Source: Paramacrobiotus metropolitanus (taxonomy: Eukaryota; Tardigrada; Eutardigrada; Parachela; Macrobiotidae). From it: 64,000 nucleotides of DNA. The notes under the pieces are model-generated. The model was not told the origin of the DNA, searched no databases, and saw nothing but the letters and a program-made list of their open reading frames with translations. A program made the translations under genes and the position numbers. Below, in pieces: positions 1-64,000 of the stretch. Each line of letters begins with the position of its first letter. Position 1 is the stretch's first letter. Where the stretch lies: the NCBI RefSeq assembly GCF_019649055.1, contig NW_026570227.1:124001-188000 (forward strand), given 5' to 3'.

Positions 1-834
1 GAATTGCAACGCCTAGAGCTCCCGGCAGATAAACTTAAGAAGTTGTTAAATTTAATTAAATGTTACCAATCCGCGACGTCTATTTCAAAAAAACAGTTGC
101 AAGAATTGGTAGGCCATATGTCGTTCGCTTCAAAGGCGGTGTATGGCGCCCGTACGTTTACACGAATTTTTATAGATCAGCTCTCGATGCTGGACAAACC
201 GTGGCACAAAGTAAAGGTCAACAGTCTTTTACGTCACGAACTGTCATGGTGGGAGAAGTTTGCAAGCGAATTTAATGGTCTGTGTCCGTGCCCGCTAGGT
301 ACACCCCGCAAAGAGGTGGTAATCTGCACCGACGCGTCCTTCACTGGGTTTGGTGCAGTTGTCGGTGACACGTGGCTTGCCGGCACTTGGCTGCCGGATA
401 CTGTTGCATCACCCGGCTTTGAGCAGAACTGGGTGTCAGCGCCTTTGCTGCACGGTTCACTGCAGGGAAATATTAATTTTCTTGAATTAATTGCGGCGTG
501 CCTGCCGCTCATTCTTTGTGCATCCCGCCTTGAAGGATGCAAAGTGCTGGTTCTGTCGGACAACACCCAAACTGTTTCCTTCCTCAATAGAGGAACGACA
601 AAAAACGTTGAAGCGCTTAAATGGCTAAAGCGCGTGTTTGCCGCTAGCGTTGCTCATGACTACCGGGTCGTGTCGGCACACTCAGCCGGCATTAGAAATG
701 TTATGGCAGACGCCCTGAGCAGGTTGACCGAGTCACCGCAGCACAGGGCACGGTTTTTTGAATATTTTCGATTTCCCATCCCCGGGCCTAATTTGTCGTT
801 GTGTGCTTGTTGCAGTAACCAACTTACATCGTAG
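1..834 (+). CDS. RT/RNase H end of DIRS-like pol (partial at window edge)
   Basis: The C-terminal part of a reverse transcriptase and RNase H frame that enters from outside the window. The RNase H signature is visible as VVICTDASFTGFGAV, then NFLELIAACLPL, the SDN motif in VLVLSDNTQ, and the closing NVMADALSRL. The same order of motifs is known from DIRS-type RNase H. The frame overlaps the downstream recombinase frame by 77 bases, a usual compact arrangement in this order. Its true start is not visible. Confidence 0.8.
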   Translation, partial: ELQRLELPADKLKKLLNLIKCYQSATSISKKQLQELVGHMSFASKAVYGARTFTRIFIDQLSMLDKPWHKVKVNSLLRHELSWWEKFASEFNGLCPCPLGTPRKEVVICTDASFTGFGAVVGDTWLAGTWLPDTVASPGFEQNWVSAPLLHGSLQGNINFLELIAACLPLILCASRLEGCKVLVLSDNTQTVSFLNRGTTKNVEALKWLKRVFAASVAHDYRVVSAHSAGIRNVMADALSRLTESPQHRARFFEYFRFPIPGPNLSLCACCSNQLTS

Positions 835-1768
835 GCTGTCGGCACTTCGCCTGAAATCGATGGCAGCCGGCACAGCCAGAACTCGCTCCTCTCAGTGGAG
901 AACCTTTGTCTCCTTCTGTGCGCAGTATAAACTGCGAGCGCTACCAGCCACAGAAGAAACTATTGCCTTGTATATTGCTCACTTATCGAAAAGATTAGAA
1001 TTTCTTACTGTTAAAAATTATGTTTTCAGTTTGGTAACGTTTCACACATTTAATAATTTTGACCCACCTGACCTTAACCATTTCGTCATCAGGCAAGCAT
1101 TGGCCGGACTGCAGCGCAGTCGTACTGAGCTGCCAAATAAGCGCCTACCGCTATTGCCAAGCGATTTGCTAAAAATTCACAAAAATATGTGCGCTATAGA
1201 AAAGAAGTTCCGGCGTTGTTTTTGGGCCGCAACAGCGGTTGGGTTTTTCTCGTTGTTGCGCAGTTCAAACCTGTTTGAGAGCAAGAGTAATTCGCACCTG
1301 CTTTATCGTGACGTGCGGCTTACGCACGAAGGTGCTCTGTTGTCAGTTAAAGTTTTAAAAACCGATCGTTTTCAACAGAAAACAATCGAAATTCCAGTTC
1401 CCAGACTTGGACGGGAAAATTATTTGTGTCCCAGGGCGGCGCTGAAGAAGCTGATGCAGCATAACCGCTGCAGTGCTTCGAGCGCATTGTTTTCTTATTT
1501 TGATAATGGTACATTGACACCAATGTATTCCAGTCTATACAACCGCCTACTATCCACGTGCGCCCTCCACGCCGGCCTTGATGCATCCCGCATTTCCGCC
1601 CACTCGCTACGCAGCGGTGCCGCAACATTTTCAGCACAACTGGGGATTTCCGCATCCGCGCTGAAAGCCCAAGGCCATTGGAAAAGCGACTGCTACCAGC
1701 AGTACATTCAACGCGATTTCCTTGAACGTTCGGATTTTTGCCACGCCATTCGCAACGCGCTGCTCTGA
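758..1768 (+). CDS. Tyrosine recombinase of DIRS-like element
   Basis: 336 residues. The C-terminal half shows the tyrosine recombinase catalytic set: an Arg in FFSLLRSSNLF, then AHSLRSGAAT (H-x-x-R), QGHW, and a Tyr in DCYQQYI. In DIRS elements this enzyme integrates a circular DNA copy, so no target duplication is made. The N-terminal part has a core-binding-like region with ARTRSSQWRTFVSFC. The exact start is uncertain because the frame overlaps the end of the RNase H frame; an internal Met could also serve. Confidence 0.82.
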   Translation: MNIFDFPSPGLICRCVLVAVTNLHRRLSALRLKSMAAGTARTRSSQWRTFVSFCAQYKLRALPATEETIALYIAHLSKRLEFLTVKNYVFSLVTFHTFNNFDPPDLNHFVIRQALAGLQRSRTELPNKRLPLLPSDLLKIHKNMCAIEKKFRRCFWAATAVGFFSLLRSSNLFESKSNSHLLYRDVRLTHEGALLSVKVLKTDRFQQKTIEIPVPRLGRENYLCPRAALKKLMQHNRCSASSALFSYFDNGTLTPMYSSLYNRLLSTCALHAGLDASRISAHSLRSGAATFSAQLGISASALKAQGHWKSDCYQQYIQRDFLERSDFCHAIRNALL

Positions 1769-1836
1769 CTCATCGGCCATCTTCTGTTCGTCTCGCACTC
1801 ACATGTTCCTCTCCGTGTCTGTTCTGGGGGTTTTGA

Positions 1837-1920
1837 GTTGTTTCGCTACGCGGTTGTGCATTTGCAATAAAGAATATGCCCCTTTTAGTAGTTGTTCTGT
1901 ATGTAACCGGAAACAATAAT
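1837..1920 (+). repeat. Split direct repeat, first copy (B1)
   Basis: 84 bp, identical to 2182-2265. It begins GTTGTTTCGCTACGCGG and ends AAACAATAAT, and includes an AATAAA polyadenylation signal, so it may also end the element's transcript. Confidence 0.85.
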
Positions 1921-2181
1921 GGGCAAGATTATGCCCATAATCTGAGTATTATTGTTGGAGGTGGAGTATGTCTGTATTGTTGTGCTGTCTCCTGTCGGTT
2001 GTATGCTTGTACCGTAACCAATTAGCGAGCACCGTGCACCATCGCCCTTGTGGCCAGTTGGCAGCCAGTAGTATAAAAAAGGCGCGCTCGGTGCACGACG
2101 CCACATTCGGCACTGAAGTAGAATTCGCTGTTGCAATTATTTTGTTTTTTCTTTTTTGTTGTTGTTTTCTTTTGTCATGAG

Positions 2182-2265
2182 GTTGTTTCGCTACGCGGTT
2201 GTGCATTTGCAATAAAGAATATGCCCCTTTTAGTAGTTGTTCTGTATGTAACCGGAAACAATAAT
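2182..2265 (+). repeat. Split direct repeat, second copy (B2), element right end
   Basis: 84 bp, identical to 1837-1920. The homology stops abruptly at 2265, which I take as the element's right border. Confidence 0.8.
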
Positions 2266-3088
2266 ATCGTATTGACATTGTCGATTCGACAATGTACAAA
2301 GTGTTCTAAAGTGCGTAGAAGCGGAACACACACGTATTCTGCACAATGTACCGGGTGTCCGGGTCAGTTTCTTTAAACGCATGCTGCCATAATTATGATA
2401 TCGTATTAATTTTTTTGCAGAGCCCATCATTTCGCCGTTCATTGTACGAGTACTGGTTCCATGGGTGTACACTGTACAGTATATCGCATGCGTGCGATTG
2501 CGTAGCAGCTTTTATGTAATTGCTATTAATTTTACTGGTTGCATCCAGTGGCGTTGGGAGCTACGCTAAACGGAGCGGCTGATTAACAACTTTCTGGCAC
2601 TTTCTTTCAACCATGTCTCATCACTAAATTCCAACAGTTCCCGCTAACAGAAAATAGTATCGCTCGAAGATCGTTCTGTGGCATTTTTATTTATTGTTTT
2701 GTCAGGAAAAGCTAATTGGCAGCGGCGCGAGCACACTCTAAGCCAGTGTCTATGTTTTATCCGCGCATGCGAAATTTATCTTGTTTGCCAAAGTCAGCGC
2801 CCAGAAATGAACTGCCGGAACCTGCGTGAATCAACTGCTTGTCGGAATGCTATCGTCCGACTCGGTAATCACGATAGCGTTTGCGTGCGGCTTATCGCGG
2901 AAGTGCGATAAGAGGTCGCGCATTCCCTCGTCCAGTCGACAGTATACAATTAACATAGCCGGTTAACCGGTCCTGTACACAGTGTACAGTCACTTAGAGC
3001 AGCCGGTCGCTGTCAAATGACTCAAAACCAGCAGTCACTTATATTGTACCAGTGTTTCTTATAGCGATCAACGCTTTTCTCTTCGATC
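2266..3088. other. Spacer with the upstream region of P-loop copy 1
   Basis: No gene seen. From about 2660 the sequence is recognisably related to the region upstream of the second family copy (4530-4964) and, inverted, to that of the fourth copy (11834-12370). Shared landmarks are GATCGTTCTG, TTTTGTCA, GTGAATCAAC, GACTCGGTAAT and a small stem-loop at 2890-2911. The whole unit, promoter included, was therefore duplicated. Confidence 0.6.
2890..2911 (+). promoter_or_regulatory. Stem-loop upstream of P-loop copy 1
   Basis: Arms CTTATCGC and GCGATAAG (8 bp) around a six-base loop, about 180 bases before the ATG. The same hairpin stands upstream of copies 2 and 4. The outer pair is C-G here and G-C at copy 2. 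Confidence 0.5.
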
Positions 3089-3580
3089 ATGGGTGATCTA
3101 TTTGGCGGACGGAGGTCGCCGCATCCACAGCGCCGCAAACAGGAATATCAGGCACAGCGCCACTGCGATGACGCGCTCTTCCAGCAGCGCTTTCCAGAGC
3201 CGGAGAACGCCAACGCGGTCAAACGACAGGATCTGCCACAGGAATTCCCGCGCGAACAGGAACAGCGGGAAGATGAGCGAAAAGTTGAGCAGCAGCGTTA
3301 CGAAGCGGAACGGCAGCACCAGGCGATGCAGGCCGGTCGGGAGCAACGGCAAAAGGTCGCCGATGAGCTGCAGCGCTCCATCCGAGACCGCGAGCAGAAG
3401 ATCGCTTTCGTCAACAGCCTGAAACTAAAGATTCGTCAGACGGATTCTCTGCTGATACTGGGTCCGAAGGGAACCGGCAAACTACCTTCCCGCGGTTTCC
3501 TTTACGTCGCTCATGTGGTGGCTGAACAAAGTGCCCAGGCCGAAACCGTCACTCTCGGACGGCACAGTGAGCAAGGCCTT
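3089..3580 (+). pseudogene. Coiled-coil P-loop family, copy 1, relic
   Basis: Starts MGDLFGG like its paralogues and keeps the Gln/Glu/Arg-rich coiled-coil, the DREQKIAFVNS block and the Walker A core GPKGTGK. It lacks the N-terminal VDYAAITAP block. Just after the Walker A the frame shifts: codons matching the paralogues' WLLNKVPKPKPSRSDG stretch continue in another frame. The remaining two thirds of the gene are gone. I read it as a dead partial duplicate of the gene at 4965 or 7737. Confidence 0.75.
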
Positions 3581-4964
3581 CCACGCTAAAGAACCCTTTA
3601 ACGTTTGTCTTTTTAATGCAACACAAACCCTAAGAATCGTGACAGTATCCACAGCCAAAAACTTCTGTTTTGAAACGCCTGCCAAAAAATTACGCTGTGC
3701 TCAAATTATGTAAAACCTTACGTATCGCGCTGGCACTCGGACGAAGAAAATCGTAACGTGCCGGTACCGGACCCTTTCAAGTTCACCATATTGCTCGCTT
3801 TCTAAACTGCGATAACTATGTGTGCCGTTACTACTGAGCCTTGTTAGTCAGTGCTGTCTGGGATTCTCATCATTTAGCATTACAGGTACCCTGCATGACC
3901 TGATCGCGTTTCCCTTTAAGCATGTTATCTCACATTATTATATCGCTGAGCAAACGACACGCCTAAAAGGCACTAACAACTGCAGAAATTTACGAACAAG
4001 CCCTTCTCTATTCAAACCAGATGCCGGACAACTGTTCACTAGACGACTGGAGGCGTGACTGTTGGCCGTGGCACACTGTTTCTGGATTCTGTTCTTAAAG
4101 TACTGTCCCGGTGTTGCGCAATTAATGCGCGCACCAGTGATCAGTCGCCAGTGTAAACACAAAATGTCGTAACATAATATATAAATATGTACAAGTAGAC
4201 GAAAGCGGAAGCGTGCATTTACACGTTCTATATACAATGTACTGGGTCAGATTTTTCGGGCAAATTAAACGCGTATTATACCAGGTTATGGGCAGAGGCC
4301 CCCATTTCGCCATCCATTGTGGAAGTATATGCTTCAGGAGGGTAATAAAGCCTAGATTCAGTAACTAAGCCAGGTTGTATTGTAGTCGTTGACTGATTGC
4401 CGGCAGCAGTGCTGCGAGCTACGGCTAATCGGACTAAGCTGCCCCGCATTCTTATAAGTATTTGAATGTGACCGTTTGTCAATTTCCTTCAAGGAAGTTA
4501 CCGCCTCATCGCCAGGTTCCAAAATTTCCGTTCCAAGATCGTTCTGCAATTTCGTATTTTGTCAAGAGGCCCTTAAGCGACAGCGACGCGATCACAAGTC
4601 ACGGCTCTGCCGATGTGTAAATTACTGACAGTACTGAGTATCTGCCCATGCACAATTTATCGTGTTTCCCATAGCCAGCGCCCTGCCATGAACGGGACAA
4701 ACCTGTGTGAATCAACAGCATATCGGAATTATCGTCGGTGACTCGGTAATTATCATGCACGACAGCGTTTGCGTAGTCGGTTATCGCGGCAATGCGATAA
4801 CAGGGCGCGCACTCCCTCGCCGAATCGGCACTCCGCAGTATAAAATTATTTTCATGCCGGTGTTGTACATTGAACCGCGCACTTGTGATTCTGCCAGTGT
4901 CAACTGAATAAAATTCTTTCACTATCCGATAGTTTTTAACCCTACGAGCACGTTCTATTCAGTC
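3581..4964. other. Spacer between P-loop copies 1 and 2
   Basis: No supported gene. Its 3' part, from about 4300, is repeated in inverted orientation at about 11834-12460 as the flank of copy 4. The last 430 bases also match the flank of copy 1. A stem-loop with arms TTATCGC and GCGATAA lies at 4782-4801. Confidence 0.5.
4780..4802 (+). promoter_or_regulatory. Stem-loop upstream of P-loop copy 2
   Basis: GTTATCGC and GCGATAAC arms around a six-base loop, about 165 bases before the ATG at 4965. This is equivalent in position to the hairpin before copy 1. Confidence 0.5.
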
Positions 4965-6061
4965 ATGGGTAATATCTTTGGCGGAGGATCGCCGCCGCCG
5001 GTGGATTATGCCGCTATTACGGCCCCTTTCGTCGCAGCAATGAACAACCAAGCGCAGGAGCACCAGGCGCAGCAACAACGCCAGAACGCGCAATTCCAGC
5101 AGCGTCTTGACGACCTGACGAAGAACAACGCGGTGGAACGCGAGCGCCTGAGGCTGGATATGCAGCGCGACCAGGAACAACGCGAGCTCCAATGGCAAAA
5201 GAAACAGCAAGAATACGAAGCCGACCGGTTGGAGTTAACGAACAACATAAAGGAAAATCAGGAACAGCTGAAAAAGGTCACCGAGGAACTGCAGCTCCCA
5301 ATTAAAGAGCGCGAAGAGCGAATCGCCTTCGTTAACAGCTTGGAGTTGCCGATTTGGCAGACAAATTCCGTACTTATGCTGGGTCCGAAGGGAACCGGAA
5401 AAACCACCTTCTTGTGGTTGCTGAACAAGGTTCCGAAGCCAAAACCGTCTCGCTCGGACGGGACGGTAGATATCGTGCATGTTGACGGGTTCGTGGATTC
5501 CATCGGATTGCGCGGATGGACACCGGAGGAACTGCTGAAGTTACTGGTTCTGATGATCTACGAAGGAATCCCCAAGGACCTCATCGTTTTCACTAACGAC
5601 CGCATCCAGCAGCCCATCATGACGCTGGGTCTGCTGGGCGTTAATCAGCCCATGATGGTCATTATGTCGGGTGATTTCTGGAAGAACTTCGAGCCGAGGC
5701 ATGCCGAGGACCAGCTGATCCACCTGGTGGAAGACAACAAGGAGTGCGCCGCGTGGAACCCGAGAAAAATTTGCGACGCGTGTACGATTTGCCGGTGTAC
5801 GAGGATATCAAGGAGTACCAACTGGGTACCACGCCCATCACGCATCACGACAATTTGGAGGCGCTGGTGCAGAAACGGGAGGACGCCGGGATTCGGCCGT
5901 TCCGCTTCCTGATGGACAGTCTCGGCAAGCAGTTTTTCGTGGAGTCGGAGAATAATCATACCATGGAAGCGCTGTTTCGCTTCATCTACATCTACGAGAA
6001 GAAGTACGCGAGAGACCGGCTCAAGTTCATGAATAACGCCACGTTGCAGGACTTCAAATAA
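4965..6061 (+). pseudogene. Coiled-coil P-loop family, copy 2, one frame change
   Basis: About 365 codons of family sequence. Order: Met-Gly start (MGNIFGGGSPPP), the VDYAAITAPFVAAMN block, a long Gln/Glu/Arg coiled coil (about residues 20-135), KEREERIAFVNS, Walker A GPKGTGKT, a DSIGLRGW block that could be a G3-like motif, and a C-terminal NNATLQDFK. Compared with the copy at 7737, one base is missing near 5740 (in the stretch coding EDAKGVRRVEPE), so the last third continues in another frame. All else is preserved, so this is either a very young pseudogene or a sequencing error. AATAAA overlaps the stop codon. Confidence 0.75.
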
Positions 6062-6064
6062 AAG

Positions 6065-6278
6065 ATCACTGATATGCTACGTCGTTGTGATTTTGCGCGT
6101 TTGCCAGCTTAGCGATGAAAGGCTGGATGAAGCTTGAGATATCTTTTACATCAAAAGTCGTTGATATTATGTGTGCGTTTTTCGTCGCACTTCGCAGTTT
6201 CTTGGAAAAGCACAACTGGTCCAAAATAAGGTTCTAAATTCAGAAAATGCTATTGTTTGCATAAAGGTAGATTACGAA
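6065..6278. other. 3' flank of copy 2
   Basis: No gene seen. It ends with ATTACGAA (6271-6278), the left target duplication of the adjoining MITE. Confidence 0.6.
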
Positions 6279-6799
6279 CAGACTTGGGCCACCTTTTTGG
6301 TGGAGGGGAAAAATCCCACCTTTTCCGCCCACCTCCACCTTTTTTGGAGGGCGGAGGTGGGTGGGTGGAAAGTTTGAAGCAGGTGGGCGGTGGCGGGGTG
6401 GAAAATACGAGCGCGGGCGGAGGTGGGAAAAATTCAAAAGTGGGAGGAAAACGGACCCGCCACATTCAAAAAATATTGTTTTTCAGCCCAAAATCGAAAA
6501 AAATTTTCACTGACATCATTGTCACTTTTGGCAATCCGGGCACGTGAAAAATTAAATACTTTTTTAATCACATGCTCCCTGTAATACTCTTCAAGTGCAA
6601 CACAAGCCAAACACACAATAAAAACTGACGAAAATTTTTTTTAAAGCCAGTCGGCGGGCGGGTGGACAGTGGAAACATTCATTGTTGGTGGGCGGAGGTG
6701 GGCCATTTTTTAAGCGTGGTGGGACGGGGTGGAGTGGAAAATTTGTGGGGTTAGGTGGGGTGGGTAAAGGGTGGAAAACGCAAAGGTGGCCCAAGTCTG
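6279..6799. mobile_element. hAT-type MITE, 521 bp, GGTGGG-rich
   Basis: Perfect 18-bp terminal inverted repeats: CAGACTTGGGCCACCTTT at 6279-6296 and its complement at 6782-6799. It is flanked by a perfect 8-bp duplication, ATTACGAA, at 6271-6278 and 6800-6807. An 8-bp target duplication and a CAG start are typical of the hAT superfamily. The inside is built of GGTGGG/GGAGG runs with long self-complementary stretches and an AT-rich middle; no transposase is present. Open frames in it are low-complexity and not believable genes. Confidence 0.9.
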
Positions 6800-6807
6800 A
6801 TTACGAA

Positions 6808-7736
6808 CCTACTGTGCTTAAAAATATATTTTTCGGTGCAGAGATCAAAACCTACAAAGTAAAAAAATTCAGTGAGCTGAATGCGTCATAGCGATAGAGA
6901 CAGAGTACTAAGAGCAGTTTGGTCACCACACTGTGGTGAAAGCTTATATGTGCCGGGTTTTCTCTGGCTACGGTTTTAACACTAAATTAACACAAAATAG
7001 TGATAATACAGTAGTAATCACAGTATTGCTTACTGAACGCTCACTTGGGTGCATGTAACGCACTTCTTAAGGTCACGAAAGACACAGATGATTTCTGATG
7101 TTTTTGCAATGTTTAAAATTGGATCATCTTACGTAATGTAATTCTGCGGAGGGTTATTTAACTATCGTGTGAACTGGCTGGTGGCGAATAAAGTGGTATA
7201 CTTATCTCCACGCTGGTTTTCACGTTTCATAAACCAGCTGCACATTGTACCGATCGACCTTCCCGCCGTTTACGAACGTCTTCACGCCCATATTGAAATT
7301 TTACGGAAGCTGTCGTCTGCAGGTCTGTAAGCTGATAAAACGAATGACACACCGCCGATGCAATTCGGGCGTTCACGCGATATAACGTTCGAACCAGAAA
7401 CAAGAAATTAAGACAGAGTCGATTTATCGTGTTTGCGAAGACCACGGCAGTAAATCTGGCCGAATCGGTATGAATCAGCGGGGCCTGCTAGAATGTTATC
7501 ATCTGCCATATCATCCAAGCGCACCGTGACGCTTACACTCCTTCCACTGGGTTCGGGCTTTATCAGCGTTAGCAAGATAACAGACCAGCGCACCGGCACC
7601 GTCACGTAAAATCCACATTAATATAAAAATGAAGAGCCGACACTGCACAATCTTTATTAGGAAGTGTTATAATATCTGCATGGACCAAATAGTTCCACTG
7701 ATTCTTACGGCAGCCATCGACGCTTTCTGGTCAATC
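6808..7736. other. Upstream region of P-loop copy 3
   Basis: No gene seen. It does not show the clear upstream similarity shared by copies 1, 2 and 4, so copy 3 may have its own promoter. The open frame could be extended upstream to 7629, but that leader has no match in the paralogues. Confidence 0.4.
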
Positions 7737-8822
7737 ATGGGAAAACGGCATTCGAAGCCGGTGGATTATGCCGCCATTACGGCCCCGCTGGTCGCGCAAA
7801 TGAACCAGCACCGACAGGAATACCAAGCGCAGCGGCTACGCGATGATGCGCTCTTCCATCAGCGCCTCAACGACCTGCAGAACTCAAACGCGGCGGAGCG
7901 CGACAGCCTGCTGAAGAATTTCCGCCTGGAGCAGGAAGTGTGGGACGGTAAATGGCAAGCTGAAAAGCAGCGCTACGAATCACAACTGGAGGAACTGACG
8001 CAGACAATGGAGAGCAATCAGGTGCAGCTGCAAAAGGTCATCGCTGAACTGCAGCTCCCCATTAAAGAGCGCGAAGAGAGAATTGCCTATGTCAACAGTC
8101 GAAAGCTGCCGATCCGGCAGACGGAATCCGTGCTACTGTTAGGTATGAAAGGCTTGGGCAAAAGCACCTTCTTGTGGTTGCTGAACAAAGGACCCAAGCC
8201 GAAACCGTCACGCTCAGACGGCACGGTGGAGATCCTGCATGTGGACGGGTTCGTGGACTCCATTGGACTGCGCGGATGGGGCCCGGAGGAACTGCTGAAA
8301 CTGCTGGTCTTGATGATCTACGACGGGATCCCCAAGGATCTTATCGTCTTCGGCAACGACCGCATCCAGCTGCCCATTATGTCGCTGGGCCTGCTGGGCG
8401 TTAACAATCCCATGATCGTCATGATGTCCAGTGAGTTTTGGAGGAACCTTGAGCCGGAGGATGAGGATGACCAGCCGATTCACTTGGTGGAGGACGCCAA
8501 GGGGGTGCGGCGCGTGGAACCCGAAAAGGATTTGCGCCGCGTGTATAATATGAAGGTGTACGCGGAAATTAAGAAACACCAACTGGGTACCACGCCCATC
8601 ACCCACCACGATGACTTGGAGTCGCTGGTGCGGACGCGGAATGACGCAGGGATTCGGCCGTTCCAGTTCCTTATGGACGGACTGGGTCAGCAGTTCCATG
8701 TGGAAAAGGAGAACGACCACTACATGGAGGCGCTCTTTCGCTTCATTTACATCTACGAGACAAAGTACAAGAGGGACCGACTCAAGTTCATGAATAACGC
8801 AACGCTGCAGGAGTTCAAATAA
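7737..8822 (+). CDS. Coiled-coil P-loop NTPase-like protein with Met-Gly start (intact copy 3)
   Basis: 361 residues. I chose the Met at 7737 because the paralogues align from it (MGKRHSKPVDYAAITAP); it also gives Gly2 and Ser6, the classic N-myristoylation pattern, which suggests membrane attachment. Residues about 20-135 form a charged coiled coil. KEREERIAYVNS leads into a Walker A, GMKGLGKST, near residue 138. DSIGLRGW near 173 could serve as a DxxG switch, and FGNDRI near 205 is a weak guanine-specificity candidate. The layout recalls immunity-type GTPases, but I cannot name a family. The C-terminus, FMNNATLQEFK, is shared by all copies that keep it. AATAAA overlaps the stop codon. Confidence 0.8.
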   Translation: MGKRHSKPVDYAAITAPLVAQMNQHRQEYQAQRLRDDALFHQRLNDLQNSNAAERDSLLKNFRLEQEVWDGKWQAEKQRYESQLEELTQTMESNQVQLQKVIAELQLPIKEREERIAYVNSRKLPIRQTESVLLLGMKGLGKSTFLWLLNKGPKPKPSRSDGTVEILHVDGFVDSIGLRGWGPEELLKLLVLMIYDGIPKDLIVFGNDRIQLPIMSLGLLGVNNPMIVMMSSEFWRNLEPEDEDDQPIHLVEDAKGVRRVEPEKDLRRVYNMKVYAEIKKHQLGTTPITHHDDLESLVRTRNDAGIRPFQFLMDGLGQQFHVEKENDHYMEALFRFIYIYETKYKRDRLKFMNNATLQEFK

Positions 8823-9065
8823 AAGATGACAGGTTGTTTCCCCTTTATGTTTCTAATTAATTAATGTCATTTTACTGAATCCATATTGCAGTCATGCACC
8901 CACACATTGTGCTTTGTCCAGCTGCTGTTAGCTGGTTACGAGATATAAACGTGCTTTGATGAAACCGAGCTTCACGTTTTATTTTGTCTTTCATAAATTA
9001 ATTCCCAAACGCCCATACACAGTAATTACAACGACGATGACATCGTATATATTAATGAATGATCG
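8823..9065. other. Convergent spacer between copy 3 and copy 4
   Basis: 243 bases separating two genes that run toward each other. No further gene seen. Confidence 0.5.
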
Positions 9066-9239
9066 TTATTTGAAGTCCTGCAGCGTGGCGTTATTCATGA
9101 ACTTGAGCCGGTCTCTCTTGTACTTTGTCTCGTAGATGTAAATGAAGCGAAAGAGCGCTTCCATGGTATGGTTATTATCTTTTTCTCCATGAAAAACTGC
9201 TTGCCGAGACTGTCCATCAGGAAGCGGAACGGAACGGCC

Positions 9240-9574
9240 TATGATGGTGGATCTAGAAAGAATCCACGGACAGAGACAGAAACGGAATCTATCCTGCAGA
9301 GTGAGCAGTGTTGTATACTACGAGCTATGCGGAAACGCAAGACACCCGACAATCAACTGCACACTTTTATATCCCATTCATATAGCACTACAGATGCTCC
9401 CGCAGCAGATGCTGCGGGGCCAAAAGTACAGCAAGTTACTCAGACGACGATGGCTAGCAACTGAAGAATCTACCAGATCGAAGAGCTGGTAGATGGAGAA
9501 AATCACTAGCAAAACAGCAAAACAACTTAGCACCCGCACCTGTGCGGGCGTACGGGAGGCCACTCTTCCTCACA
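9240..9574 (+). repeat. Left LTR of the TRIM-like element
   Basis: Begins TATGATGGTGG and ends CCTCACA; nearly identical to 10567-10903. The first two bases could belong to the flank, giving a TG...CA repeat. Confidence 0.8.
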
Positions 9575-10349
9575 TGCCTGCGGGTGGAACCCGTGAGGTC
9601 CTCCGAGCGTATCGCGCGGCGTCGCGAACTCCCCTCCACGTCTTCCCGGGTTGAAGTCATGGGTGGCCGCTGGGGCTGTAAACCTCCGCTCACCAGTCCA
9701 CATAGCCGATGCGCATCCTTCACACTGCAGACACGGCCTCGTGCCTGCGGTACTGGAAAAACTGACACATACACTTTCGTTTCACTTTTTTCGCACCTTC
9801 GCTTCGGATTCGTTTCATTTCTGTATCCTCTGACGTCACCGGTGCCTGCGGTACTGGAAAGACGTCACATACGGCTGCTTCACATCGGTTTACGGTACAC
9901 TTCGGTTCGGCTCGGTTCACGGTTCGCTTCGGTTTTGGATCCAGTCCGCTCTGACCTCTTTAACCTTGTCTGGGTCGACGCACTGGCTGCGACGAAATTT
10001 ACGACTGCGACGACGTCCAACCCGGAACTGGGCAAATTCCAATTTTCTTCAGTCGGAAAAGGTCACGTTCTGAGAAAAATCGGGCAGGGGTTTGGGGCAC
10101 TGGTACACTGGTGACCCTGCAAACACCAAAATACGCTTCTTCAGTGGGGAAATTCCGCTGCACCCGTCCAGGAAAGGTCGTCATCCCAGGAAAATCGGGC
10201 AGGGGTTTGGGGCAAATTGACACTGGTGACCCTGCGGAGCAGCTCATTGCATCGTCTGTGGTGGCAGGGTACACGTGGGCTTCGGTGGCTGGCAGTCCTT
10301 TAGCTGCTGTGGACTGGAGTTGGCGTAGTCGTCGCTGGCTGGTTGCTGA

Positions 10350-10480
10350 CATTCTTGTTCCATCTTCTTTTCGCGATCCATCTTCTTTTCGCGATGACGG
10401 CATCCGTATAGCCGTTCTTCTTGTTCCATCTTCTTTCGCGATCCATCTTCTTTTCGCGATGACGGCATCCGTATAGCCGT
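10350..10480 (+). repeat. Tandem duplication inside the TRIM-like element
   Basis: Two copies of a roughly 65-bp unit built on CCATCTTCTTTTCGCGA and GACGGCATCCGTATAGCCGT. They are non-coding as far as I can see. Confidence 0.6.
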
Positions 10481-10566
10481 TCCCTTTTGCTGCTGCTGCT
10501 GCGGTATCCTTATAACCGCTTAAACGATTAATGGTCCCAATGGATAAACGACACGCTCTGCTACCA

Positions 10567-10903
10567 TATGATGGTGGATCTAGAAAGAATCCACGGACAG
10601 AGACAGAAACGGAATCTATCCTGCAGAGTGAGCAGTGTTGTATACTACGAGCTATGCGGAAACGCAAGACACCCGACAATCAACTGCACACTTTTATATC
10701 CCATTCATATAGCACTACAGATGCTCCCGCAGCAGATGCTGCGGGGCCAAAAGTACAGCAAGTTACTCAGACGACGATGGCTAGCAACTGAAGGATCTAC
10801 CAGATCGAAGAGCTGGTAGATGGAGAAAATCACTAGCAAAAACAGCAAAACAACTTAGCACCCGCACCTGTGCGGGCGTACGGGGAGGCCACTCCTCCTC
10901 ACA
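10567..10903 (+). repeat. Right LTR of the TRIM-like element
   Basis: Nearly identical to 9240-9574. It is followed directly by the GGCC duplication and then by the interrupted gene. Confidence 0.8.
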
Positions 10904-11983
10904 GGCCGAATCCCGGCGTCCTCCCGCTTCTGCACCAGCGCCTCCAAATCCTCGTGATGCGTGATGGGCGTGGTACCAGCTGGTATTCTTTGATTTCCTC
11001 GTACACCGGCAAATCGTACACGCGTCGCAAATGCTGTTCGGCTTCCACGCGCCGCACTCCCTGGGCGTCCTCCACCAGATGGATCAGCTGGTCCTCAGCA
11101 TGCCTCGGCACGAGGTTCTTCCAAAAATCGCCCGACATAATGACCATCATAGGATAATGAACGCCCAGCAGACCCAGCGTCATGATGGGCTGCTTTATGC
11201 GGTCGTTAACGAAGACGATAAAGTCCTTGGGGAGTCTTTCGTAGATCATCAGAAACAGTAACTTCAGCAGATCCTCCGGAGTCCATCCTCGTAGTCCAAT
11301 GGAATCCACGAATCCGTCTACATGCACAATATCCACCGTCCCGTCCGCGCGAGACGGCTTCGGTTACGGAACCTTGTTCAGCAACCACAAGAAGGTGGTC
11401 TTCCCGGTTCCCTTCGGACCCACCATTAGCACGGAATCCGTCTGCCGAATCGGCAATTCCAAGCCGTTGACAAAGGTGATTCGTCCTTCGCGCTCTGGGG
11501 GAGATGCAGTTCTTCAGTGACCCTTTTAAGCCGTTCCTGATTTTCCTTTATGGCGCTGGTTACCTCCAGCCGTTCGGCTTCGTATTCTGTCCGTTTCTCT
11601 TTCCATTTCAGCTCCCGTTGATCCTGGTCGCGCTACATATCCAGTTTCAGGCGCTCGCGTTCCAGCGCGTTGTTCTTCACGAGGTCATCGAGACGCTGCT
11701 GGAATTGCGCGTTCTGGCGTTGTTGCTGCGCCTGGTGTTCCTGCGCTTGATTGTTCATTGCCGCAACGAAAGGGGCCGTAATAGCGGCATAATCCACCGG
11801 CGGCGGTGAACTTCCGCCAAAGATATTACCCATGACAGAATGCGTTCGTTGGGTTAAAATCTATCGGATAATGAAAGCATTTTATTCATCTGAAACTGGC
11901 AGTCTCACAAGTGCGCGGTTCACTGTACAGCACCGGCATGAAAATGATTTTATACTGCCAACTCGGCGAAGGAGTGCGTGCCC

Positions 11984-12004
11984 TGTTATCGCATTGCAGC
12001 GATA
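11984..12004 (-). promoter_or_regulatory. Stem-loop upstream of P-loop copy 4
   Basis: Arms TTATCGC and GCGATAA around a six-base loop, about 150-170 bases before the start codon at 11833. It is the counterpart of the hairpins at 2890 and 4780. Confidence 0.5.
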
Positions 12005-12460
12005 AGTGATTACGCAAACGCCGTCGTGCACGATAGTTACGGAAGATACCATTCAAATATGCTGTTGATTCACACGGGTTTGTCCCGTGCATTGCAGACC
12101 GGCTTTGGCAAATACGATAAATCTGGCATGTTCGGATATGTAGGAGTACTTTGGCGATTTACACTTTGGCACAGCCGTGACCTGTGCTCGCATCGCTGCC
12201 GCATAAGTTTCTCTTTACCAAATATAAGGTACAGAAGGATCTTTTGGAACGAAGATTTCGGAACTGGGTGATGAGTCGGTAACTTTCTTGAAGGGAATTG
12301 ACAAACGGTTAAGTTCAAGAACTTATTACTTCTAGGGATAGCTTATTCCGATTAGCCGTAGCGCGCAGCACGTCAATGACATCAGTACAGCCTTGCTTAG
12401 TTACTGAATCTAGGCGTTATTACCTCTCTGAAGCAAATACTTCCACAGTGGATGGCGAAG

Positions 12461-12909
12461 CAATTTATCAAATCATCGAGTTGTCAGCAATTTATCAAAT
12501 CATCAACCAGCTGACCAAACTGACGGCGGTGGCTCTGGATGAAAGAAGCAGGAGACGGTTAGCCATTTAGTCTTTGCAGTCACGAGCGATCGTCATCGAG
12601 GAACACCAGCTGTCGGCTCCATACGGAATCAACTAGACCGGCAGATGGTTAACGGTAGTTTGCTGTTTATTGACGGAAGCGTTGGCTTAATTTTGTATGG
12701 AATTTTGTTCGTTTGGAAGACTTGTGATTATCTCTGTACGCCTAACTGAAGCAGTGCACTTCGATGTTTATCGCGTTTCGGACACTTTTGCAATACGGAT
12801 TCTCGTACCACAGACAGGGTTCTCTATACCTTGATCCACATGGGAAAACTTGATAAATTTTTAATAATCTTATGTATAAATAAATTTGTATAACAACGAA
12901 AATTATCAT
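12461..12909. other. Host DNA up to the giant element
   Basis: No gene seen. It contains a short direct repeat, GCAATTTATCAAATCATC, near 12460-12505. It ends in TCAT (12906-12909), the left target duplication of the giant LTR element. Confidence 0.5.
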
Positions 12910-13343
12910 TGTCAGAGGCCCACGACTGCGCCTGGTGCGTACGGCCCACCATGGACGTACTTGCACTCATGCTTGCCGTTATCGCCTCTCTCGCTGTACG
13001 TACGTGTGCTGCTGCACTGCACTCATATCCGCTGAAGCGGATATACGCGGCGCACACACTGAGCATACTTGCTCTCTCGTCCCTCTCTCGCAGTATGACT
13101 CAGCGTTCATACGCTCGCGTTGGATTGAGTCCAGTCTGCGCATCATCACACAGCTGATGGCACACAGCACGTGCTTGCCGCCAGTTGCTTCTTTCACGCC
13201 TTGGCGAACGCTCAAGAGCTTTTCTAGCATTCACCTGCTTAGCCATCAGTGCTTTGTTCTTGCATTCCTGCTATTACGCAGCATTGTTCCCTTTATTTGT
13301 ACAATAAAGCACACTCGTGATCTCCTCGCGCTTGCCTGTTACA
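12910..13343 (+). repeat. 5' LTR of the giant element
   Basis: 434 bp, TGTCAGAGG...CTGTTACA. It holds a near-perfect hairpin (ATATCCGCT, two bases, AGCGGATAT; 13027-13046) and an AATAAA at 13303-13308. I see no clear TATA box. Confidence 0.93.
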
Positions 13344-13361
13344 TGGTAAACAGAATCGTTT
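13344..13361 (+). other. Candidate primer-binding site
   Basis: TGGTAAACAGAATCG begins directly after the LTR's terminal ACA, as expected for a tRNA primer site (TGG pairs with the tRNA CCA end). I could not match the tRNA. Confidence 0.45.
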
Positions 13362-14648
13362 GGTTTTCTTTCGACGGACCTTTTGAGGAGACGGTGAAGG
13401 CTCAAATTACGGAGAACTGGTTAGGAACCTGAAAGTCACTGCTAGATTGATTGCTGAAGCAATCTCTACCTTGACTTTGATCAGAACGGTCGCATCGTCT
13501 TACAGCTGAGGAAAACGAGGATCACTGAAGTGATTCTTGCCCAGCTGGTGAGCACAGTTCCTTGGTCTCTTCCACATTGAAGAGCGGAATCTCATTTCCC
13601 AAACGTACGGACTTTTCCCAACTGACGGATCAGACTCGAACGAGAGTCTGCAGCGCGAACGGATTAACACAATTATACGGGGACCATCGGTTTGAACACC
13701 GACCCGCAACTTTACTCGCGGATTTCAGCACGGAAACGACGGATTTCCGACCTCGGACGGAGGAAATCGACCGGAACCGACACCGACACCGACACTGGTA
13801 AAGTCACGGTTATAGGTCGATTCTAGCCGAAACTAGGTCGGCATTTCACTTTCTAACGGTAGAAAACTATTTCTATCCGTAAATCTAAAATGTCTAACGG
13901 TTAAAAAGTAATTTTCGACGGAGAAACCGACTCGGAATTTTGCTTTTGGTCGAGAACCGACCTGTCAGGTCAACGAACCTGTCTAGACAGTAAGACAAAG
14001 GCTAACCGGCAACAGGTCGGAAATTCTCTTATTTTTGATTTCTAACGGTGTTTCGACCACCAGAAAATTTTCTTAATTAATAAAATTAATTTCTAACGGT
14101 TAAAACTTCAAAATCCGACTAGATAAACTTTCTAGCCGACCTAAAATAATTTGTTTTTCTCGCGGGAAATAGCGCGAAAATTCTCGAACTTCCTTGTGAC
14201 GTCATAACGACCGTTTATCAGTACTTAAAGAGGCAGCCAATCAGCGTGCAGGGGAAAATTCCCATAGCTTAACATAGGCGTGATTCATCGTTTTTTGCAA
14301 ATTTTGCACGCGGCTCGCATTCTGTGACGTAGGCAGAAGTGCAAGATCACTTAACCTGTTACGTCACACCGGTCAGCACAGTAACATAGGACGTACTACA
14401 CCGTACTACTATTACGTACTGTACTGTACCACTGTACCGTATAATAATACCCTGTGTACTGAGTCATCAACAGACACATCAACAACAACAACAACATTTC
14501 ACCGGACGTTCCTGACCCTCGGAAGTTCCTGAACAAAAAGACGTTCCTGATTTTACCGAACATCTTCACACAGAAGATTGTTCGATTTTCTCTTTCTAAT
14601 CTATTAAAACCTTTAAGGCTCCATCAGAGCCGACCTGAGTCGACAACA
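13362..14648 (+). other. 5' leader of the giant element
   Basis: Non-coding, 1.3 kb. It holds at least four copies of TCTAACGGT (near 13853, 13892, 14041, 14092) and many CCGACC/GGTCGG-type words. A GTAAAG after CTG near 13798 could be a splice donor. The end is rich in CAACAACAACA just before the ATG at 14649. Confidence 0.55.
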
Positions 14649-17600
14649 ATGTCGACCTCCCGAGAAAACGAATACGCCAAGAAGTTCAACAAGGACTATT
14701 CTCGGCGTGCGAACACGACCGGGAAGTACTCACTCAGGTACGCCGGTCAGGACAAAAGTCAGCCGTCCTCAACCGACTCGACTAAGTCGGCCGAAGCAAG
14801 GGAGAGGCGTAACGAACGGATTCTCCTAGCCGACTCGAATCCGACCTCGGATGACAGTTTTGAGGACGCCAGGGATAAAACATTCCTGGATACCCAAGCT
14901 GACGTAGCAGCCCCGTCCCACCCGACCGGGGGGAATGTGGAACAGCTGCAGGCAGAGACCACATTGTCTCATGCCGACTCGGAGCCAAGCTTACAAAGAG
15001 CTCAAGACTCGGTAACGGCTACAGAAGCCACCGAGCTCGGACGGCAATCACCCAACAGGACGGAAGAAGTGCCGAAACCGACCTCGTCCAACATGGACAT
15101 ACCGACTAACCAAGTCGGAAGGAAATCGCCGACCACACAGGCCGAGCGAAAATCTCCGAGTAGGGAAGTCGACCAACAGAAGGTCGACCTACCAGCAGCT
15201 TCAGAGGTCGAACAACCGACCCCGACCGGAATGGAAAAACTGATATCTGAAGTCGGCAAAGTCCAACCGACCACACAGGTCGGAAGGATTTCACCGACCT
15301 CAGAGATTGGAGAAAAGGAAGTCGGCAACAAGCAACCGACTTCCCTGGAAGGGCAACCAACCGACACAAAGTCGGATGTGGCCGTCCAGCCGACTAAACT
15401 ACCAACTCGAACAGAAGATTCCGAGGTACCGCCACGAAGCGGCCCTCGCCCAGCTGGATCACCGACCAGCATACCGGCGCCCACCGAACGGATCATTTCA
15501 CCGTTGAGCCGACCTTCGCCAACCGGAAGCGAGTCGACTCGAGTAACCGAAGCTCAACAAACGGTGAAGTCGACTAAGGCGACACAAAGTCGACCTGTCG
15601 ACCTGAAGATCCGACCTTCGCCGCTGATGTTCGAACCTGGCGAACTTGGTAGCGAAAAAACCCCGACACCGAACGACGAAGTCTTTGACACGACAAAGGT
15701 GTCAAGACCGAACAGTGCGGACGGATTCTTCACGGCACCGGTGAAGTCCAACCAGGACGACCTCACCTACCAGGCCAGTGCACTCGAATACACGGCAAAG
15801 AAGTGGATAGCGGCAACACCGCCCGAGAAGATTGAAGATGTCGACCTACTCCGTGCGAGATGCCGTAAGCTGATCACACAGATCGCTTTGGCAGATCAAA
15901 TTGTAAACTTAACGGAAGGATCGCTCCGCAACTCGGCGGATACCCACAAACTCGAACGGAGAAAGTGGGAGCGAGATATGGCCGATGCCAACAAAGGCAT
16001 CGCCACCCAACAACGAGAAATCGACCGGCTAAACGCCATACTGAAGCGAGCTGACTTACCGTGTCGATACGAGGATGACCAAATCGCCATACTTACCGGC
16101 AGATTGGAGCGGTCAACAGCGGCCGTCTTCGAAATCAAAAAAGAGCTCGACGAGGCGCACAAAGCCCTCGAAGAAGCCCAGAAAGACCTGGCCGATGTAC
16201 AGACCGCACTGGTCGAGTCGGAGCAGGCAGCCGGAGCGTTCCACCAGCAACTCAACACGGCCAACGAAGAAGCCGAGGTCTATCGAAACGAAGTCGATAG
16301 ATACGTGGTGGAACTGAAGAAGGCCGATGACGAGATCGACCGTTTAACACATAGAGTAGACGAGCTCGAGTCGGAAATCGAACTTGTCTTCACCAGAATG
16401 GGACGACGGTTCATCGACGCGAACGCTCGGGACATGGGCTTTCCTAACCAAAGGACAGCCGATGTCGACCTGGTGGAAGCAAACGCCCAGCTAGCCGACC
16501 AGGTCCATGGACTGAACCAAGTCCTCAAGGAGGAACAGAAACTCCGAGCTCAACTGGAGTATAACCTGAACGAGGCCCAGAAGGTAAACGAGGCGCAACA
16601 CAGCCGCATTCTTTATCTCGAGGCTCGCGAAACCGAGCTGTACGAATTTGGCGAACAAGCAGCTCGTAACCTCACAGAAATGATGAGGCAGATGGACGAA
16701 ATGGACATCGAAACAAGGTGTCTGAGGGAAGAAAAGAAACACCTGAAACAAAGCCAGGTCGAACTTTCCCCATACCGGGAACAAAACCGGGTTGAACCGC
16801 CCTCATACCGGACGTCCATGGCACAGGATCAACAGCCGTCACGAACAATCAGTGACATCCTGTGGGGAATTAACCCGACCCAGGAGATAGCGAAGAAGGA
16901 GAACAACACCTCCTACTTCGTCGGAGTCGTAACAACCGACCCGAGTGTGGGAACAATCCCACAACCACCAGCAGTACCGAGTGCTCCAGAACCGGAACAC
17001 AATACATCAACCGCGGCACCACGAGTGCCAACGACGAACGTGGCGACAACGACGTCGGTCGGTGCGTACACCAGCACCTCGTACGCGACGCGGACAACAA
17101 TGTACGCGCCGGTACCTAATGCCAGAGGAGACCGGGCGACGGACGCCGAACGTCTCCCAATTCAGCCACCAAGGCCTGGCATGGACGCATATCGCCCACC
17201 AAGGACGAACTCCAATCCAAACTTCCTCCGCCAGAACCCGCAGTTCGACTCGGAACGCGGGCGAGCTCGGTCATTCAACACGACTGACCAGCAGCAGGAC
17301 GGACGAAATGGAGAAGATAGCTCCGACCAACAAGGCCGGAGGCCCCCAAACCGACCTATACAAGGTCGGATGCCGGTTCAGGGAACACAGCCCGACCGGT
17401 ACGGAAGAGTCCACGACCAGCCAAGCGGATTCTATCCGCCGGCGCCGAGACAAAATCGAACGCCCCCTCCACAACAATATGGAGGACAGCCGCCTCGTCA
17501 CGCAGACCAGGCTCAGGCTCGGCATCCGCAACAGGACGGATACGATGGCCACGACGACGTCGCCTACCAACAGGAAGCGTACGAAGACCAACAAGGTCAC

Positions 17601-17711
17601 ATGCCATATGCCAACCCACCACCAGCCCCGGCTGCACAACAAGCTGCGCCGGCGGCACACCCAATCCCCTGGAACAGAATCCAGCACACGTTGCTTTGGT
17701 ACGAGCAATAG
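14649..17711 (+). CDS. Giant element: 1020-residue coiled-coil protein before gag
   Basis: First long frame after the leader. Residues about 1-380 are disordered and rich in Pro, Thr, Ser and Glu, with repeated QPT and SPT words. About 390-720 form a long coiled coil (RLNAILKRADL, ELDEAHKALEEAQKDL, LEYNLNEAQKVNEAQ). The last 300 residues are rich in Pro, Gln, Arg and Asn. It overlaps the capsid frame that follows by 16 bases. It could be an N-terminal extension of Gag or a separate structural protein; I do not recognise a family. Confidence 0.75.
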   Translation: MSTSRENEYAKKFNKDYSRRANTTGKYSLRYAGQDKSQPSSTDSTKSAEARERRNERILLADSNPTSDDSFEDARDKTFLDTQADVAAPSHPTGGNVEQLQAETTLSHADSEPSLQRAQDSVTATEATELGRQSPNRTEEVPKPTSSNMDIPTNQVGRKSPTTQAERKSPSREVDQQKVDLPAASEVEQPTPTGMEKLISEVGKVQPTTQVGRISPTSEIGEKEVGNKQPTSLEGQPTDTKSDVAVQPTKLPTRTEDSEVPPRSGPRPAGSPTSIPAPTERIISPLSRPSPTGSESTRVTEAQQTVKSTKATQSRPVDLKIRPSPLMFEPGELGSEKTPTPNDEVFDTTKVSRPNSADGFFTAPVKSNQDDLTYQASALEYTAKKWIAATPPEKIEDVDLLRARCRKLITQIALADQIVNLTEGSLRNSADTHKLERRKWERDMADANKGIATQQREIDRLNAILKRADLPCRYEDDQIAILTGRLERSTAAVFEIKKELDEAHKALEEAQKDLADVQTALVESEQAAGAFHQQLNTANEEAEVYRNEVDRYVVELKKADDEIDRLTHRVDELESEIELVFTRMGRRFIDANARDMGFPNQRTADVDLVEANAQLADQVHGLNQVLKEEQKLRAQLEYNLNEAQKVNEAQHSRILYLEARETELYEFGEQAARNLTEMMRQMDEMDIETRCLREEKKHLKQSQVELSPYREQNRVEPPSYRTSMAQDQQPSRTISDILWGINPTQEIAKKENNTSYFVGVVTTDPSVGTIPQPPAVPSAPEPEHNTSTAAPRVPTTNVATTTSVGAYTSTSYATRTTMYAPVPNARGDRATDAERLPIQPPRPGMDAYRPPRTNSNPNFLRQNPQFDSERGRARSFNTTDQQQDGRNGEDSSDQQGRRPPNRPIQGRMPVQGTQPDRYGRVHDQPSGFYPPAPRQNRTPPPQQYGGQPPRHADQAQARHPQQDGYDGHDDVAYQQEAYEDQQGHMPYANPPPAPAAQQAAPAAHPIPWNRIQHTLLWYEQ

Positions 17712-18247
17712 CCCACGGACGTCGGCAACCCTTACCACCGTTCGACTGGGACCACACCAAACTTCATGGGTGGCTTAAACAAATTCGAAGCCTGTATCGC
17801 CGAGCCCAACAATGGTACGAGGACGATCAGACTTTCATGGCCGACTTGGTAGCCCAACTAGATGGCCAAGCGGAGCATTGGCATACTCTCGAAGCCGCTG
17901 GAGAACCACTCGGCGGATGGCCGGTCAACTTATGGCTGACCAAGTTCGAGCAGCGATTTGCGGACAAGAACAAGGAAGTGAACATGATATCCCGAATAAA
18001 CAAACGGATATTCCGTTTCGGCGAAGAAACACCGGAACAGTATTACGATGCGATGATGTTCATGAAGTCCCAAGCCCCAACAATGACCGACCAGATGATA
18101 CTATATCATCTCAAGGAGAACATCCACGAACCCAAACTACGGGAGGCCCTGGAAATCAGGATGCCGGCGACGCCAATCGAGCTCCGTGACTACTTACGGA
18201 GCTTCGTCAACGGTAAAGAAATGTACGAGGTGCGCAAACAACGCTAA
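17696..18247 (+). CDS. Giant element: Gag capsid domain
   Basis: 183 residues resembling the retrotransposon Gag domain of Ty3/Gypsy elements. Recognisable blocks are WDHTKLHGWLKQIRSLYRRA, WHTLEAAGEPLGGWPVNLW, LTKFEQRFADKN and RFGEETPEQYYDAMMFM, then an all-helical C-terminal part. It forms the capsid of the virus-like particle. The gag region as a whole is not one continuous frame in this copy. Confidence 0.75.
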   Translation: MVRAIAHGRRQPLPPFDWDHTKLHGWLKQIRSLYRRAQQWYEDDQTFMADLVAQLDGQAEHWHTLEAAGEPLGGWPVNLWLTKFEQRFADKNKEVNMISRINKRIFRFGEETPEQYYDAMMFMKSQAPTMTDQMILYHLKENIHEPKLREALEIRMPATPIELRDYLRSFVNGKEMYEVRKQR

Positions 18248-18249
18248 GG

Positions 18250-19189
18250 CGACTACGCCAGAGTTCGGGCAGCAACACCTGCACCTGTCCCGACTCCACC
18301 TCCGGCGATACCACAACAGACTGGACATCAGCCACACATGATGCCGGGACATCAAACTCCGACGGCACAGTACGGACAACTGAGTCCGGCGCCGACGCCA
18401 CCGGTGCAACAAGCACCAGTCCAGCAACAGACGTGGGCAGGCGCGGCAGCAGCGAACCTGAATCCCCCGGCACCTGGAGTTGGAGCCCCCGTTAACAACT
18501 ACGGCGGCCCGGGTTATAGCTCGGGCGGTAACCAAAGCAACACAGGTTTTGGTTACGGACAGAACTCCAACCAGGGATACTCCGCATACGGACAGTAGCC
18601 TCCACAAGGATACGGCGGCGGAGGTTATGGTCGCGGTAGAGGACGCGGCGGCGGGAATCGCGGCCGTGGGAACTTCATTAACCGCGGCGGAGGCGGCGGC
18701 CCACAAGGCAACCGACCTCCCCAGGCACAACAAAGTGCCCGGCAAGGGACAACGTACGTTGACAAGATGGAGGCAGCCTTCTTCCAGTGGACGAAGGACA
18801 AGACCTTCCGGTGCAGGCACTGCATGTTCAATAACCATGACGAGTCGCGCTGCATCTATGGCTCGGATAACAATCCGAACCTTCGGTGGTACGACGACTG
18901 GTACCGCCGATACTCGACGAATGGCCCGGTAGGCTCGGTGAATCCCTTCTGGAAGGACATCGTGCCGCCGCCACGCCAACGCCAACAGGCAGGAGGCTCG
19001 GGTAGCCCCGGTAACGGAAACCGGTCGCCCGGCCAGGGGAATGGCGGAAACCGCAACAATAGCGGCGGGAACCAACAAGGTTCCCCGGCATACAGAGAAC
19101 CGTTGCCGCCCCGCCAGTTGCTGAACTCGACGCCACCCAACAATGGGCCGGCTCGGAGTAATTCCCCGGGAAACGCCCAAGGTCGATGA
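18250..19189 (+). CDS. Giant element: nucleocapsid-like Gly/Gln-rich region with a Cys-His box
   Basis: A stretch rich in Pro, Gln, Gly and Arg between capsid and protease frames, most clearly open at 18767-19189. That part carries CRHCMFNNHDESRC, a C-x2-C-x5-H-x4-C arrangement close to the zinc knuckle of Gag nucleocapsids, near 18810. It ends with a Gly/Asn/Pro-rich tail. I infer nucleic-acid binding. Confidence 0.6.
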
Positions 19190-22050
19190 GCTCCGGTGAC
19201 TCATTCGACCTCCAACATCCGACCGAACCACCGGACAAGGATAACCCCACTAACCAGCCGCTTACTCCCTGGAATGAATCGAACTTCCCCACGACGATTG
19301 AGCAAGGCTACCAACAGGTAGCCACCATCCTCCAACTACTCGGACTGAACGAAAACAGTTCCGAGGAGGATTTCGCAAAGGCGATATCGACCTCCACAAA
19401 GGAGGCGGAGACGGCTCGGAAGTTAGCCGCTCAGCTCGGCGTGTACGCCAACAATGGCACCGTCGAAGCGTGGCCCGGGATGCAACAGGCACTCGAGGCG
19501 ACCGACCCAGCTCCTCGATTTGAAGCTGGAACGTCGGAGGTCGGAACGCAGGAATTACCCGACCTGAGCAGCGCAAACAATGCGACTGCGCCGTCCGTCA
19601 CACAAAGTGACGTAGTACGGCCCGGCCACGGAAGTTGGACCGGATTGCCGGTGAGGATAAACTCAACCGAGCAGGCCAGACGATGCCCAAGACGCGGAGG
19701 ACCGGGACGCCGATTCACGCACAGGGGCAACAGAAACTTTCCCAATGTATCATCCGCACGCGCAACGGATAGATACGCTGCAATAATGGCAGCCATCGAT
19801 CTCACCGAAGAATCGGAAGGAGAAGTCGAAGAATGGGAAACGGTCCCATTGGAAGCACAGGTACCCGTTTACTCTCGGCCGGGAGAAGCGGACCTCTTCC
19901 AGCCAAAAGAGCGACCAGCCAGAACGATAGCCAGCTCTAGAACAATCCTCAACATCGACTATATGTGGTCGAAATTGAGACCAACAGACGACTCAATAAA
20001 GGAAAGGATACTGGCTCAGGCACAACGGTTCGGAACCGCCAAATTACCGGAGAACGGAGTAGCTAACCGACCCGAGGTACAGGAAGCGGGAGAAGTCGGA
20101 GTCGAACTTACGCAAAGCTCAACTCAACAGCCAACCGACCACGAACCGGTGTCGCTAATCCCCATCAAACCAACGGTGCGGGAAGTGACATTTGAGAAAG
20201 GAATCCATAAGAAACCGAAGACAGTTCGAGCTTGGACACACGAAATCCAAGTCGGATCTACGCCCACATTGGCGATGTTAGATACCGGAGCAGAGACTTC
20301 GCTCATCGAACAACGGTTTTGCGAGAGGAACGGTTTAACGATGCAACCCCTCGGACATTACACCAAAATCCTTGGTGTAGGCGGACAAGTCGCCTTTATG
20401 GTGTCTCACTGCTGTACTGCACCTGTAACAATGCAGGGCTTTACTAGCCACCATACATTCCACGTCCAGCCGACCGAAGCGGACATTCCAGTACTGCTCG
20501 GATGCGACTACCTGCATTCGAAGTTTACCTTCGTCTTAACACCGATCCCTACTACGGAACAACCGGTAGGAACGACGGTAGTGCAGTCTATCCCGATACC
20601 AGAGGCATCGGGCAAGTTACCAAGTGAAGCAAGGATAAGTCGGATTGATCACCCGTTGGACCCTTCGCGAATTTGCCGTGACTGCCGGAATAACAACCGG
20701 ACTCTGCTCGAGGAACTTAAGCTGCACAACGCCATCGAAGCGTACGAAGGACGGAAAAACACCGGCACACTACGACCGGCCAAGACGGTACTGAAGTCTA
20801 TTCCGATACCAGAGGCATCCGCTGAAGCGGATGCTCGGAACTTAGAAGAGGTACAACAAAGGTACCGAACTTGGTTCTCGGGAGCTCGACACCTTCTCGA
20901 CCAACGGACGTTGGAGATGGTGACCACTCTGCGACAGAACGGAGCGGTAACTTACGAGCAAATACGGGACGCACAACAAACGTGTGAACCTGTAATCGCC
21001 CTCATGAACGACATAGAGGACGAAGCATGGGAATGGGAAGATGAACGAATTCCGATCCATCGACAGTATATGGAATATGGACTTTCCGTCCCACGACCTT
21101 TGGAAATGCCTTGCCAAGAACTAGGCTTCCAACTCTTCGCTTACATGCAGCGAGTTCAGTTGCACGGAGAATCGTCAACGACCGCATTCTGGCAACGGTA
21201 TGGCGAGGACACCGCTATAACGCGACACGTACCCGACCCATTACCGCCAATAGAAGAGCATACTCCGACCACAGTGCACTTCGCGAGTAGCCCACCGAAA
21301 CCCCAGGACGACATAATCCTGGAGGAAACGGATAAACCTTACCACTGTACTATTTGCAAGGACAACATTGACGGAGTGGTACGGGCCATAAAGGCTCATC
21401 ACGACTTAACTTGGTCGGATGACAGACCGTCGTCACCGTCACCTCCGCAACAGGAACGGAAGGTAGACCGCTTTCGGAAGCCCCAACAGACGAGCATCCG
21501 ATGGCTGAGCGACATAGGCTCACAGCCAACCGACCTTGAGAATCAGGACGGAGCAAGTCGACCTACCCAACCGACGGATACGGCCGACCAAGCTGAAACG
21601 ACCACACTGGTCGAAGTCGGTAATATACCGCAAGTCGGACAGGAGGACGGAACAACCGTCGAAAATGAAGATTTTCAGTCGGACGACTCGGATATACAGA
21701 GTACGAGCGACTCGGCGGATACCGACTCCGATAACCGACCTTCGGAAGAATCCGAGGAAGAAGACGACGAAGAATTCGATCCGTCAGTCCGATACTGTAA
21801 GACGGATAATCCGATCATAAACGACTCGGGCGATTCGTCATCGGAGGACGAAGAACCGACCTACGATGTACGGCTAACCACAGCATTGCGGACTATAGTT
21901 CACACAGAATTTATAGTCGAGCAACCGGAACAAACCGAACAACCTAAGCCAGTCGACTCCGAACAACAGGAAGAACTCGACCAACTTAAGGCTTTGTGGG
22001 AATTTGGAGAGGTAAACCGGAGGAAGACGATTTCCGACCTCCAACCCTAG
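19186..22050 (+). CDS. Giant element: aspartic protease frame, 954 residues
   Basis: Long frame starting just before the end of the nucleocapsid region. The retroviral-type protease core is near residues 360-440: LAMLDTGAETSLIE carries the catalytic Asp (codons at 20281-20289), followed by VLLGCDYLHSKF. A Cys2-His-like stretch, CTICKDNIDGVVRAIKAHHD, lies near 21345-21400. The C-terminal 200 residues are strongly acidic (runs of Ser, Asp and Glu). It overlaps the start of the pol frame by 55 bases. For most Gypsy elements the protease is far shorter, so the flanking parts are unusual. Confidence 0.82.
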   Translation: MSSGDSFDLQHPTEPPDKDNPTNQPLTPWNESNFPTTIEQGYQQVATILQLLGLNENSSEEDFAKAISTSTKEAETARKLAAQLGVYANNGTVEAWPGMQQALEATDPAPRFEAGTSEVGTQELPDLSSANNATAPSVTQSDVVRPGHGSWTGLPVRINSTEQARRCPRRGGPGRRFTHRGNRNFPNVSSARATDRYAAIMAAIDLTEESEGEVEEWETVPLEAQVPVYSRPGEADLFQPKERPARTIASSRTILNIDYMWSKLRPTDDSIKERILAQAQRFGTAKLPENGVANRPEVQEAGEVGVELTQSSTQQPTDHEPVSLIPIKPTVREVTFEKGIHKKPKTVRAWTHEIQVGSTPTLAMLDTGAETSLIEQRFCERNGLTMQPLGHYTKILGVGGQVAFMVSHCCTAPVTMQGFTSHHTFHVQPTEADIPVLLGCDYLHSKFTFVLTPIPTTEQPVGTTVVQSIPIPEASGKLPSEARISRIDHPLDPSRICRDCRNNNRTLLEELKLHNAIEAYEGRKNTGTLRPAKTVLKSIPIPEASAEADARNLEEVQQRYRTWFSGARHLLDQRTLEMVTTLRQNGAVTYEQIRDAQQTCEPVIALMNDIEDEAWEWEDERIPIHRQYMEYGLSVPRPLEMPCQELGFQLFAYMQRVQLHGESSTTAFWQRYGEDTAITRHVPDPLPPIEEHTPTTVHFASSPPKPQDDIILEETDKPYHCTICKDNIDGVVRAIKAHHDLTWSDDRPSSPSPPQQERKVDRFRKPQQTSIRWLSDIGSQPTDLENQDGASRPTQPTDTADQAETTTLVEVGNIPQVGQEDGTTVENEDFQSDDSDIQSTSDSADTDSDNRPSEESEEEDDEEFDPSVRYCKTDNPIINDSGDSSSEDEEPTYDVRLTTALRTIVHTEFIVEQPEQTEQPKPVDSEQQEELDQLKALWEFGEVNRRKTISDLQP

Positions 22051-25000
22051 TTGTCCAGCAGTTGTCAACAGAACCGACCTTGGCTAACTTAACCGACCAA
22101 CAGAAGTCGAAGCATTTCAACACATGGAAAGCACCAGTCGCCAAAGTAACGACGATCGAAGAGTTGGACCTGGACAACAAATGCCCAGAAGTCCACCACC
22201 TAAAGCTGGATCCCCACGTAGAGACGAAAGCGCTAGACCGACAAGTCGTCTTTAACAGCGAACGAGTCTCTCTCCCACCATGGTCAACATGCTCGATCAA
22301 GGTACGGACGGCCAAACCAATGGACCCGAGAAGGCCAATTCACTTCTCTACCCTACAACGGGTAGTCCGACCTATTCGGCCAATCGAAGCCAAGATCGAC
22401 ATCCGACCGACAAACGACACGGCCTGGATAAACATTCAGAACACGACTCACCAAACGAAGGTGCTGAAGAAAGGTGTTCGACTTGGACATATGCAATATG
22501 CTGACGTCTATGAACCGGAAATCAACAACGGATTTGTCGAATGGGAACTCCCACACAGAGTGGCGAAGACCTGGCCCCCGACTCGGGACGTGAAGCCAAA
22601 ACCCCAGTTCGAAGTCTTCGAGGCAACAGGAGTTCGATCTCAACGGAAAGTGGAACTCATCCCTCGAGCCGTAACCATGGTAGAAGTCGTCCTGGACGTA
22701 CCGGTATCCAAGGACCAAAAACTGATGTACCTCGGTGAATCCGACCCCAAACGAGACGGAATCGAATTCATGGACGGCGTAACCAAGCATGACGGGAAAC
22801 GATTCACCGTCATGGTGGCTAACCACACTCATCGGGAAGTCACCTTACGCAAAGGTGCCCCGATGGGCCGAGCTGAAGCATTTACAATAATGACGGACGA
22901 CCAGAAGGTCGAAGAAGCACGAGTTAACACGGCTGAAGTCGAACAAGAAGACGCCGAATCCCAAGAGGAGCGACGAAGAATCATCGACTCCATGAACTTC
23001 GGAAAAAACTTAACCGATGAGCAACTAGCCAAACTGAAGGCAGTTGCATGGGATTACCGGACAGTATTTCCGACTTCGAAGAAACCCTACGGAGACGTCA
23101 AAGGGGTAACACATACCATTGATGTCCAGGGTGCACAGCCGATCAAGATGAACCCCACCAGGACAAGCTGGAAGGGACGTGAATTCATCCAAAAACACGT
23201 GCAAGAGTTGCTCGACCAAGGAGTCATCGAACCGTCATCGGCAGCATGGAGCTTCCCCGTCGTCTTAGCCGCAAAACGGAACGGAGACGGCACGGTAGGA
23301 ACACGCTTCTGCATCAACTATATCAAGTTGAACGCTGTCACAAAGAAGAACAACTACCCACTACCGAACCCGGACGAGCTACTGGACCGATGTGCCGGAA
23401 TGGAATACTACGGCAAAGTAGACTGTCAGTCCGGTTTTTGGCAAATTCCTATGGACGAACAATCCAAGGACTACACGACCTTCGTAACACCCGAAGGTAT
23501 GTGGAGATTCAACCGTATGCCGTTTGGAGTCTGCAACGGACCAGCAACTTTCCAAATGCATATGGACAAAATCACGGCATCAGCTCGGAAGAAGGGTGTG
23601 TTCGCCTACATTGACGACATCATCTTCTTCGGCAAAACGTTCGAAGACTTCCTTGAGGCTTTCCGAGCAACTCTCGAATGCCTCCGCGATGCTGGATTCA
23701 CGGTCAAACCCTCCAAATGTGAGATCGGAACGGACAGACTGCTGTTCCTCGGACACGTCCTTAGCAAGAACGGAGTCCAGACCGACGATGAGAAAGTGGC
23801 CTGTGTCGCAGAACAAAGCTGCCCGAGAACTGAACGGCAACTTAGGTCGTTCCTCGGACTGGCCAACTACTATCGGAAATTTATCCGAGGATACGCTCAG
23901 AAAACCTCAAAAATGTACGAGCTCCTCCGAAAGGATAAGAACATAAAGCTCGATTGGACGGAAGCCCACACGGCTGAGTTCAACGATATCAAGAAGGCGC
24001 TGACGGAAGCACCTGTACTGGCGAAGTTCGACCCGACTAAGAAGTCCGTCATCGAATGTGACGCAAGCGGAGCCGGACTTGGCGCGGTGATCTCACAAGA
24101 CGATCATCCAATCGCCTACGCCAGTCGAGTCCTACGTGGACCGGAACTCAACTACGGAGTTACCGAATGGGAATGCTTGGCCGTGGTATGGGCGGTGCAG
24201 AAATTTAAGCACTTCATCGACCACGGACCATTCACCGTAAGAACGGATCATCGAGCACTGCAGAACCTGCTCCGATGCGAGTCGAACCGACCCGGCATCA
24301 ACCCTCGACTAACGAGATGGGCACTGGCTTTACAAGGACGGGACATAACCATCGAGTATAAGCCGGGAGTTTTCTGCGACAATGCGGACGCCCTGTCGAG
24401 ATGGCCACTCGAACGTAGTGACGACAAAGATCCACACGAAGAGTTAGACCAAGTCCCCAACTTCGAGGACTTCAAGGACGAAATCAAGGTCTGTACAATA
24501 CGGACTCTCAGACGTCTGAAGGCAAATGCCTCAAAGAAAAGGAAGAAGGATCTAAAGGAACCACCGAAAATCCCCCTTCCACCGGTTCTCCCCGGATGCA
24601 ATGTCATAACCGACTGGGACGACTTGAGCACGGCAGAAGTCCGAGTCATTAACATCCCAGCACCGGAGACACCGGAACCGACAGTTCAAACCGTCAACAC
24701 GGCGGAAGACGAAAAGTTGGAAGTCGAAAAAACACTCCCACCTCCACCCGAACCGAACGTGGAACTTCGGAAAGCGCAGTTGCGAGACCCACAACTACGC
24801 AAAATTATTGACGAACTGGAACACCCAGAGAACCTTGACCACAAGTCGCAACATCTGGAACATTACCAGATGGCGCAAGGAGTATTGTACAGACTGAAGA
24901 CCATCAACACAAAGTTGGAACGGTGCTTCGTCGTACCACTTTTCATGCGCAACCAAATCATCCGATCGCTCCATGACGGAAAAACCGGAAACCATTTCGG

Positions 25001-26405
25001 ACGGGAGAAGACGATCGAGGCGCTGAAGCTACGTTACTATTGGCCACGCATGAACAGTGACGCCATCTCCTACATTGAGAAATGCCGACAGTGCATCATG
25101 ACGAACAAACAACGACGCCCACCACCCGGTAAACTCCAAAAGATGGAAGTTGGTGAAGCCTGGTATCGCATCTATGCGGACTTCAAGGGTCCTCTTCCTC
25201 GGACGGAGACGAAGGGATACCAGTACATCGCAGTGGTAACCGACCAGCTGACGAAGTTCACCATAGCCCGGGCAACAAAGACGAACACCGCGAGAGAATT
25301 CGAAAGGTTCTTCGTCAAGGACGTCCTACTGAAGTACGGAATGCCGACCTTCATCCACTCGGACAGAGGGACACACTTCACAGCGAAGACGTTCGCTAAG
25401 GTCGCACGGATCTTCGGCATCCAACATACGCTTGGAACTGCCCATCATCCGGAAGGACAAGGACAAGTCGAACGGCAAATGCAAACAATTTGGGACGGGA
25501 TAAGGAAGTTCTGCGATGTAAAGGACGGACACCGATGGCACAGAGCCTTGGATTATGTCGTCTGCGGAATGAACCGAGCCGTTCATGCCGCGACTAAGTT
25601 CTCACCATTCTACATGTTGTATGGTCGAGAGATGACCATGCCACAGGACATAGTGGCCGGAACGAATACACCGGAAACCTTTACGGACAAGGAACATTAT
25701 ATCCGACGGATAAAAGAACGACTTCAACGCTCGCACGAGATTGCTCGCATCAACATTGATGAAGCATTCGAACGGAATGCCGAGCATTATAACAAGAAGA
25801 AGTCGAATCCGACCTTCAAACCGAGGGATAAGGTAACCGTGGAATTTCCGACAAAGGATCCAACTCGGAAGGAACGCTACGATGGAGTTTGGACGGTCAT
25901 CAACTACGTTGGCCCAAACAACTTACTCCTCCGATGCGAAGACGGACGCGAAGATACGGTAGCCGTCGACCGAGTTAAACATTGCCGAGTCGAGACAAGT
26001 CGACCAGCAACTCGGTCAACTGGCCCGGTAGCCGACCCGACAGAAGGGAAAGCTACTCGGAAACCGAAGAAGAAATCCGACGAAACCGTGGAGAAACCTT
26101 CGGATCCGACCAACGACGCGGATAAAACCGAACCGAAGGTGAAGAACAAGCGAGGTCGACCTCGGAAGAAACCTCCGACCGACTTCGAGACACCTGCATT
26201 GACAGAACTGCAGAAGCAAGATGTGATAGCAGCTGACCCAGCACCGACCTCGGAGGAAGTCGACGAGCACAAAGCTCAGCCGACCACCGAGCAGCCGAAG
26301 AAGTCGGACGACAAGTCGGAAACGCCAGTCCAGTCCAGCCAACCAACCAACCAACAGAGGAACCGAAGTCGGCAACAAAGCCAGCTCGGAAGAAGAGAAC
26401 GGTGA
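21996..26405 (+). CDS. Giant element: Pol (RT, RNase H, integrase), 1469 residues
   Basis: A whole Ty3/Gypsy-type pol. RT: YGKVDCQSGFWQIPMD, RMPFGVCNGPATFQ and the catalytic FAYIDDIIFF near 23605. RNase H: IECDASGAGLGAVISQ near 24055, VTEWECLAVVWAV, RTDHRAL and ADALSRW. Integrase: an HHCC zinc finger (LHDGKTGNHFGRE...CRQCI, 24970-25110), then D near 25175 (YADFKGPL), D near 25360 (HSDRGTHF) and E near 25470 (EGQGQVERQMQ). A basic tail with KKKS and RGRPRKKP follows. The order RT-RNase H-integrase separates it from Copia. Confidence 0.95.
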   Translation: MGIWRGKPEEDDFRPPTLVVQQLSTEPTLANLTDQQKSKHFNTWKAPVAKVTTIEELDLDNKCPEVHHLKLDPHVETKALDRQVVFNSERVSLPPWSTCSIKVRTAKPMDPRRPIHFSTLQRVVRPIRPIEAKIDIRPTNDTAWINIQNTTHQTKVLKKGVRLGHMQYADVYEPEINNGFVEWELPHRVAKTWPPTRDVKPKPQFEVFEATGVRSQRKVELIPRAVTMVEVVLDVPVSKDQKLMYLGESDPKRDGIEFMDGVTKHDGKRFTVMVANHTHREVTLRKGAPMGRAEAFTIMTDDQKVEEARVNTAEVEQEDAESQEERRRIIDSMNFGKNLTDEQLAKLKAVAWDYRTVFPTSKKPYGDVKGVTHTIDVQGAQPIKMNPTRTSWKGREFIQKHVQELLDQGVIEPSSAAWSFPVVLAAKRNGDGTVGTRFCINYIKLNAVTKKNNYPLPNPDELLDRCAGMEYYGKVDCQSGFWQIPMDEQSKDYTTFVTPEGMWRFNRMPFGVCNGPATFQMHMDKITASARKKGVFAYIDDIIFFGKTFEDFLEAFRATLECLRDAGFTVKPSKCEIGTDRLLFLGHVLSKNGVQTDDEKVACVAEQSCPRTERQLRSFLGLANYYRKFIRGYAQKTSKMYELLRKDKNIKLDWTEAHTAEFNDIKKALTEAPVLAKFDPTKKSVIECDASGAGLGAVISQDDHPIAYASRVLRGPELNYGVTEWECLAVVWAVQKFKHFIDHGPFTVRTDHRALQNLLRCESNRPGINPRLTRWALALQGRDITIEYKPGVFCDNADALSRWPLERSDDKDPHEELDQVPNFEDFKDEIKVCTIRTLRRLKANASKKRKKDLKEPPKIPLPPVLPGCNVITDWDDLSTAEVRVINIPAPETPEPTVQTVNTAEDEKLEVEKTLPPPPEPNVELRKAQLRDPQLRKIIDELEHPENLDHKSQHLEHYQMAQGVLYRLKTINTKLERCFVVPLFMRNQIIRSLHDGKTGNHFGREKTIEALKLRYYWPRMNSDAISYIEKCRQCIMTNKQRRPPPGKLQKMEVGEAWYRIYADFKGPLPRTETKGYQYIAVVTDQLTKFTIARATKTNTAREFERFFVKDVLLKYGMPTFIHSDRGTHFTAKTFAKVARIFGIQHTLGTAHHPEGQGQVERQMQTIWDGIRKFCDVKDGHRWHRALDYVVCGMNRAVHAATKFSPFYMLYGREMTMPQDIVAGTNTPETFTDKEHYIRRIKERLQRSHEIARINIDEAFERNAEHYNKKKSNPTFKPRDKVTVEFPTKDPTRKERYDGVWTVINYVGPNNLLLRCEDGREDTVAVDRVKHCRVETSRPATRSTGPVADPTEGKATRKPKKKSDETVEKPSDPTNDADKTEPKVKNKRGRPRKKPPTDFETPALTELQKQDVIAADPAPTSEEVDEHKAQPTTEQPKKSDDKSETPVQSSQPTNQQRNRSRQQSQLGRRER

Positions 26406-26776
26406 AGAAAACCGACTCGTCGGCACCGACCACAGAGGTCGCTGTAACCGACTCGGCAGTCCAACCGACCAAGCCAAAGCGCAAGTACACCAAGCGGAAG
26501 GTCGATCTACCTAGTACATCGGCACCGACCACGGAAGTCGTAGCAGCCGACCAGGCAGTCGAACCGACTAAGCCAAAACGGAAGTACGGAACAGCTAGGA
26601 AACCGAAGCTGACGGCACAACAGATGCTGGAAGAAACAGAAGTCGCTGAAGATGAAGCCCATAGGGAAATCCTCGAACGAATTACCGAAGGACGGGCAGA
26701 CTCGGAGAAACCAGTCAAAACAGCAAAACCTAAGACACCCAAAACAGCAGTCACAACAGAACAGACTCAGTCATAG
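26402..26776 (+). CDS. Giant element: small basic accessory frame, 124 residues
   Basis: It follows the pol stop immediately, with a 4-base overlap. It carries two copies of a KPKRKY motif within imperfectly repeated 40-residue units (APTTEV...QPTKPKRKYTK and APTTEV...EPTKPKRKYGT). It could bind nucleic acid or be a nuclear-localising tail. No family recognised. Confidence 0.5.
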   Translation: MKKTDSSAPTTEVAVTDSAVQPTKPKRKYTKRKVDLPSTSAPTTEVVAADQAVEPTKPKRKYGTARKPKLTAQQMLEETEVAEDEAHREILERITEGRADSEKPVKTAKPKTPKTAVTTEQTQS

Positions 26777-26952
26777 GGCCATAGATGTAAAACTTAGAAT
26801 AAGTTTTAGGTAGCCTAACAATACCTAGGCATAGATGGACCTTTGGTGTCGAAATGGAACCTCTTCAGTTGACCGGAACATCTTCAGTTGAATGTACGGG
26901 AGTTGGTAGAATTCTAACGCGCCGTATTTCCTTTCCTTGACAGCAGGCAACA

Positions 26953-27837
26953 ATGTCAGGTCGTCACCGACACGACCCACCTTCCAGCGGATCGAACAGC
27001 GGACGCAGCGGCGGCGGATCGAACCGATCCCAGCCTTATCCGAGTCATCGCTCGACATCGCGATCGGATAATTCGCGGTCGGCCACGCAGACGCCTTTAC
27101 CGCAGGTAGATAATCCTAGTGCTAACTTAACAGCTAATGTGTTAGCAGGTCTTACGGTCGGGCCCCAACGTGGAGCGATACCACCGCAGGTTTTGCCGCC
27201 GATCACAGCAGTCGATAACACAGGCTGCCTGTGGAATCTCGGCACTGGAACGAGTCAGACGACTCCGGCAACGGCAGCAGACCCACATGGTCAAATGCCA
27301 CCGTATCAGTGGTCGGCACCGACAACAATAGTCGGACCGACCAGCTCGGCATCAACAATGATGACCGGAGCAGTTTACCCGACACCGACAATGGTGCCAG
27401 GGATGGCGAACACGCCAGCAACGATTTACATGGTACCCACAATGGTACCAGGAATGGCTAACACGGCTGGTCCGATCTATACGACGCCCACATTGGCGCC
27501 GAGTAGTTTCCCATACAGCCCACCAGCAATGCGATTCGCATCAATCCAGCCAACGTCTGGAATGCCACCGCCACAAATCGCAACCATTAGCATGGTCAAC
27601 CCGGATGGCACAATCTCGCCACCAAGGCCAATATTGCTCACGCAACCGACTTCGCCGACTCATCTCCGACCATTCGGACAACAAAGTTCCTGGATGGATC
27701 CGAACGCGACGGCCCACTTACTAAATCGGCTGAATCAGCACAGAAGTCTGGTCGGAGGACAGAGCCAACAAGTGCCTGTCTCGACGATGGCCACACAGGT
27801 CGTAACGTCGATGCCTCCACCTCTCGTGGTCGTCTAA
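26953..27837 (+). CDS. Giant element: Pro/Thr/Ser-rich accessory frame, 294 residues
   Basis: Low-complexity protein rich in Pro, Thr, Ser, Met and Gln. It has an internal repeat of the type PTMVPGMANT, present twice around residues 145-170, followed by YTTPTLAPSSFPY. No membrane segment or known domain is seen. The TATPTM-like repetition resembles mucin-type linkers. Function unknown. Confidence 0.5.
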   Translation: MSGRHRHDPPSSGSNSGRSGGGSNRSQPYPSHRSTSRSDNSRSATQTPLPQVDNPSANLTANVLAGLTVGPQRGAIPPQVLPPITAVDNTGCLWNLGTGTSQTTPATAADPHGQMPPYQWSAPTTIVGPTSSASTMMTGAVYPTPTMVPGMANTPATIYMVPTMVPGMANTAGPIYTTPTLAPSSFPYSPPAMRFASIQPTSGMPPPQIATISMVNPDGTISPPRPILLTQPTSPTHLRPFGQQSSWMDPNATAHLLNRLNQHRSLVGGQSQQVPVSTMATQVVTSMPPPLVVV

Positions 27838-27942
27838 GAAATTAACACCAACGGAAGGACGGACGAAGAACTGCGCCAACAAGCAAAGCTGGCTCGTGTT
27901 CACATAGACACGATTAACCAAGCACTGACGCAGACTTCACAG

Positions 27943-28596
27943 ATGGACCCGAGTCACGCCGAATACCGAGCGGCGTTACTAGGTCAACTTTCCCTAAACG
28001 AAGCACGCTTGAATGATGCCAACAAGACGCTCTACGAGAGGGAACAACAGTCTCTCCGAATTTGCCAACAAGCGGTAGCTCGACATGTGGCTCAACGATT
28101 GGGAGATCCTGACCCCGGACCTCCACAGATAACCACACAGGTTGTCTCACCGAAGTCCCAACTGGCTCCGTCGACTTCGGCAGGCCAACAAGTGCCTGGC
28201 CGAACACCGTCGTTGGAGATCGGAAAACTCCGTATCCGGAAGGAGGATGCGATGAAAGAGGCGGTGAAGCTCAGAATGAGCTACACAAGAGTTCCCCGTA
28301 CAGCGGACAACTATACCGCTGAATTGGGAAGGATAGGTCGAGAAGAATCGCACCTCACCGACGTAGCCGCCGAAACGGAAAGACGGATACGAGCGGAAGA
28401 ACAAATCTTGCGCTCATCCGGAGTCTCGGCACCGGCCACACAGGCGGTGATCGATGAGGAAATCCGACTGGCTCGGCTAGACGCCTTAGCGCAACAACGC
28501 AGCGAATACCTTCACGAAATAGACGAAGTGAAGAAGCGCCTGGCCACTCTCGACCCGACTAAGGAACACTATTCCCAAACCGTCAAGAGCAATATC
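27943..28596 (+). CDS. Giant element: coiled-coil accessory frame, bounded by the nested element
   Basis: About 217 codons rich in Glu, Arg, Gln and Ala, with predicted coiled coils (EYRAALLGQLSLNEARLND; EEIRLARLDALAQQRSEYLHEID). Its right edge is the 8-bp target duplication of the nested hAT-like element. No known family. Confidence 0.5.
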
Positions 28597-28803
28597 TAAG
28601 GATGGTAATATCCAAGAGAAAGCCCCTGGATATGGGATATATCCAAAACGTATCCGGATATATCCAGAAATATCTGGGATATATCGTTTTCTATCCAGAT
28701 ATATCCAATAACATGTTTTTTTTATGAAAAAGCCTTAAAAAGGCTTAAATACTAAAATAAAAGCATCACACAACACACTAACGATCAACGCCAGATTTAG
28801 ATA

Positions 28804-31800
28804 CTAGGAAAATGCACTTCTTCGTGCATTGGTAGACCGGAGCGCAGCTTGGAGTGAGAAATAAAATTTTTGTTTAGTCGTAGTAATTTTATTTTAATCT
28901 CACAAGCAACCGGCACGAATTAATGTAAAAACCAGTATTCATTATAGGTTAATATAGATCAGTGGTACGCATTGTTGGTCATTTCAAACGGTTCAGCCGT
29001 TGTTCTTCTTTTATACGTTGAATAGTGGTTTTTTTAGTTTTAATGCTAGTGAGCAATGAGAAGGGAAATGTAGGCTCTAAAGCCAAACCCTTCCAAGACT
29101 TGACTCGGGACAGGGCAACGTAGATCAGTCCGGAGGCAAATTCGCGGGGTCCAAGATGGACAACAGCGCGGTCACAGGTAATCCCCTGGGCCTTATGGAC
29201 AGTTATCGCCCACGAGAGGGCTAAGGGAAACTGGGTCCGCACGCACTTTTGTCCGTTTTCAATCCACTCGGAAGTTTGCGGACAGATAGGGACACAGTTA
29301 TTGGCAAACGTTGGCCCTTTGTACTTGTCGAATTCGACAAGGACAGCCAACGGCATCGCGTCGTCTGGAGATGTTCCAGGCGCATAAATAATTTCACGCA
29401 CAAATCCCAAGGATCCATTTACGAGTCCCTTATCCGTCCACAAGTTTCTTTTAAGCATAACCCTTGAGCCGCGGGACAAATAAAGTGCCGACTCTAGGCC
29501 CATTGCCTGCTGGTCATTTCCTGATAAAAAGTTAAATTTTTCAGAACACGTAAGAGTCGTGTTGTAATATGGTACTTTCTTACCTCTGGCGGCTGTCTGA
29601 TTATTATGTTTCGCTTTGATCTTTGCAACTGGCATCCGCAGATCCGTCAAAGCCTTGATATTATATTCGCGCGCTGGCTCGCGTTCAGTAAACAACCGAA
29701 TAGCAGTCTTAAATGAATCCCGTTCTTCATCGGGAAGAAGACCATAATTCCGTGAGATCATTTTCTCGTAGTCCTCTACTGTTGACTCTCCAACACTCAG
29801 TCTGTCCAATGCGTCCCTGAAATGCTGCTGCTCGGGATCGTTTCCGCGTTGTCGTTGGGAGGTCGTAAAGACAAACGCTTTGGTGAATGCGGTTCTGTAT
29901 ATCAGCTGCCCATGGTCAGCCAATTCGCTCTTGTAACCATCGCCGTAAAGTGGGCGATCTAGCACGGGAGGTAGCTGTTTGATATCGCCGAAAAGGTAGA
30001 CTATGAGACCGCCGAAGGGAAGATGACTCTTATCCGGCTTTGCTTGCCTTAATCGTTTGTCAACCTTCCCTAGCAATGTACATCCGATAAGACTGAATTC
30101 GTCAATTAAAATTACTTTAATGTCGTCCAGCTCTTCCTGAAATCTGTGGAGTTCATCCCCTTCTAAATCACGGAATGTGCGGTTAACCGGAATTCTTAGC
30201 TTAGAGTGAATAGTCGAACCGTTGATGTTATCAGCTGCAACTCCTGTTGGTCCGAGTAGGAGGTAACAATTATTTCCGTAATGTGGAGTATCGCGTAATA
30301 GGGACTGCATAGACGACAGTAGAACCGATTTACCGCTACCTGCTTTTCCTTGCACGATACAGCATCGGTCATCAACCTGGCTGGCTATCTGCTGCTGAAA
30401 GTAGTCGAGCGCGTTCCGCTGCTCTTCGGAGAGTTGAAAGTTAGGAACGGCGGCAGGGGCATCGACAGTGTCGGCTTCCTGTTTCTTTGTATCCAGAAAA
30501 GAACAAATTTCACCAATATGGTCATACAGAGCGTATGCGGCTGTCCAGTCCGTTTCACGGTCAATTTGTCGAGTTCCCAGCTCAATGTTTGGTACATTTG
30601 ATCTAGGGCCATATCCCTGGAGGACCATGTACTCTTCCTGTTCAGTTACTTGCTCATTAATATCTGCATCGTCTTCACTGTCTTCGTTCAATTGTTCGTT
30701 ATCTGCATCTTTCACGTTAACTTGTGGAAATAACTGATGTTCTTCGTATAATTCTTCCCAAGAGCGCCCGTCGGCTACTGTGGTAACATCACGCCATGGA
30801 ACTTGTAATAATACTTGCTGTCGGTAAAATTCTTCTCTCGTTGGGGCTTCGTCGGTTAGCTGAAGTTTAGGAAATAACCGCACAACTGCTTGTTTTCCTC
30901 GTATACGCTTCCTCCATCCGTTCCGAATCCACGTATATCGTTTGGCGATTTCCAAAAGAGGGACATTTTCAAGAGAGGTATGGCGTGCTGAATACTTTTG
31001 CAAAATAGTTTTATTCTCGCTACTCGCCCCACCTTCTTCGTGTTCTATATCCGCAACCGGGATCCATTCATCGGACTTCAATACGATGGTGACGAATGGC
31101 CGAGAGCATTGATACAAGTCATGCCCGAGCAGTAAGTGACAGCATTCTTGGGCCGAGTAATCTCTCTCCGAAATCGACTTCATAAGAAGCTTTTGGATTG
31201 CCTTCTTACCGAGATCTGCATCCGTCACTTCTTCACGGATAATATGGTGCAAAATCTCTGCATATGTCGACGAACGTGGTTCTGATTTGGAGGCATATTT
31301 AGCTACATAATTAAGTACTGCATAGCGATCTACAATAGGGGAAAAATCAACGTTTGCTCTCCAAATCTTCAGGCTGAATTCATTGTGGCGATTGACTCTG
31401 GGGTCATTTCGCTTCAGTTCCAATGCCCATTTTTCTTTGCTTTTATCTAGTAACGAGTCATCCCGAATTTCTTTAGGAAATCCATAGCGGCATTGTTCCA
31501 CACCGTTCTTTTTCTGAATACACGCTCCTTTCTTGCATTCTGTGTGTCGTTGTAGCCGATTGACAAGACTGGCGTAATCCTTGCGTTCATCTGTTATCTC
31601 AGAAAGCTTCTGAAAGGAAGGATGTACGTTGGATGGAATGCAGTGTAAATCAGGACTGACACATGTCACTAGCTGGTCAAAATAATCCACTACTTTCTGC
31701 CGTTCAGCAGGAGACATTTGGTTCAGCTTAGCTGTGTCTGGTGCACCCGTTAACCATAACAGGCCGTGTAGATGGACACTTCCTCTGTGCTGAAACTCAT

Positions 31801-33995
31801 ACCTGTACCAATAATCTTCTATTTTGAGGTGTGGCCCAAGTACATCGTGGATAAAAAATTGCGCTCTTTCGGTAAAAAACCAGTCTGCTATTGCTGGGTT
31901 GTCTTGCAGCAATTTATTTCTCTCTTTGTACGAATCTGCAGAGGTCAGGTTCACCAGGTCGGTCTCCGGCGCCATAAGAGTTAACAACTCCGGCCAGTAC
32001 AGATCCGCTGCCGATAACGTGAAAAATAGCGTAGGCATTCCGACATCCGTTACCATATCTGACAGCTCTCCACTCCTCTTAATCCAATAAGACCGTGTAC
32101 CGCGAAGACTGGAGCCGAAACTCGTAATCTGTTTGATTAGTCCTGGTGATACTTCCAGTCGGTGTCGCAGTTCAGCCACAGTAACCGCTCCAAAAACATG
32201 TTTACGAACGAACACTTGACCAACTCGCATCGCTTGCCATCGCATTAGGCTGTTGAGTGCAAAAAAGCGGAATGTTGGATGAGAAGCAAAACGCCTGTCT
32301 TTGTATCTCATAAGGTGTTTAAAATATTCAGACTCCGTGACCTTTTTTGTACGTTTCCGCAAATCCCGCAAGTCTGCTTTCCCGGATGGAAAAAGTCGAG
32401 GAAACGCTCCAGCAATGTATCCTGCAGTAGTGAATTCATCAACGGGATCGGTAGACATTTCTGGGTACGGAACTGTGTGCGGTTCAAGTCCTACTGAATC
32501 CCGAATTTGATCAGACTGCTTAACGTGCTGAACCATGGGAACTCCTGTGTCGTGCAGTCTGTCGTCATCTCCTGCCAGTGGTGGCAGTGTGGAAATGGTT
32601 ACTGTTGGCAAAATAGAATGGACATTTCCATTGTTCGGTAACTGCGACAATGCTGCTTCGTCGATAACAACATCTCGATACCACGGATTATGTCTTTTAA
32701 GATAATTCAATGCACGTCGCACTCTCGTTGCAGATACATTAAATGTTGCATAATTATCCAAATCCGATCGATTGACCACGAGAACAGAAAGAAGTTTGGC
32801 TGGGCTATGAGGCAACGATTTTGCAAATGACGTTACATCTTGACGAAAATTAATAACGTTACCAGAATAAGCCAATTGTTGCCCCCTTCCAACTTTATAA
32901 ACGGACAGCACTGGATGAACGCGAGCAATCAGCTGTTCTTCTAACGGCGTCAAGTACATAAGTTCGGGCGGTACATCTCCAGGGTCCATATTATTGCTGT
33001 CCGAAAACTTTGAGTTTCCCTTTTTGCAGTGAGAACACCTGCTCTGTGCGTCCACTTTTAGTCCGGGCCAACCTTCATTACACACAACGCAAGAATTCCA
33101 CTTTATTTCGGTCATCCGCTTCTCTAGCGCAAATAGTCGCATATTATCCGCTCTAGATGTTCGAGACAGTGCTCGTTGAAGTCTGTCAGCTGCAAGTCTA
33201 CGGGTTCGTTCGCTAATGGTTTCTTGATCCCTCTTGGCTGCTCGACGAAGTCTGTCTCCTTCGCGTCGACGTGACCTTTCACTATTAGTTTCCTGATTTC
33301 GTTTCTCTGCTCGCCTTTCCCGATCCTCTCGGCGCCTTCGCGATTGCTCGGAAGCAGTTTCTTCAGCGCGACGTGTTGCAGCTCGCGTTTGGACCTTGTG
33401 CAGCCGAGTAGTGTTACTTTCTGATGTAGCTCGTTGGCGATAATTTTGCATTCGTGTTCTAGGTGAATCAGTAGAAGGGCCAGGTTGTGGGGTTTCTTGG
33501 GTAGAGTTTTCTACAACATGTGCGCTGGAATGTTTATGTGAACATGCACATATATACGTCTAAAATGAGAAAAGATATACCTACCTTGGACTTCATTGTT
33601 TTTCTTTCTTTTCTGCTGTCGTTTTGAATAGCGAACCTTGCGCTTCATCGCAGAGAAAACCACAACAATGATTTACTTTACAGAATACAGAGTATTTGGA
33701 TGCTCTTATAGTAAGTTCCTATGCTCTTATATGCTCTTATAGTAACTTGGAGACACACGTATGAACAATAACGCAAAGTAACAACATGTAGATGAAAATA
33801 TGTAGGTGTTATTTTGTATTCCTATTTAGAAGGAAACCTACTGTACGGTACCCATATCATACATATTGTCATTGTATTGTGACGTCATTCTGGATAGCAT
33901 GGATGACGTCATCCGGTCACTTCCGTAACAAACAGACAGACAGACATTTTTTATATTTCTGCTGAATTAGAGGACCTTCGCTGCGCTCCGGTCGA
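28804..33995 (-). mobile_element. Helitron with an intact Rep-helicase
   Basis: Read on the minus strand, the 3' end has a hairpin (ATGCAC, six bases, GTGCAT; 28812-28829), then CTAG at 28804-28807, and the next base is T: the canonical Helitron terminus. The proposed 5' end is TCGACCGG at 33995, preceded by A, giving insertion between A and T. A 14-bp inverted pair, GACCGGAGCGCAGC at 28835-28848 and its complement at 33980-33993, sits near both ends. The 3' end is well supported, the 5' end less so. It lies inside the hAT-like element and so is the youngest layer. Confidence 0.8.
28979..33451 (-). CDS. Helitron Rep-helicase (RepHel), 1490 residues
   Basis: Uninterrupted frame with all expected parts. 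An Arg/Glu-rich N-terminus is followed by a Cys-rich finger (CVVCNEGWPGLK...CSHC, about residues 115-142). A Helitron-type N-terminal domain leads to the HUH nickase motif HLHGLLW near residue 560 and the Tyr motif YVAKYASK near 717. The C-terminal PIF1-type helicase has Walker A GKAGSGKS near 1040, Walker B LIDEFSLIG near 1118 and the closing VALSRVKSWKGL near 1455. It would nick, transfer and unwind DNA in rolling-circle transposition. The frame is complete, so this copy could be autonomous. Confidence 0.93.
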   Translation of the reverse strand: MQNYRQRATSESNTTRLHKVQTRAATRRAEETASEQSRRRREDRERRAEKRNQETNSERSRRREGDRLRRAAKRDQETISERTRRLAADRLQRALSRTSRADNMRLFALEKRMTEIKWNSCVVCNEGWPGLKVDAQSRCSHCKKGNSKFSDSNNMDPGDVPPELMYLTPLEEQLIARVHPVLSVYKVGRGQQLAYSGNVINFRQDVTSFAKSLPHSPAKLLSVLVVNRSDLDNYATFNVSATRVRRALNYLKRHNPWYRDVVIDEAALSQLPNNGNVHSILPTVTISTLPPLAGDDDRLHDTGVPMVQHVKQSDQIRDSVGLEPHTVPYPEMSTDPVDEFTTAGYIAGAFPRLFPSGKADLRDLRKRTKKVTESEYFKHLMRYKDRRFASHPTFRFFALNSLMRWQAMRVGQVFVRKHVFGAVTVAELRHRLEVSPGLIKQITSFGSSLRGTRSYWIKRSGELSDMVTDVGMPTLFFTLSAADLYWPELLTLMAPETDLVNLTSADSYKERNKLLQDNPAIADWFFTERAQFFIHDVLGPHLKIEDYWYRYEFQHRGSVHLHGLLWLTGAPDTAKLNQMSPAERQKVVDYFDQLVTCVSPDLHCIPSNVHPSFQKLSEITDERKDYASLVNRLQRHTECKKGACIQKKNGVEQCRYGFPKEIRDDSLLDKSKEKWALELKRNDPRVNRHNEFSLKIWRANVDFSPIVDRYAVLNYVAKYASKSEPRSSTYAEILHHIIREEVTDADLGKKAIQKLLMKSISERDYSAQECCHLLLGHDLYQCSRPFVTIVLKSDEWIPVADIEHEEGGASSENKTILQKYSARHTSLENVPLLEIAKRYTWIRNGWRKRIRGKQAVVRLFPKLQLTDEAPTREEFYRQQVLLQVPWRDVTTVADGRSWEELYEEHQLFPQVNVKDADNEQLNEDSEDDADINEQVTEQEEYMVLQGYGPRSNVPNIELGTRQIDRETDWTAAYALYDHIGEICSFLDTKKQEADTVDAPAAVPNFQLSEEQRNALDYFQQQIASQVDDRCCIVQGKAGSGKSVLLSSMQSLLRDTPHYGNNCYLLLGPTGVAADNINGSTIHSKLRIPVNRTFRDLEGDELHRFQEELDDIKVILIDEFSLIGCTLLGKVDKRLRQAKPDKSHLPFGGLIVYLFGDIKQLPPVLDRPLYGDGYKSELADHGQLIYRTAFTKAFVFTTSQRQRGNDPEQQHFRDALDRLSVGESTVEDYEKMISRNYGLLPDEERDSFKTAIRLFTEREPAREYNIKALTDLRMPVAKIKAKHNNQTAARGKKVPYYNTTLTCSEKFNFLSGNDQQAMGLESALYLSRGSRVMLKRNLWTDKGLVNGSLGFVREIIYAPGTSPDDAMPLAVLVEFDKYKGPTFANNCVPICPQTSEWIENGQKCVRTQFPLALSWAITVHKAQGITCDRAVVHLGPREFASGLIYVALSRVKSWKGLALEPTFPFSLLTSIKTKKTTIQRIKEEQRLNRLK

Positions 33996-34653
33996 TTAGA
34001 AGGAAACAAGAAATACACACATACTTCGACTATTCTCGACATCAAGGTTAGCCGGTTAGGTTAACTGTACATTTTGAACAACGGATCACCCACGTACTAC
34101 ATAATCCAATAGTAAAAAAATAAAAGAAATAATTATTTGACGTGCCCGCCATTTCCGCCTTACCACAAACACATGCGAATCGTAGTTCCAATGCGAGCCT
34201 TAGGTTGACGGCCCCGAGTTATTAATACAAAAATTTTGTTTCAGTGTGAGATCAAACATGGTGATTTGCACATTTATGATTATTTTGCGGAGACACCAGT
34301 AGAACGTCAGATGGTATTGATGTATACGCAAACTTGTTGATCTTAAAATTTTGTACTTCAACATACTTGAATAATTGGGTGATCCGTTTTCAAAATATTC
34401 AGTCAAGCTGATCCGTTGTTGAGAAAAGTCGCAGCATGTATAGCAACTTTTAAATGCCTTCGCTGGAAAAAATATGTTTATATAAAAAGGATCTGTCTTA
34501 TATCCGTCAATATGTTGCTGTATCTTTGTATCCACCGCATCCACCAAATATCCAAAAATATCCGTATCTTTCGAGACAGCTCGAGATATGGATATGATAT
34601 TTGGATATTTAAGCTCTGGATACACTTTTGGATATTGGATATTACCATCCTTA

Positions 34654-37600
34654 GCAATATCGACCTGCTCGACCAATGGACAAAGAAGTTCACGGAGAAG
34701 GAGAATGAAATCCGAGCACTCCAGCCGACAACGACTCAACCAGTAGTCGTCCCAACAAGCGGACCGCAACAAAGGATAGCGGTGAATGTAGGCTGGGATG
34801 CACCACCAATAATGGTACCGGCCTTCCAGCCGAACCCGATACAGCAAGTCCCACAAGGACTACCTGTATTGCCGCTCCCAACACTGCAGGAGCTACGGGC
34901 ATTTTTACGAATGGCTGGAATAGTCGTGCAACGAATGGGCGCGGTTATGGAAGATACACAAGCCGGAACTCCTGAATGGCAGGCCCTCAAACACAACGGG
35001 AAAGTCATTCGTGACTACATGGCAGGATTTCAGTCATACTTGACTACCGGACTGCCAGCAACTGCGGCAGAACTGACCGTCATCCGAACAAGGATGCAGA
35101 ACGCACAAAACCGAATCGACCGGCATCATCACTTGACCCAAAACTTGGAAGCAGCGGAACCGAGGTCGTCAGCCGTACCAATGCCTCAAATAACGGACGT
35201 ACGGGCCGCCATCGAGGTCGGAAATCGAATCCTCGACGGCATAAGGATGACGCAAGGTGGAGATTTACCAGCTATCGCCAACAGAGCTCAGATAGTTAAC
35301 GACCTCCACCGAAGCTTGCGCATCGCCCGCCAATTACTCGAACAACGAGAGGGTATAACGACAGACGACCAGGCCGTCCGACTGAACATGCATTACCGAC
35401 GGATTCAACAGATAACCCAGAGCCAGACGGGTGGAACCGAACAACAGGTCCCCCAGCTCAGGTACCATGCAATGGCACTTCAGATTGGACAGGATGACCA
35501 GACGACAGAAGTCTGGAAAACCATCCTCGACGGCAAAGAAGCCCTCCAAGCCATCTATGGACGAATGGCCAATGGAATTCAGAGCCTCACTGATGTAGAT
35601 CCCGTTCGGAAAATTAACGATCTCATAGCTCACATAGGGCTAACTGAAGATCTTACTCGGTACGGTTTGCCCACCACAGAGGTGGACAAACACCGACTCC
35701 GAACAGCCATGGACCAGGTGAAGACGGCTGTCTTAATGGAAAAATCTCCGACCTCACAGACGGATAACGTCCAACCGACGGCGTTACAACCGGGAGCCAT
35801 TAGGACTTCACCGATATCATCGCCTCCACCGCCGACCACACAGGTCGACAGCGGAGCACACCCGCCGAATACAGTGTTCGACCCGGCACGACTTCGGACG
35901 CTCGAAACACTGAAACGGAATTGGGACGAGGTGATTAACCAGTCGAACGCGATCAAGGAACGGATGCAGAACCTCCCAACAAGTGGAGCCGACCATCCTC
36001 AAGACTTCCAAATCTTGCTGAACCAGTACAAACAAGTGTACAACCGCCATAAGGAACTCGACAAAATAATCCATGTCGAGCAACAGATGATTCAGCTGAC
36101 CGCAACACCACGGTCTCCACAGACGATGCAGGCACTAGCGACGCCAGCCACGAACGGTGAGAAGACAATCACCGACGCCAGGAGAGCCTTACGAGAAGCA
36201 AAGCAAATCCTGGAGAAGATACGCGAACGCTCGCAACAAGGTCTGGAACGCTATGCCTTACAGAAGATCGAAGACTTCACAGCTTACATAGAGCTCGTCG
36301 AAAGTCTAATCCAAAGCGGGACGCCACAGACGATGGCACATCAACGCCTACTAGAGCCAGGAGTCGCGTTACTATCCAAGCTCAACGAGGAGCATCGAAG
36401 CCTTTTACCCGCATCATCGACGACGACCACACAGGCCGTAACGTCGAATACCACACCCGACAGGACGATCCTCTACGCCAAAGGCGCCATCAAAGAGGCG
36501 GAGCGCACACTGAAACGAATCAGGCGACGCGCGGCGAAGGGAAATGAACCGAACACGCAGAAAATAGCTTCCGGGTTCGATACTCACATACAACTAGTGA
36601 GAAACCTGATACAACCAGGTACAATCGAACCGGAAGCCCATTTTCAACTCACGATGGACGCCATCAACCGGCTGCGGGACTACAGCCGAAAGCAGCATCG
36701 ACTACCCGACTCCGACACGGAGACTTCCGATGCGTTACCGTCGACCTCATCGGCGGCGGAGATGCACTCGGTAATGCGGAAAAGCCGCAGGGAAAAGATG
36801 GCTGGAATAATAACCGACGGGTGGAATCTACTGGAACACCTCCAGCGATCCTTTGTCAACGAGACACCGTCCGATCCCGAAACCCTTAAAGTGGCGAGAC
36901 AGAAGATGAACGACCTGATGGCCTACCTGAAAAAGGCGGACATCCTCATCGGCAAAGACGAACCAACCGAAGCCGATGAACGGCAACTCAGGTCGGTAGT
37001 CGAACGGATCACAGAGATCCTCGACGCGGAACCGGCATACGCTAAACGGGTTCCGACTCCGTCGCCACCTCTCCGAGCAGCACCGACTACGACAGCGGTG
37101 ATGACTTTAGTCGGCACGACACCGATGGAAAACCCAATCGCTAACATGGACATAATCACTCAAGCTGGGCAGGACTTAGCCGATATTTTCTTCCACCGAC
37201 TTAGTGGAACCTTAACGGAACAAGAGGAAACCGACCTCACCCGGATCGACCGAGCATTACGACTCGAGTTGGATTGGGCCGATACTCTAGGCTCATGGGA
37301 AATTCCACCGCCAGGCCCGAACCAAGACCGGCTAATCGAAGCACTTCAGTCGGTGATCGACTATGTCAAACAGTACTTGGCTAACCCGAACAAAGCGGGA
37401 GTACCAGTACCAGCTCGGGAGAGAACACCTTCTCCAGTCCCATCAGTTGGACTCGACGTCGAACTCCCATTCACCGAGGCAGTTGAACAAAAGGAAGTCG
37501 ACATCGGTGAAGTTGAAGACCAGTACCGAGAGGCGGTCGAAGTCATGGAGAAGCTCGGAAAACAACTCCGGGAGCTCGACCCCAATAACGCTATGGAGAA

Positions 37601-39275
37601 ACAGATGCGTGATGCCTTGGATCAGCAGTACAGTATCTGCTCAAGGCGGGTCGAAGATTTGTGGAAAATCCTCGAGGCTAACCCACAAAGGGTTCAGCCG
37701 ACCTCCACTCAGCCGCAACCGACTGCTTCGCAACAACCACCCGAGCCCACATTGGCAGACCAGAAGAAAATACTTGACCACAAGCTGGCTCGCGCACAAA
37801 AGATTGCCGCCGACTTACAAAGGCAAGTCGACAGTATGGACGGAACAGATCCGACCATCCGTAACATACGGACAGCAATCGGAGATCAACTTAAGATTTC
37901 CCAGATGCACGTCCAGGATATAGAAGCAGAGATCGACATGCTCCGACGCGATTCGATGGCGGAAAGAATACGCCGAGAAAAACGTGGTTCGCAACAATCG
38001 AACACTTCGAGTCAACCGACCTCGACAACAGACCGGATCCAACTCCAACCGACTTCGACGGCAGGCTTGACTCAACCGAAACCGATGGAAATGGCCGACC
38101 GGCCCATGTCTCCAGCTACAGAAGCTCGGATCATGGAAGCCATACCGGACACTGACGAGTTGCCGAGCACGGTCGCGCCACATATAGTCAAATTGTTGGC
38201 TCGAGTAGCGGAACTCATCACAGAGATGAGAGCCCGCCGGATCTTTTGTGTCGACAACAGCCAGGAAGCAAATGACCTGGACCGAGACATTCTGGCATGG
38301 GGAAACAACGCTCGGTTTATACGACGACTTTGTCATCCGGACGCCCCACAGACTACCAGAGCTCAGCAACACCTGATCCGCACTACATCATGGTTGGAAA
38401 CCAGGGTGAACGAGTACGAGGAGGAAAAGCAACGGGACGAAGAAGAGAAGTCGACCAGCGTGGCAACAGACGCCATGGCTGAAGGTTGGTCGTCTAGGAT
38501 CACAAAGATCCAGACGGCTCGGAAACCGAATTTCGATTCAGTCCGACTTCCCCCTCCTGCCCCACCAGCCAAACCCGACCTCGAATGGGTGAAAGCAGTT
38601 AACACACAGTTACTGCGAGCCGACGCTGTCATTGTCGAATTACGGAAAATGATGGACGAAACCGACCAACGGAGCCCACAATACTGTCAGATTGACATCA
38701 ACCTCGGACACTTGGAGAACAATACCAAGGAAGCCCGATTCATTCTCCGACCAACAACGGTGTGGTCGGCAAAGAACAAGGAATGGCTGCAAACTTTGAC
38801 GGCCATGATCCAGTCCTTCGTAGACGACTTCTACAAGCGGAAGGAAGCGGAAGAGCAACGTAAGCTGAAGAGGCCGCCCTCCGCTAAAAAGCCAAAGGTA
38901 CAACCTGTCAAACCGACACAGGTAGTTCCACCGGTGAGTCACCAAGACGAACCGATGGACGAAGTACCGGTACCTCCACTTGAAGGCGACGATGAACCGA
39001 TGGATACGTCGGAGGAAGGCGGAACAACGGAAGTAACCCGACCTAAGCCCCTGGAACGACCTACAACGTTACCTGGCTCTCACAAAGAGAACCACAGAGT
39101 GAACGAACACCTGATGGTCGGCTTATCCTCCAACCAGGCGGATCTAACTCGCCGAAATTTGCACGGAAGCCAAAAACGACGGATAACGTCAAAGAGCATG
39201 GACCACGCAGGCGGCTCTTCCCGTCGAAGTCGCCATCACCAGCCAGGACCAAGGAACAACTCTTGGAAGTCCTGA
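34654..39275 (+). CDS. Giant element: very long helical accessory frame (about 1540 codons)
   Basis: Open from the right border of the nested element to 39275. It is rich in Gln, Thr, Pro, Arg and Glu, with alternating Pro/Thr-rich linkers and helical blocks. A unit of the type DARRALREAKQILEKIRERSQQG...LIQSGT recurs diverged as YAKGAIKEAERTLKRIRRRAAKG...LIQPGT, so at least part arose by internal duplication. The C-terminal part has KRPPSAKKPKVQP. No known domain; a structural or scaffold role is only a guess. Confidence 0.6.
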
Positions 39276-42145
39276 AGGCGACTCCGTCTTCCCTACCACC
39301 GGCCGAAGAGAAGCCGAGCCCGTCGCGGAAAGTGATGGGAGCAAAAGCCTTGTTCACTCCGGCCGTCCATAAGAAGTTAGTCGGCCAAGCTAAGACGCTG
39401 GACCTCCAACGGATACTCTACGAAGCACAACTTCAAGGAGGTATCCGAGATCGGACCATGACAGAAGAGCAACAGACTCAAATGGCCCAGAAGATCCATG
39501 CTACCATCCAGGATAGAGACAAAGTCCTGAGACGGTTGGTGACTCTAAGATGCGGAAAGCAGGAGTTACGACAACTCCCGCTGGATACGAACATGATCCA
39601 GACGATCCAACGGCTCCGCAATCCGAGCATCAACCCGGGCGCCTATACACTGGAGATTCAACCTCGGCCTGGAGAAGAAGTTACCGAGAAGATTCCGATA
39701 ACAATGTCGGATAGTAGCGAAGATGAGGAGAACGCGGATAACATCGACTCCGACGATTCCATGCAACAAAAGGCAGCGGCACCTACGAAGGGATCCACAC
39801 CGAAACGAGGCAGATCGCCGGTAAAACAAGTTTCGCCGACTCGATCAGCATCCCAGCCGACTAAGCTGCCAAGTCAACCGACGATTGAGAAACCACTTAG
39901 GTTCTCACCTCGGAATACCCCGACGAAACCGAAGAAAACCGAGGAAGAGATGGACACAACATCCCCATCGGAAGCGCGAGTCGGAATTACGGTCGAAACG
40001 TCACCACAAAGGGACGAACCGACCTCCATTCACTCCGGTCCACGTCTAACCATAGACGAGTCTCGAACGAACGAGTCGGTAAATGAGTCGGTCAACATAC
40101 CGACCAAACGGAGTACGGTGAAGGAGAAACCACCTCAGGACTCGTCGCGGGAATTTCATGACGACCCGGCCTTACAACATGTAAAGGACCTAACGAGGTC
40201 GGAACAGGATGCCTGCATCGACATGGCATACCCGGAGGATAGGGAACTCTGGCATTCGCTGAGAATCCGACGTGCCAGTATAGTCGGAAATACCACGGAA
40301 GCTCGGCGTGACCACGACCGACTTACCGAGAAGATGGCCGACGTGATGAAACGAATGGGAGAACACTACCGAGCGGAAAGGAGTCGACCTAAAGCCCTAC
40401 AAGAGGCTACGCCGACTCAGCGTAAAGTCACCGCTCCGGAACCCAAGTCGACTAAGAAGACGGTACAGCCATCCGTCGTTAAAATGAAAGTTCCCCTTCC
40501 GACCAGACAACCTTCCGTTCAGATCGACGACGATCAGGACATAAAGGTCATCAACTCGGCTAACTCCGCGAAATCCCACAAGGATAAACGGAAGGCCAAG
40601 AAGGAAGCAGCAAAACAGTCTGTCAAACTGCAACCGACGGAAGTTCAGAAGAAACCAGCCAAGTCAGAAGCCAAGGAGCCGGCTAAACCGAAGTCGGACT
40701 CCACGGTTAAGACGCCGAAGCCCAACCCGGCCAAGCGGCATAAGTCATCTGACGACTTGGACATTTCGGATGCCGGCCCACAAAGGACCGAGCAGAAAGA
40801 GAAGGCTCAGGAACCGCACGACAAGAAGGCGGTCGAACGGAAATTTAAAGAAGTCATGGAACGAACCGGCACAAAGCCGGCTAAGACTTCAGGAGATCGG
40901 CTACGAAACCCACCCAAACCGCCGACCCCGCCCGAACAACCTCAGCCTTCAACATCTAAACAACAATCGGACGACGAGCCCGATAAAACCTCGGACATTG
41001 AAGAAAAGGACTCAATCTCCGACCATGGAGAGGGCGATCCTTATGAAGGGTTTAAAGGTGACCTGAAGGAAATGTTTGACCACGGAGCGGACACTGATGA
41101 ATCGCAGTGGCCAGCTCCAGACGACGTACGCGACCGTCTGCCGGACGAACAGCCGGCGGACCCGGTCGAAACATTAATCCGTACAGTCGGAGTGCACGTT
41201 GAAGTCGTCCGTAGCATTCGGAGCGCCAAGGAAAATGCCAAGGACATCTACCAGTCCCTGGTGCAAGACTTGTCAAATAACATACAAGTCGAAGGCGAAA
41301 CCGGTAAGTGGTTAACGCATCAACTCATGATGCAGATCGTCGCCTGGACCCTTGATTATGGCTTAGCAGTCGCCGTTCACCGACAATGGGGGCGGATGGC
41401 TGAACTTATCCAACCGGACCTTATCAAGTCACTTAAAAGTGCAGCGGCGAGGAACGCGGATGACACACCGACTAGAATTGCACGGTGCATCGGATACATT
41501 CGGAACCCTCGCGGATCGAACTTGGTCCAAATTGCCCGTGTATATAACGTTATATACATGGACAAGAAGGGCAACATCGACGATATCATCAGCCATATTG
41601 AGGGCCGAATAGAAGAATTGGTCGCCGCACATACCCTCCAAACGACCAACGCAGAACGCGACGTCCCTGTTCGGTACACCGTGCCGAACTTTATACCGGA
41701 ACAACATCGGCGTGAATTCAACCTCCGGATGTCCTATGTCAATACAGACAAGCCTCCGGCGGGCACGGAACCGACCGAAGAATACAGTGAATCCAACGAA
41801 CAACCGTCGGATGATGCAGCCACTTTGCTGCATATAGCTCGTACGGCTGCACAGTCGTCACAAAGACGAGTTCAAGCCTTAACCCGACCTCGAGCACCGC
41901 ACGAACCGACAACATATGTCGGCACGGCACCGGCTCCGGCGGGACGAGCAAGTACAGCTAAACCAACTCGGAGTGCGAAGGGACGGTTCATACCGAAGGA
42001 CGTACAGTCACTTCCACCGTCATCGCCGATGGAGATTTCGCCGGAACCGGAAGACTCCACCCAACACAAGGAGGAAAGTCTAAGTCGACCAAGACAAAGT
42101 CGACTAAGCCGGCAAAGAAAAAGGAACCGAAGTCATCCGAGCTGA
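39263..42145 (+). CDS. Giant element: charged accessory frame, 960 residues
   Basis: Overlaps the preceding frame by 13 bases. Order: helical N-terminus (about residues 1-150), long Lys/Pro/Glu/Ser-rich disordered middle (KSDSTVKTPKPNPAKRHKS), an acidic block (DDEPDKTSDIEEKDSISDH), then a more folded part at about 620-830 with LNNIQVEGETGKW-like and YVNTDKPPAG stretches, and a basic tail (RQSRLSRQRKRNRSHPS). No family recognised. The mix of disordered charged regions and one compact domain is unusual for a Gypsy element. Confidence 0.6.
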   Translation: MEVLKATPSSLPPAEEKPSPSRKVMGAKALFTPAVHKKLVGQAKTLDLQRILYEAQLQGGIRDRTMTEEQQTQMAQKIHATIQDRDKVLRRLVTLRCGKQELRQLPLDTNMIQTIQRLRNPSINPGAYTLEIQPRPGEEVTEKIPITMSDSSEDEENADNIDSDDSMQQKAAAPTKGSTPKRGRSPVKQVSPTRSASQPTKLPSQPTIEKPLRFSPRNTPTKPKKTEEEMDTTSPSEARVGITVETSPQRDEPTSIHSGPRLTIDESRTNESVNESVNIPTKRSTVKEKPPQDSSREFHDDPALQHVKDLTRSEQDACIDMAYPEDRELWHSLRIRRASIVGNTTEARRDHDRLTEKMADVMKRMGEHYRAERSRPKALQEATPTQRKVTAPEPKSTKKTVQPSVVKMKVPLPTRQPSVQIDDDQDIKVINSANSAKSHKDKRKAKKEAAKQSVKLQPTEVQKKPAKSEAKEPAKPKSDSTVKTPKPNPAKRHKSSDDLDISDAGPQRTEQKEKAQEPHDKKAVERKFKEVMERTGTKPAKTSGDRLRNPPKPPTPPEQPQPSTSKQQSDDEPDKTSDIEEKDSISDHGEGDPYEGFKGDLKEMFDHGADTDESQWPAPDDVRDRLPDEQPADPVETLIRTVGVHVEVVRSIRSAKENAKDIYQSLVQDLSNNIQVEGETGKWLTHQLMMQIVAWTLDYGLAVAVHRQWGRMAELIQPDLIKSLKSAAARNADDTPTRIARCIGYIRNPRGSNLVQIARVYNVIYMDKKGNIDDIISHIEGRIEELVAAHTLQTTNAERDVPVRYTVPNFIPEQHRREFNLRMSYVNTDKPPAGTEPTEEYSESNEQPSDDAATLLHIARTAAQSSQRRVQALTRPRAPHEPTTYVGTAPAPAGRASTAKPTRSAKGRFIPKDVQSLPPSSPMEISPEPEDSTQHKEESLSRPRQSRLSRQRKRNRSHPS

Positions 42146-42474
42146 TCTCGTCATCCGAGGAAGAAACCGATGACGATGACGACGACGACGAAGATTTCCA
42201 AACACCTGGAAATGGCTCGCCCAGGGACGACGACGACGACGACGACGACGGAAACGGTAAACCTCCACCACCGTCGAGCTCGGCACCCCAACAGCAGGCC
42301 GAACCGGAGATACCGGATAAACAACCCGAAGAGAAGGATAGCGGCGACAAGGCCGACGATTCCAAGAGTAACGAAGATGACGGCGGAGTATACGTCCCTC
42401 GCCAGTACGGTAAACGAGTACCACTGACGCCCGACTCCGACCACCAGCCACTTCGATCGGACTTTCACGAGGAT
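42146..42474 (+). repeat. GAC-triplet runs between accessory frames
   Basis: Trinucleotide runs of GAC at about 42173-42192 and 42222-42250, in a stretch that would code for Asp runs in one frame. They may be an acidic linker. Confidence 0.5.
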
Positions 42475-43263
42475 ATGATAGAAGTCCTACCAGACGACAT
42501 CCCCCCATTGGTCAACGTTAGGCTGAAATACACCGGCATCAAATCGGCTTCGAAACCCAAGCCGAGCGTCTCAGAATACGACGCGGGATGGATGTATACA
42601 TTCGCCGCTCTGAAGGCCTTGGCTACACGTGGGCCAAAATTTGCCACACCAAGAATCGCCTTCAAACTCCTCCAACACTGGAAGGTAGATGAGATGGGCG
42701 ACTGGCGACAACTTAGCCAGAACAACGTACGACATTACTGCGACCTAGGATACCATGCAGGGAAGCTGATACGTACATATACCAGCGGGAAGCGGATGTA
42801 CTACGAGTTCTTATTGGCTAAGAAAGACCCGGCTCCTTCAACATATGAAGGATGGATACACGCCATTGAAGCGTGCATGGAAATGCCCTGGCACCCCGAC
42901 GGACTTACCCGCGGAGAAATACTTCACCAACTCATAGCGCGGTTTGAGTTCCAGTGGACATCAGCGGAACCGCAGTTGGTCGACCCTAAATACAAGGCTA
43001 AACCAGACACAGTTGCCGGACGGAAGAAGTACTCCCTGGATGACGAACTAGAATTCGTCATATCGAAGGCACTCCACCAACAACGATTTGCCACGAATAC
43101 CGATAAAACCCAAGGCGGTCAACGGTTCATCGCCTTAAACCCGTCAACCCACCGCTACGGACATTTACCGAAGGAACGACCTACCTCGGCACAATCCACC
43201 GAGTTGGCCGATTCGCACCAAGCAAGTCGGCTTGAGTCGCCAGAAGTACCCACACGGGAATGA
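42475..43263 (+). CDS. Giant element: accessory frame with a compact domain, 262 residues
   Basis: Unlike its neighbours this frame has balanced composition with many Trp, Tyr and Cys, so it probably folds. Visible blocks are YDAGWMYTFAALKALATRGP, LLQHWKVDEMGDWRQLSQ, YCDLGYHAGKLIRTY and YEGWIHAIEACMEMPWHPDG. The last 60 residues are disordered. A winged-helix or other DNA-binding fold is possible but not shown. Confidence 0.55.
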   Translation: MIEVLPDDIPPLVNVRLKYTGIKSASKPKPSVSEYDAGWMYTFAALKALATRGPKFATPRIAFKLLQHWKVDEMGDWRQLSQNNVRHYCDLGYHAGKLIRTYTSGKRMYYEFLLAKKDPAPSTYEGWIHAIEACMEMPWHPDGLTRGEILHQLIARFEFQWTSAEPQLVDPKYKAKPDTVAGRKKYSLDDELEFVISKALHQQRFATNTDKTQGGQRFIALNPSTHRYGHLPKERPTSAQSTELADSHQASRLESPEVPTRE

Positions 43264-43515
43264 GGGAACGCAGAAAGCGTTGGGAGAGAGGCATAACCGA
43301 CCTCCTTCCATTGACACCACATAGGCGTCATCGACCAACAGAATTCGACTTACCTCATTAGACGACCACAAAGGCGTCTTGGACCAGTTCGAGAACCGAC
43401 CTGGCCCGACCGTAGTAATTATAGGGTGTAAATTATACGATGCAACCGAGAAACGGTTTGCTGACTTTTGTCTTGACAGACTCGCACGGAAGAACTCCGA
43501 ACGGAAGCCTTTACG

Positions 43516-44094
43516 GTGGACTGCCAACAGTGCATGGATAACGCGACGAGGGACAACAACAGAATGCCCTGCGCGCTGTGCATTGTATCCTTTACGAACG
43601 AACGAATTTTCGGCACCGGAGCGCAACACCGAGCTCAGGCGGCGGCACTTTACCTAAACGTGGTCGCTGGCAACTTAAGCGCGTACCGGTACTTCGCCGG
43701 CAGAGAATACCTGATTAATCAACTGGAGTCATACGAACAGGATAACCTGGCCACAATCCAGCGACAACGAGCTCGCGACCCGAGATGGGAAGAAACTCGA
43801 CCACCAGTCCTAACAAATAGGCTGTTCGAGTACCGCCAGATGCTGGACTTGCAGCGTCAACTTGAGGACCAGAAGAAGATAAAGGAGGTCGATAGGAAGA
43901 TCGCCACAATGCGAGTCCATCCACCACCGACTGATTACGAACCAGAAATAAAGATTCGGGTACAGACACCCACACAGAGTCTCCCGACAGCCGGAGAACT
44001 GATCCCCACTATACGCGACGTCTTCGTCGGAGACCCACACCGACCAATGACGGGCACCTCGTTAACGATGATAATGAACATGCCGGACTATTAA
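43516..44094 (+). CDS. Giant element: Cys-containing helical accessory frame, 192 residues
   Basis: The N-terminus has four Cys in pairs (CQQC, and CALC 14 residues on), possibly a metal site. A helical middle follows (YFAGREYLINQLESYEQDNLATIQRQRARDP is its core), then a coiled coil (LQRQLEDQKKIKEVDRKIATM). No known family. The first Met is chosen because the Cys pairs follow it; the frame may begin upstream. Confidence 0.5.
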   Translation: MDCQQCMDNATRDNNRMPCALCIVSFTNERIFGTGAQHRAQAAALYLNVVAGNLSAYRYFAGREYLINQLESYEQDNLATIQRQRARDPRWEETRPPVLTNRLFEYRQMLDLQRQLEDQKKIKEVDRKIATMRVHPPPTDYEPEIKIRVQTPTQSLPTAGELIPTIRDVFVGDPHRPMTGTSLTMIMNMPDY

Positions 44095-44141
44095 ATTACA
44101 CTACTATTACAGTCACCTTCACACCGGCAACTCAGGAACAG

Positions 44142-45683
44142 TTGATGGCAATCCCACACAGGGCAACGCCAGTGGTCACGCAGGCCCGTCCAACTGTTTC
44201 TCAGCAGATCCCCCAACAAGGAACTCGGACCCAACCGACAGCTCAACAGCAGCAGCGCCGACCGAGCAAAAACCTTGCGGGACATGATCTTCGACATCGG
44301 ATCGGCCCAGTTGATCTTCGAGACAGAATCGAAGCGCAACGAGCCGTTATCCATGAAGCGGGAAAGGAGCCAACTAGAGCTCCACCAGGAAAACGTACTG
44401 GATCGGGAGAAACAGGAATCGGACTTACGGTCGACTTAACAAATAAATCGAAACGTAACTTTGTCCCACCCGACCAGCAGCCGAAAGCCCAACAAGCGGA
44501 ACCGCCGGCCGAAGTCCAAGCTGAACCAGCGGCTCAACAGGAGCAGATGGACGTTGATATAGCGGACCAGATGGCACAACTGCCACAAGTGGAAGTGCCG
44601 ATCCGAGAAGACCCTCGCTATGATCGAGCTCGACAACAAGGAATCGAGGTCGTCATGCTACACCCCACCGAACGAACGAACCACATTATGAACGTCATGA
44701 ATTACGAGGAACGTTACCGACCACAAATTTGGCGGATGGTAGAAAACCTTCGTCAATTCCTCGTCCGATCTGGATATCAGATGCTGTTCGAACAACACCA
44801 GTGGCAAGCCGACTTCAACATGAACGCGCACACAGCGCCGAATGTTGAACACCCGTACACCAGATCGAATGCGTTGCCGTCAATGACCGACCCGGTCTTG
44901 CTGAATGTACCATTGTACAGCCCGGACGGAACACGTGCGAGCCAACTAGGAGCTCGGGAATACTCCCATGACGAGTTGGAGAGTGTTGCCCAGTTCGTCA
45001 TCACGGACGCACACCCAGCCTTTGTAATCACCGCGGCTCGGGCAGCACTGGATTTAACCCAGTATCTTCCGGAAGGAGAAGTCGACATGGCCCAGGACGG
45101 AGTCACGGCATTCCTGCGATTCATCTTCGCAGCTCGACTCGGCAATTACTTTTGCCATTACACCCTGTACGGACTGTACCACAACGAAGCGATACCAGCG
45201 GCTGTGGAAACCCTCGTGGCCCAACTTGGCACACCGATGAGAAGTGTTATCCTGACTGTCTGGATGCGCGACTTGCTGTACACCCACGAACGGTATGCGA
45301 CAAAGTACGCCTTTCGTGAGGACCACATAGATCCCAGCGACGACGCGACCAGATTTATCAGCTGGTATCGACAGGAGAAAACTTTGCCCAGTGGATTTAA
45401 CTCGTCGCCCTACGAACCTTGGATGTCGGATGACATAGCACCCGGCGCACGACCGTACGCGCTGCGGCTCCGCAAACAAGCGGCCAGGGAATCGAGGAAG
45501 GGCAGAGCGGAGCGCCCAGGCCAGGAAACAGATGAGACTGACGAGATGTCTCAACGGAGCGGCCCGGCGACTTGTAAACCAAAGGACCCAACCATCCGGC
45601 CACATAACCGACCTGGCCCGGACGACGATGAAGAAGAAGATTACTTCGGCGGCGATAAACCCGTCGAAGTCCCACTCAGTTAA
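44142..45683 (+). CDS. Giant element: last accessory frame, 513 residues
   Basis: A disordered Gln/Pro-rich N-terminus (about residues 1-145) precedes a folded region (about 150-430) rich in Tyr, His and Trp: YEERYRPQIWRMVENLRQFL, AREYSHDELESVAQFVITDAH, LPEGEVDMAQDGVTAFLRF, LGNYFCHYTLYGLYHNEAIP. The tail is basic and then acidic. It has no signal peptide or clear membrane helix, so I see no envelope protein. Function unknown. Confidence 0.55.
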   Translation: MMAIPHRATPVVTQARPTVSQQIPQQGTRTQPTAQQQQRRPSKNLAGHDLRHRIGPVDLRDRIEAQRAVIHEAGKEPTRAPPGKRTGSGETGIGLTVDLTNKSKRNFVPPDQQPKAQQAEPPAEVQAEPAAQQEQMDVDIADQMAQLPQVEVPIREDPRYDRARQQGIEVVMLHPTERTNHIMNVMNYEERYRPQIWRMVENLRQFLVRSGYQMLFEQHQWQADFNMNAHTAPNVEHPYTRSNALPSMTDPVLLNVPLYSPDGTRASQLGAREYSHDELESVAQFVITDAHPAFVITAARAALDLTQYLPEGEVDMAQDGVTAFLRFIFAARLGNYFCHYTLYGLYHNEAIPAAVETLVAQLGTPMRSVILTVWMRDLLYTHERYATKYAFREDHIDPSDDATRFISWYRQEKTLPSGFNSSPYEPWMSDDIAPGARPYALRLRKQAARESRKGRAERPGQETDETDEMSQRSGPATCKPKDPTIRPHNRPGPDDDEEEDYFGGDKPVEVPLS

Positions 45684-45907
45684 GGTCGAGTTCCTACACT
45701 GGAACTCGATCCCCCATTGGAATAACTTCAAGGACTCATTGCCGAGAAACGGCATGGTCGAGAACCGACCTTCCGACTGAGAAACAGTCTAGCTGAGAAA
45801 CAGCGCCGTCGAGAACCGACTACGGAATGGACACTTTTCTTCAGTTCTTTTCACGGAAACCGCACAACCATGTACACAGCGGATGTCAACGACGACTTTG
45901 CCAAAAT

Positions 45908-45926
45908 GCTGACTACACAAGTCAGC
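45908..45926 (+). repeat. Perfect 7-bp stem-loop with ACACA loop
   Basis: Arms GCTGACT and AGTCAGC around ACACA. The loop is the same as at 46404, but the stem pairs are changed on both sides. Confidence 0.7.
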
Positions 45927-46420
45927 CGGATTCTTCGGTTTGACCCGGATACGAGTGGTTAGACCTGACAAGCCGGCCGTTTCCACCGCTCCGGTACGTC
46001 TTCCGAGGAATCCCCTGGATAGAACTGGGCAAACCGACCCCAGTTCCCCAGCACGGCAAGAACAGATCGTAACTACATCTGCTAACATAGCAGACCGTTA
46101 ACCACGTTCTGCGACCATCGGAGCCAACAGAAGCCCCAATCCGCGTTACATGGAGCCGACCGATAGTTACATGGTACAGATCACGCCATTAACCACGACC
46201 GGCTATGAAGATTACTCCGGCCAACCTCGGAACCGGGTAGCCGAGCAGCCTTCACCATTGTAAACGGCGGAATCCTCGGCCGAGTTGCCAACAGCGCAGG
46301 AATACTCGGATTTGACTATGCGTACTTGAGCCGACCACAAAGGCCGACTTTGCACTTTCCCCATAACTTGGAGACATTGCGGACATAGCTGCATCAGCCG
46401 ACCACACAGGTCGGTTGTGC

Positions 46421-46443
46421 AAGCCGACTACACAAGTCGGCTT
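46421..46443 (+). repeat. Perfect 9-bp stem-loop with ACACA loop
   Basis: Arms AAGCCGACT and AGTCGGCTT around ACACA. This is the longest perfect member of the dispersed hairpin set. A second one with arms CCGACC and GGTCGG is 7 bases upstream (46398-46414). Confidence 0.7.
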
Positions 46444-48879
46444 TGGAAACGATAGCCAGATTGACTAACGAGAAATCGACATCATGGCCGACCACACAGG
46501 TCGACCATGGCGACCAACAGAAGTCGACCACGGAGAATGGACGAAAGCAGGCAGTAGCCATGTGGTAATCCAACCGGATTCTCCGTTTGAATCCAGACCT
46601 ACAGGCTCTGTACCTGGAGATCAACCGCAGTCTCCCCCGGACGAAATCGGGTAAACCAGCCGATTCACCGGTGACCACGACTACGCGCGTCTCTGAACGT
46701 GCTGCCATTCCCTGAAGAGGAACAGCGACGGTGATTTGGATACTGGTGTACCAACGACTCCGCCGCGACCTGCTTCCCCATGTCTCCAATGGAACATCCT
46801 AGGCGGACCGAGTTAGAATACTTGATCTTCACCCCCCTAACGAACCCCGATGACGATGACCACCTGCCCGCAACAATACCGGCCAGTCGGTCTTCGTCAG
46901 CGACAAAGAAAAATTTCCCCGCGGACGTGAGTTGTCTACCCCCAACAGAAGCGGCTAGGCGTCACAGGTTCGCGGCAAAACAAAATGGAAGAATCGGATC
47001 TGACGACCTCAGGGACTTGCATGTGCATGAATTTTGAACCAAAGAGCTCGCCTTGTCAACCGGGGCCACAAAGACCCTTAGTGTTGCGAGCGAGCGCAGT
47101 GCTTGACGAAACGCCAGTCAATCGGCTAACAGACGCCAAGGAAACTCTACCTCGCAAGACTCGGCGACCAAGAAGCAAGTTATTCGGATTGACCGACCTC
47201 AACAGTAGCTCGGATCCGACCTGGAGTTCACGTCAGAAATCACAGAAGGAACGGAGTTGTGCTGCCGAACATCCTTCTGCCCGTCCGAACTGACCGTAGG
47301 ATGTCCTGACACCAAGGACCCGGCCAACTGTAGCCGAACGCACAGAACTCCTAAAATGAAGTTGACAACCACCAGATGGAGGTCGGAAGTAAGCGACAAC
47401 AGCTCGGAAAACCAACTAGAAGTACGAAATCGACCTCTCAGTGGAAGAACTTACATTCCCGGCGGATAGACACAAAGTTTATCCGACCTGGGGAAGTCGG
47501 AAAATAACCGACCTCCGAACTCGGATATGGATATCCGACCTCAAGCCGAGGTCGGAACCGACCGCATAGAAGTCGGGAGGGTACGACAACAAGTCGGTAA
47601 AGGCATTTAGAAGTCGAGAACCGACCTCCTAACGGAAAAATCCGACCTTCGGACGGATGGAAACATAGTTCATCCGACCTCCCGAAGTCGACCATAACCG
47701 ACCACATGTCGGAAGTCGGCAACTTAGTCAACATGACGGAAGAAGAACGACAACTATCTGCAGTGGACGAATTCGACTTGAAGGAACTTGTTTAGCCCCA
47801 CATGGGCATGTCATTGCAGGTTAACCCTAGTCGACCACCGGCAGATAGGACGACCGACCTCGACAAAAGGTCGGATAACAACGGAACAAATCGGAGGGAA
47901 GTCGACTTGATACTTCCGCCGAAGAAACTTATGGATTCCGAGCGGACCTTCGAGACAGTTCGACTCGGATAGCTCCAAACCAGGCTCGTGGTAGCAGATT
48001 GAACGGTTGTAACCGACCACTTTTGAACGGAACTGCTGTACATGACGACCACACAGGCCGCATGACTCACATACAGCTTTTTCCGACCTGCACTTTAGCA
48101 ATTCGGAACATAGCCGAATTCCCCCTAGCCGCCGGTTGACTTACCGGTCGGCCGACCTTGGTCAAACCGACCTCGGTTCTATTCCCCATTCAGAGAGGAT
48201 GCCTCGGCATTTGCAACCGCAACAGTGCCTCTCTACCTCTGACGGACGGATACGAGTCGGAAGTAAGTGTTTAACCGTGCTTATCCGACCTCGGTGAATG
48301 CAACCGGTTACGAAGGGTAACTTGGGAACTGATGCCCCGGACCCAGCCTTACCGGATGAAAGTGGACAGGAGACCCCGTGGAGACTCAACTGCCCCGTGG
48401 ACGTCATCCTAGTCGGAATAGGACCCCGGACAGATTTTTGCATTTTTTTAGCATTTCTCCTAACAAACGGAATTGTATTTTTCTAGTTCGATCTCTTTAA
48501 CAGATCTGTTTTGTAACCCCTTTGCTCACTGGAATTGTGATTAAACTTTATTTCATACTTTCTTTCGCGCTGTATACAACTTTCATCACACTTTTCTTTC
48601 ACATTGTTCTCCGTTGCCAACAGAAGCAAGAAGCCAGCCAACAGAAGCACCACCGGTCCAACGAAACGCCCGAGCGGCTTCCGGATTTTTCGGCCGTGAG
48701 TGGCTTCCACTCATGGGTTCGGAAGTGAAGAAGGGACGGTCGACCAGACACCGGACTCCCACTGCCAGAGGACGCGTACCAGCGACCCCACATTGGGTCC
48801 GACTGGAGAGTTGTGCGGTACTGGTGCGGTACCGAGTCGGAGCATCCTTCGCAGGAGCTCGGATTCCCGCCCAGAGGCA

Positions 48880-49313
48880 TGTCAGAGGCCCACGACTGCG
48901 CCTGGTGCGTACGGCCCACCATGGACGTACTTGCACTCATGCTTGCCGTTATCGCCTCTCTCGCTGTACGTACGTGTGCTGCTGCACTGCACTCATATCC
49001 GCTGAAGCGGATATACGCGGCGCACACACTGAGCATACTTGCTCTCTCGTCCCTCTCTCGCAGTATGACTCAGCGTTCATACGCTCGCGTTGGAATGAGT
49101 CCAGTCTGCGCATCATCACACAGCTGATGGCACACAGCACGTGCTTGCCGCCAGTTGCTTCTTTCACGCCTTGGCGAACGCTCAAGAGCTTTTCTAGCAT
49201 TCACCTGCTTAGCCATCAGTGCTTTGTTCTTGCATTCCTGCTATTACGCAGCATTGTTCCCTTTATTTGTACAATAAAGCACACTCGTGATCTCCTCGCG
49301 CTTGCCTGTTACA
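48880..49313 (+). repeat. 3' LTR of the giant element
   Basis: 434 bp, the same as 12910-13343 except one T/A difference near 49095. AATAAA at 49273-49278 is the likely polyadenylation signal. It is followed by TCAT, the right target duplication. Confidence 0.93.
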
Positions 49314-52300
49314 TCATTAATCACGTAGCCAGTTATTGATAATGTTTCGTCAAACAGAGCAACGCGGAGAACAAGGCCAATCCATATTTAGAAAATGTCC
49401 GAAATGCGAAAAATGTCGAATTATTGCGCCATTAAAGCGCATTTCTGCTCGAATTGCGGCAATTTAATACTTGTATAGGAACACACTACAGTGTGTTCCT
49501 CTTGCTGTCCTGAACATTGTTTGCTGGTTTTTGTGCACCATTTGCGAACCATTGACCGACTGGCGTGGTTTTTTTGTCTTACGTACTGTACGTTGCAAGT
49601 TGCAACTGTTAATCAAACGTCTGTCATCTTTAATTGAACCATTCCATGCAAGTCTGTGTTCGTGCAACACTTGGCGTATTTATGGGAAATCACTTTGCTT
49701 AATTTATTCACCGTTCTCAACAGTTTATGCACAATCATGAAGGGCAATCGTCAACTTGAACCGCGTTTCCCTACCGTGCGGTATTTGTTGATGATGACGT
49801 CCAGAATTTACAGTGCTACGCTGCGGAATGTATCCCGGTATTTACCGAAAATCTGCAGAAACGCTTAAAAAAGCTTAAAGCAGCACGCTCATTAAATTCT
49901 GCTTGGGTAATGCACGGTGGGGTAAATTACGCTTGGGTAGTCCTTCATACACAACGACAAGATATTTGATTACGCTCTCTGGGTAAATTTGCGGTGGAAG
50001 GGAAAAAGTCCCAGCAACTTAATAGTTTGAGTTTGGAATTAACGGGAGCGGCGAAGCGTCAGCGGTAGGACGTCGCCGATAGCTATTTGTGTCTACCAGC
50101 ACTGCTGCTTGTGGAGGCGTGCCTGGATTCCATCGACCGGCAAGACTGTAGGGGCACATGCCATCTGTTTGAAAGGATCCGGACTTCCGCTGAACTGTGC
50201 AGCAAAGTGCTGTTTCCTGGGCGGCAACGTGTGCTTTCTTGGCGACCGGCTACGCGGCGTACAGTTGCATCTTGCACGAGCCACCGTGCGTGCAATATTC
50301 AATGATTACTGGGCGCACCGTGGCTCATTTACGGCTGCACGCAGTAGTTAGGAATTATACCAGACGCGGTGTAATCAGCAGTACATTTACTGACAACATT
50401 AGTTTCCGATGCCAACACAACATGCAGACGGGAAAATTGCAGACTCATAATTGTCAGACAGTCTTTCAGAGTTCCCGTTACTCTATTTCTGAATTTTGGT
50501 CAGTCAGGCGGAATCGTCTTCGTGCCTTTTAAATGTGCAAATTGCTAGGCCACAAGTTATGCATTAACGTACTCGTAACTGGCTGCTGCCGGAATCCTTT
50601 AGTGCTTAATCAAACGAGAATTGGATAATGCACAGAAAGTCACCGGTATTCAGCGTATCTCAGTCGAATGCGCTCATTTTAATCACCCGGAAAATTTTCC
50701 TAGGAACTTTGTATGGACGAATAATTCTATTTTGAAGTCTAGCCTATGCTCGTAATGATTTGGTTTACGAAGATTGAACTTTTCAAGTGCAACAACGCCT
50801 CATTTTAGACCAGTTGGAAGCAACAGCGGTAATAACGACATAACATTTATTTTGACGAGAACCGTTTATTTTTTTATTAAGTCATCGAAAAGCTGAAATT
50901 ATTTAGAATTTTTATCTTGTAGCATTTATTACCTAATTTTACAGAAATTATTTTACTTTACGTATTTAAATTATTTTACCTTTACTTTAGTTTCTTCAGG
51001 AATTATTTTACGAAAGCTCAGAAATGCTTGAATTTCTAGCTTCGATAATGCTACGTTACTGTGAAGGAAGATCGAAGGAGGATAAAATTTCCCATTCGTT
51101 TCATCCGAAAACGCTTGCAAACAGGATCTTTTTCAATTCGGCAGAGACAATAATCGTTATGGTTTTTGACCCTGTCTTCAATCGAATAGTGTCAAAGTTT
51201 CACCGGTATGATTTACCATCTGCCTACTGAGCCAGCTTGAATGGCAAACTGACAGTTCTCAGCAGAAGAGAAGCAGCAGTTTTCCGATCACTCTGTTTGG
51301 AGTGGGAAGTTTGCAACCATACAATATTCTTTGATTCATCCATAGTTCGTCGACAGTTCCTGGCAATTTTTCCGGTGATTAAAATTAGCGCATTCAATTG
51401 ACATATACATCCATATCTGAAGAGGCACCGAAGATTTCCTGTGTCAATCAAATTACGTTAATGCATGACTTATTGCCTAATTATTGCACATTTAAATGGT
51501 TTGCAGACTGCTCCGCTTGGCTAACCGGAACTCTGCTTAGCTAACCGGAATTCGGAAGTGGAACTAAGGAGTGTCTGACAAGTTTCAGTCTGTAATTTTT
51601 CACTGTGCATTTTATGTTGGCATCGCAAACACATTGTCAGTAAACGTACCGCAAACTATGGCGCGTTCAAATATTATTGATTATTGCACGCGCGGTAGCA
51701 CATTTACTGCAGCACGCACTGAAACGCCAATTCTTGTAAATTGCCGACTACAGGCAAGAAAAGATCCAGTGTGTCCCGCGTTTATGAAAAATGCTCATGT
51801 GCAGTGCGTAATAAGTGAGCCTATGGAAGCCAAAGGTCAAAATCTCCCTATTTATCACGGACTTTCAAACACGCACAGTTGTATGCTGTAAGACTGATTT
51901 TCCTTAATGATGTCTCAAAGACGATGATTCTCTATTTTCTCGACATTGATATCATCGATCCTTCTGCTTGTTCCGCATTTATAGACCAACGATGCATAAT
52001 ATATCGAACCAACTGCCGCATTCTTGACCTTGACTATCCCCAAGGGAGTTAAACGTAACAAGTCAGTAATCACACGAATCTGGAGAGTTAAAACTAGAGC
52101 AATTTTGAAACAGGTGTTGTTTATGGCTTCTTTCAGTGTGACTCATATCTGTACATCCGGTGCAGGGATCGGCTTTTGTTGCACTTCATAAGGATATGAA
52201 TCCGTCGGGACTTATACATGTAAGTGGAACGGGAAAGTGGAAACGGTTGCAGTTCTTATGGCTCCTTCAGTTAACCTTTACGAAAACATTGGGTGAATTC

Positions 52301-52517
52301 TCTTATGTGTTTGTCAAGCGGAAATTATTCCGTGGAATGTAGGATATGCTCATTAATCGACTTCGTATCCATTAAAGGCTCTCTGAGCACTGGCCCTTTT
52401 GCTTTACCCATCTCACTCGAAACAGTTGGATTATTTGGCGCAAGTGCCGTATTCATTTTTAATCCCCAAGAGTAAAAACCTTATATTCGTATGTAGCGGT
52501 TTTGGGCATTGACTATC
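49314..52517. other. Host intergenic DNA
   Basis: 3.2 kb without a supported gene; short open frames look random. Near 51515-51555 the word GCTAACCGGAA is doubled. The middle (50830-51010) is very AT-rich with repeated TTATTTTAC words. Confidence 0.5.
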
Positions 52518-53573
52518 ATGGATTCAAACGCGACAATAACCCATAATCTCTCGGCCACCAACCATTCGGACTCCCGGCCTTTTTCACTGCCGTTCAATGT
52601 CTCCTTGGATGGCGGCACCTTCAGCACCGGAATATTGGTCGTTGGGCTCAACACCCTGGCGGTGCTGGTGACCCTGACCCAGGCATCGCTGCGGACACCC
52701 TTCAACATGTACATTGTCGCCATACTGTGCAGTAATGTGGCGTTAGGATGTCTGGACCGGGCACTGGACATCGCGGAGCGTGAGTACGGGGCAGTGAGGC
52801 TGGGTCATTCCCTGTGCACCATCCACCTGTATGCCATCTACGTCATATCCCCGCTGGTGTACAACTTCCACTGGCTGGTTACATTGAATCGCGTCTGGGC
52901 ACTCTTCGGACCCATCTCCTACCGTGCCCGTCATAATCGGACCATCGCCGGCATTCTCTGCGGCGCCGTGATGGTCTACGTGCATAGTTTCATGCTGCCG
53001 CTGCTGATTCGCGATCGTCTGTACTATCGTCTCCCGTTGGAGGGAGGCTGTCGGCTAAATAACGGCCACCAACCGGCTCTCGCTGCGTTGACGACTTTTC
53101 TGATCTATGACGTACCCAAAGTGGGCATTCCGGTCGTCTTCCCCTTCTTACTGTGGAAGATGTACTCGCGACGACGAGCAATCAGACCGGTGGCTAATCC
53201 AGCGGCACCAGCACCCACTCGACCGGAAGGCGGACGACCCTTTACGCTGCTGACGTTATACACCGGCAGTACTTTGTTTTGCTGGTGGCCCATGATGTGC
53301 TGCAATATTATTCTCACCTACAGTCCAAATACTAAACTGCACCCCGCCCTGTATCGAACCGCGGCCAGTGTCTACATCGTCCAGACGGTCCTAGATCCGT
53401 TGATGTTCATCCTGACCCTCGGTAACATACGCAGCTGTTGGCGCCGCCTCTGCAAAACAAAAATTAACAACCAAGGCATGCTGGTCAGGATTTCGGCAGG
53501 CAGAGAATGCGCCGCCGCCAGGAATACCAGAGAGAATCCCAACGCGATTCCCAATGTTGCCATCGTGGCTTAG
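52518..53573 (+). CDS. Rhodopsin-like G-protein-coupled receptor, single exon
   Basis: 351 residues from the ATG at 52518. The N-terminus carries four N-glycosylation sequons (NAT, NLS, NHS, NVS). Seven hydrophobic segments follow: VVGLNTLAVLVTL; MYIVAILCSNVALG; CTIHLYAIYVISPLVYNFHWLV; TIAGILCGAVMVYVHSF; FLIYDVPKVGIPVVFPFLLW; LFCWWPMMCCNIIL; AASVYIVQTVLDPLMFIL. A Cys at the start of TM3 and one in loop 2 (GGCRL) can form the usual disulfide. The DRY position reads LNRVWA, TM6 keeps CWWP, and the NPxxY position reads LDPLMF. It is an orphan class A receptor of a lineage-specific type; ligand unknown. Confidence 0.85.
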   Translation: MDSNATITHNLSATNHSDSRPFSLPFNVSLDGGTFSTGILVVGLNTLAVLVTLTQASLRTPFNMYIVAILCSNVALGCLDRALDIAEREYGAVRLGHSLCTIHLYAIYVISPLVYNFHWLVTLNRVWALFGPISYRARHNRTIAGILCGAVMVYVHSFMLPLLIRDRLYYRLPLEGGCRLNNGHQPALAALTTFLIYDVPKVGIPVVFPFLLWKMYSRRRAIRPVANPAAPAPTRPEGGRPFTLLTLYTGSTLFCWWPMMCCNIILTYSPNTKLHPALYRTAASVYIVQTVLDPLMFILTLGNIRSCWRRLCKTKINNQGMLVRISAGRECAAARNTRENPNAIPNVAIVA

Positions 53574-55333
53574 TGTCTACTACAATCGCATCCGTATTCC
53601 CCAATTGGCCTCTGATTCTCGCATGGGTTAATCAGAATTTGGATGATCTTTTAATTTGGACCGTCTGGTGCGGAACCCATCGAGTGACTTACGACTTTAG
53701 TTTCGGCATGTACAGAGTATGTTGACTCTTTTATGACGGACGTGATTAATTGGATTACCAGGTGTTCACAGTCCGACGGAGCGATCTGCAAAGACTGCCG
53801 CATCCATGATACCCATCTGCAGGCAGTTGTCGCGCGGCACGCCTTCATCGTCCCGTCACCAGAGCGGACAGAGCTAGAACTGAGGGATCTCTGTGGAAAC
53901 GGTCTCGTTCATCCGAAGCCACTCAAACGATCGTTGTTGGCGGAGTCGATTGATAACTGAATGGCGCAAGATGCCATGGAGGACGACGAGCGGACTGAAG
54001 ACCTGACTCTCACGGTGCGTTGCTGTGATATATGTAGAAGTTCTAGATTTATTGAATCTTGCAAGATCGTAACTGACCGCAGAAACTCAAGGAATACAAC
54101 TGACAGAACCATACGTTGCTAGGTACACTACAGTTGCTCTTAGTTTTGTGTCAAAGGTCACGCTTTGCACTGATTGTCCGAAGTGTATTAGGCTACAGGG
54201 ATACGTTTGGCCAAAACCGTCCAGTTTCTAAATGGAGTTCTTATAGTCGGCTTTTGGGCATAGTGTAGCCACCAACGTTTCAGTGTAACGACGAACTGCT
54301 TTTGATGATATTTATTTTCCAGTTTTGGTGCGAATCCAGCTTAGATTGCCTGTCGATTGTAAAAAAACTTGTTATTCCGTCAGAAAAATTGGCCTGCGAA
54401 TATCTCTGCCACTGTTTCGATGAATTTACAGGAAAACGTAAATTAAGGAAACGTTTTCTACAACAGGAGGGCAGCTCCTGTAGCGAGACCGTTAAAATAT
54501 CATCTACATGTCGAACATGAATTTATTCTTCTCTATCTTCTTAGCTATTCTGATTGTGGTTAGGGTTGCTTAGGCTTTTGTCAGGTTTCATGGGTTTTCT
54601 TTAGTTTCTCAGTCAACTTCGCCCAGTTTTTAAAGAATTCATGCTTTATCGTCGCAAAAACACTTTGTTCAAATATTTTATCAGACGAGCACAACATTCA
54701 GCCATACATACTATGAATCAGAGCGAACCAAGATTTCTCCATTTTGTGAAACCTACGAAACCCAAGGGTGGATCTCCGATTCGAAGCGAATCTCCCAATG
54801 GTATAGTCGCTCACCCGCACGAGGCGGCTGTGCGCAGTGGCCATGCCTAGAGATACGGTACGCGCACATTAATGCCGTAGTATAAGCCAGTCTGCACAAC
54901 ACGCAATGACCTGCGCTTCTGCAGTTTGGGTTGCTAGGCGTGTTATGACATCACTGCTAGTAAGTTGAAGATGTTTCGGGTGACCCGTGAGCAAGCAGAC
55001 CTGTCAGCAGACAGCTTGCAGGTTTTATGCCTGCTATGCGTTTCTCACGCGGATGTGAAAGCGCGCCTGGTGTTTTTAGAGTGGCTGGCTGAGAAGTGGT
55101 GTAGAGCCAGTTGTAAATAAAAGCGCCGTCTGTTTGCCGATATATTGTATAAGGCAAGGAGCGTAAAAATACCAACTTCTGCTTCATAAATTCAATACTG
55201 GATTGTTTTTTGATTCTTATCAAAATAACATACAACCGAACGCATATTTCTTGACAATTCAATATGAAACTCTGTCGCTGAAAGAGTGCATAGACATCGC
55301 GCTTCCGGTTTTTGCCGAGTGCACTTTTACACG
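53574..55333. other. Host intergenic DNA after the GPCR
   Basis: No supported gene. A 75-codon frame at 53733 with two Cys pairs has no further support. Confidence 0.45.
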
Positions 55334-55507
55334 ATGAAATCAACCGCTATCATCATGCTCTGGGCCACCGCCGTGCTGCTCTTGGCACAGCGCAGTCTGT
55401 TAACACACCATGGAATCTGGGCATGCCACAATCAACGCGGGGAACGGCGCAATCTGGGAGTGAAACGGACAAGAACCCAGTGGCAAGAAGGTAATGCCGA
55501 ATTATAA
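55334..55507 (+). CDS. Possible signal-peptide exon, 57 codons
   Basis: MKSTAIIMLWATAVLLLAQR is a textbook signal peptide, followed by a short polar stretch with one Cys. The ATG at 55334 is the natural start. A GAAG/GTAATG junction near 55490 could be a splice donor, so this may be the first exon of a secreted protein whose later exons are missing or lie beyond the repeats. A chance frame is also possible. Confidence 0.35.
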   Translation: MKSTAIIMLWATAVLLLAQRSLLTHHGIWACHNQRGERRNLGVKRTRTQWQEGNAEL

Positions 55508-55511
55508 TCAA

Positions 55512-55542
55512 GCGGGCGAGCGAAGCGAGCCCGCGTTTCTAA
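55512..55542 (+). mobile_element. Helitron-like 3' end (hairpin plus CTAA)
   Basis: Stem GCGGGC/GCCCGC around GAGCGAAGCGA, then GTTT and CTAA, with T next. A hairpin a few bases before CTRR and a following T is the Helitron 3' signature. The 5' end was not found, so it may be a stray non-autonomous end. Confidence 0.4.
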
Positions 55543-55574
55543 TTCAAGACATGTTGAGGGTTCGATGTAACGGA

Positions 55575-56210
55575 AGTGACAGTGACCTTTGGGTCGCCGA
55601 GTGACCTTTGGGTCGCCACCGATTTTCGTCGTGATTCCTATACAGTTTGATGTGCTGAGTCGAACTGAAGTACTCGGCGACCTCGAACCCGGGTCCCCGA
55701 GGTCGCCACCACGATATGTACCATATATGTACAGTTTGACGTGCTGAGTCCAACTAAAGTACTCGGGGACCTCGAACCCGGGTCCCCGAGGTCGCCAAAA
55801 CGATATGTCCTACAAATGCACAGTTTGCCCTGCCGAGTCGAACTGAAGTACTCGGGGGCCTCGAACCCGGGTCCCCGAGGTCGCCAAAACGATATGTTTT
55901 ACAAATGCACAGCTTGACCTGCCGAGTCGAACTGAAGTACTCGGGGACCTCGGCCCGGGTCCCCAAGGTCGCCAAAACTATATGTACTACAAATGCACAG
56001 TTTGACCAGCCGAGTCGAACTGAAGTACTAGGGGACCTCGAACCCGGGTACCCGAGGTCGCCAAAACGATATGAACCCTATATGGACAGTTTGATGTGCG
56101 GAATCGGACTGAAGTACTCGGGAACCTCGAACTCGGGTCCCCGAGGTCGCCATCACGATATGTACTATATCTGTACAGTTTGATGTGCTGAGTCGAACTA
56201 AAATGTTTGG
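55575..56210 (+). repeat. 88-bp tandem repeat, about seven copies
   Basis: The start word CAGTTTGA recurs at spacings of 87-89 bases. Each unit has a near-palindrome, CTCGGGGACC...GGTCCCCGAG, around an inner CGAACCCG, followed by GAGGTCGCCA. Copies differ by a few per cent. Not a CRISPR array: the units are full tandem copies with no unique spacers. Confidence 0.85.
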
Positions 56211-56360
56211 GCAGTGACGAGGAGAGCACATCTAAGTCTCAAACCCAGTTTCCTAAAAGAGCTGTTATGTTATGAGCTTCGAAAATATTTCAAAATTCCT
56301 ACGTGTGAGTATCAACCGTAAGCCCCGATCCAGATTTGATTCCAAGAATGTACTTTTATA

Positions 56361-56938
56361 TAATTCTAAATAATTCTAAATAATTCTAAATAATTCTAAA
56401 TAATTCTAAATAATTCTAAATAATTCTAAATAATTCTAAATAATTCTAAATAATTCTAAATAATTCTAAATAATTCTAAATAATTTTAAATAATTCTAAA
56501 TAATTCTAAATAATTATTAATAATTCTAAATAATTCTAAATAATTCTAATAATTCTAAATAATTCTAAATAATTCAAATAATTCTAAATAATTCTAAATA
56601 ATTCTAAATAATTCTAAATAATTCTAAATAATTCTAAATAATTCTAAATAATTCTAAATAATTCTAAATAATTATTCTAAATAATTCTAAATAATTCTAA
56701 ATAATTCTAAATAATTCTAAATAATTCTAAATAATTCTAAATAATTCTAAATAATTCTAAATAATTCTAAATAATTCTAAATAATTCTAAATAATTCTAA
56801 ATAATTCTAAATAATTCTAAATAATCCTAAATAATTCTAAATAATTCTAAATAATTCTAAATAATTCTAAATAATTCTAAATAATTCTAAATAATTCTAA
56901 ATAATTCTAAATAATTCTAAATAATTCTAAATAATTCT
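56361..56938 (+). repeat. 10-bp satellite (TAAATAATTC)n
   Basis: About 58 head-to-tail copies of the ten-base unit, with few variants. It sits directly outside the left inverted repeat of the next module. Confidence 0.95.
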
Positions 56939-57016
56939 CTAAAAAATTAAACATCCAACAGTAAATACCTGTGCGCTTCAGTAATTATACGAGACCCCAT
57001 TCGACCTCAAACGTTT

Positions 57017-57390
57017 TTAGAGCAAATCTAGACAACTTTTATCCCATTTTTCTGATATGGAAAACATTTTTCAAAATTTTTTTTAAAGAAAACTTCTGAC
57101 TGCCAGGGTACCTCACGCCCTTCAATTATTTTGGGCGGTTGCAATAGCGCCACTAACAAAACTTTTGTTTTTGCATTTAAACACTTTTTATAGGTGAATT
57201 AATGTCGCTGATTCTGAATAATATTATGTTGTCAGAAATCGTTTTTGGGGCGACAGAAGATATGCCGCTAGTTTAGCGTCAACTCGGTTTCGGTCCGGTT
57301 CGGCTCGGTTTCGGTCCGGTTTTCAGTCGAACCGGTTTGGAGCCGATTGAACCGGTTTAGAGCCGAACTGAATTCCCCTTTCTTTTGTTT
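57017..57390 (+). repeat. Left inverted end of the IAP module
   Basis: Inverted counterpart of 60800-61262. The part at 57275-57385 is the best conserved and runs up to the 3' end of the IAP gene. Confidence 0.8.
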
Positions 57391-57446
57391 ATTTTGCCCC
57401 ACCCTCTTTTTGTATGAACATAAATGAACATGAAATACCACACAAT

Positions 57447-58191
57447 CTAACAGAAGAAAGCCCAACACTTATTGAAAATAACACCCCGACAAATCGGACA
57501 CAGTAGCAGCTTGCTTGAACATTTTGCGCAGCAAACTAAATGACCGCAAGGTCTAAACATGATTTCAGAATCATTCTCGTAGCAAACTTTACAGCTCAAC
57601 TTCTCTTTGGGATCTTCGGACGACGTAGCTGGCGGTGCGTTTCGCAATAGCACACAACACGTTGTTTCGGCTTCTTTGCGTTTTTTCCGAATGTCACTGA
57701 TGAATGCTAAGCCTTTTGTCTGTATAAGATACGGACACTTTGGGTAAGTCCAAGCGTGCTCCTCCCACGGGGCATCGTCTTTCTCCCAAGCATGTAGTGC
57801 ACCTCCACAGTGAAAACAGCGTACACGATCATCCCTACCCTCATAATAAAAGCCGGCCGCAGCCATATCCCTGGGATGCTGATGTTTGTTTGCTGGCCAT
57901 TCAGCGTAAGTAGCAAAGCGTGCCTTGTAGTCTTTCATTGCCGGTGAAAACGGAAGTAGTATTCTCTCATCTTCGCCCCTTACACAGTCTGGACGGGCTA
58001 AGCGGTGTCGGTAGTATGGTTTATACCGTGAGTTCACCCAGTCACCCATAATATAGCCACAGTATGCACAGTGAATTTCGTCATGCACCCCTTGATAATA
58101 AAACCCTGGCTTGCCAATTCTCTAGGGCGAGCGACTGGTCCGGCCAGTTTTCAAAACTGTTGAAGCGATTGCTGATCAGTGTCATATCCAT
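57447..58191 (-). CDS. Inhibitor-of-apoptosis protein, two BIR domains and a RING
   Basis: From the ATG at 58191: MDMTLISNRFNSFENWP opens the first BIR, whose Cys part reads IHCAYCGYIMGDW. The second BIR is complete: RFATYAEWP ... AAAGFYYEGRDDRVRCFHCGGALHAWEKDDAPWEEH ... CPYL, with the C-x2-C, H and C zinc ligands. The C-terminal RING reads CKVCYENDSEIMFRPCGHLVCCAKC ... CPICRG. Such proteins bind caspases and act as ubiquitin ligases; baculoviruses and many invertebrates encode the same layout. In this copy the first BIR is not in one frame (58090-58135), so the gene is either slightly damaged or misread in homopolymers. A TATA box stands 45 bases upstream. Confidence 0.85.
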
Positions 58192-58231
58192 TTTGACAGT
58201 CAACTGAACACCTGCAATGGGTAGTTGGGGT

Positions 58232-58240
58232 TTATATAGT
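58232..58240 (-). promoter_or_regulatory. TATA box of the IAP gene
   Basis: CTATATAAA on the minus strand, about 45 bases before the start codon. Confidence 0.6.
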
Positions 58241-59019
58241 GTCTTGGGACTGCGGCGATTCAAGACCACACCTCCAAAACAGTATGGTTACCAGCTATTG
58301 GATCATTAGTACGAAGGCCAACCCCCTGTTATACCGTAAGGGTAGAGTATTGGTCGGTTATGGTGTTACTGCGTACAAGATGGTTTGCATGGTACAGTAT
58401 GTACTTTGACACTGGGGCTCTCTGTTTAGTGTCTTTATCGTACAGGTTTAGCCTGAAACTGTATAAATGAACCGTGTTTGCTTTGTACTAGTACGAATGT
58501 TGTGTGTAATCAACTGTGCATGCTTGAGTGTATTGGGATTAGCATTAAACTGTGTTTGTCATCAGTTCTGAGTAAATTCTGTCTAATTTGTGTCTAGTAC
58601 AATAGTTTAGTCTGTTTTCAGTGTATGAGCTTATTCAGTGATAGAGTCCGAAACAATTAGGTAAAGTTATTTTTCCTTAGAAATTATTCTGCATTGAGTA
58701 AAGGTAGAATGTCGTTGAGTGTTTCAACCATCTTTTGTTATCCACTGGGTACAAAAGAAGAGACAGATATTAATCCTGGTTTACTAGGTCAAACATTCTT
58801 TGATTTTGTTTCGTAGATAATGTCATCCTGGTTCGTCGCGACAGTGTTAGCCCGGGTTTTTGTTTTCGTCTAGACACATTAGTCTGGGTTCTATTGTCTG
58901 TCGAGAAATACAATACTTGTTTTTCTAGGTCAACATATAATAAGGTATTATATCAGCAAAACTTTCAATTGGTAGAACAATCACTACTATGCAATTCAGT
59001 TAGCTAACTAAACAAGGCA

Positions 59020-59044
59020 GCGGTCCGAGCGTAGCGAGGACCGC
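59020..59044 (+). repeat. Hairpin with GAGCGTAGCGA loop
   Basis: Arms GCGGTCC and GGACCGC around GAGCGTAGCGA. The same loop type occurs at 55518 and 59097 and near the Helitron 5' end. Confidence 0.6.
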
Positions 59045-59198
59045 CCCTATGTCACTGTTCTCTCGGCGTGTGCGCGGGAGGTCTCCTGCCGTGGCCGAGC
59101 GGAGTGAGGCCAGGCTGAGTAAGTGTAGTTAGGGCGTATGTGGGAGGGAGTTAGATACAGTCGCATAGGGAAGGGGAGGTATCTAGTAACGCCCATTT

Positions 59199-59400
59199 GG
59201 TTTCTGTCTGATATTAGCTCGTTTCAGTCTTTCATTGTTTTCGGCTTGAATTTTATTGGTAATTTGGATTTCTGTCTGATATTAGCGCGTTTCGGTCAAT
59301 CATTGTTTTCGGGACGATTTTTATTGGTAGTTGCTTGCCTAGATACGCCTACCTCGGTTTCTGTCTGATATTAGCGCGTTTCAGTCTTTCATTGTTTTCG
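59199..59400 (+). repeat. Three imperfect direct repeats upstream of the basic-protein gene
   Basis: GGTTTCTGTCTGATATTAGC-like units start near 59200, 59267 and 59358. Each continues CGTTTCAGTCTTTCATTGTTTTCG with small changes. They lie 150-350 bases before the TATA box and could bind a regulator. Confidence 0.7.
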
Positions 59401-59551
59401 AGATGGTTTTTGGTTGGTTCTTGGTCTGCACGCTAAAAGTTAGTCTAGTTAACTGTATTCAGTTAACATAACGTCATCATACAACGATATCAGACAATAG
59501 ATAGTACGATTTTCTGGATATCGAAAGTTGAAACTTCGTTTGGTTTCGGGT

Positions 59552-59559
59552 TATATAAA
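59552..59559 (+). promoter_or_regulatory. TATA box of the basic-protein gene
   Basis: TATATAAA, about 145 bases before the ATG at 59703. Confidence 0.6.
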
Positions 59560-59702
59560 CGCCGCGACATGGCATTTTTACTTCTTTCCAACAGTTTACT
59601 TTTCTCCATTGGATTACCACCGTTGCCTGGATTATTCAACCGCTTTGCCTGCTTTTTTCAGTTAGTTTTTTAGTTTTTTAGCAGTTCCTCGGATCCTTTA
59701 CC

Positions 59703-60749
59703 ATGCCTCGTCTTAGTTATGGCAAGCGTGCAGCCATTTTGGCCCACCCCATGCCTCCTCACATGTTCCTATTTGTCAACCGGCAGCACTACGTCAACTG
59801 GTCCATCAAGCAAGCTGGTAAGTTGACCTTTAATCTAATTTTTGTTTTGAAATAAATTTAAAAAAATTAAAAATTAAAATATTTATTTTCTATAGATGAA
59901 ATTATGCAATACCTTAAGATATGGCAGTCGAGATCGGACGAAGAGAATGTTAAACAAGCTCAGCATTTCAAGGGTATGTTTTAATTATTGTTTGTTAAGT
60001 TTGATTATATTCCTAATTTTTATTTTATTTTCATTAGATATTGTAAGCACTGTACTTCGTGTGGCGTTGAAGGCTGAGTACACGTGGGTTAAGGGCATTG
60101 GTCAGGATCACCGTGACCTGATGGATTGGTTGCACGAGCTAGAGGTATTATTTAATAAATTAGATAAACGTTTTTTGAAACCCTATTATAGATTTTTTAT
60201 CTTTAGTGACTAATTGACGCTTTGTGCCCTGGTTTGTTTGTTAACGTGCGTGCCTGGAATTACGTTGCTGAGCTACCAGAACCACCCCTGTCGTATCGTA
60301 AGGCTAAACCAAAGGCTCAGCATAAGGCTCAACCAAAGGCCAAGCCTCAGGTGAAGCGCGTGGTTAAGCCGAAGGCTAAGCCCGTGTCTAAGCCGAAGGC
60401 TAAGTCTTTGGTGAAGCCGAAGGCTAAGCCTTTGGTGAAGCCGAAGGCTAAGCCTGTGATTCCACCCATGCCTCGCCTCACTTTCCCCAGCTGCTCCGAA
60501 GTCATCACCCTTGACCCGCCTACGCCTCGCCTCGTCTTCCCTAGCTGCTCCGAGGTCATCACACTGGACGACTCTATTGCGGAGGGTGAGCACATCATGG
60601 ACTTCAGCAGCATTTGGGGTAAGCATACGCCTGTTCAACAGTTGACTGCGGAGTTGGAGGAGATGGTACTGGATGACGGACCTGTCTCACTGCATTCTTT
60701 TGATTTCAATGACACTTGGATGCCATCTGTTAACTTTAAGTTCAATTAG
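59703..60749 (+). CDS. Spliced gene for a Lys/Pro/Ala-rich basic protein
   Basis: Exon 1 at 59703-59817 (MPRLSYGKRAAILAHPMPP...), intron GTAAGT...CTATAG, exon 2 at 59896-59973, intron GTATGT...CATTAG, exon 3 at 60038-60144 (VLRVALKAEYTWVKGIGQD), and a last exon from about 60205. The first two introns keep frame at phase 1; the last join is uncertain. The last exon carries a KPKAKP-type repeat of about ten units, like histone H1 tails or DNA-condensing viral core proteins, then two copies of RL(T/V)FPSCSEVITLD and an acidic end. The N-terminal part is not recognised. The gene ends just before the right inverted end. Confidence 0.65.
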
Positions 60750-60799
60750 AATGTACGTGTGGTTAATGCGAATGTTTTTCTGCTTCTTTAAGCTGAGTT

Positions 60800-61262
60800 C
60801 AAACAAAAGAAAGGGAAATTCAGTTCGGCTCTAAACCGGTTCAATCGGCTCCAAACCGGTTCGACTGAAAACCGGACCGAAACCGAGCCGAACCGGACCG
60901 AAACCGAGTTGACGCTAAACTAGCGGCATATCTTCTGGCGAGAAAAAATTTTTGTTGATAAAAGCAAAATTTTGCAAATCTATCTAAAAATTTTAAATCT
61001 TGAAATCATTCCTTCAGATAACTAATACAATTTTCTGACAACATTTTTAGAATCCACGACATCGATTCACAGAAAAAGTGTTTAAAAGGCAAAACGAAAG
61101 GTTTTTTAGTGGCGCGATTGTAACCGCCCAAAATGTTTGAGGGCGTATGGTGGCCCGGCAGTCAGCAATTTTTTTTCAAACAATTTTTGAAAAATGGTTT
61201 CTCTACATCAGAAAAATGCGTTAAAAAGTATTCCAAAGGCCGATTTGCTCTAAAAACAAAGT
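60800..61262 (-). repeat. Right inverted end of the IAP module
   Basis: Inverted counterpart of 57017-57390, with some extra sequence at 60940-61030. Confidence 0.8.
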
Positions 61263-62784
61263 CCCGAGGTGGAGGGGGGTTTTGCATATTCACCGATGCA
61301 CTTGAATCTTAAATACTCACTTTCAAAGATTTAAATAACTACAAGTCTACAAGTTATCCATTTTAAAACATTTATATTGGTTAAATAAATTTAAACTTGA
61401 AGAGAAAAATAACTGAATAGCCGGAAAAAGGGATGATGAAAAACTTCAGCAGCTAGGTACTGAAATTTTTAATTACTTAATTATCTTAACTTTCAAGTCT
61501 CTGATTGAGAGAATATCGGATGTTAGAAACTTAGAATACCTTAGATAAATATATATGTAAAAAATTATCTTCGAAAAAACTGATAGTTGCCGTTGAAACC
61601 CAATGCAGAAAACTGGTTTCCCACATTTCGTGTGCCGCTTTAAAATGCAAGATCAAAATGCAACAAAAATAATGCGAATTAACATTGAAGAAATTTCAAG
61701 AAATTCTAAAATTATGAATGAACGTTTCTAATTCAAAATTCATAATTAAATAATATTTCAATAAATTTGATTTAGAAACCAAATTATTGCTCTCAGTGTT
61801 TAAATTATTTTCGAATTTTGTTTTAAATCGTTTTTACTTACAACTGAATTCCAAAGTATTACTGTATAAAAAAATAAATTTAAGCGCAAAGTTTTTTTAA
61901 ATTTATATTTCTAATCCAATAAGTTACTTTTTGGAATTTGTTTTGCGGATTCGTTAAGTGTACAGTCAACTTTAATTTCAAAATCTGCTTTCTATATTTT
62001 TTTTTGGATTCTGTATCTGAATTTTTATCAGTTTTTAGAATTCGCAGCAAATTTCCGAGACATTGTTTAAGTTCGGGTATGATTCCAAACTGAAGATGTT
62101 TTAACTTATCAAATTACTTTTCCTAACGTTGCAATAGCGGTCAATCTGAATACAACTGTCGATTGATTTTTTAACGGTTACCGCAAGTCTTTGCTCCTCG
62201 AAAATGCATATTATATTTTGACTTATTTTTTAACTTTGTATCATTTGCTTTCTGGGAATGCAGCGGAAAAACAAACTCTTGCAAAAACAGCTAGATATTT
62301 GAATTTCCCTTAAATCTATTCGACAGTTTTTTTCTAATCTGCAGATGACACAAAAGCATGAACACCTTTTGGGCTGAAAAGCTTACCCCAGCATTCGATC
62401 GAGGAGATTTTACACGGAAGTGAAAGAAACATAGTGTCGCTAATTCTTTCAGGTTTTAAATAATTATATTTCCTGGGAACTATTCTAAAATTGAAAAACA
62501 ACTGCGCCGTTGTGCGGTGTAGAAACGGTGTGCATATTTCTGCGCATCTACTTACATGTTATTTTTGAACAAGGTAGTTTACATTCTATAATGAGCCCTT
62601 GATATACCGGTTTACTTTAACTTATTGAAATTTCTCCATTTCTATAATTCTTCTACTGTATGATGCGACCACCAACATCTTTCTTGTGGGTATATGCAGT
62701 TCGACAAAATGTCTTAAAAGAATGTAAAAAAGTACGTGGGATTACGCGAAAGCGAAAGTTTTCTCGGAGTAAAACGTGTTAATA
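61263..62784. other. AT-rich DNA without genes
   Basis: 1.5 kb, strongly AT-rich, with no believable frame on either strand. Confidence 0.5.
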
Positions 62785-63687
62785 CAAAGGACGCTCCAAA
62801 AGTAAGTTTCCCTATTTTGTATCTCCCAGCACAAAGGCCTTTAGCTCTTACTATCAATACAGATATAAATGCCATTTACTAAGGAACTTAAGAAAAATAT
62901 AACTCAGTTTAAGTACAATCAAATGGAAAAGAATTGCCAAAAAAACGTTCGACCACTTTTCGCACTTGTGCCACGGATTTTACCAGGACCGTTTTTGCAA
63001 TTTTTCTCAAACATCCTCTAAACTTTTTATAACGCACTAAGCGTCCACAAGTTAAGTATTCTTCTCTCTTCTAATCTCAATCAATAAACAAAGGAAATTA
63101 CTCATACTGTTTTTCTGGGAAAATAGAAACTATCGATGACTAGGAGCAAAACCCACAAAGCTGCCCTACTTCCAGACGATGAAAAAATCCAAATTTCATG
63201 AAAAAATTTATTGCCCTCGCTGTAACTTAAAAGTCCATTGGTCTTAGATGCGCATAACTGCGCATAAAATGTTCTATTTATTGATGAAAGAATCTTGAAT
63301 TCATAGGAGCGAGAAGGCTGAATAAGGCAAAATTTGGTGTCTCGAGTATAAAAATTTTTACTCAAACTCCTGAACTCTCCAAGATGATTTTGCGACTAGG
63401 GAAATATTAGCATACTATTTGCTATTAACACTTTTAATTCACCGTCGAAAACTTGACTGGGGCGGAAGGGATGCAAAATGAATCGGGTTTTAAAAAGACC
63501 GTGGACAAACTGAAAAGCGTACGAGCCCATTTTATTTCCCCTTTCTCGCGTTTTTCATCAAACCATTTGATTCTTATTTTCCTGGTTTGTTTACATAATT
63601 GCTTATCTACAAAAAACATATCAGATGTATATTACTTCAGATGGCGGGGAGGCAAAATAGCGAAACTTACTTTTGGAGCGTCCTTTG
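62785..63687. mobile_element. Mariner/Tc1-like TIR element, 903 bp, decayed or non-autonomous
   Basis: Inverted termini of 35 bp with one mismatch, beginning CAAAGGACGCTCCAAAAGT, at 62785-62819 and 63653-63687. They are flanked by TA on both sides (62783-62784 and 63688-63689). TA duplication and the AAAAGTAAGTTT-type end fit mariner-like elements. No intact transposase is seen in the 830-bp interior. Confidence 0.75.
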
Positions 63688-63689
63688 TA

Positions 63690-64000
63690 GTATCATGTAC
63701 CCTGCGCTTCCGTTAAACTTATACAGAATTTATTAATTTCCACGATTAATTCTGCAGCTTCAGCGCTTACGTGTTTATAAGATTCTACTTCATACATTCG
63801 CTGCCTTATACAATAGCTAGACTCGAAAGGCACTTTAAATGCGTTCTGTACGATACAGAGCCGGAAGTTCTGTATTGTTTCGATCGCACCCCCTTACCGC
63901 TGATTGGACGAACGAGTTAAAGTGTTCTGTATCTAAAAGGAACTCTCCTGGCTCCGTTACGATACAGAACTTTATTTTTATGCTAGATCAAATTTATTTT
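63690..64000. other. Window end with an imperfect inverted pair
   Basis: No gene. GTTCTGTA...GATACAGAGCCGG (63843-63866) is mirrored by CTGGCTCCGTTACGATACAGAAC (63949-63971), perhaps a small MITE of about 130 bp. Confidence 0.35.

What the first reader, a model, noticed from the sequence alone, without database searches (positions are those of the whole stretch)
12910..49313. A 36-kb Ty3/Gypsy-type element, fresh and complete between near-identical LTRs
Seen: 434-bp LTRs with one difference, TCAT on both sides, gag-protease-pol in order. Typical Gypsy elements are 5-10 kb. Even without the nested insertion this one is about 30 kb, matching only the known giants such as planarian Burro or plant Ogre. 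The LTR identity suggests a recent move, so such a large genome may still be mobile in this lineage.
Basis: partly seen in the sequence, partly recalled or inferred. Interest (0 to 1): 0.88.

Follow-up and report, generated by a model that had tools for sequence, protein, structure and literature searches.

The report
Giant spliced Gypsy retrotransposon in tardigrade
This is one copy of a roughly 30-kb virus-like jumping element in a tardigrade genome that carries two large extra genes kept by natural selection and appears to use RNA splicing to express one of them, which helps show how such oversized elements stay functional.

Summary
Window 12910-49313 is one LTR retrotransposon: 434-bp LTRs with one mismatch, TCAT on both sides, gag, protease and Ty3-type RT-RNaseH-integrase. 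A 6,057-bp nested insert (hAT-like element holding a Helitron) accounts for the excess; without it the element is 30,339 bp, and three other copies of 30-33 kb share its map.

Downstream of pol lie two orphan genes, ORF3 (open for 3,302 codons in copy C69) and ORF4 (about 730), under purifying selection as pol is. Gag-Pol has a -1 frameshift signature. ORF4 is reached by splicing from ORF3's start codon: an annotated protein is that spliced product, and six genomic copies lack exactly this intron; trees point to several separate losses, so spliced genomic RNA was probably reverse-transcribed more than once.

'Fresh' is fair for the LTRs; 'complete' only for extent, since all four long genes of this copy are interrupted. 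It matches Burro in size, not in build. New variant of a known kind; functions of ORF3 and ORF4 unknown.

The parts
12906..12909 (.). target-site duplication TCAT, left
12910..13343 (+). 5' LTR, TG...CA
13344..13358 (+). primer-binding-site position, begins TGGTA directly after the LTR; primer tRNA not identified
   Evidence: sequence; the one tRNA pattern tried had no match
13545..13553 (+). best-scoring leader splice donor CTG^GTGAGC (intron would start at 13548); its use is inferred
   Evidence: identical in 9 of 10 leaders
14649..19189 (+). ORF1: N-terminal part of about 1,000 aa, then Gag capsid-like region and CCHC knuckle; interrupted in this copy, one open frame of 1,555 aa in copy C205
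17321..18247 (+). open frame with Gag capsid-like stretch within ORF1 (recognised by eye; Pfam not significant)
18812..18853 (+). CCHC zinc knuckle C-x2-C-x4-H-x4-C
   Evidence: by eye
19168..19174 (+). -1 frameshift slippery site G GGA AAC at the ORF1/ORF2 overlap; use inferred
   Evidence: exact in 6 of 7 copies
19181..19235 (+). hairpin 6 nt after the slippery site; its loop can form 7 further pairs downstream (pseudoknot-capable)
19162..26405 (+). ORF2 pol: protease, RT, RNase H, integrase; frame broken near 22 kb in this copy, open across that place in C69 and C85
20245..20517 (+). aspartic protease domain
23301..23759 (+). reverse transcriptase domain
23955..24335 (+). RNase H domain
24936..25451 (+). 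integrase zinc-binding and core domains
26923..26943 (+). splice acceptor-like TTTCCTTTCCTTGACAG^ nine bases before the ORF3 ATG; use inferred
26953..43263 (+). ORF3, giant orphan ORF; interrupted here by a stop, the nested insert and frame changes; one open frame of 3,302 codons (stop to stop) in copy C69
27099..27113 (+). ORF4 splice donor ACCGCAG^GTAGATAA (intron starts at 27106)
28589..28596 (.). 8-bp duplication GCAATATC left of the nested insert
28597..34653 (.). nested insert, 6,057 bp: hAT-like TIR element (TAAGGATGG...CCATCCTTA) holding a Helitron with a Rep-helicase ORF on the - strand (28979-33559)
34654..34661 (.). 8-bp duplication GCAATATC right of the nested insert
43460..43479 (+). 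ORF4 splice acceptor GCTGACTTTTGTCTTGACAG^ with branch-point-like GCTGAC
   Evidence: such a site in 35 of 37 copies that were not scored as intronless
43480..45683 (+). ORF4 (about 730 aa, orphan); frame broken in this copy
48880..49313 (+). 3' LTR
49314..49317 (.). target-site duplication TCAT, right

Best explanation
A Ty3/Gypsy LTR retrotransposon of Paramacrobiotus metropolitanus with a genome of about 30 kb, 29.5 kb of it internal. Unspliced RNA serves as genome and makes Gag, and Gag-Pol by a -1 frameshift (signature shown, use inferred). ORF3 is probably read from a leader-to-ORF3 spliced RNA (inferred). ORF4 is made by removing an intron of about 10 kb that holds nearly all of ORF3, so both proteins share one start codon and the first ~51 residues (shown at DNA level by intron-free copies and by a gene model; no RNA seen). 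RNA that has lost this intron but still carries pol is at times reverse-transcribed and integrated, giving copies with ORF4 but without ORF3 (strongly implied by six such copies; LTRs were looked at for only one of them, C14). ORF3 and ORF4 are conserved parts of the element; lacking membrane segments they are more likely internal or particle-associated proteins than envelope (inferred). The window copy is young by its LTRs but has broken genes.
For: Structure and Ty3 kinship. Same map in other copies, without the insert. Selection, window against six copies: RT-IN dN/dS 0.07-0.10 in four of six comparisons (the others 0.37 and 0.26), ORF3 pieces 0.08-0.28 (one 61-codon piece 0.53), ORF4 pieces 0.07-0.27. 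Frameshift: GGGAAAC exact in 6 of 7 copies, hairpin at +6, 7-pair second stem reached by 216 of 20,000 shuffles. Splicing: P0121 (LOC129596996) is ORF3's first 51 aa joined to ORF4, and its parts lie on C99 across a GT-AG gap of 9,980 bp; acceptor-like site in 35 of 37 copies; six genomic copies match the joined junction without mismatch, reversed control none; all six carry the 3' part of pol directly upstream; the ORF4 tree needs 5 changes of state, at least 4 by well-supported branches.
Against: No RNA data here. No DNA copy of the leader-to-ORF3 junction was found. The gene model's RNA support is unknown. Recombination between copies is plain and could spread an intronless segment, lowering the number of true losses; the pol tree forces only 2 changes by its well-supported branches. 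In C205 the slippery site reads TGGAAAC; the plain hairpin fold is only moderately better than shuffles (z -1.60, 14 of 200). No clear polypurine tract was seen before the 3' LTR. The AlphaFold models were useless (mean pLDDT 42.7 and 32.2). C104 and C69 have no matching target duplication. By the crude acceptor score the minus strand has more high scorers than the plus strand (25 against 3).
Confidence: 0.85

Rival explanations
1. An ordinary Gypsy element (5-10 kb) swollen by nested insertions and captured host DNA that does nothing for it.
For: One real nested insert of 6 kb is present; Pfam finds no significant domain in ORF3 or ORF4.
Against: ORF3 and ORF4 recur with the same map in other copies and evolve under purifying selection as pol does; ORF4 was scored at 75 places in the genome.
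Confidence: 0.03
2. The extra ORFs are an envelope module, making this an errantivirus-like or Burro-like endogenous virus.
For: Splicing to a gene 3' of pol is how gypsy-type env is made (recalled); Burro is reported to hold an env-like region (PMC6431247, passages).
Against: No membrane-length hydrophobic stretch in ORF3 or ORF4 of C69: best 19-residue means 1.09, 1.27 and 1.23; no Pfam env match.
Confidence: 0.06
3. The intronless copies are the older state and ORF3 was gained later by insertion at that point; ORF4's junction is not a splice site.
For: Copies without ORF3 exist and C152 branches outside most others in the ORF4 tree (midpoint root only).
Against: The most divergent ORF4 rows (C5, C68, C74, C160, C58, C41, C60, C7b) carry the acceptor-like sequence; C176 sits inside an intron-bearing group next to C3 and C390; the boundaries are GT and AG with branch-point-like and pyrimidine signals; an annotated protein uses the same junction.
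Confidence: 0.05
4. The window copy's frame breaks are sequencing or assembly errors and its genes are intact apart from the nested insert.
For: Near-identical LTRs beside several frame breaks.
Against: The nested insert is flanked by a clean duplication, so decay has at least begun; with one LTR difference, decay after insertion over some 27 kb of coding DNA could give a handful of lesions (my arithmetic, not a call).
Confidence: 0.2

Closest known systems
Burro giant Gypsy elements of planarians (PMC6431247, passages read)
   Same: Gypsy-type, total over 30 kb with LTRs, several kb of extra coding sequence
   Different: Burro: internal region up to 25 kb, one enormous polyprotein holding Gag, an env-like region and Pol, with BIR, ankyrin, MATH and BCL2-like motifs. 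Here: 29.5 kb internal, Gag and Pol in different frames, extra ORFs after pol, none of those Pfam domains found
Ogre elements of plants (PMC6431247, passages)
   Same: Ty3/Gypsy giants with extra ORFs
   Different: Ogre owes much of its size to LTRs of 1.9-6.5 kb, with an 11-13 kb internal region; here LTRs are 434 bp
Retroviruses and env-bearing gypsy elements (recalled)
   Same: -1 frameshift for Gag-Pol, spliced RNAs for 3' genes
   Different: no env-like gene found; the ORF4 intron itself contains nearly all of a gene of over 3,300 codons, and both genes share a start codon
BARE Copia element (PMC3735527, search listings only; its use of splicing is recalled)
   Same: separate RNA pools from one LTR element
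   Different: Copia type, one ORF; here splicing reaches a 3' accessory gene in a Gypsy element
Other P. metropolitanus Gypsy Pol proteins P0001-P0003
   Same: closest by RT (P0002 84% over 333 tree columns); P0002 and P0003 form a well-supported clade with the window on a long stem (P0001 was dropped from the tree for a short match)
   Different: about 65% (P0001, P0002) and 67% (P0003) by the search table; whether they belong to 30-kb elements was not tested

Membership tests
Ty3/Gypsy (Metaviridae-type) LTR retrotransposon | paired LTRs with TG...CA ends and short target duplication | tested here: met
   4-bp duplications match in 4 of 6 copies with both flanks readable (C7, C122, C205, C186; not C104, C69)
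Ty3/Gypsy (Metaviridae-type) LTR retrotransposon | Pol order protease, RT, RNase H, integrase, RT nearest to Ty3 | tested here: met
   (Ty3 Gag-Pol 1.4e-92)
Ty3/Gypsy (Metaviridae-type) LTR retrotransposon | Gag with capsid domain and CCHC knuckle | tested here: inconclusive
   knuckle and capsid-like stretch by eye; Pfam not significant; PDB nothing credible
Ty3/Gypsy (Metaviridae-type) LTR retrotransposon | tRNA primer-binding site and polypurine tract | tested here: inconclusive
   TGG follows the LTR; the tRNA pattern tried found nothing; no clear polypurine tract
Burro | Gag, env-like region and Pol in one giant frame | tested here: not met
   ORF1 and ORF2 in different frames with a slippery site
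Burro | BIR, ankyrin, MATH or BCL2-like domains | tested here: not met
   no such Pfam match in the element's ORFs
Burro | RT groups with Burro | not tested
   no Burro sequence was at hand
Ogre | LTRs of 1.9-6.5 kb | tested here: not met
   434 bp
Env-bearing endogenous retrovirus | envelope gene with membrane segment | tested here: not met
   best 19-residue hydropathy means in ORF3 and ORF4 of C69 are 1.09, 1.27 and 1.23

The most novel reading that the evidence does not exclude
The element exists in two genome forms linked by splicing: a ~30-kb form with ORF3 and a ~20-kb form without it, produced again and again when spliced genomic RNA is packaged and reverse-transcribed. Intron retention would then be a switch both between two proteins (ORF3 or ORF4) and between two heritable genome sizes, with ORF3 acting in trans or being needed only to handle the long genome.
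Probability: 0.2. Interest if true: 0.85.

Novelty: new variant of a known kind. Interest (0 to 1): 0.72.

Why it matters
Giant retrotransposons raise an open question: how is a 30-kb RNA expressed, packaged and copied, and does the extra DNA do anything? Here the extra genes are under selection across copies, splicing seems to have left a permanent DNA record, and gene-level dissection becomes possible in an animal with a 170-Mb genome. Set against the 2019 review, its internal region (29.5 kb) exceeds Burro's (up to 25 kb; PMC6431247, passages). In print: no held paper has both 'paramacrobiotus' and 'retrotransposon'; one has P. metropolitanus, genome and transposable elements (PMC9224920, listing only, not opened); a tardigrade TE paper treats two other species (PMC11071193, passages). 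The listings for giant LTR elements showed none larger (20 of 806 shown, one paper). Most subscription papers are not held.

Tried and rejected
Structure prediction of a window ORF holding the ORF3 C-terminal part, and of ORF4, failed, so no fold search was made. Homologue search with an ORF3 piece (its first ~94 residues come from the nested insert): none among 7,985 candidates scored; for ORF4 one protein, same species, among 7,996 scored. PDB profile search for ORF4: nothing credible. Gag capsid against PDB: nothing credible. Internal repeats in ORF1 N-part, ORF3 halves, ORF4: none at E 1e-3. Primer tRNA: one typed pattern, no match. Leader-to-ORF3 junction in DNA: none. I first took the nested insert for a plain Helitron; its ends and genome-wide pieces showed a hAT-like element holding a Helitron. 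The 'open frame' lengths of the genome search are not used as proof of intactness: for C104 the tool gave 3,405 aa where my own reading shows ORF3 interrupted. A Burro-inclusive tree could not be made.
Full report
What is there. The window is G000:C7:124001-188000 of a 169.8-Mb assembly. Contigs C1 (4,484,719 bp) and C99 (527,856 bp) have the lengths of the contigs that carry Paramacrobiotus metropolitanus proteins P0001/P0002 and P0121, so the genome is taken to be that tardigrade. LTRs lie at 12910-13343 and 48880-49313 (434 bp, one mismatch) with TCAT on both sides. Pol carries protease, RT, RNase H and integrase in order; its best PDB match is Ty3 Gag-Pol at 1.4e-92. In an RT-RNaseH tree of 51 rows (chosen from 119: named rows, every third, a few more; P0001 dropped earlier for a short match) the window groups with P0002 and P0003 of the same species on a long stem.

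One element, not two. From the 40 scored LTR matches (of 420 candidates) I chose six copies that showed two LTRs within about 35 kb, not a random sample. C104, C69 and C122 match the window almost end to end and lack the block at about 28.6-34.65 kb (C122 has an extra stretch near 44.8 kb, and small gaps occur); C205, C186 and C85 lack different stretches between about 21.9 and 39.2 kb. LTR pairs of these six differ by 6, 9, 8, 5, 0 and 1 substitutions in that order, gaps aside (C85's 3' LTR is cut at the fetched edge). Four-bp duplications match in window, C122, C205 and C186, not in C104 and C69.

The nested insert. 28597-34653 (6,057 bp) has inverted ends TAAGGATGG...CCATCCTTA and an 8-bp duplication GCAATATC, a hAT-like pattern (recalled). 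Genome-wide (40 of 84 candidates scored) its first ~211 bases recur alone, and from ~207 on other places recur alone, many only over about 207-254, which in reverse complement is a hairpin followed by CTAG, a Helitron 3' end (hairpin by eye, rule recalled). The - strand ORF carries Helitron_like_N and PIF1 helicase. So a Helitron sits in a hAT-like element that sits in the Gypsy element. Without insert and one duplication the element is 30,339 bp, 29,471 bp internal.

Genes. Stop to stop, ORF1 is open for 1,555 aa in C205; ORF2 is open across the window's 22-kb break in C69 and C85; ORF3 is open for 3,302 codons in C69, where it ends somewhat earlier than in C205; ORF4 for 730 aa in C69 and C205 and 741 in C104. 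In the window all four are interrupted, so the LTR identity does not mean an intact copy. Nei-Gojobori comparisons of window pieces with six copies give dN/dS of 0.10-0.30 for ORF1, 0.15-0.22 for the protease part (0.37 in the decayed C186), 0.07-0.10 for RT-IN in four of six comparisons (0.37 in a decayed C104 piece, 0.26 in a 188-codon C85 piece), 0.08-0.28 for ORF3 (0.53 in one 61-codon piece) and 0.07-0.27 for ORF4. ORF4 was scored at 75 of 654 candidate places; of 77 rows, 41 have a listed frame of at least 700 aa and no stop in the aligned part (my count from the table; the aligned part is mostly the last ~530 residues). ORF3 had 46 rows from 29 scored of 456 candidates. Neither has a significant Pfam domain or a homologue outside this species in the two searches made.

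Frameshift. At 19168 ORF1 reads G GGA AAC, ORF2 lies in the -1 frame, a hairpin starts 6 nt on, and its 9-nt loop can pair 7 bases downstream (216 of 20,000 shuffles do as well). The heptamer is exact in 6 of 7 copies. Plain hairpin folding was only moderately better than shuffles (z -1.60, 14 of 200). Use of the site is inferred.

Splicing. P0121 (LOC129596996) begins with ORF3's first 51 residues and continues as ORF4. On C99 the two parts lie 9,980 bp apart with CCGCAG^GTAAAC and TTTTGACAG^ACT at the ends. The donor GT is present in all five intron-bearing copies where I read it (C7, C104, C122, C69; C99). An acceptor with branch-point-like and pyrimidine stretch was found in 35 of 37 copies not scored as intronless (misses C104 and C84, pattern written after seeing some of them). 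Two copies, C176 and C152, came up by chance with exon 1 joined to ORF4 in the DNA, pol directly upstream, and fused frames of 782 and 780 aa. A genome scan for the joined junction found six copies, all without mismatch though three were allowed, reversed control none; all six run from window 27105 straight to about 43477-43498, with the 3' part of pol upstream. C14 has a 5' LTR at the expected distance and the first 262 bases of a 3' LTR, then the match ends; the LTRs of the other five were not read. In an ORF4 tree of 42 rows the six need five changes of state, at least four by well-supported branches, and 0 of 200 bootstrap trees unite them; a pol tree of 11 rows needs four, at least two, again 0 of 200. 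Recombination may have moved such segments, so the number of separate losses is given as several, not exact.

A further acceptor-like stretch ends nine bases before the ORF3 ATG (rank 2 of 319 on the element's + strand without the insert by a crude score; ORF4's acceptor ranks 7; the minus strand, insert included, has more high scorers, 25 against 3, so rank alone proves little). CTG^GTGAGC at 13548 is the best leader donor, identical in 9 of 10 leaders. No DNA copy of that junction was found, so this step is inferred.

Recombination. In bins of 150 codons across the ORF3 part 34665-39275, dS between window and single copies jumps, in C99 for instance from 0.20 to 2.26 (also C2, C478, C104). 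Copies are mosaics of old lineages, as expected if two RNAs are packaged together (inferred). LTRs between copies differ by only 3-5% while synonymous divergence is mostly 0.1-0.5; I have no full explanation.

Comparison. Size puts it with Burro (internal up to 25 kb, total over 30 kb; PMC6431247, passages), but its build differs in each tested point. It is a new variant of a known kind: a Ty3/Gypsy giant with retrovirus-style expression, two selected orphan genes and what looks like a DNA record of its own splicing. What ORF3 and ORF4 do is not known; my leaning is particle-associated or RNA-handling proteins for a long genome, without direct evidence.

Noticed in passing
28597-34653: Three-layer nest: Gypsy element, hAT-like TIR element with 8-bp duplication, Helitron inside it.
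   Followed up: yes
L021-L028 (copies C205, C186, C85): Copies of about 20-22 kb with similar LTRs but different internal deletions taking out much of pol and the first part of ORF3, perhaps non-autonomous derivatives mobilised in trans.
   Followed up: partly
ORF3, from about window 34665 on: Mosaic half of ORF3: C99, C2, C478, C65, C3 (2.48 Mb) and C114 are only about 51-70% identical there while the next part is at 81-89%.
   Followed up: partly
12910-13343 and other copies: LTRs are far more alike between copies than synonymous sites of the genes; cause unexplained.
   Followed up: no
48800-48879: No clear polypurine tract before the 3' LTR; CGCCCAGAGGCA stands there in the window and in the six copies read.
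   Followed up: no
4306-12459: Cluster of long direct and inverted repeats left of the element, unidentified.
   Followed up: no
55642-56199 and 56360-56938: 89-bp tandem repeat and a 10-bp satellite-like array (ATAATTCTAA, about 58 copies) to the right of the element.
   Followed up: no
52497-53573, 57450-58121, 728-1768: Flanking genes: rhodopsin-type GPCR, BIR-RING inhibitor-of-apoptosis-like protein, and a tyrosine-recombinase match below Pfam's cut-off.
   Followed up: no
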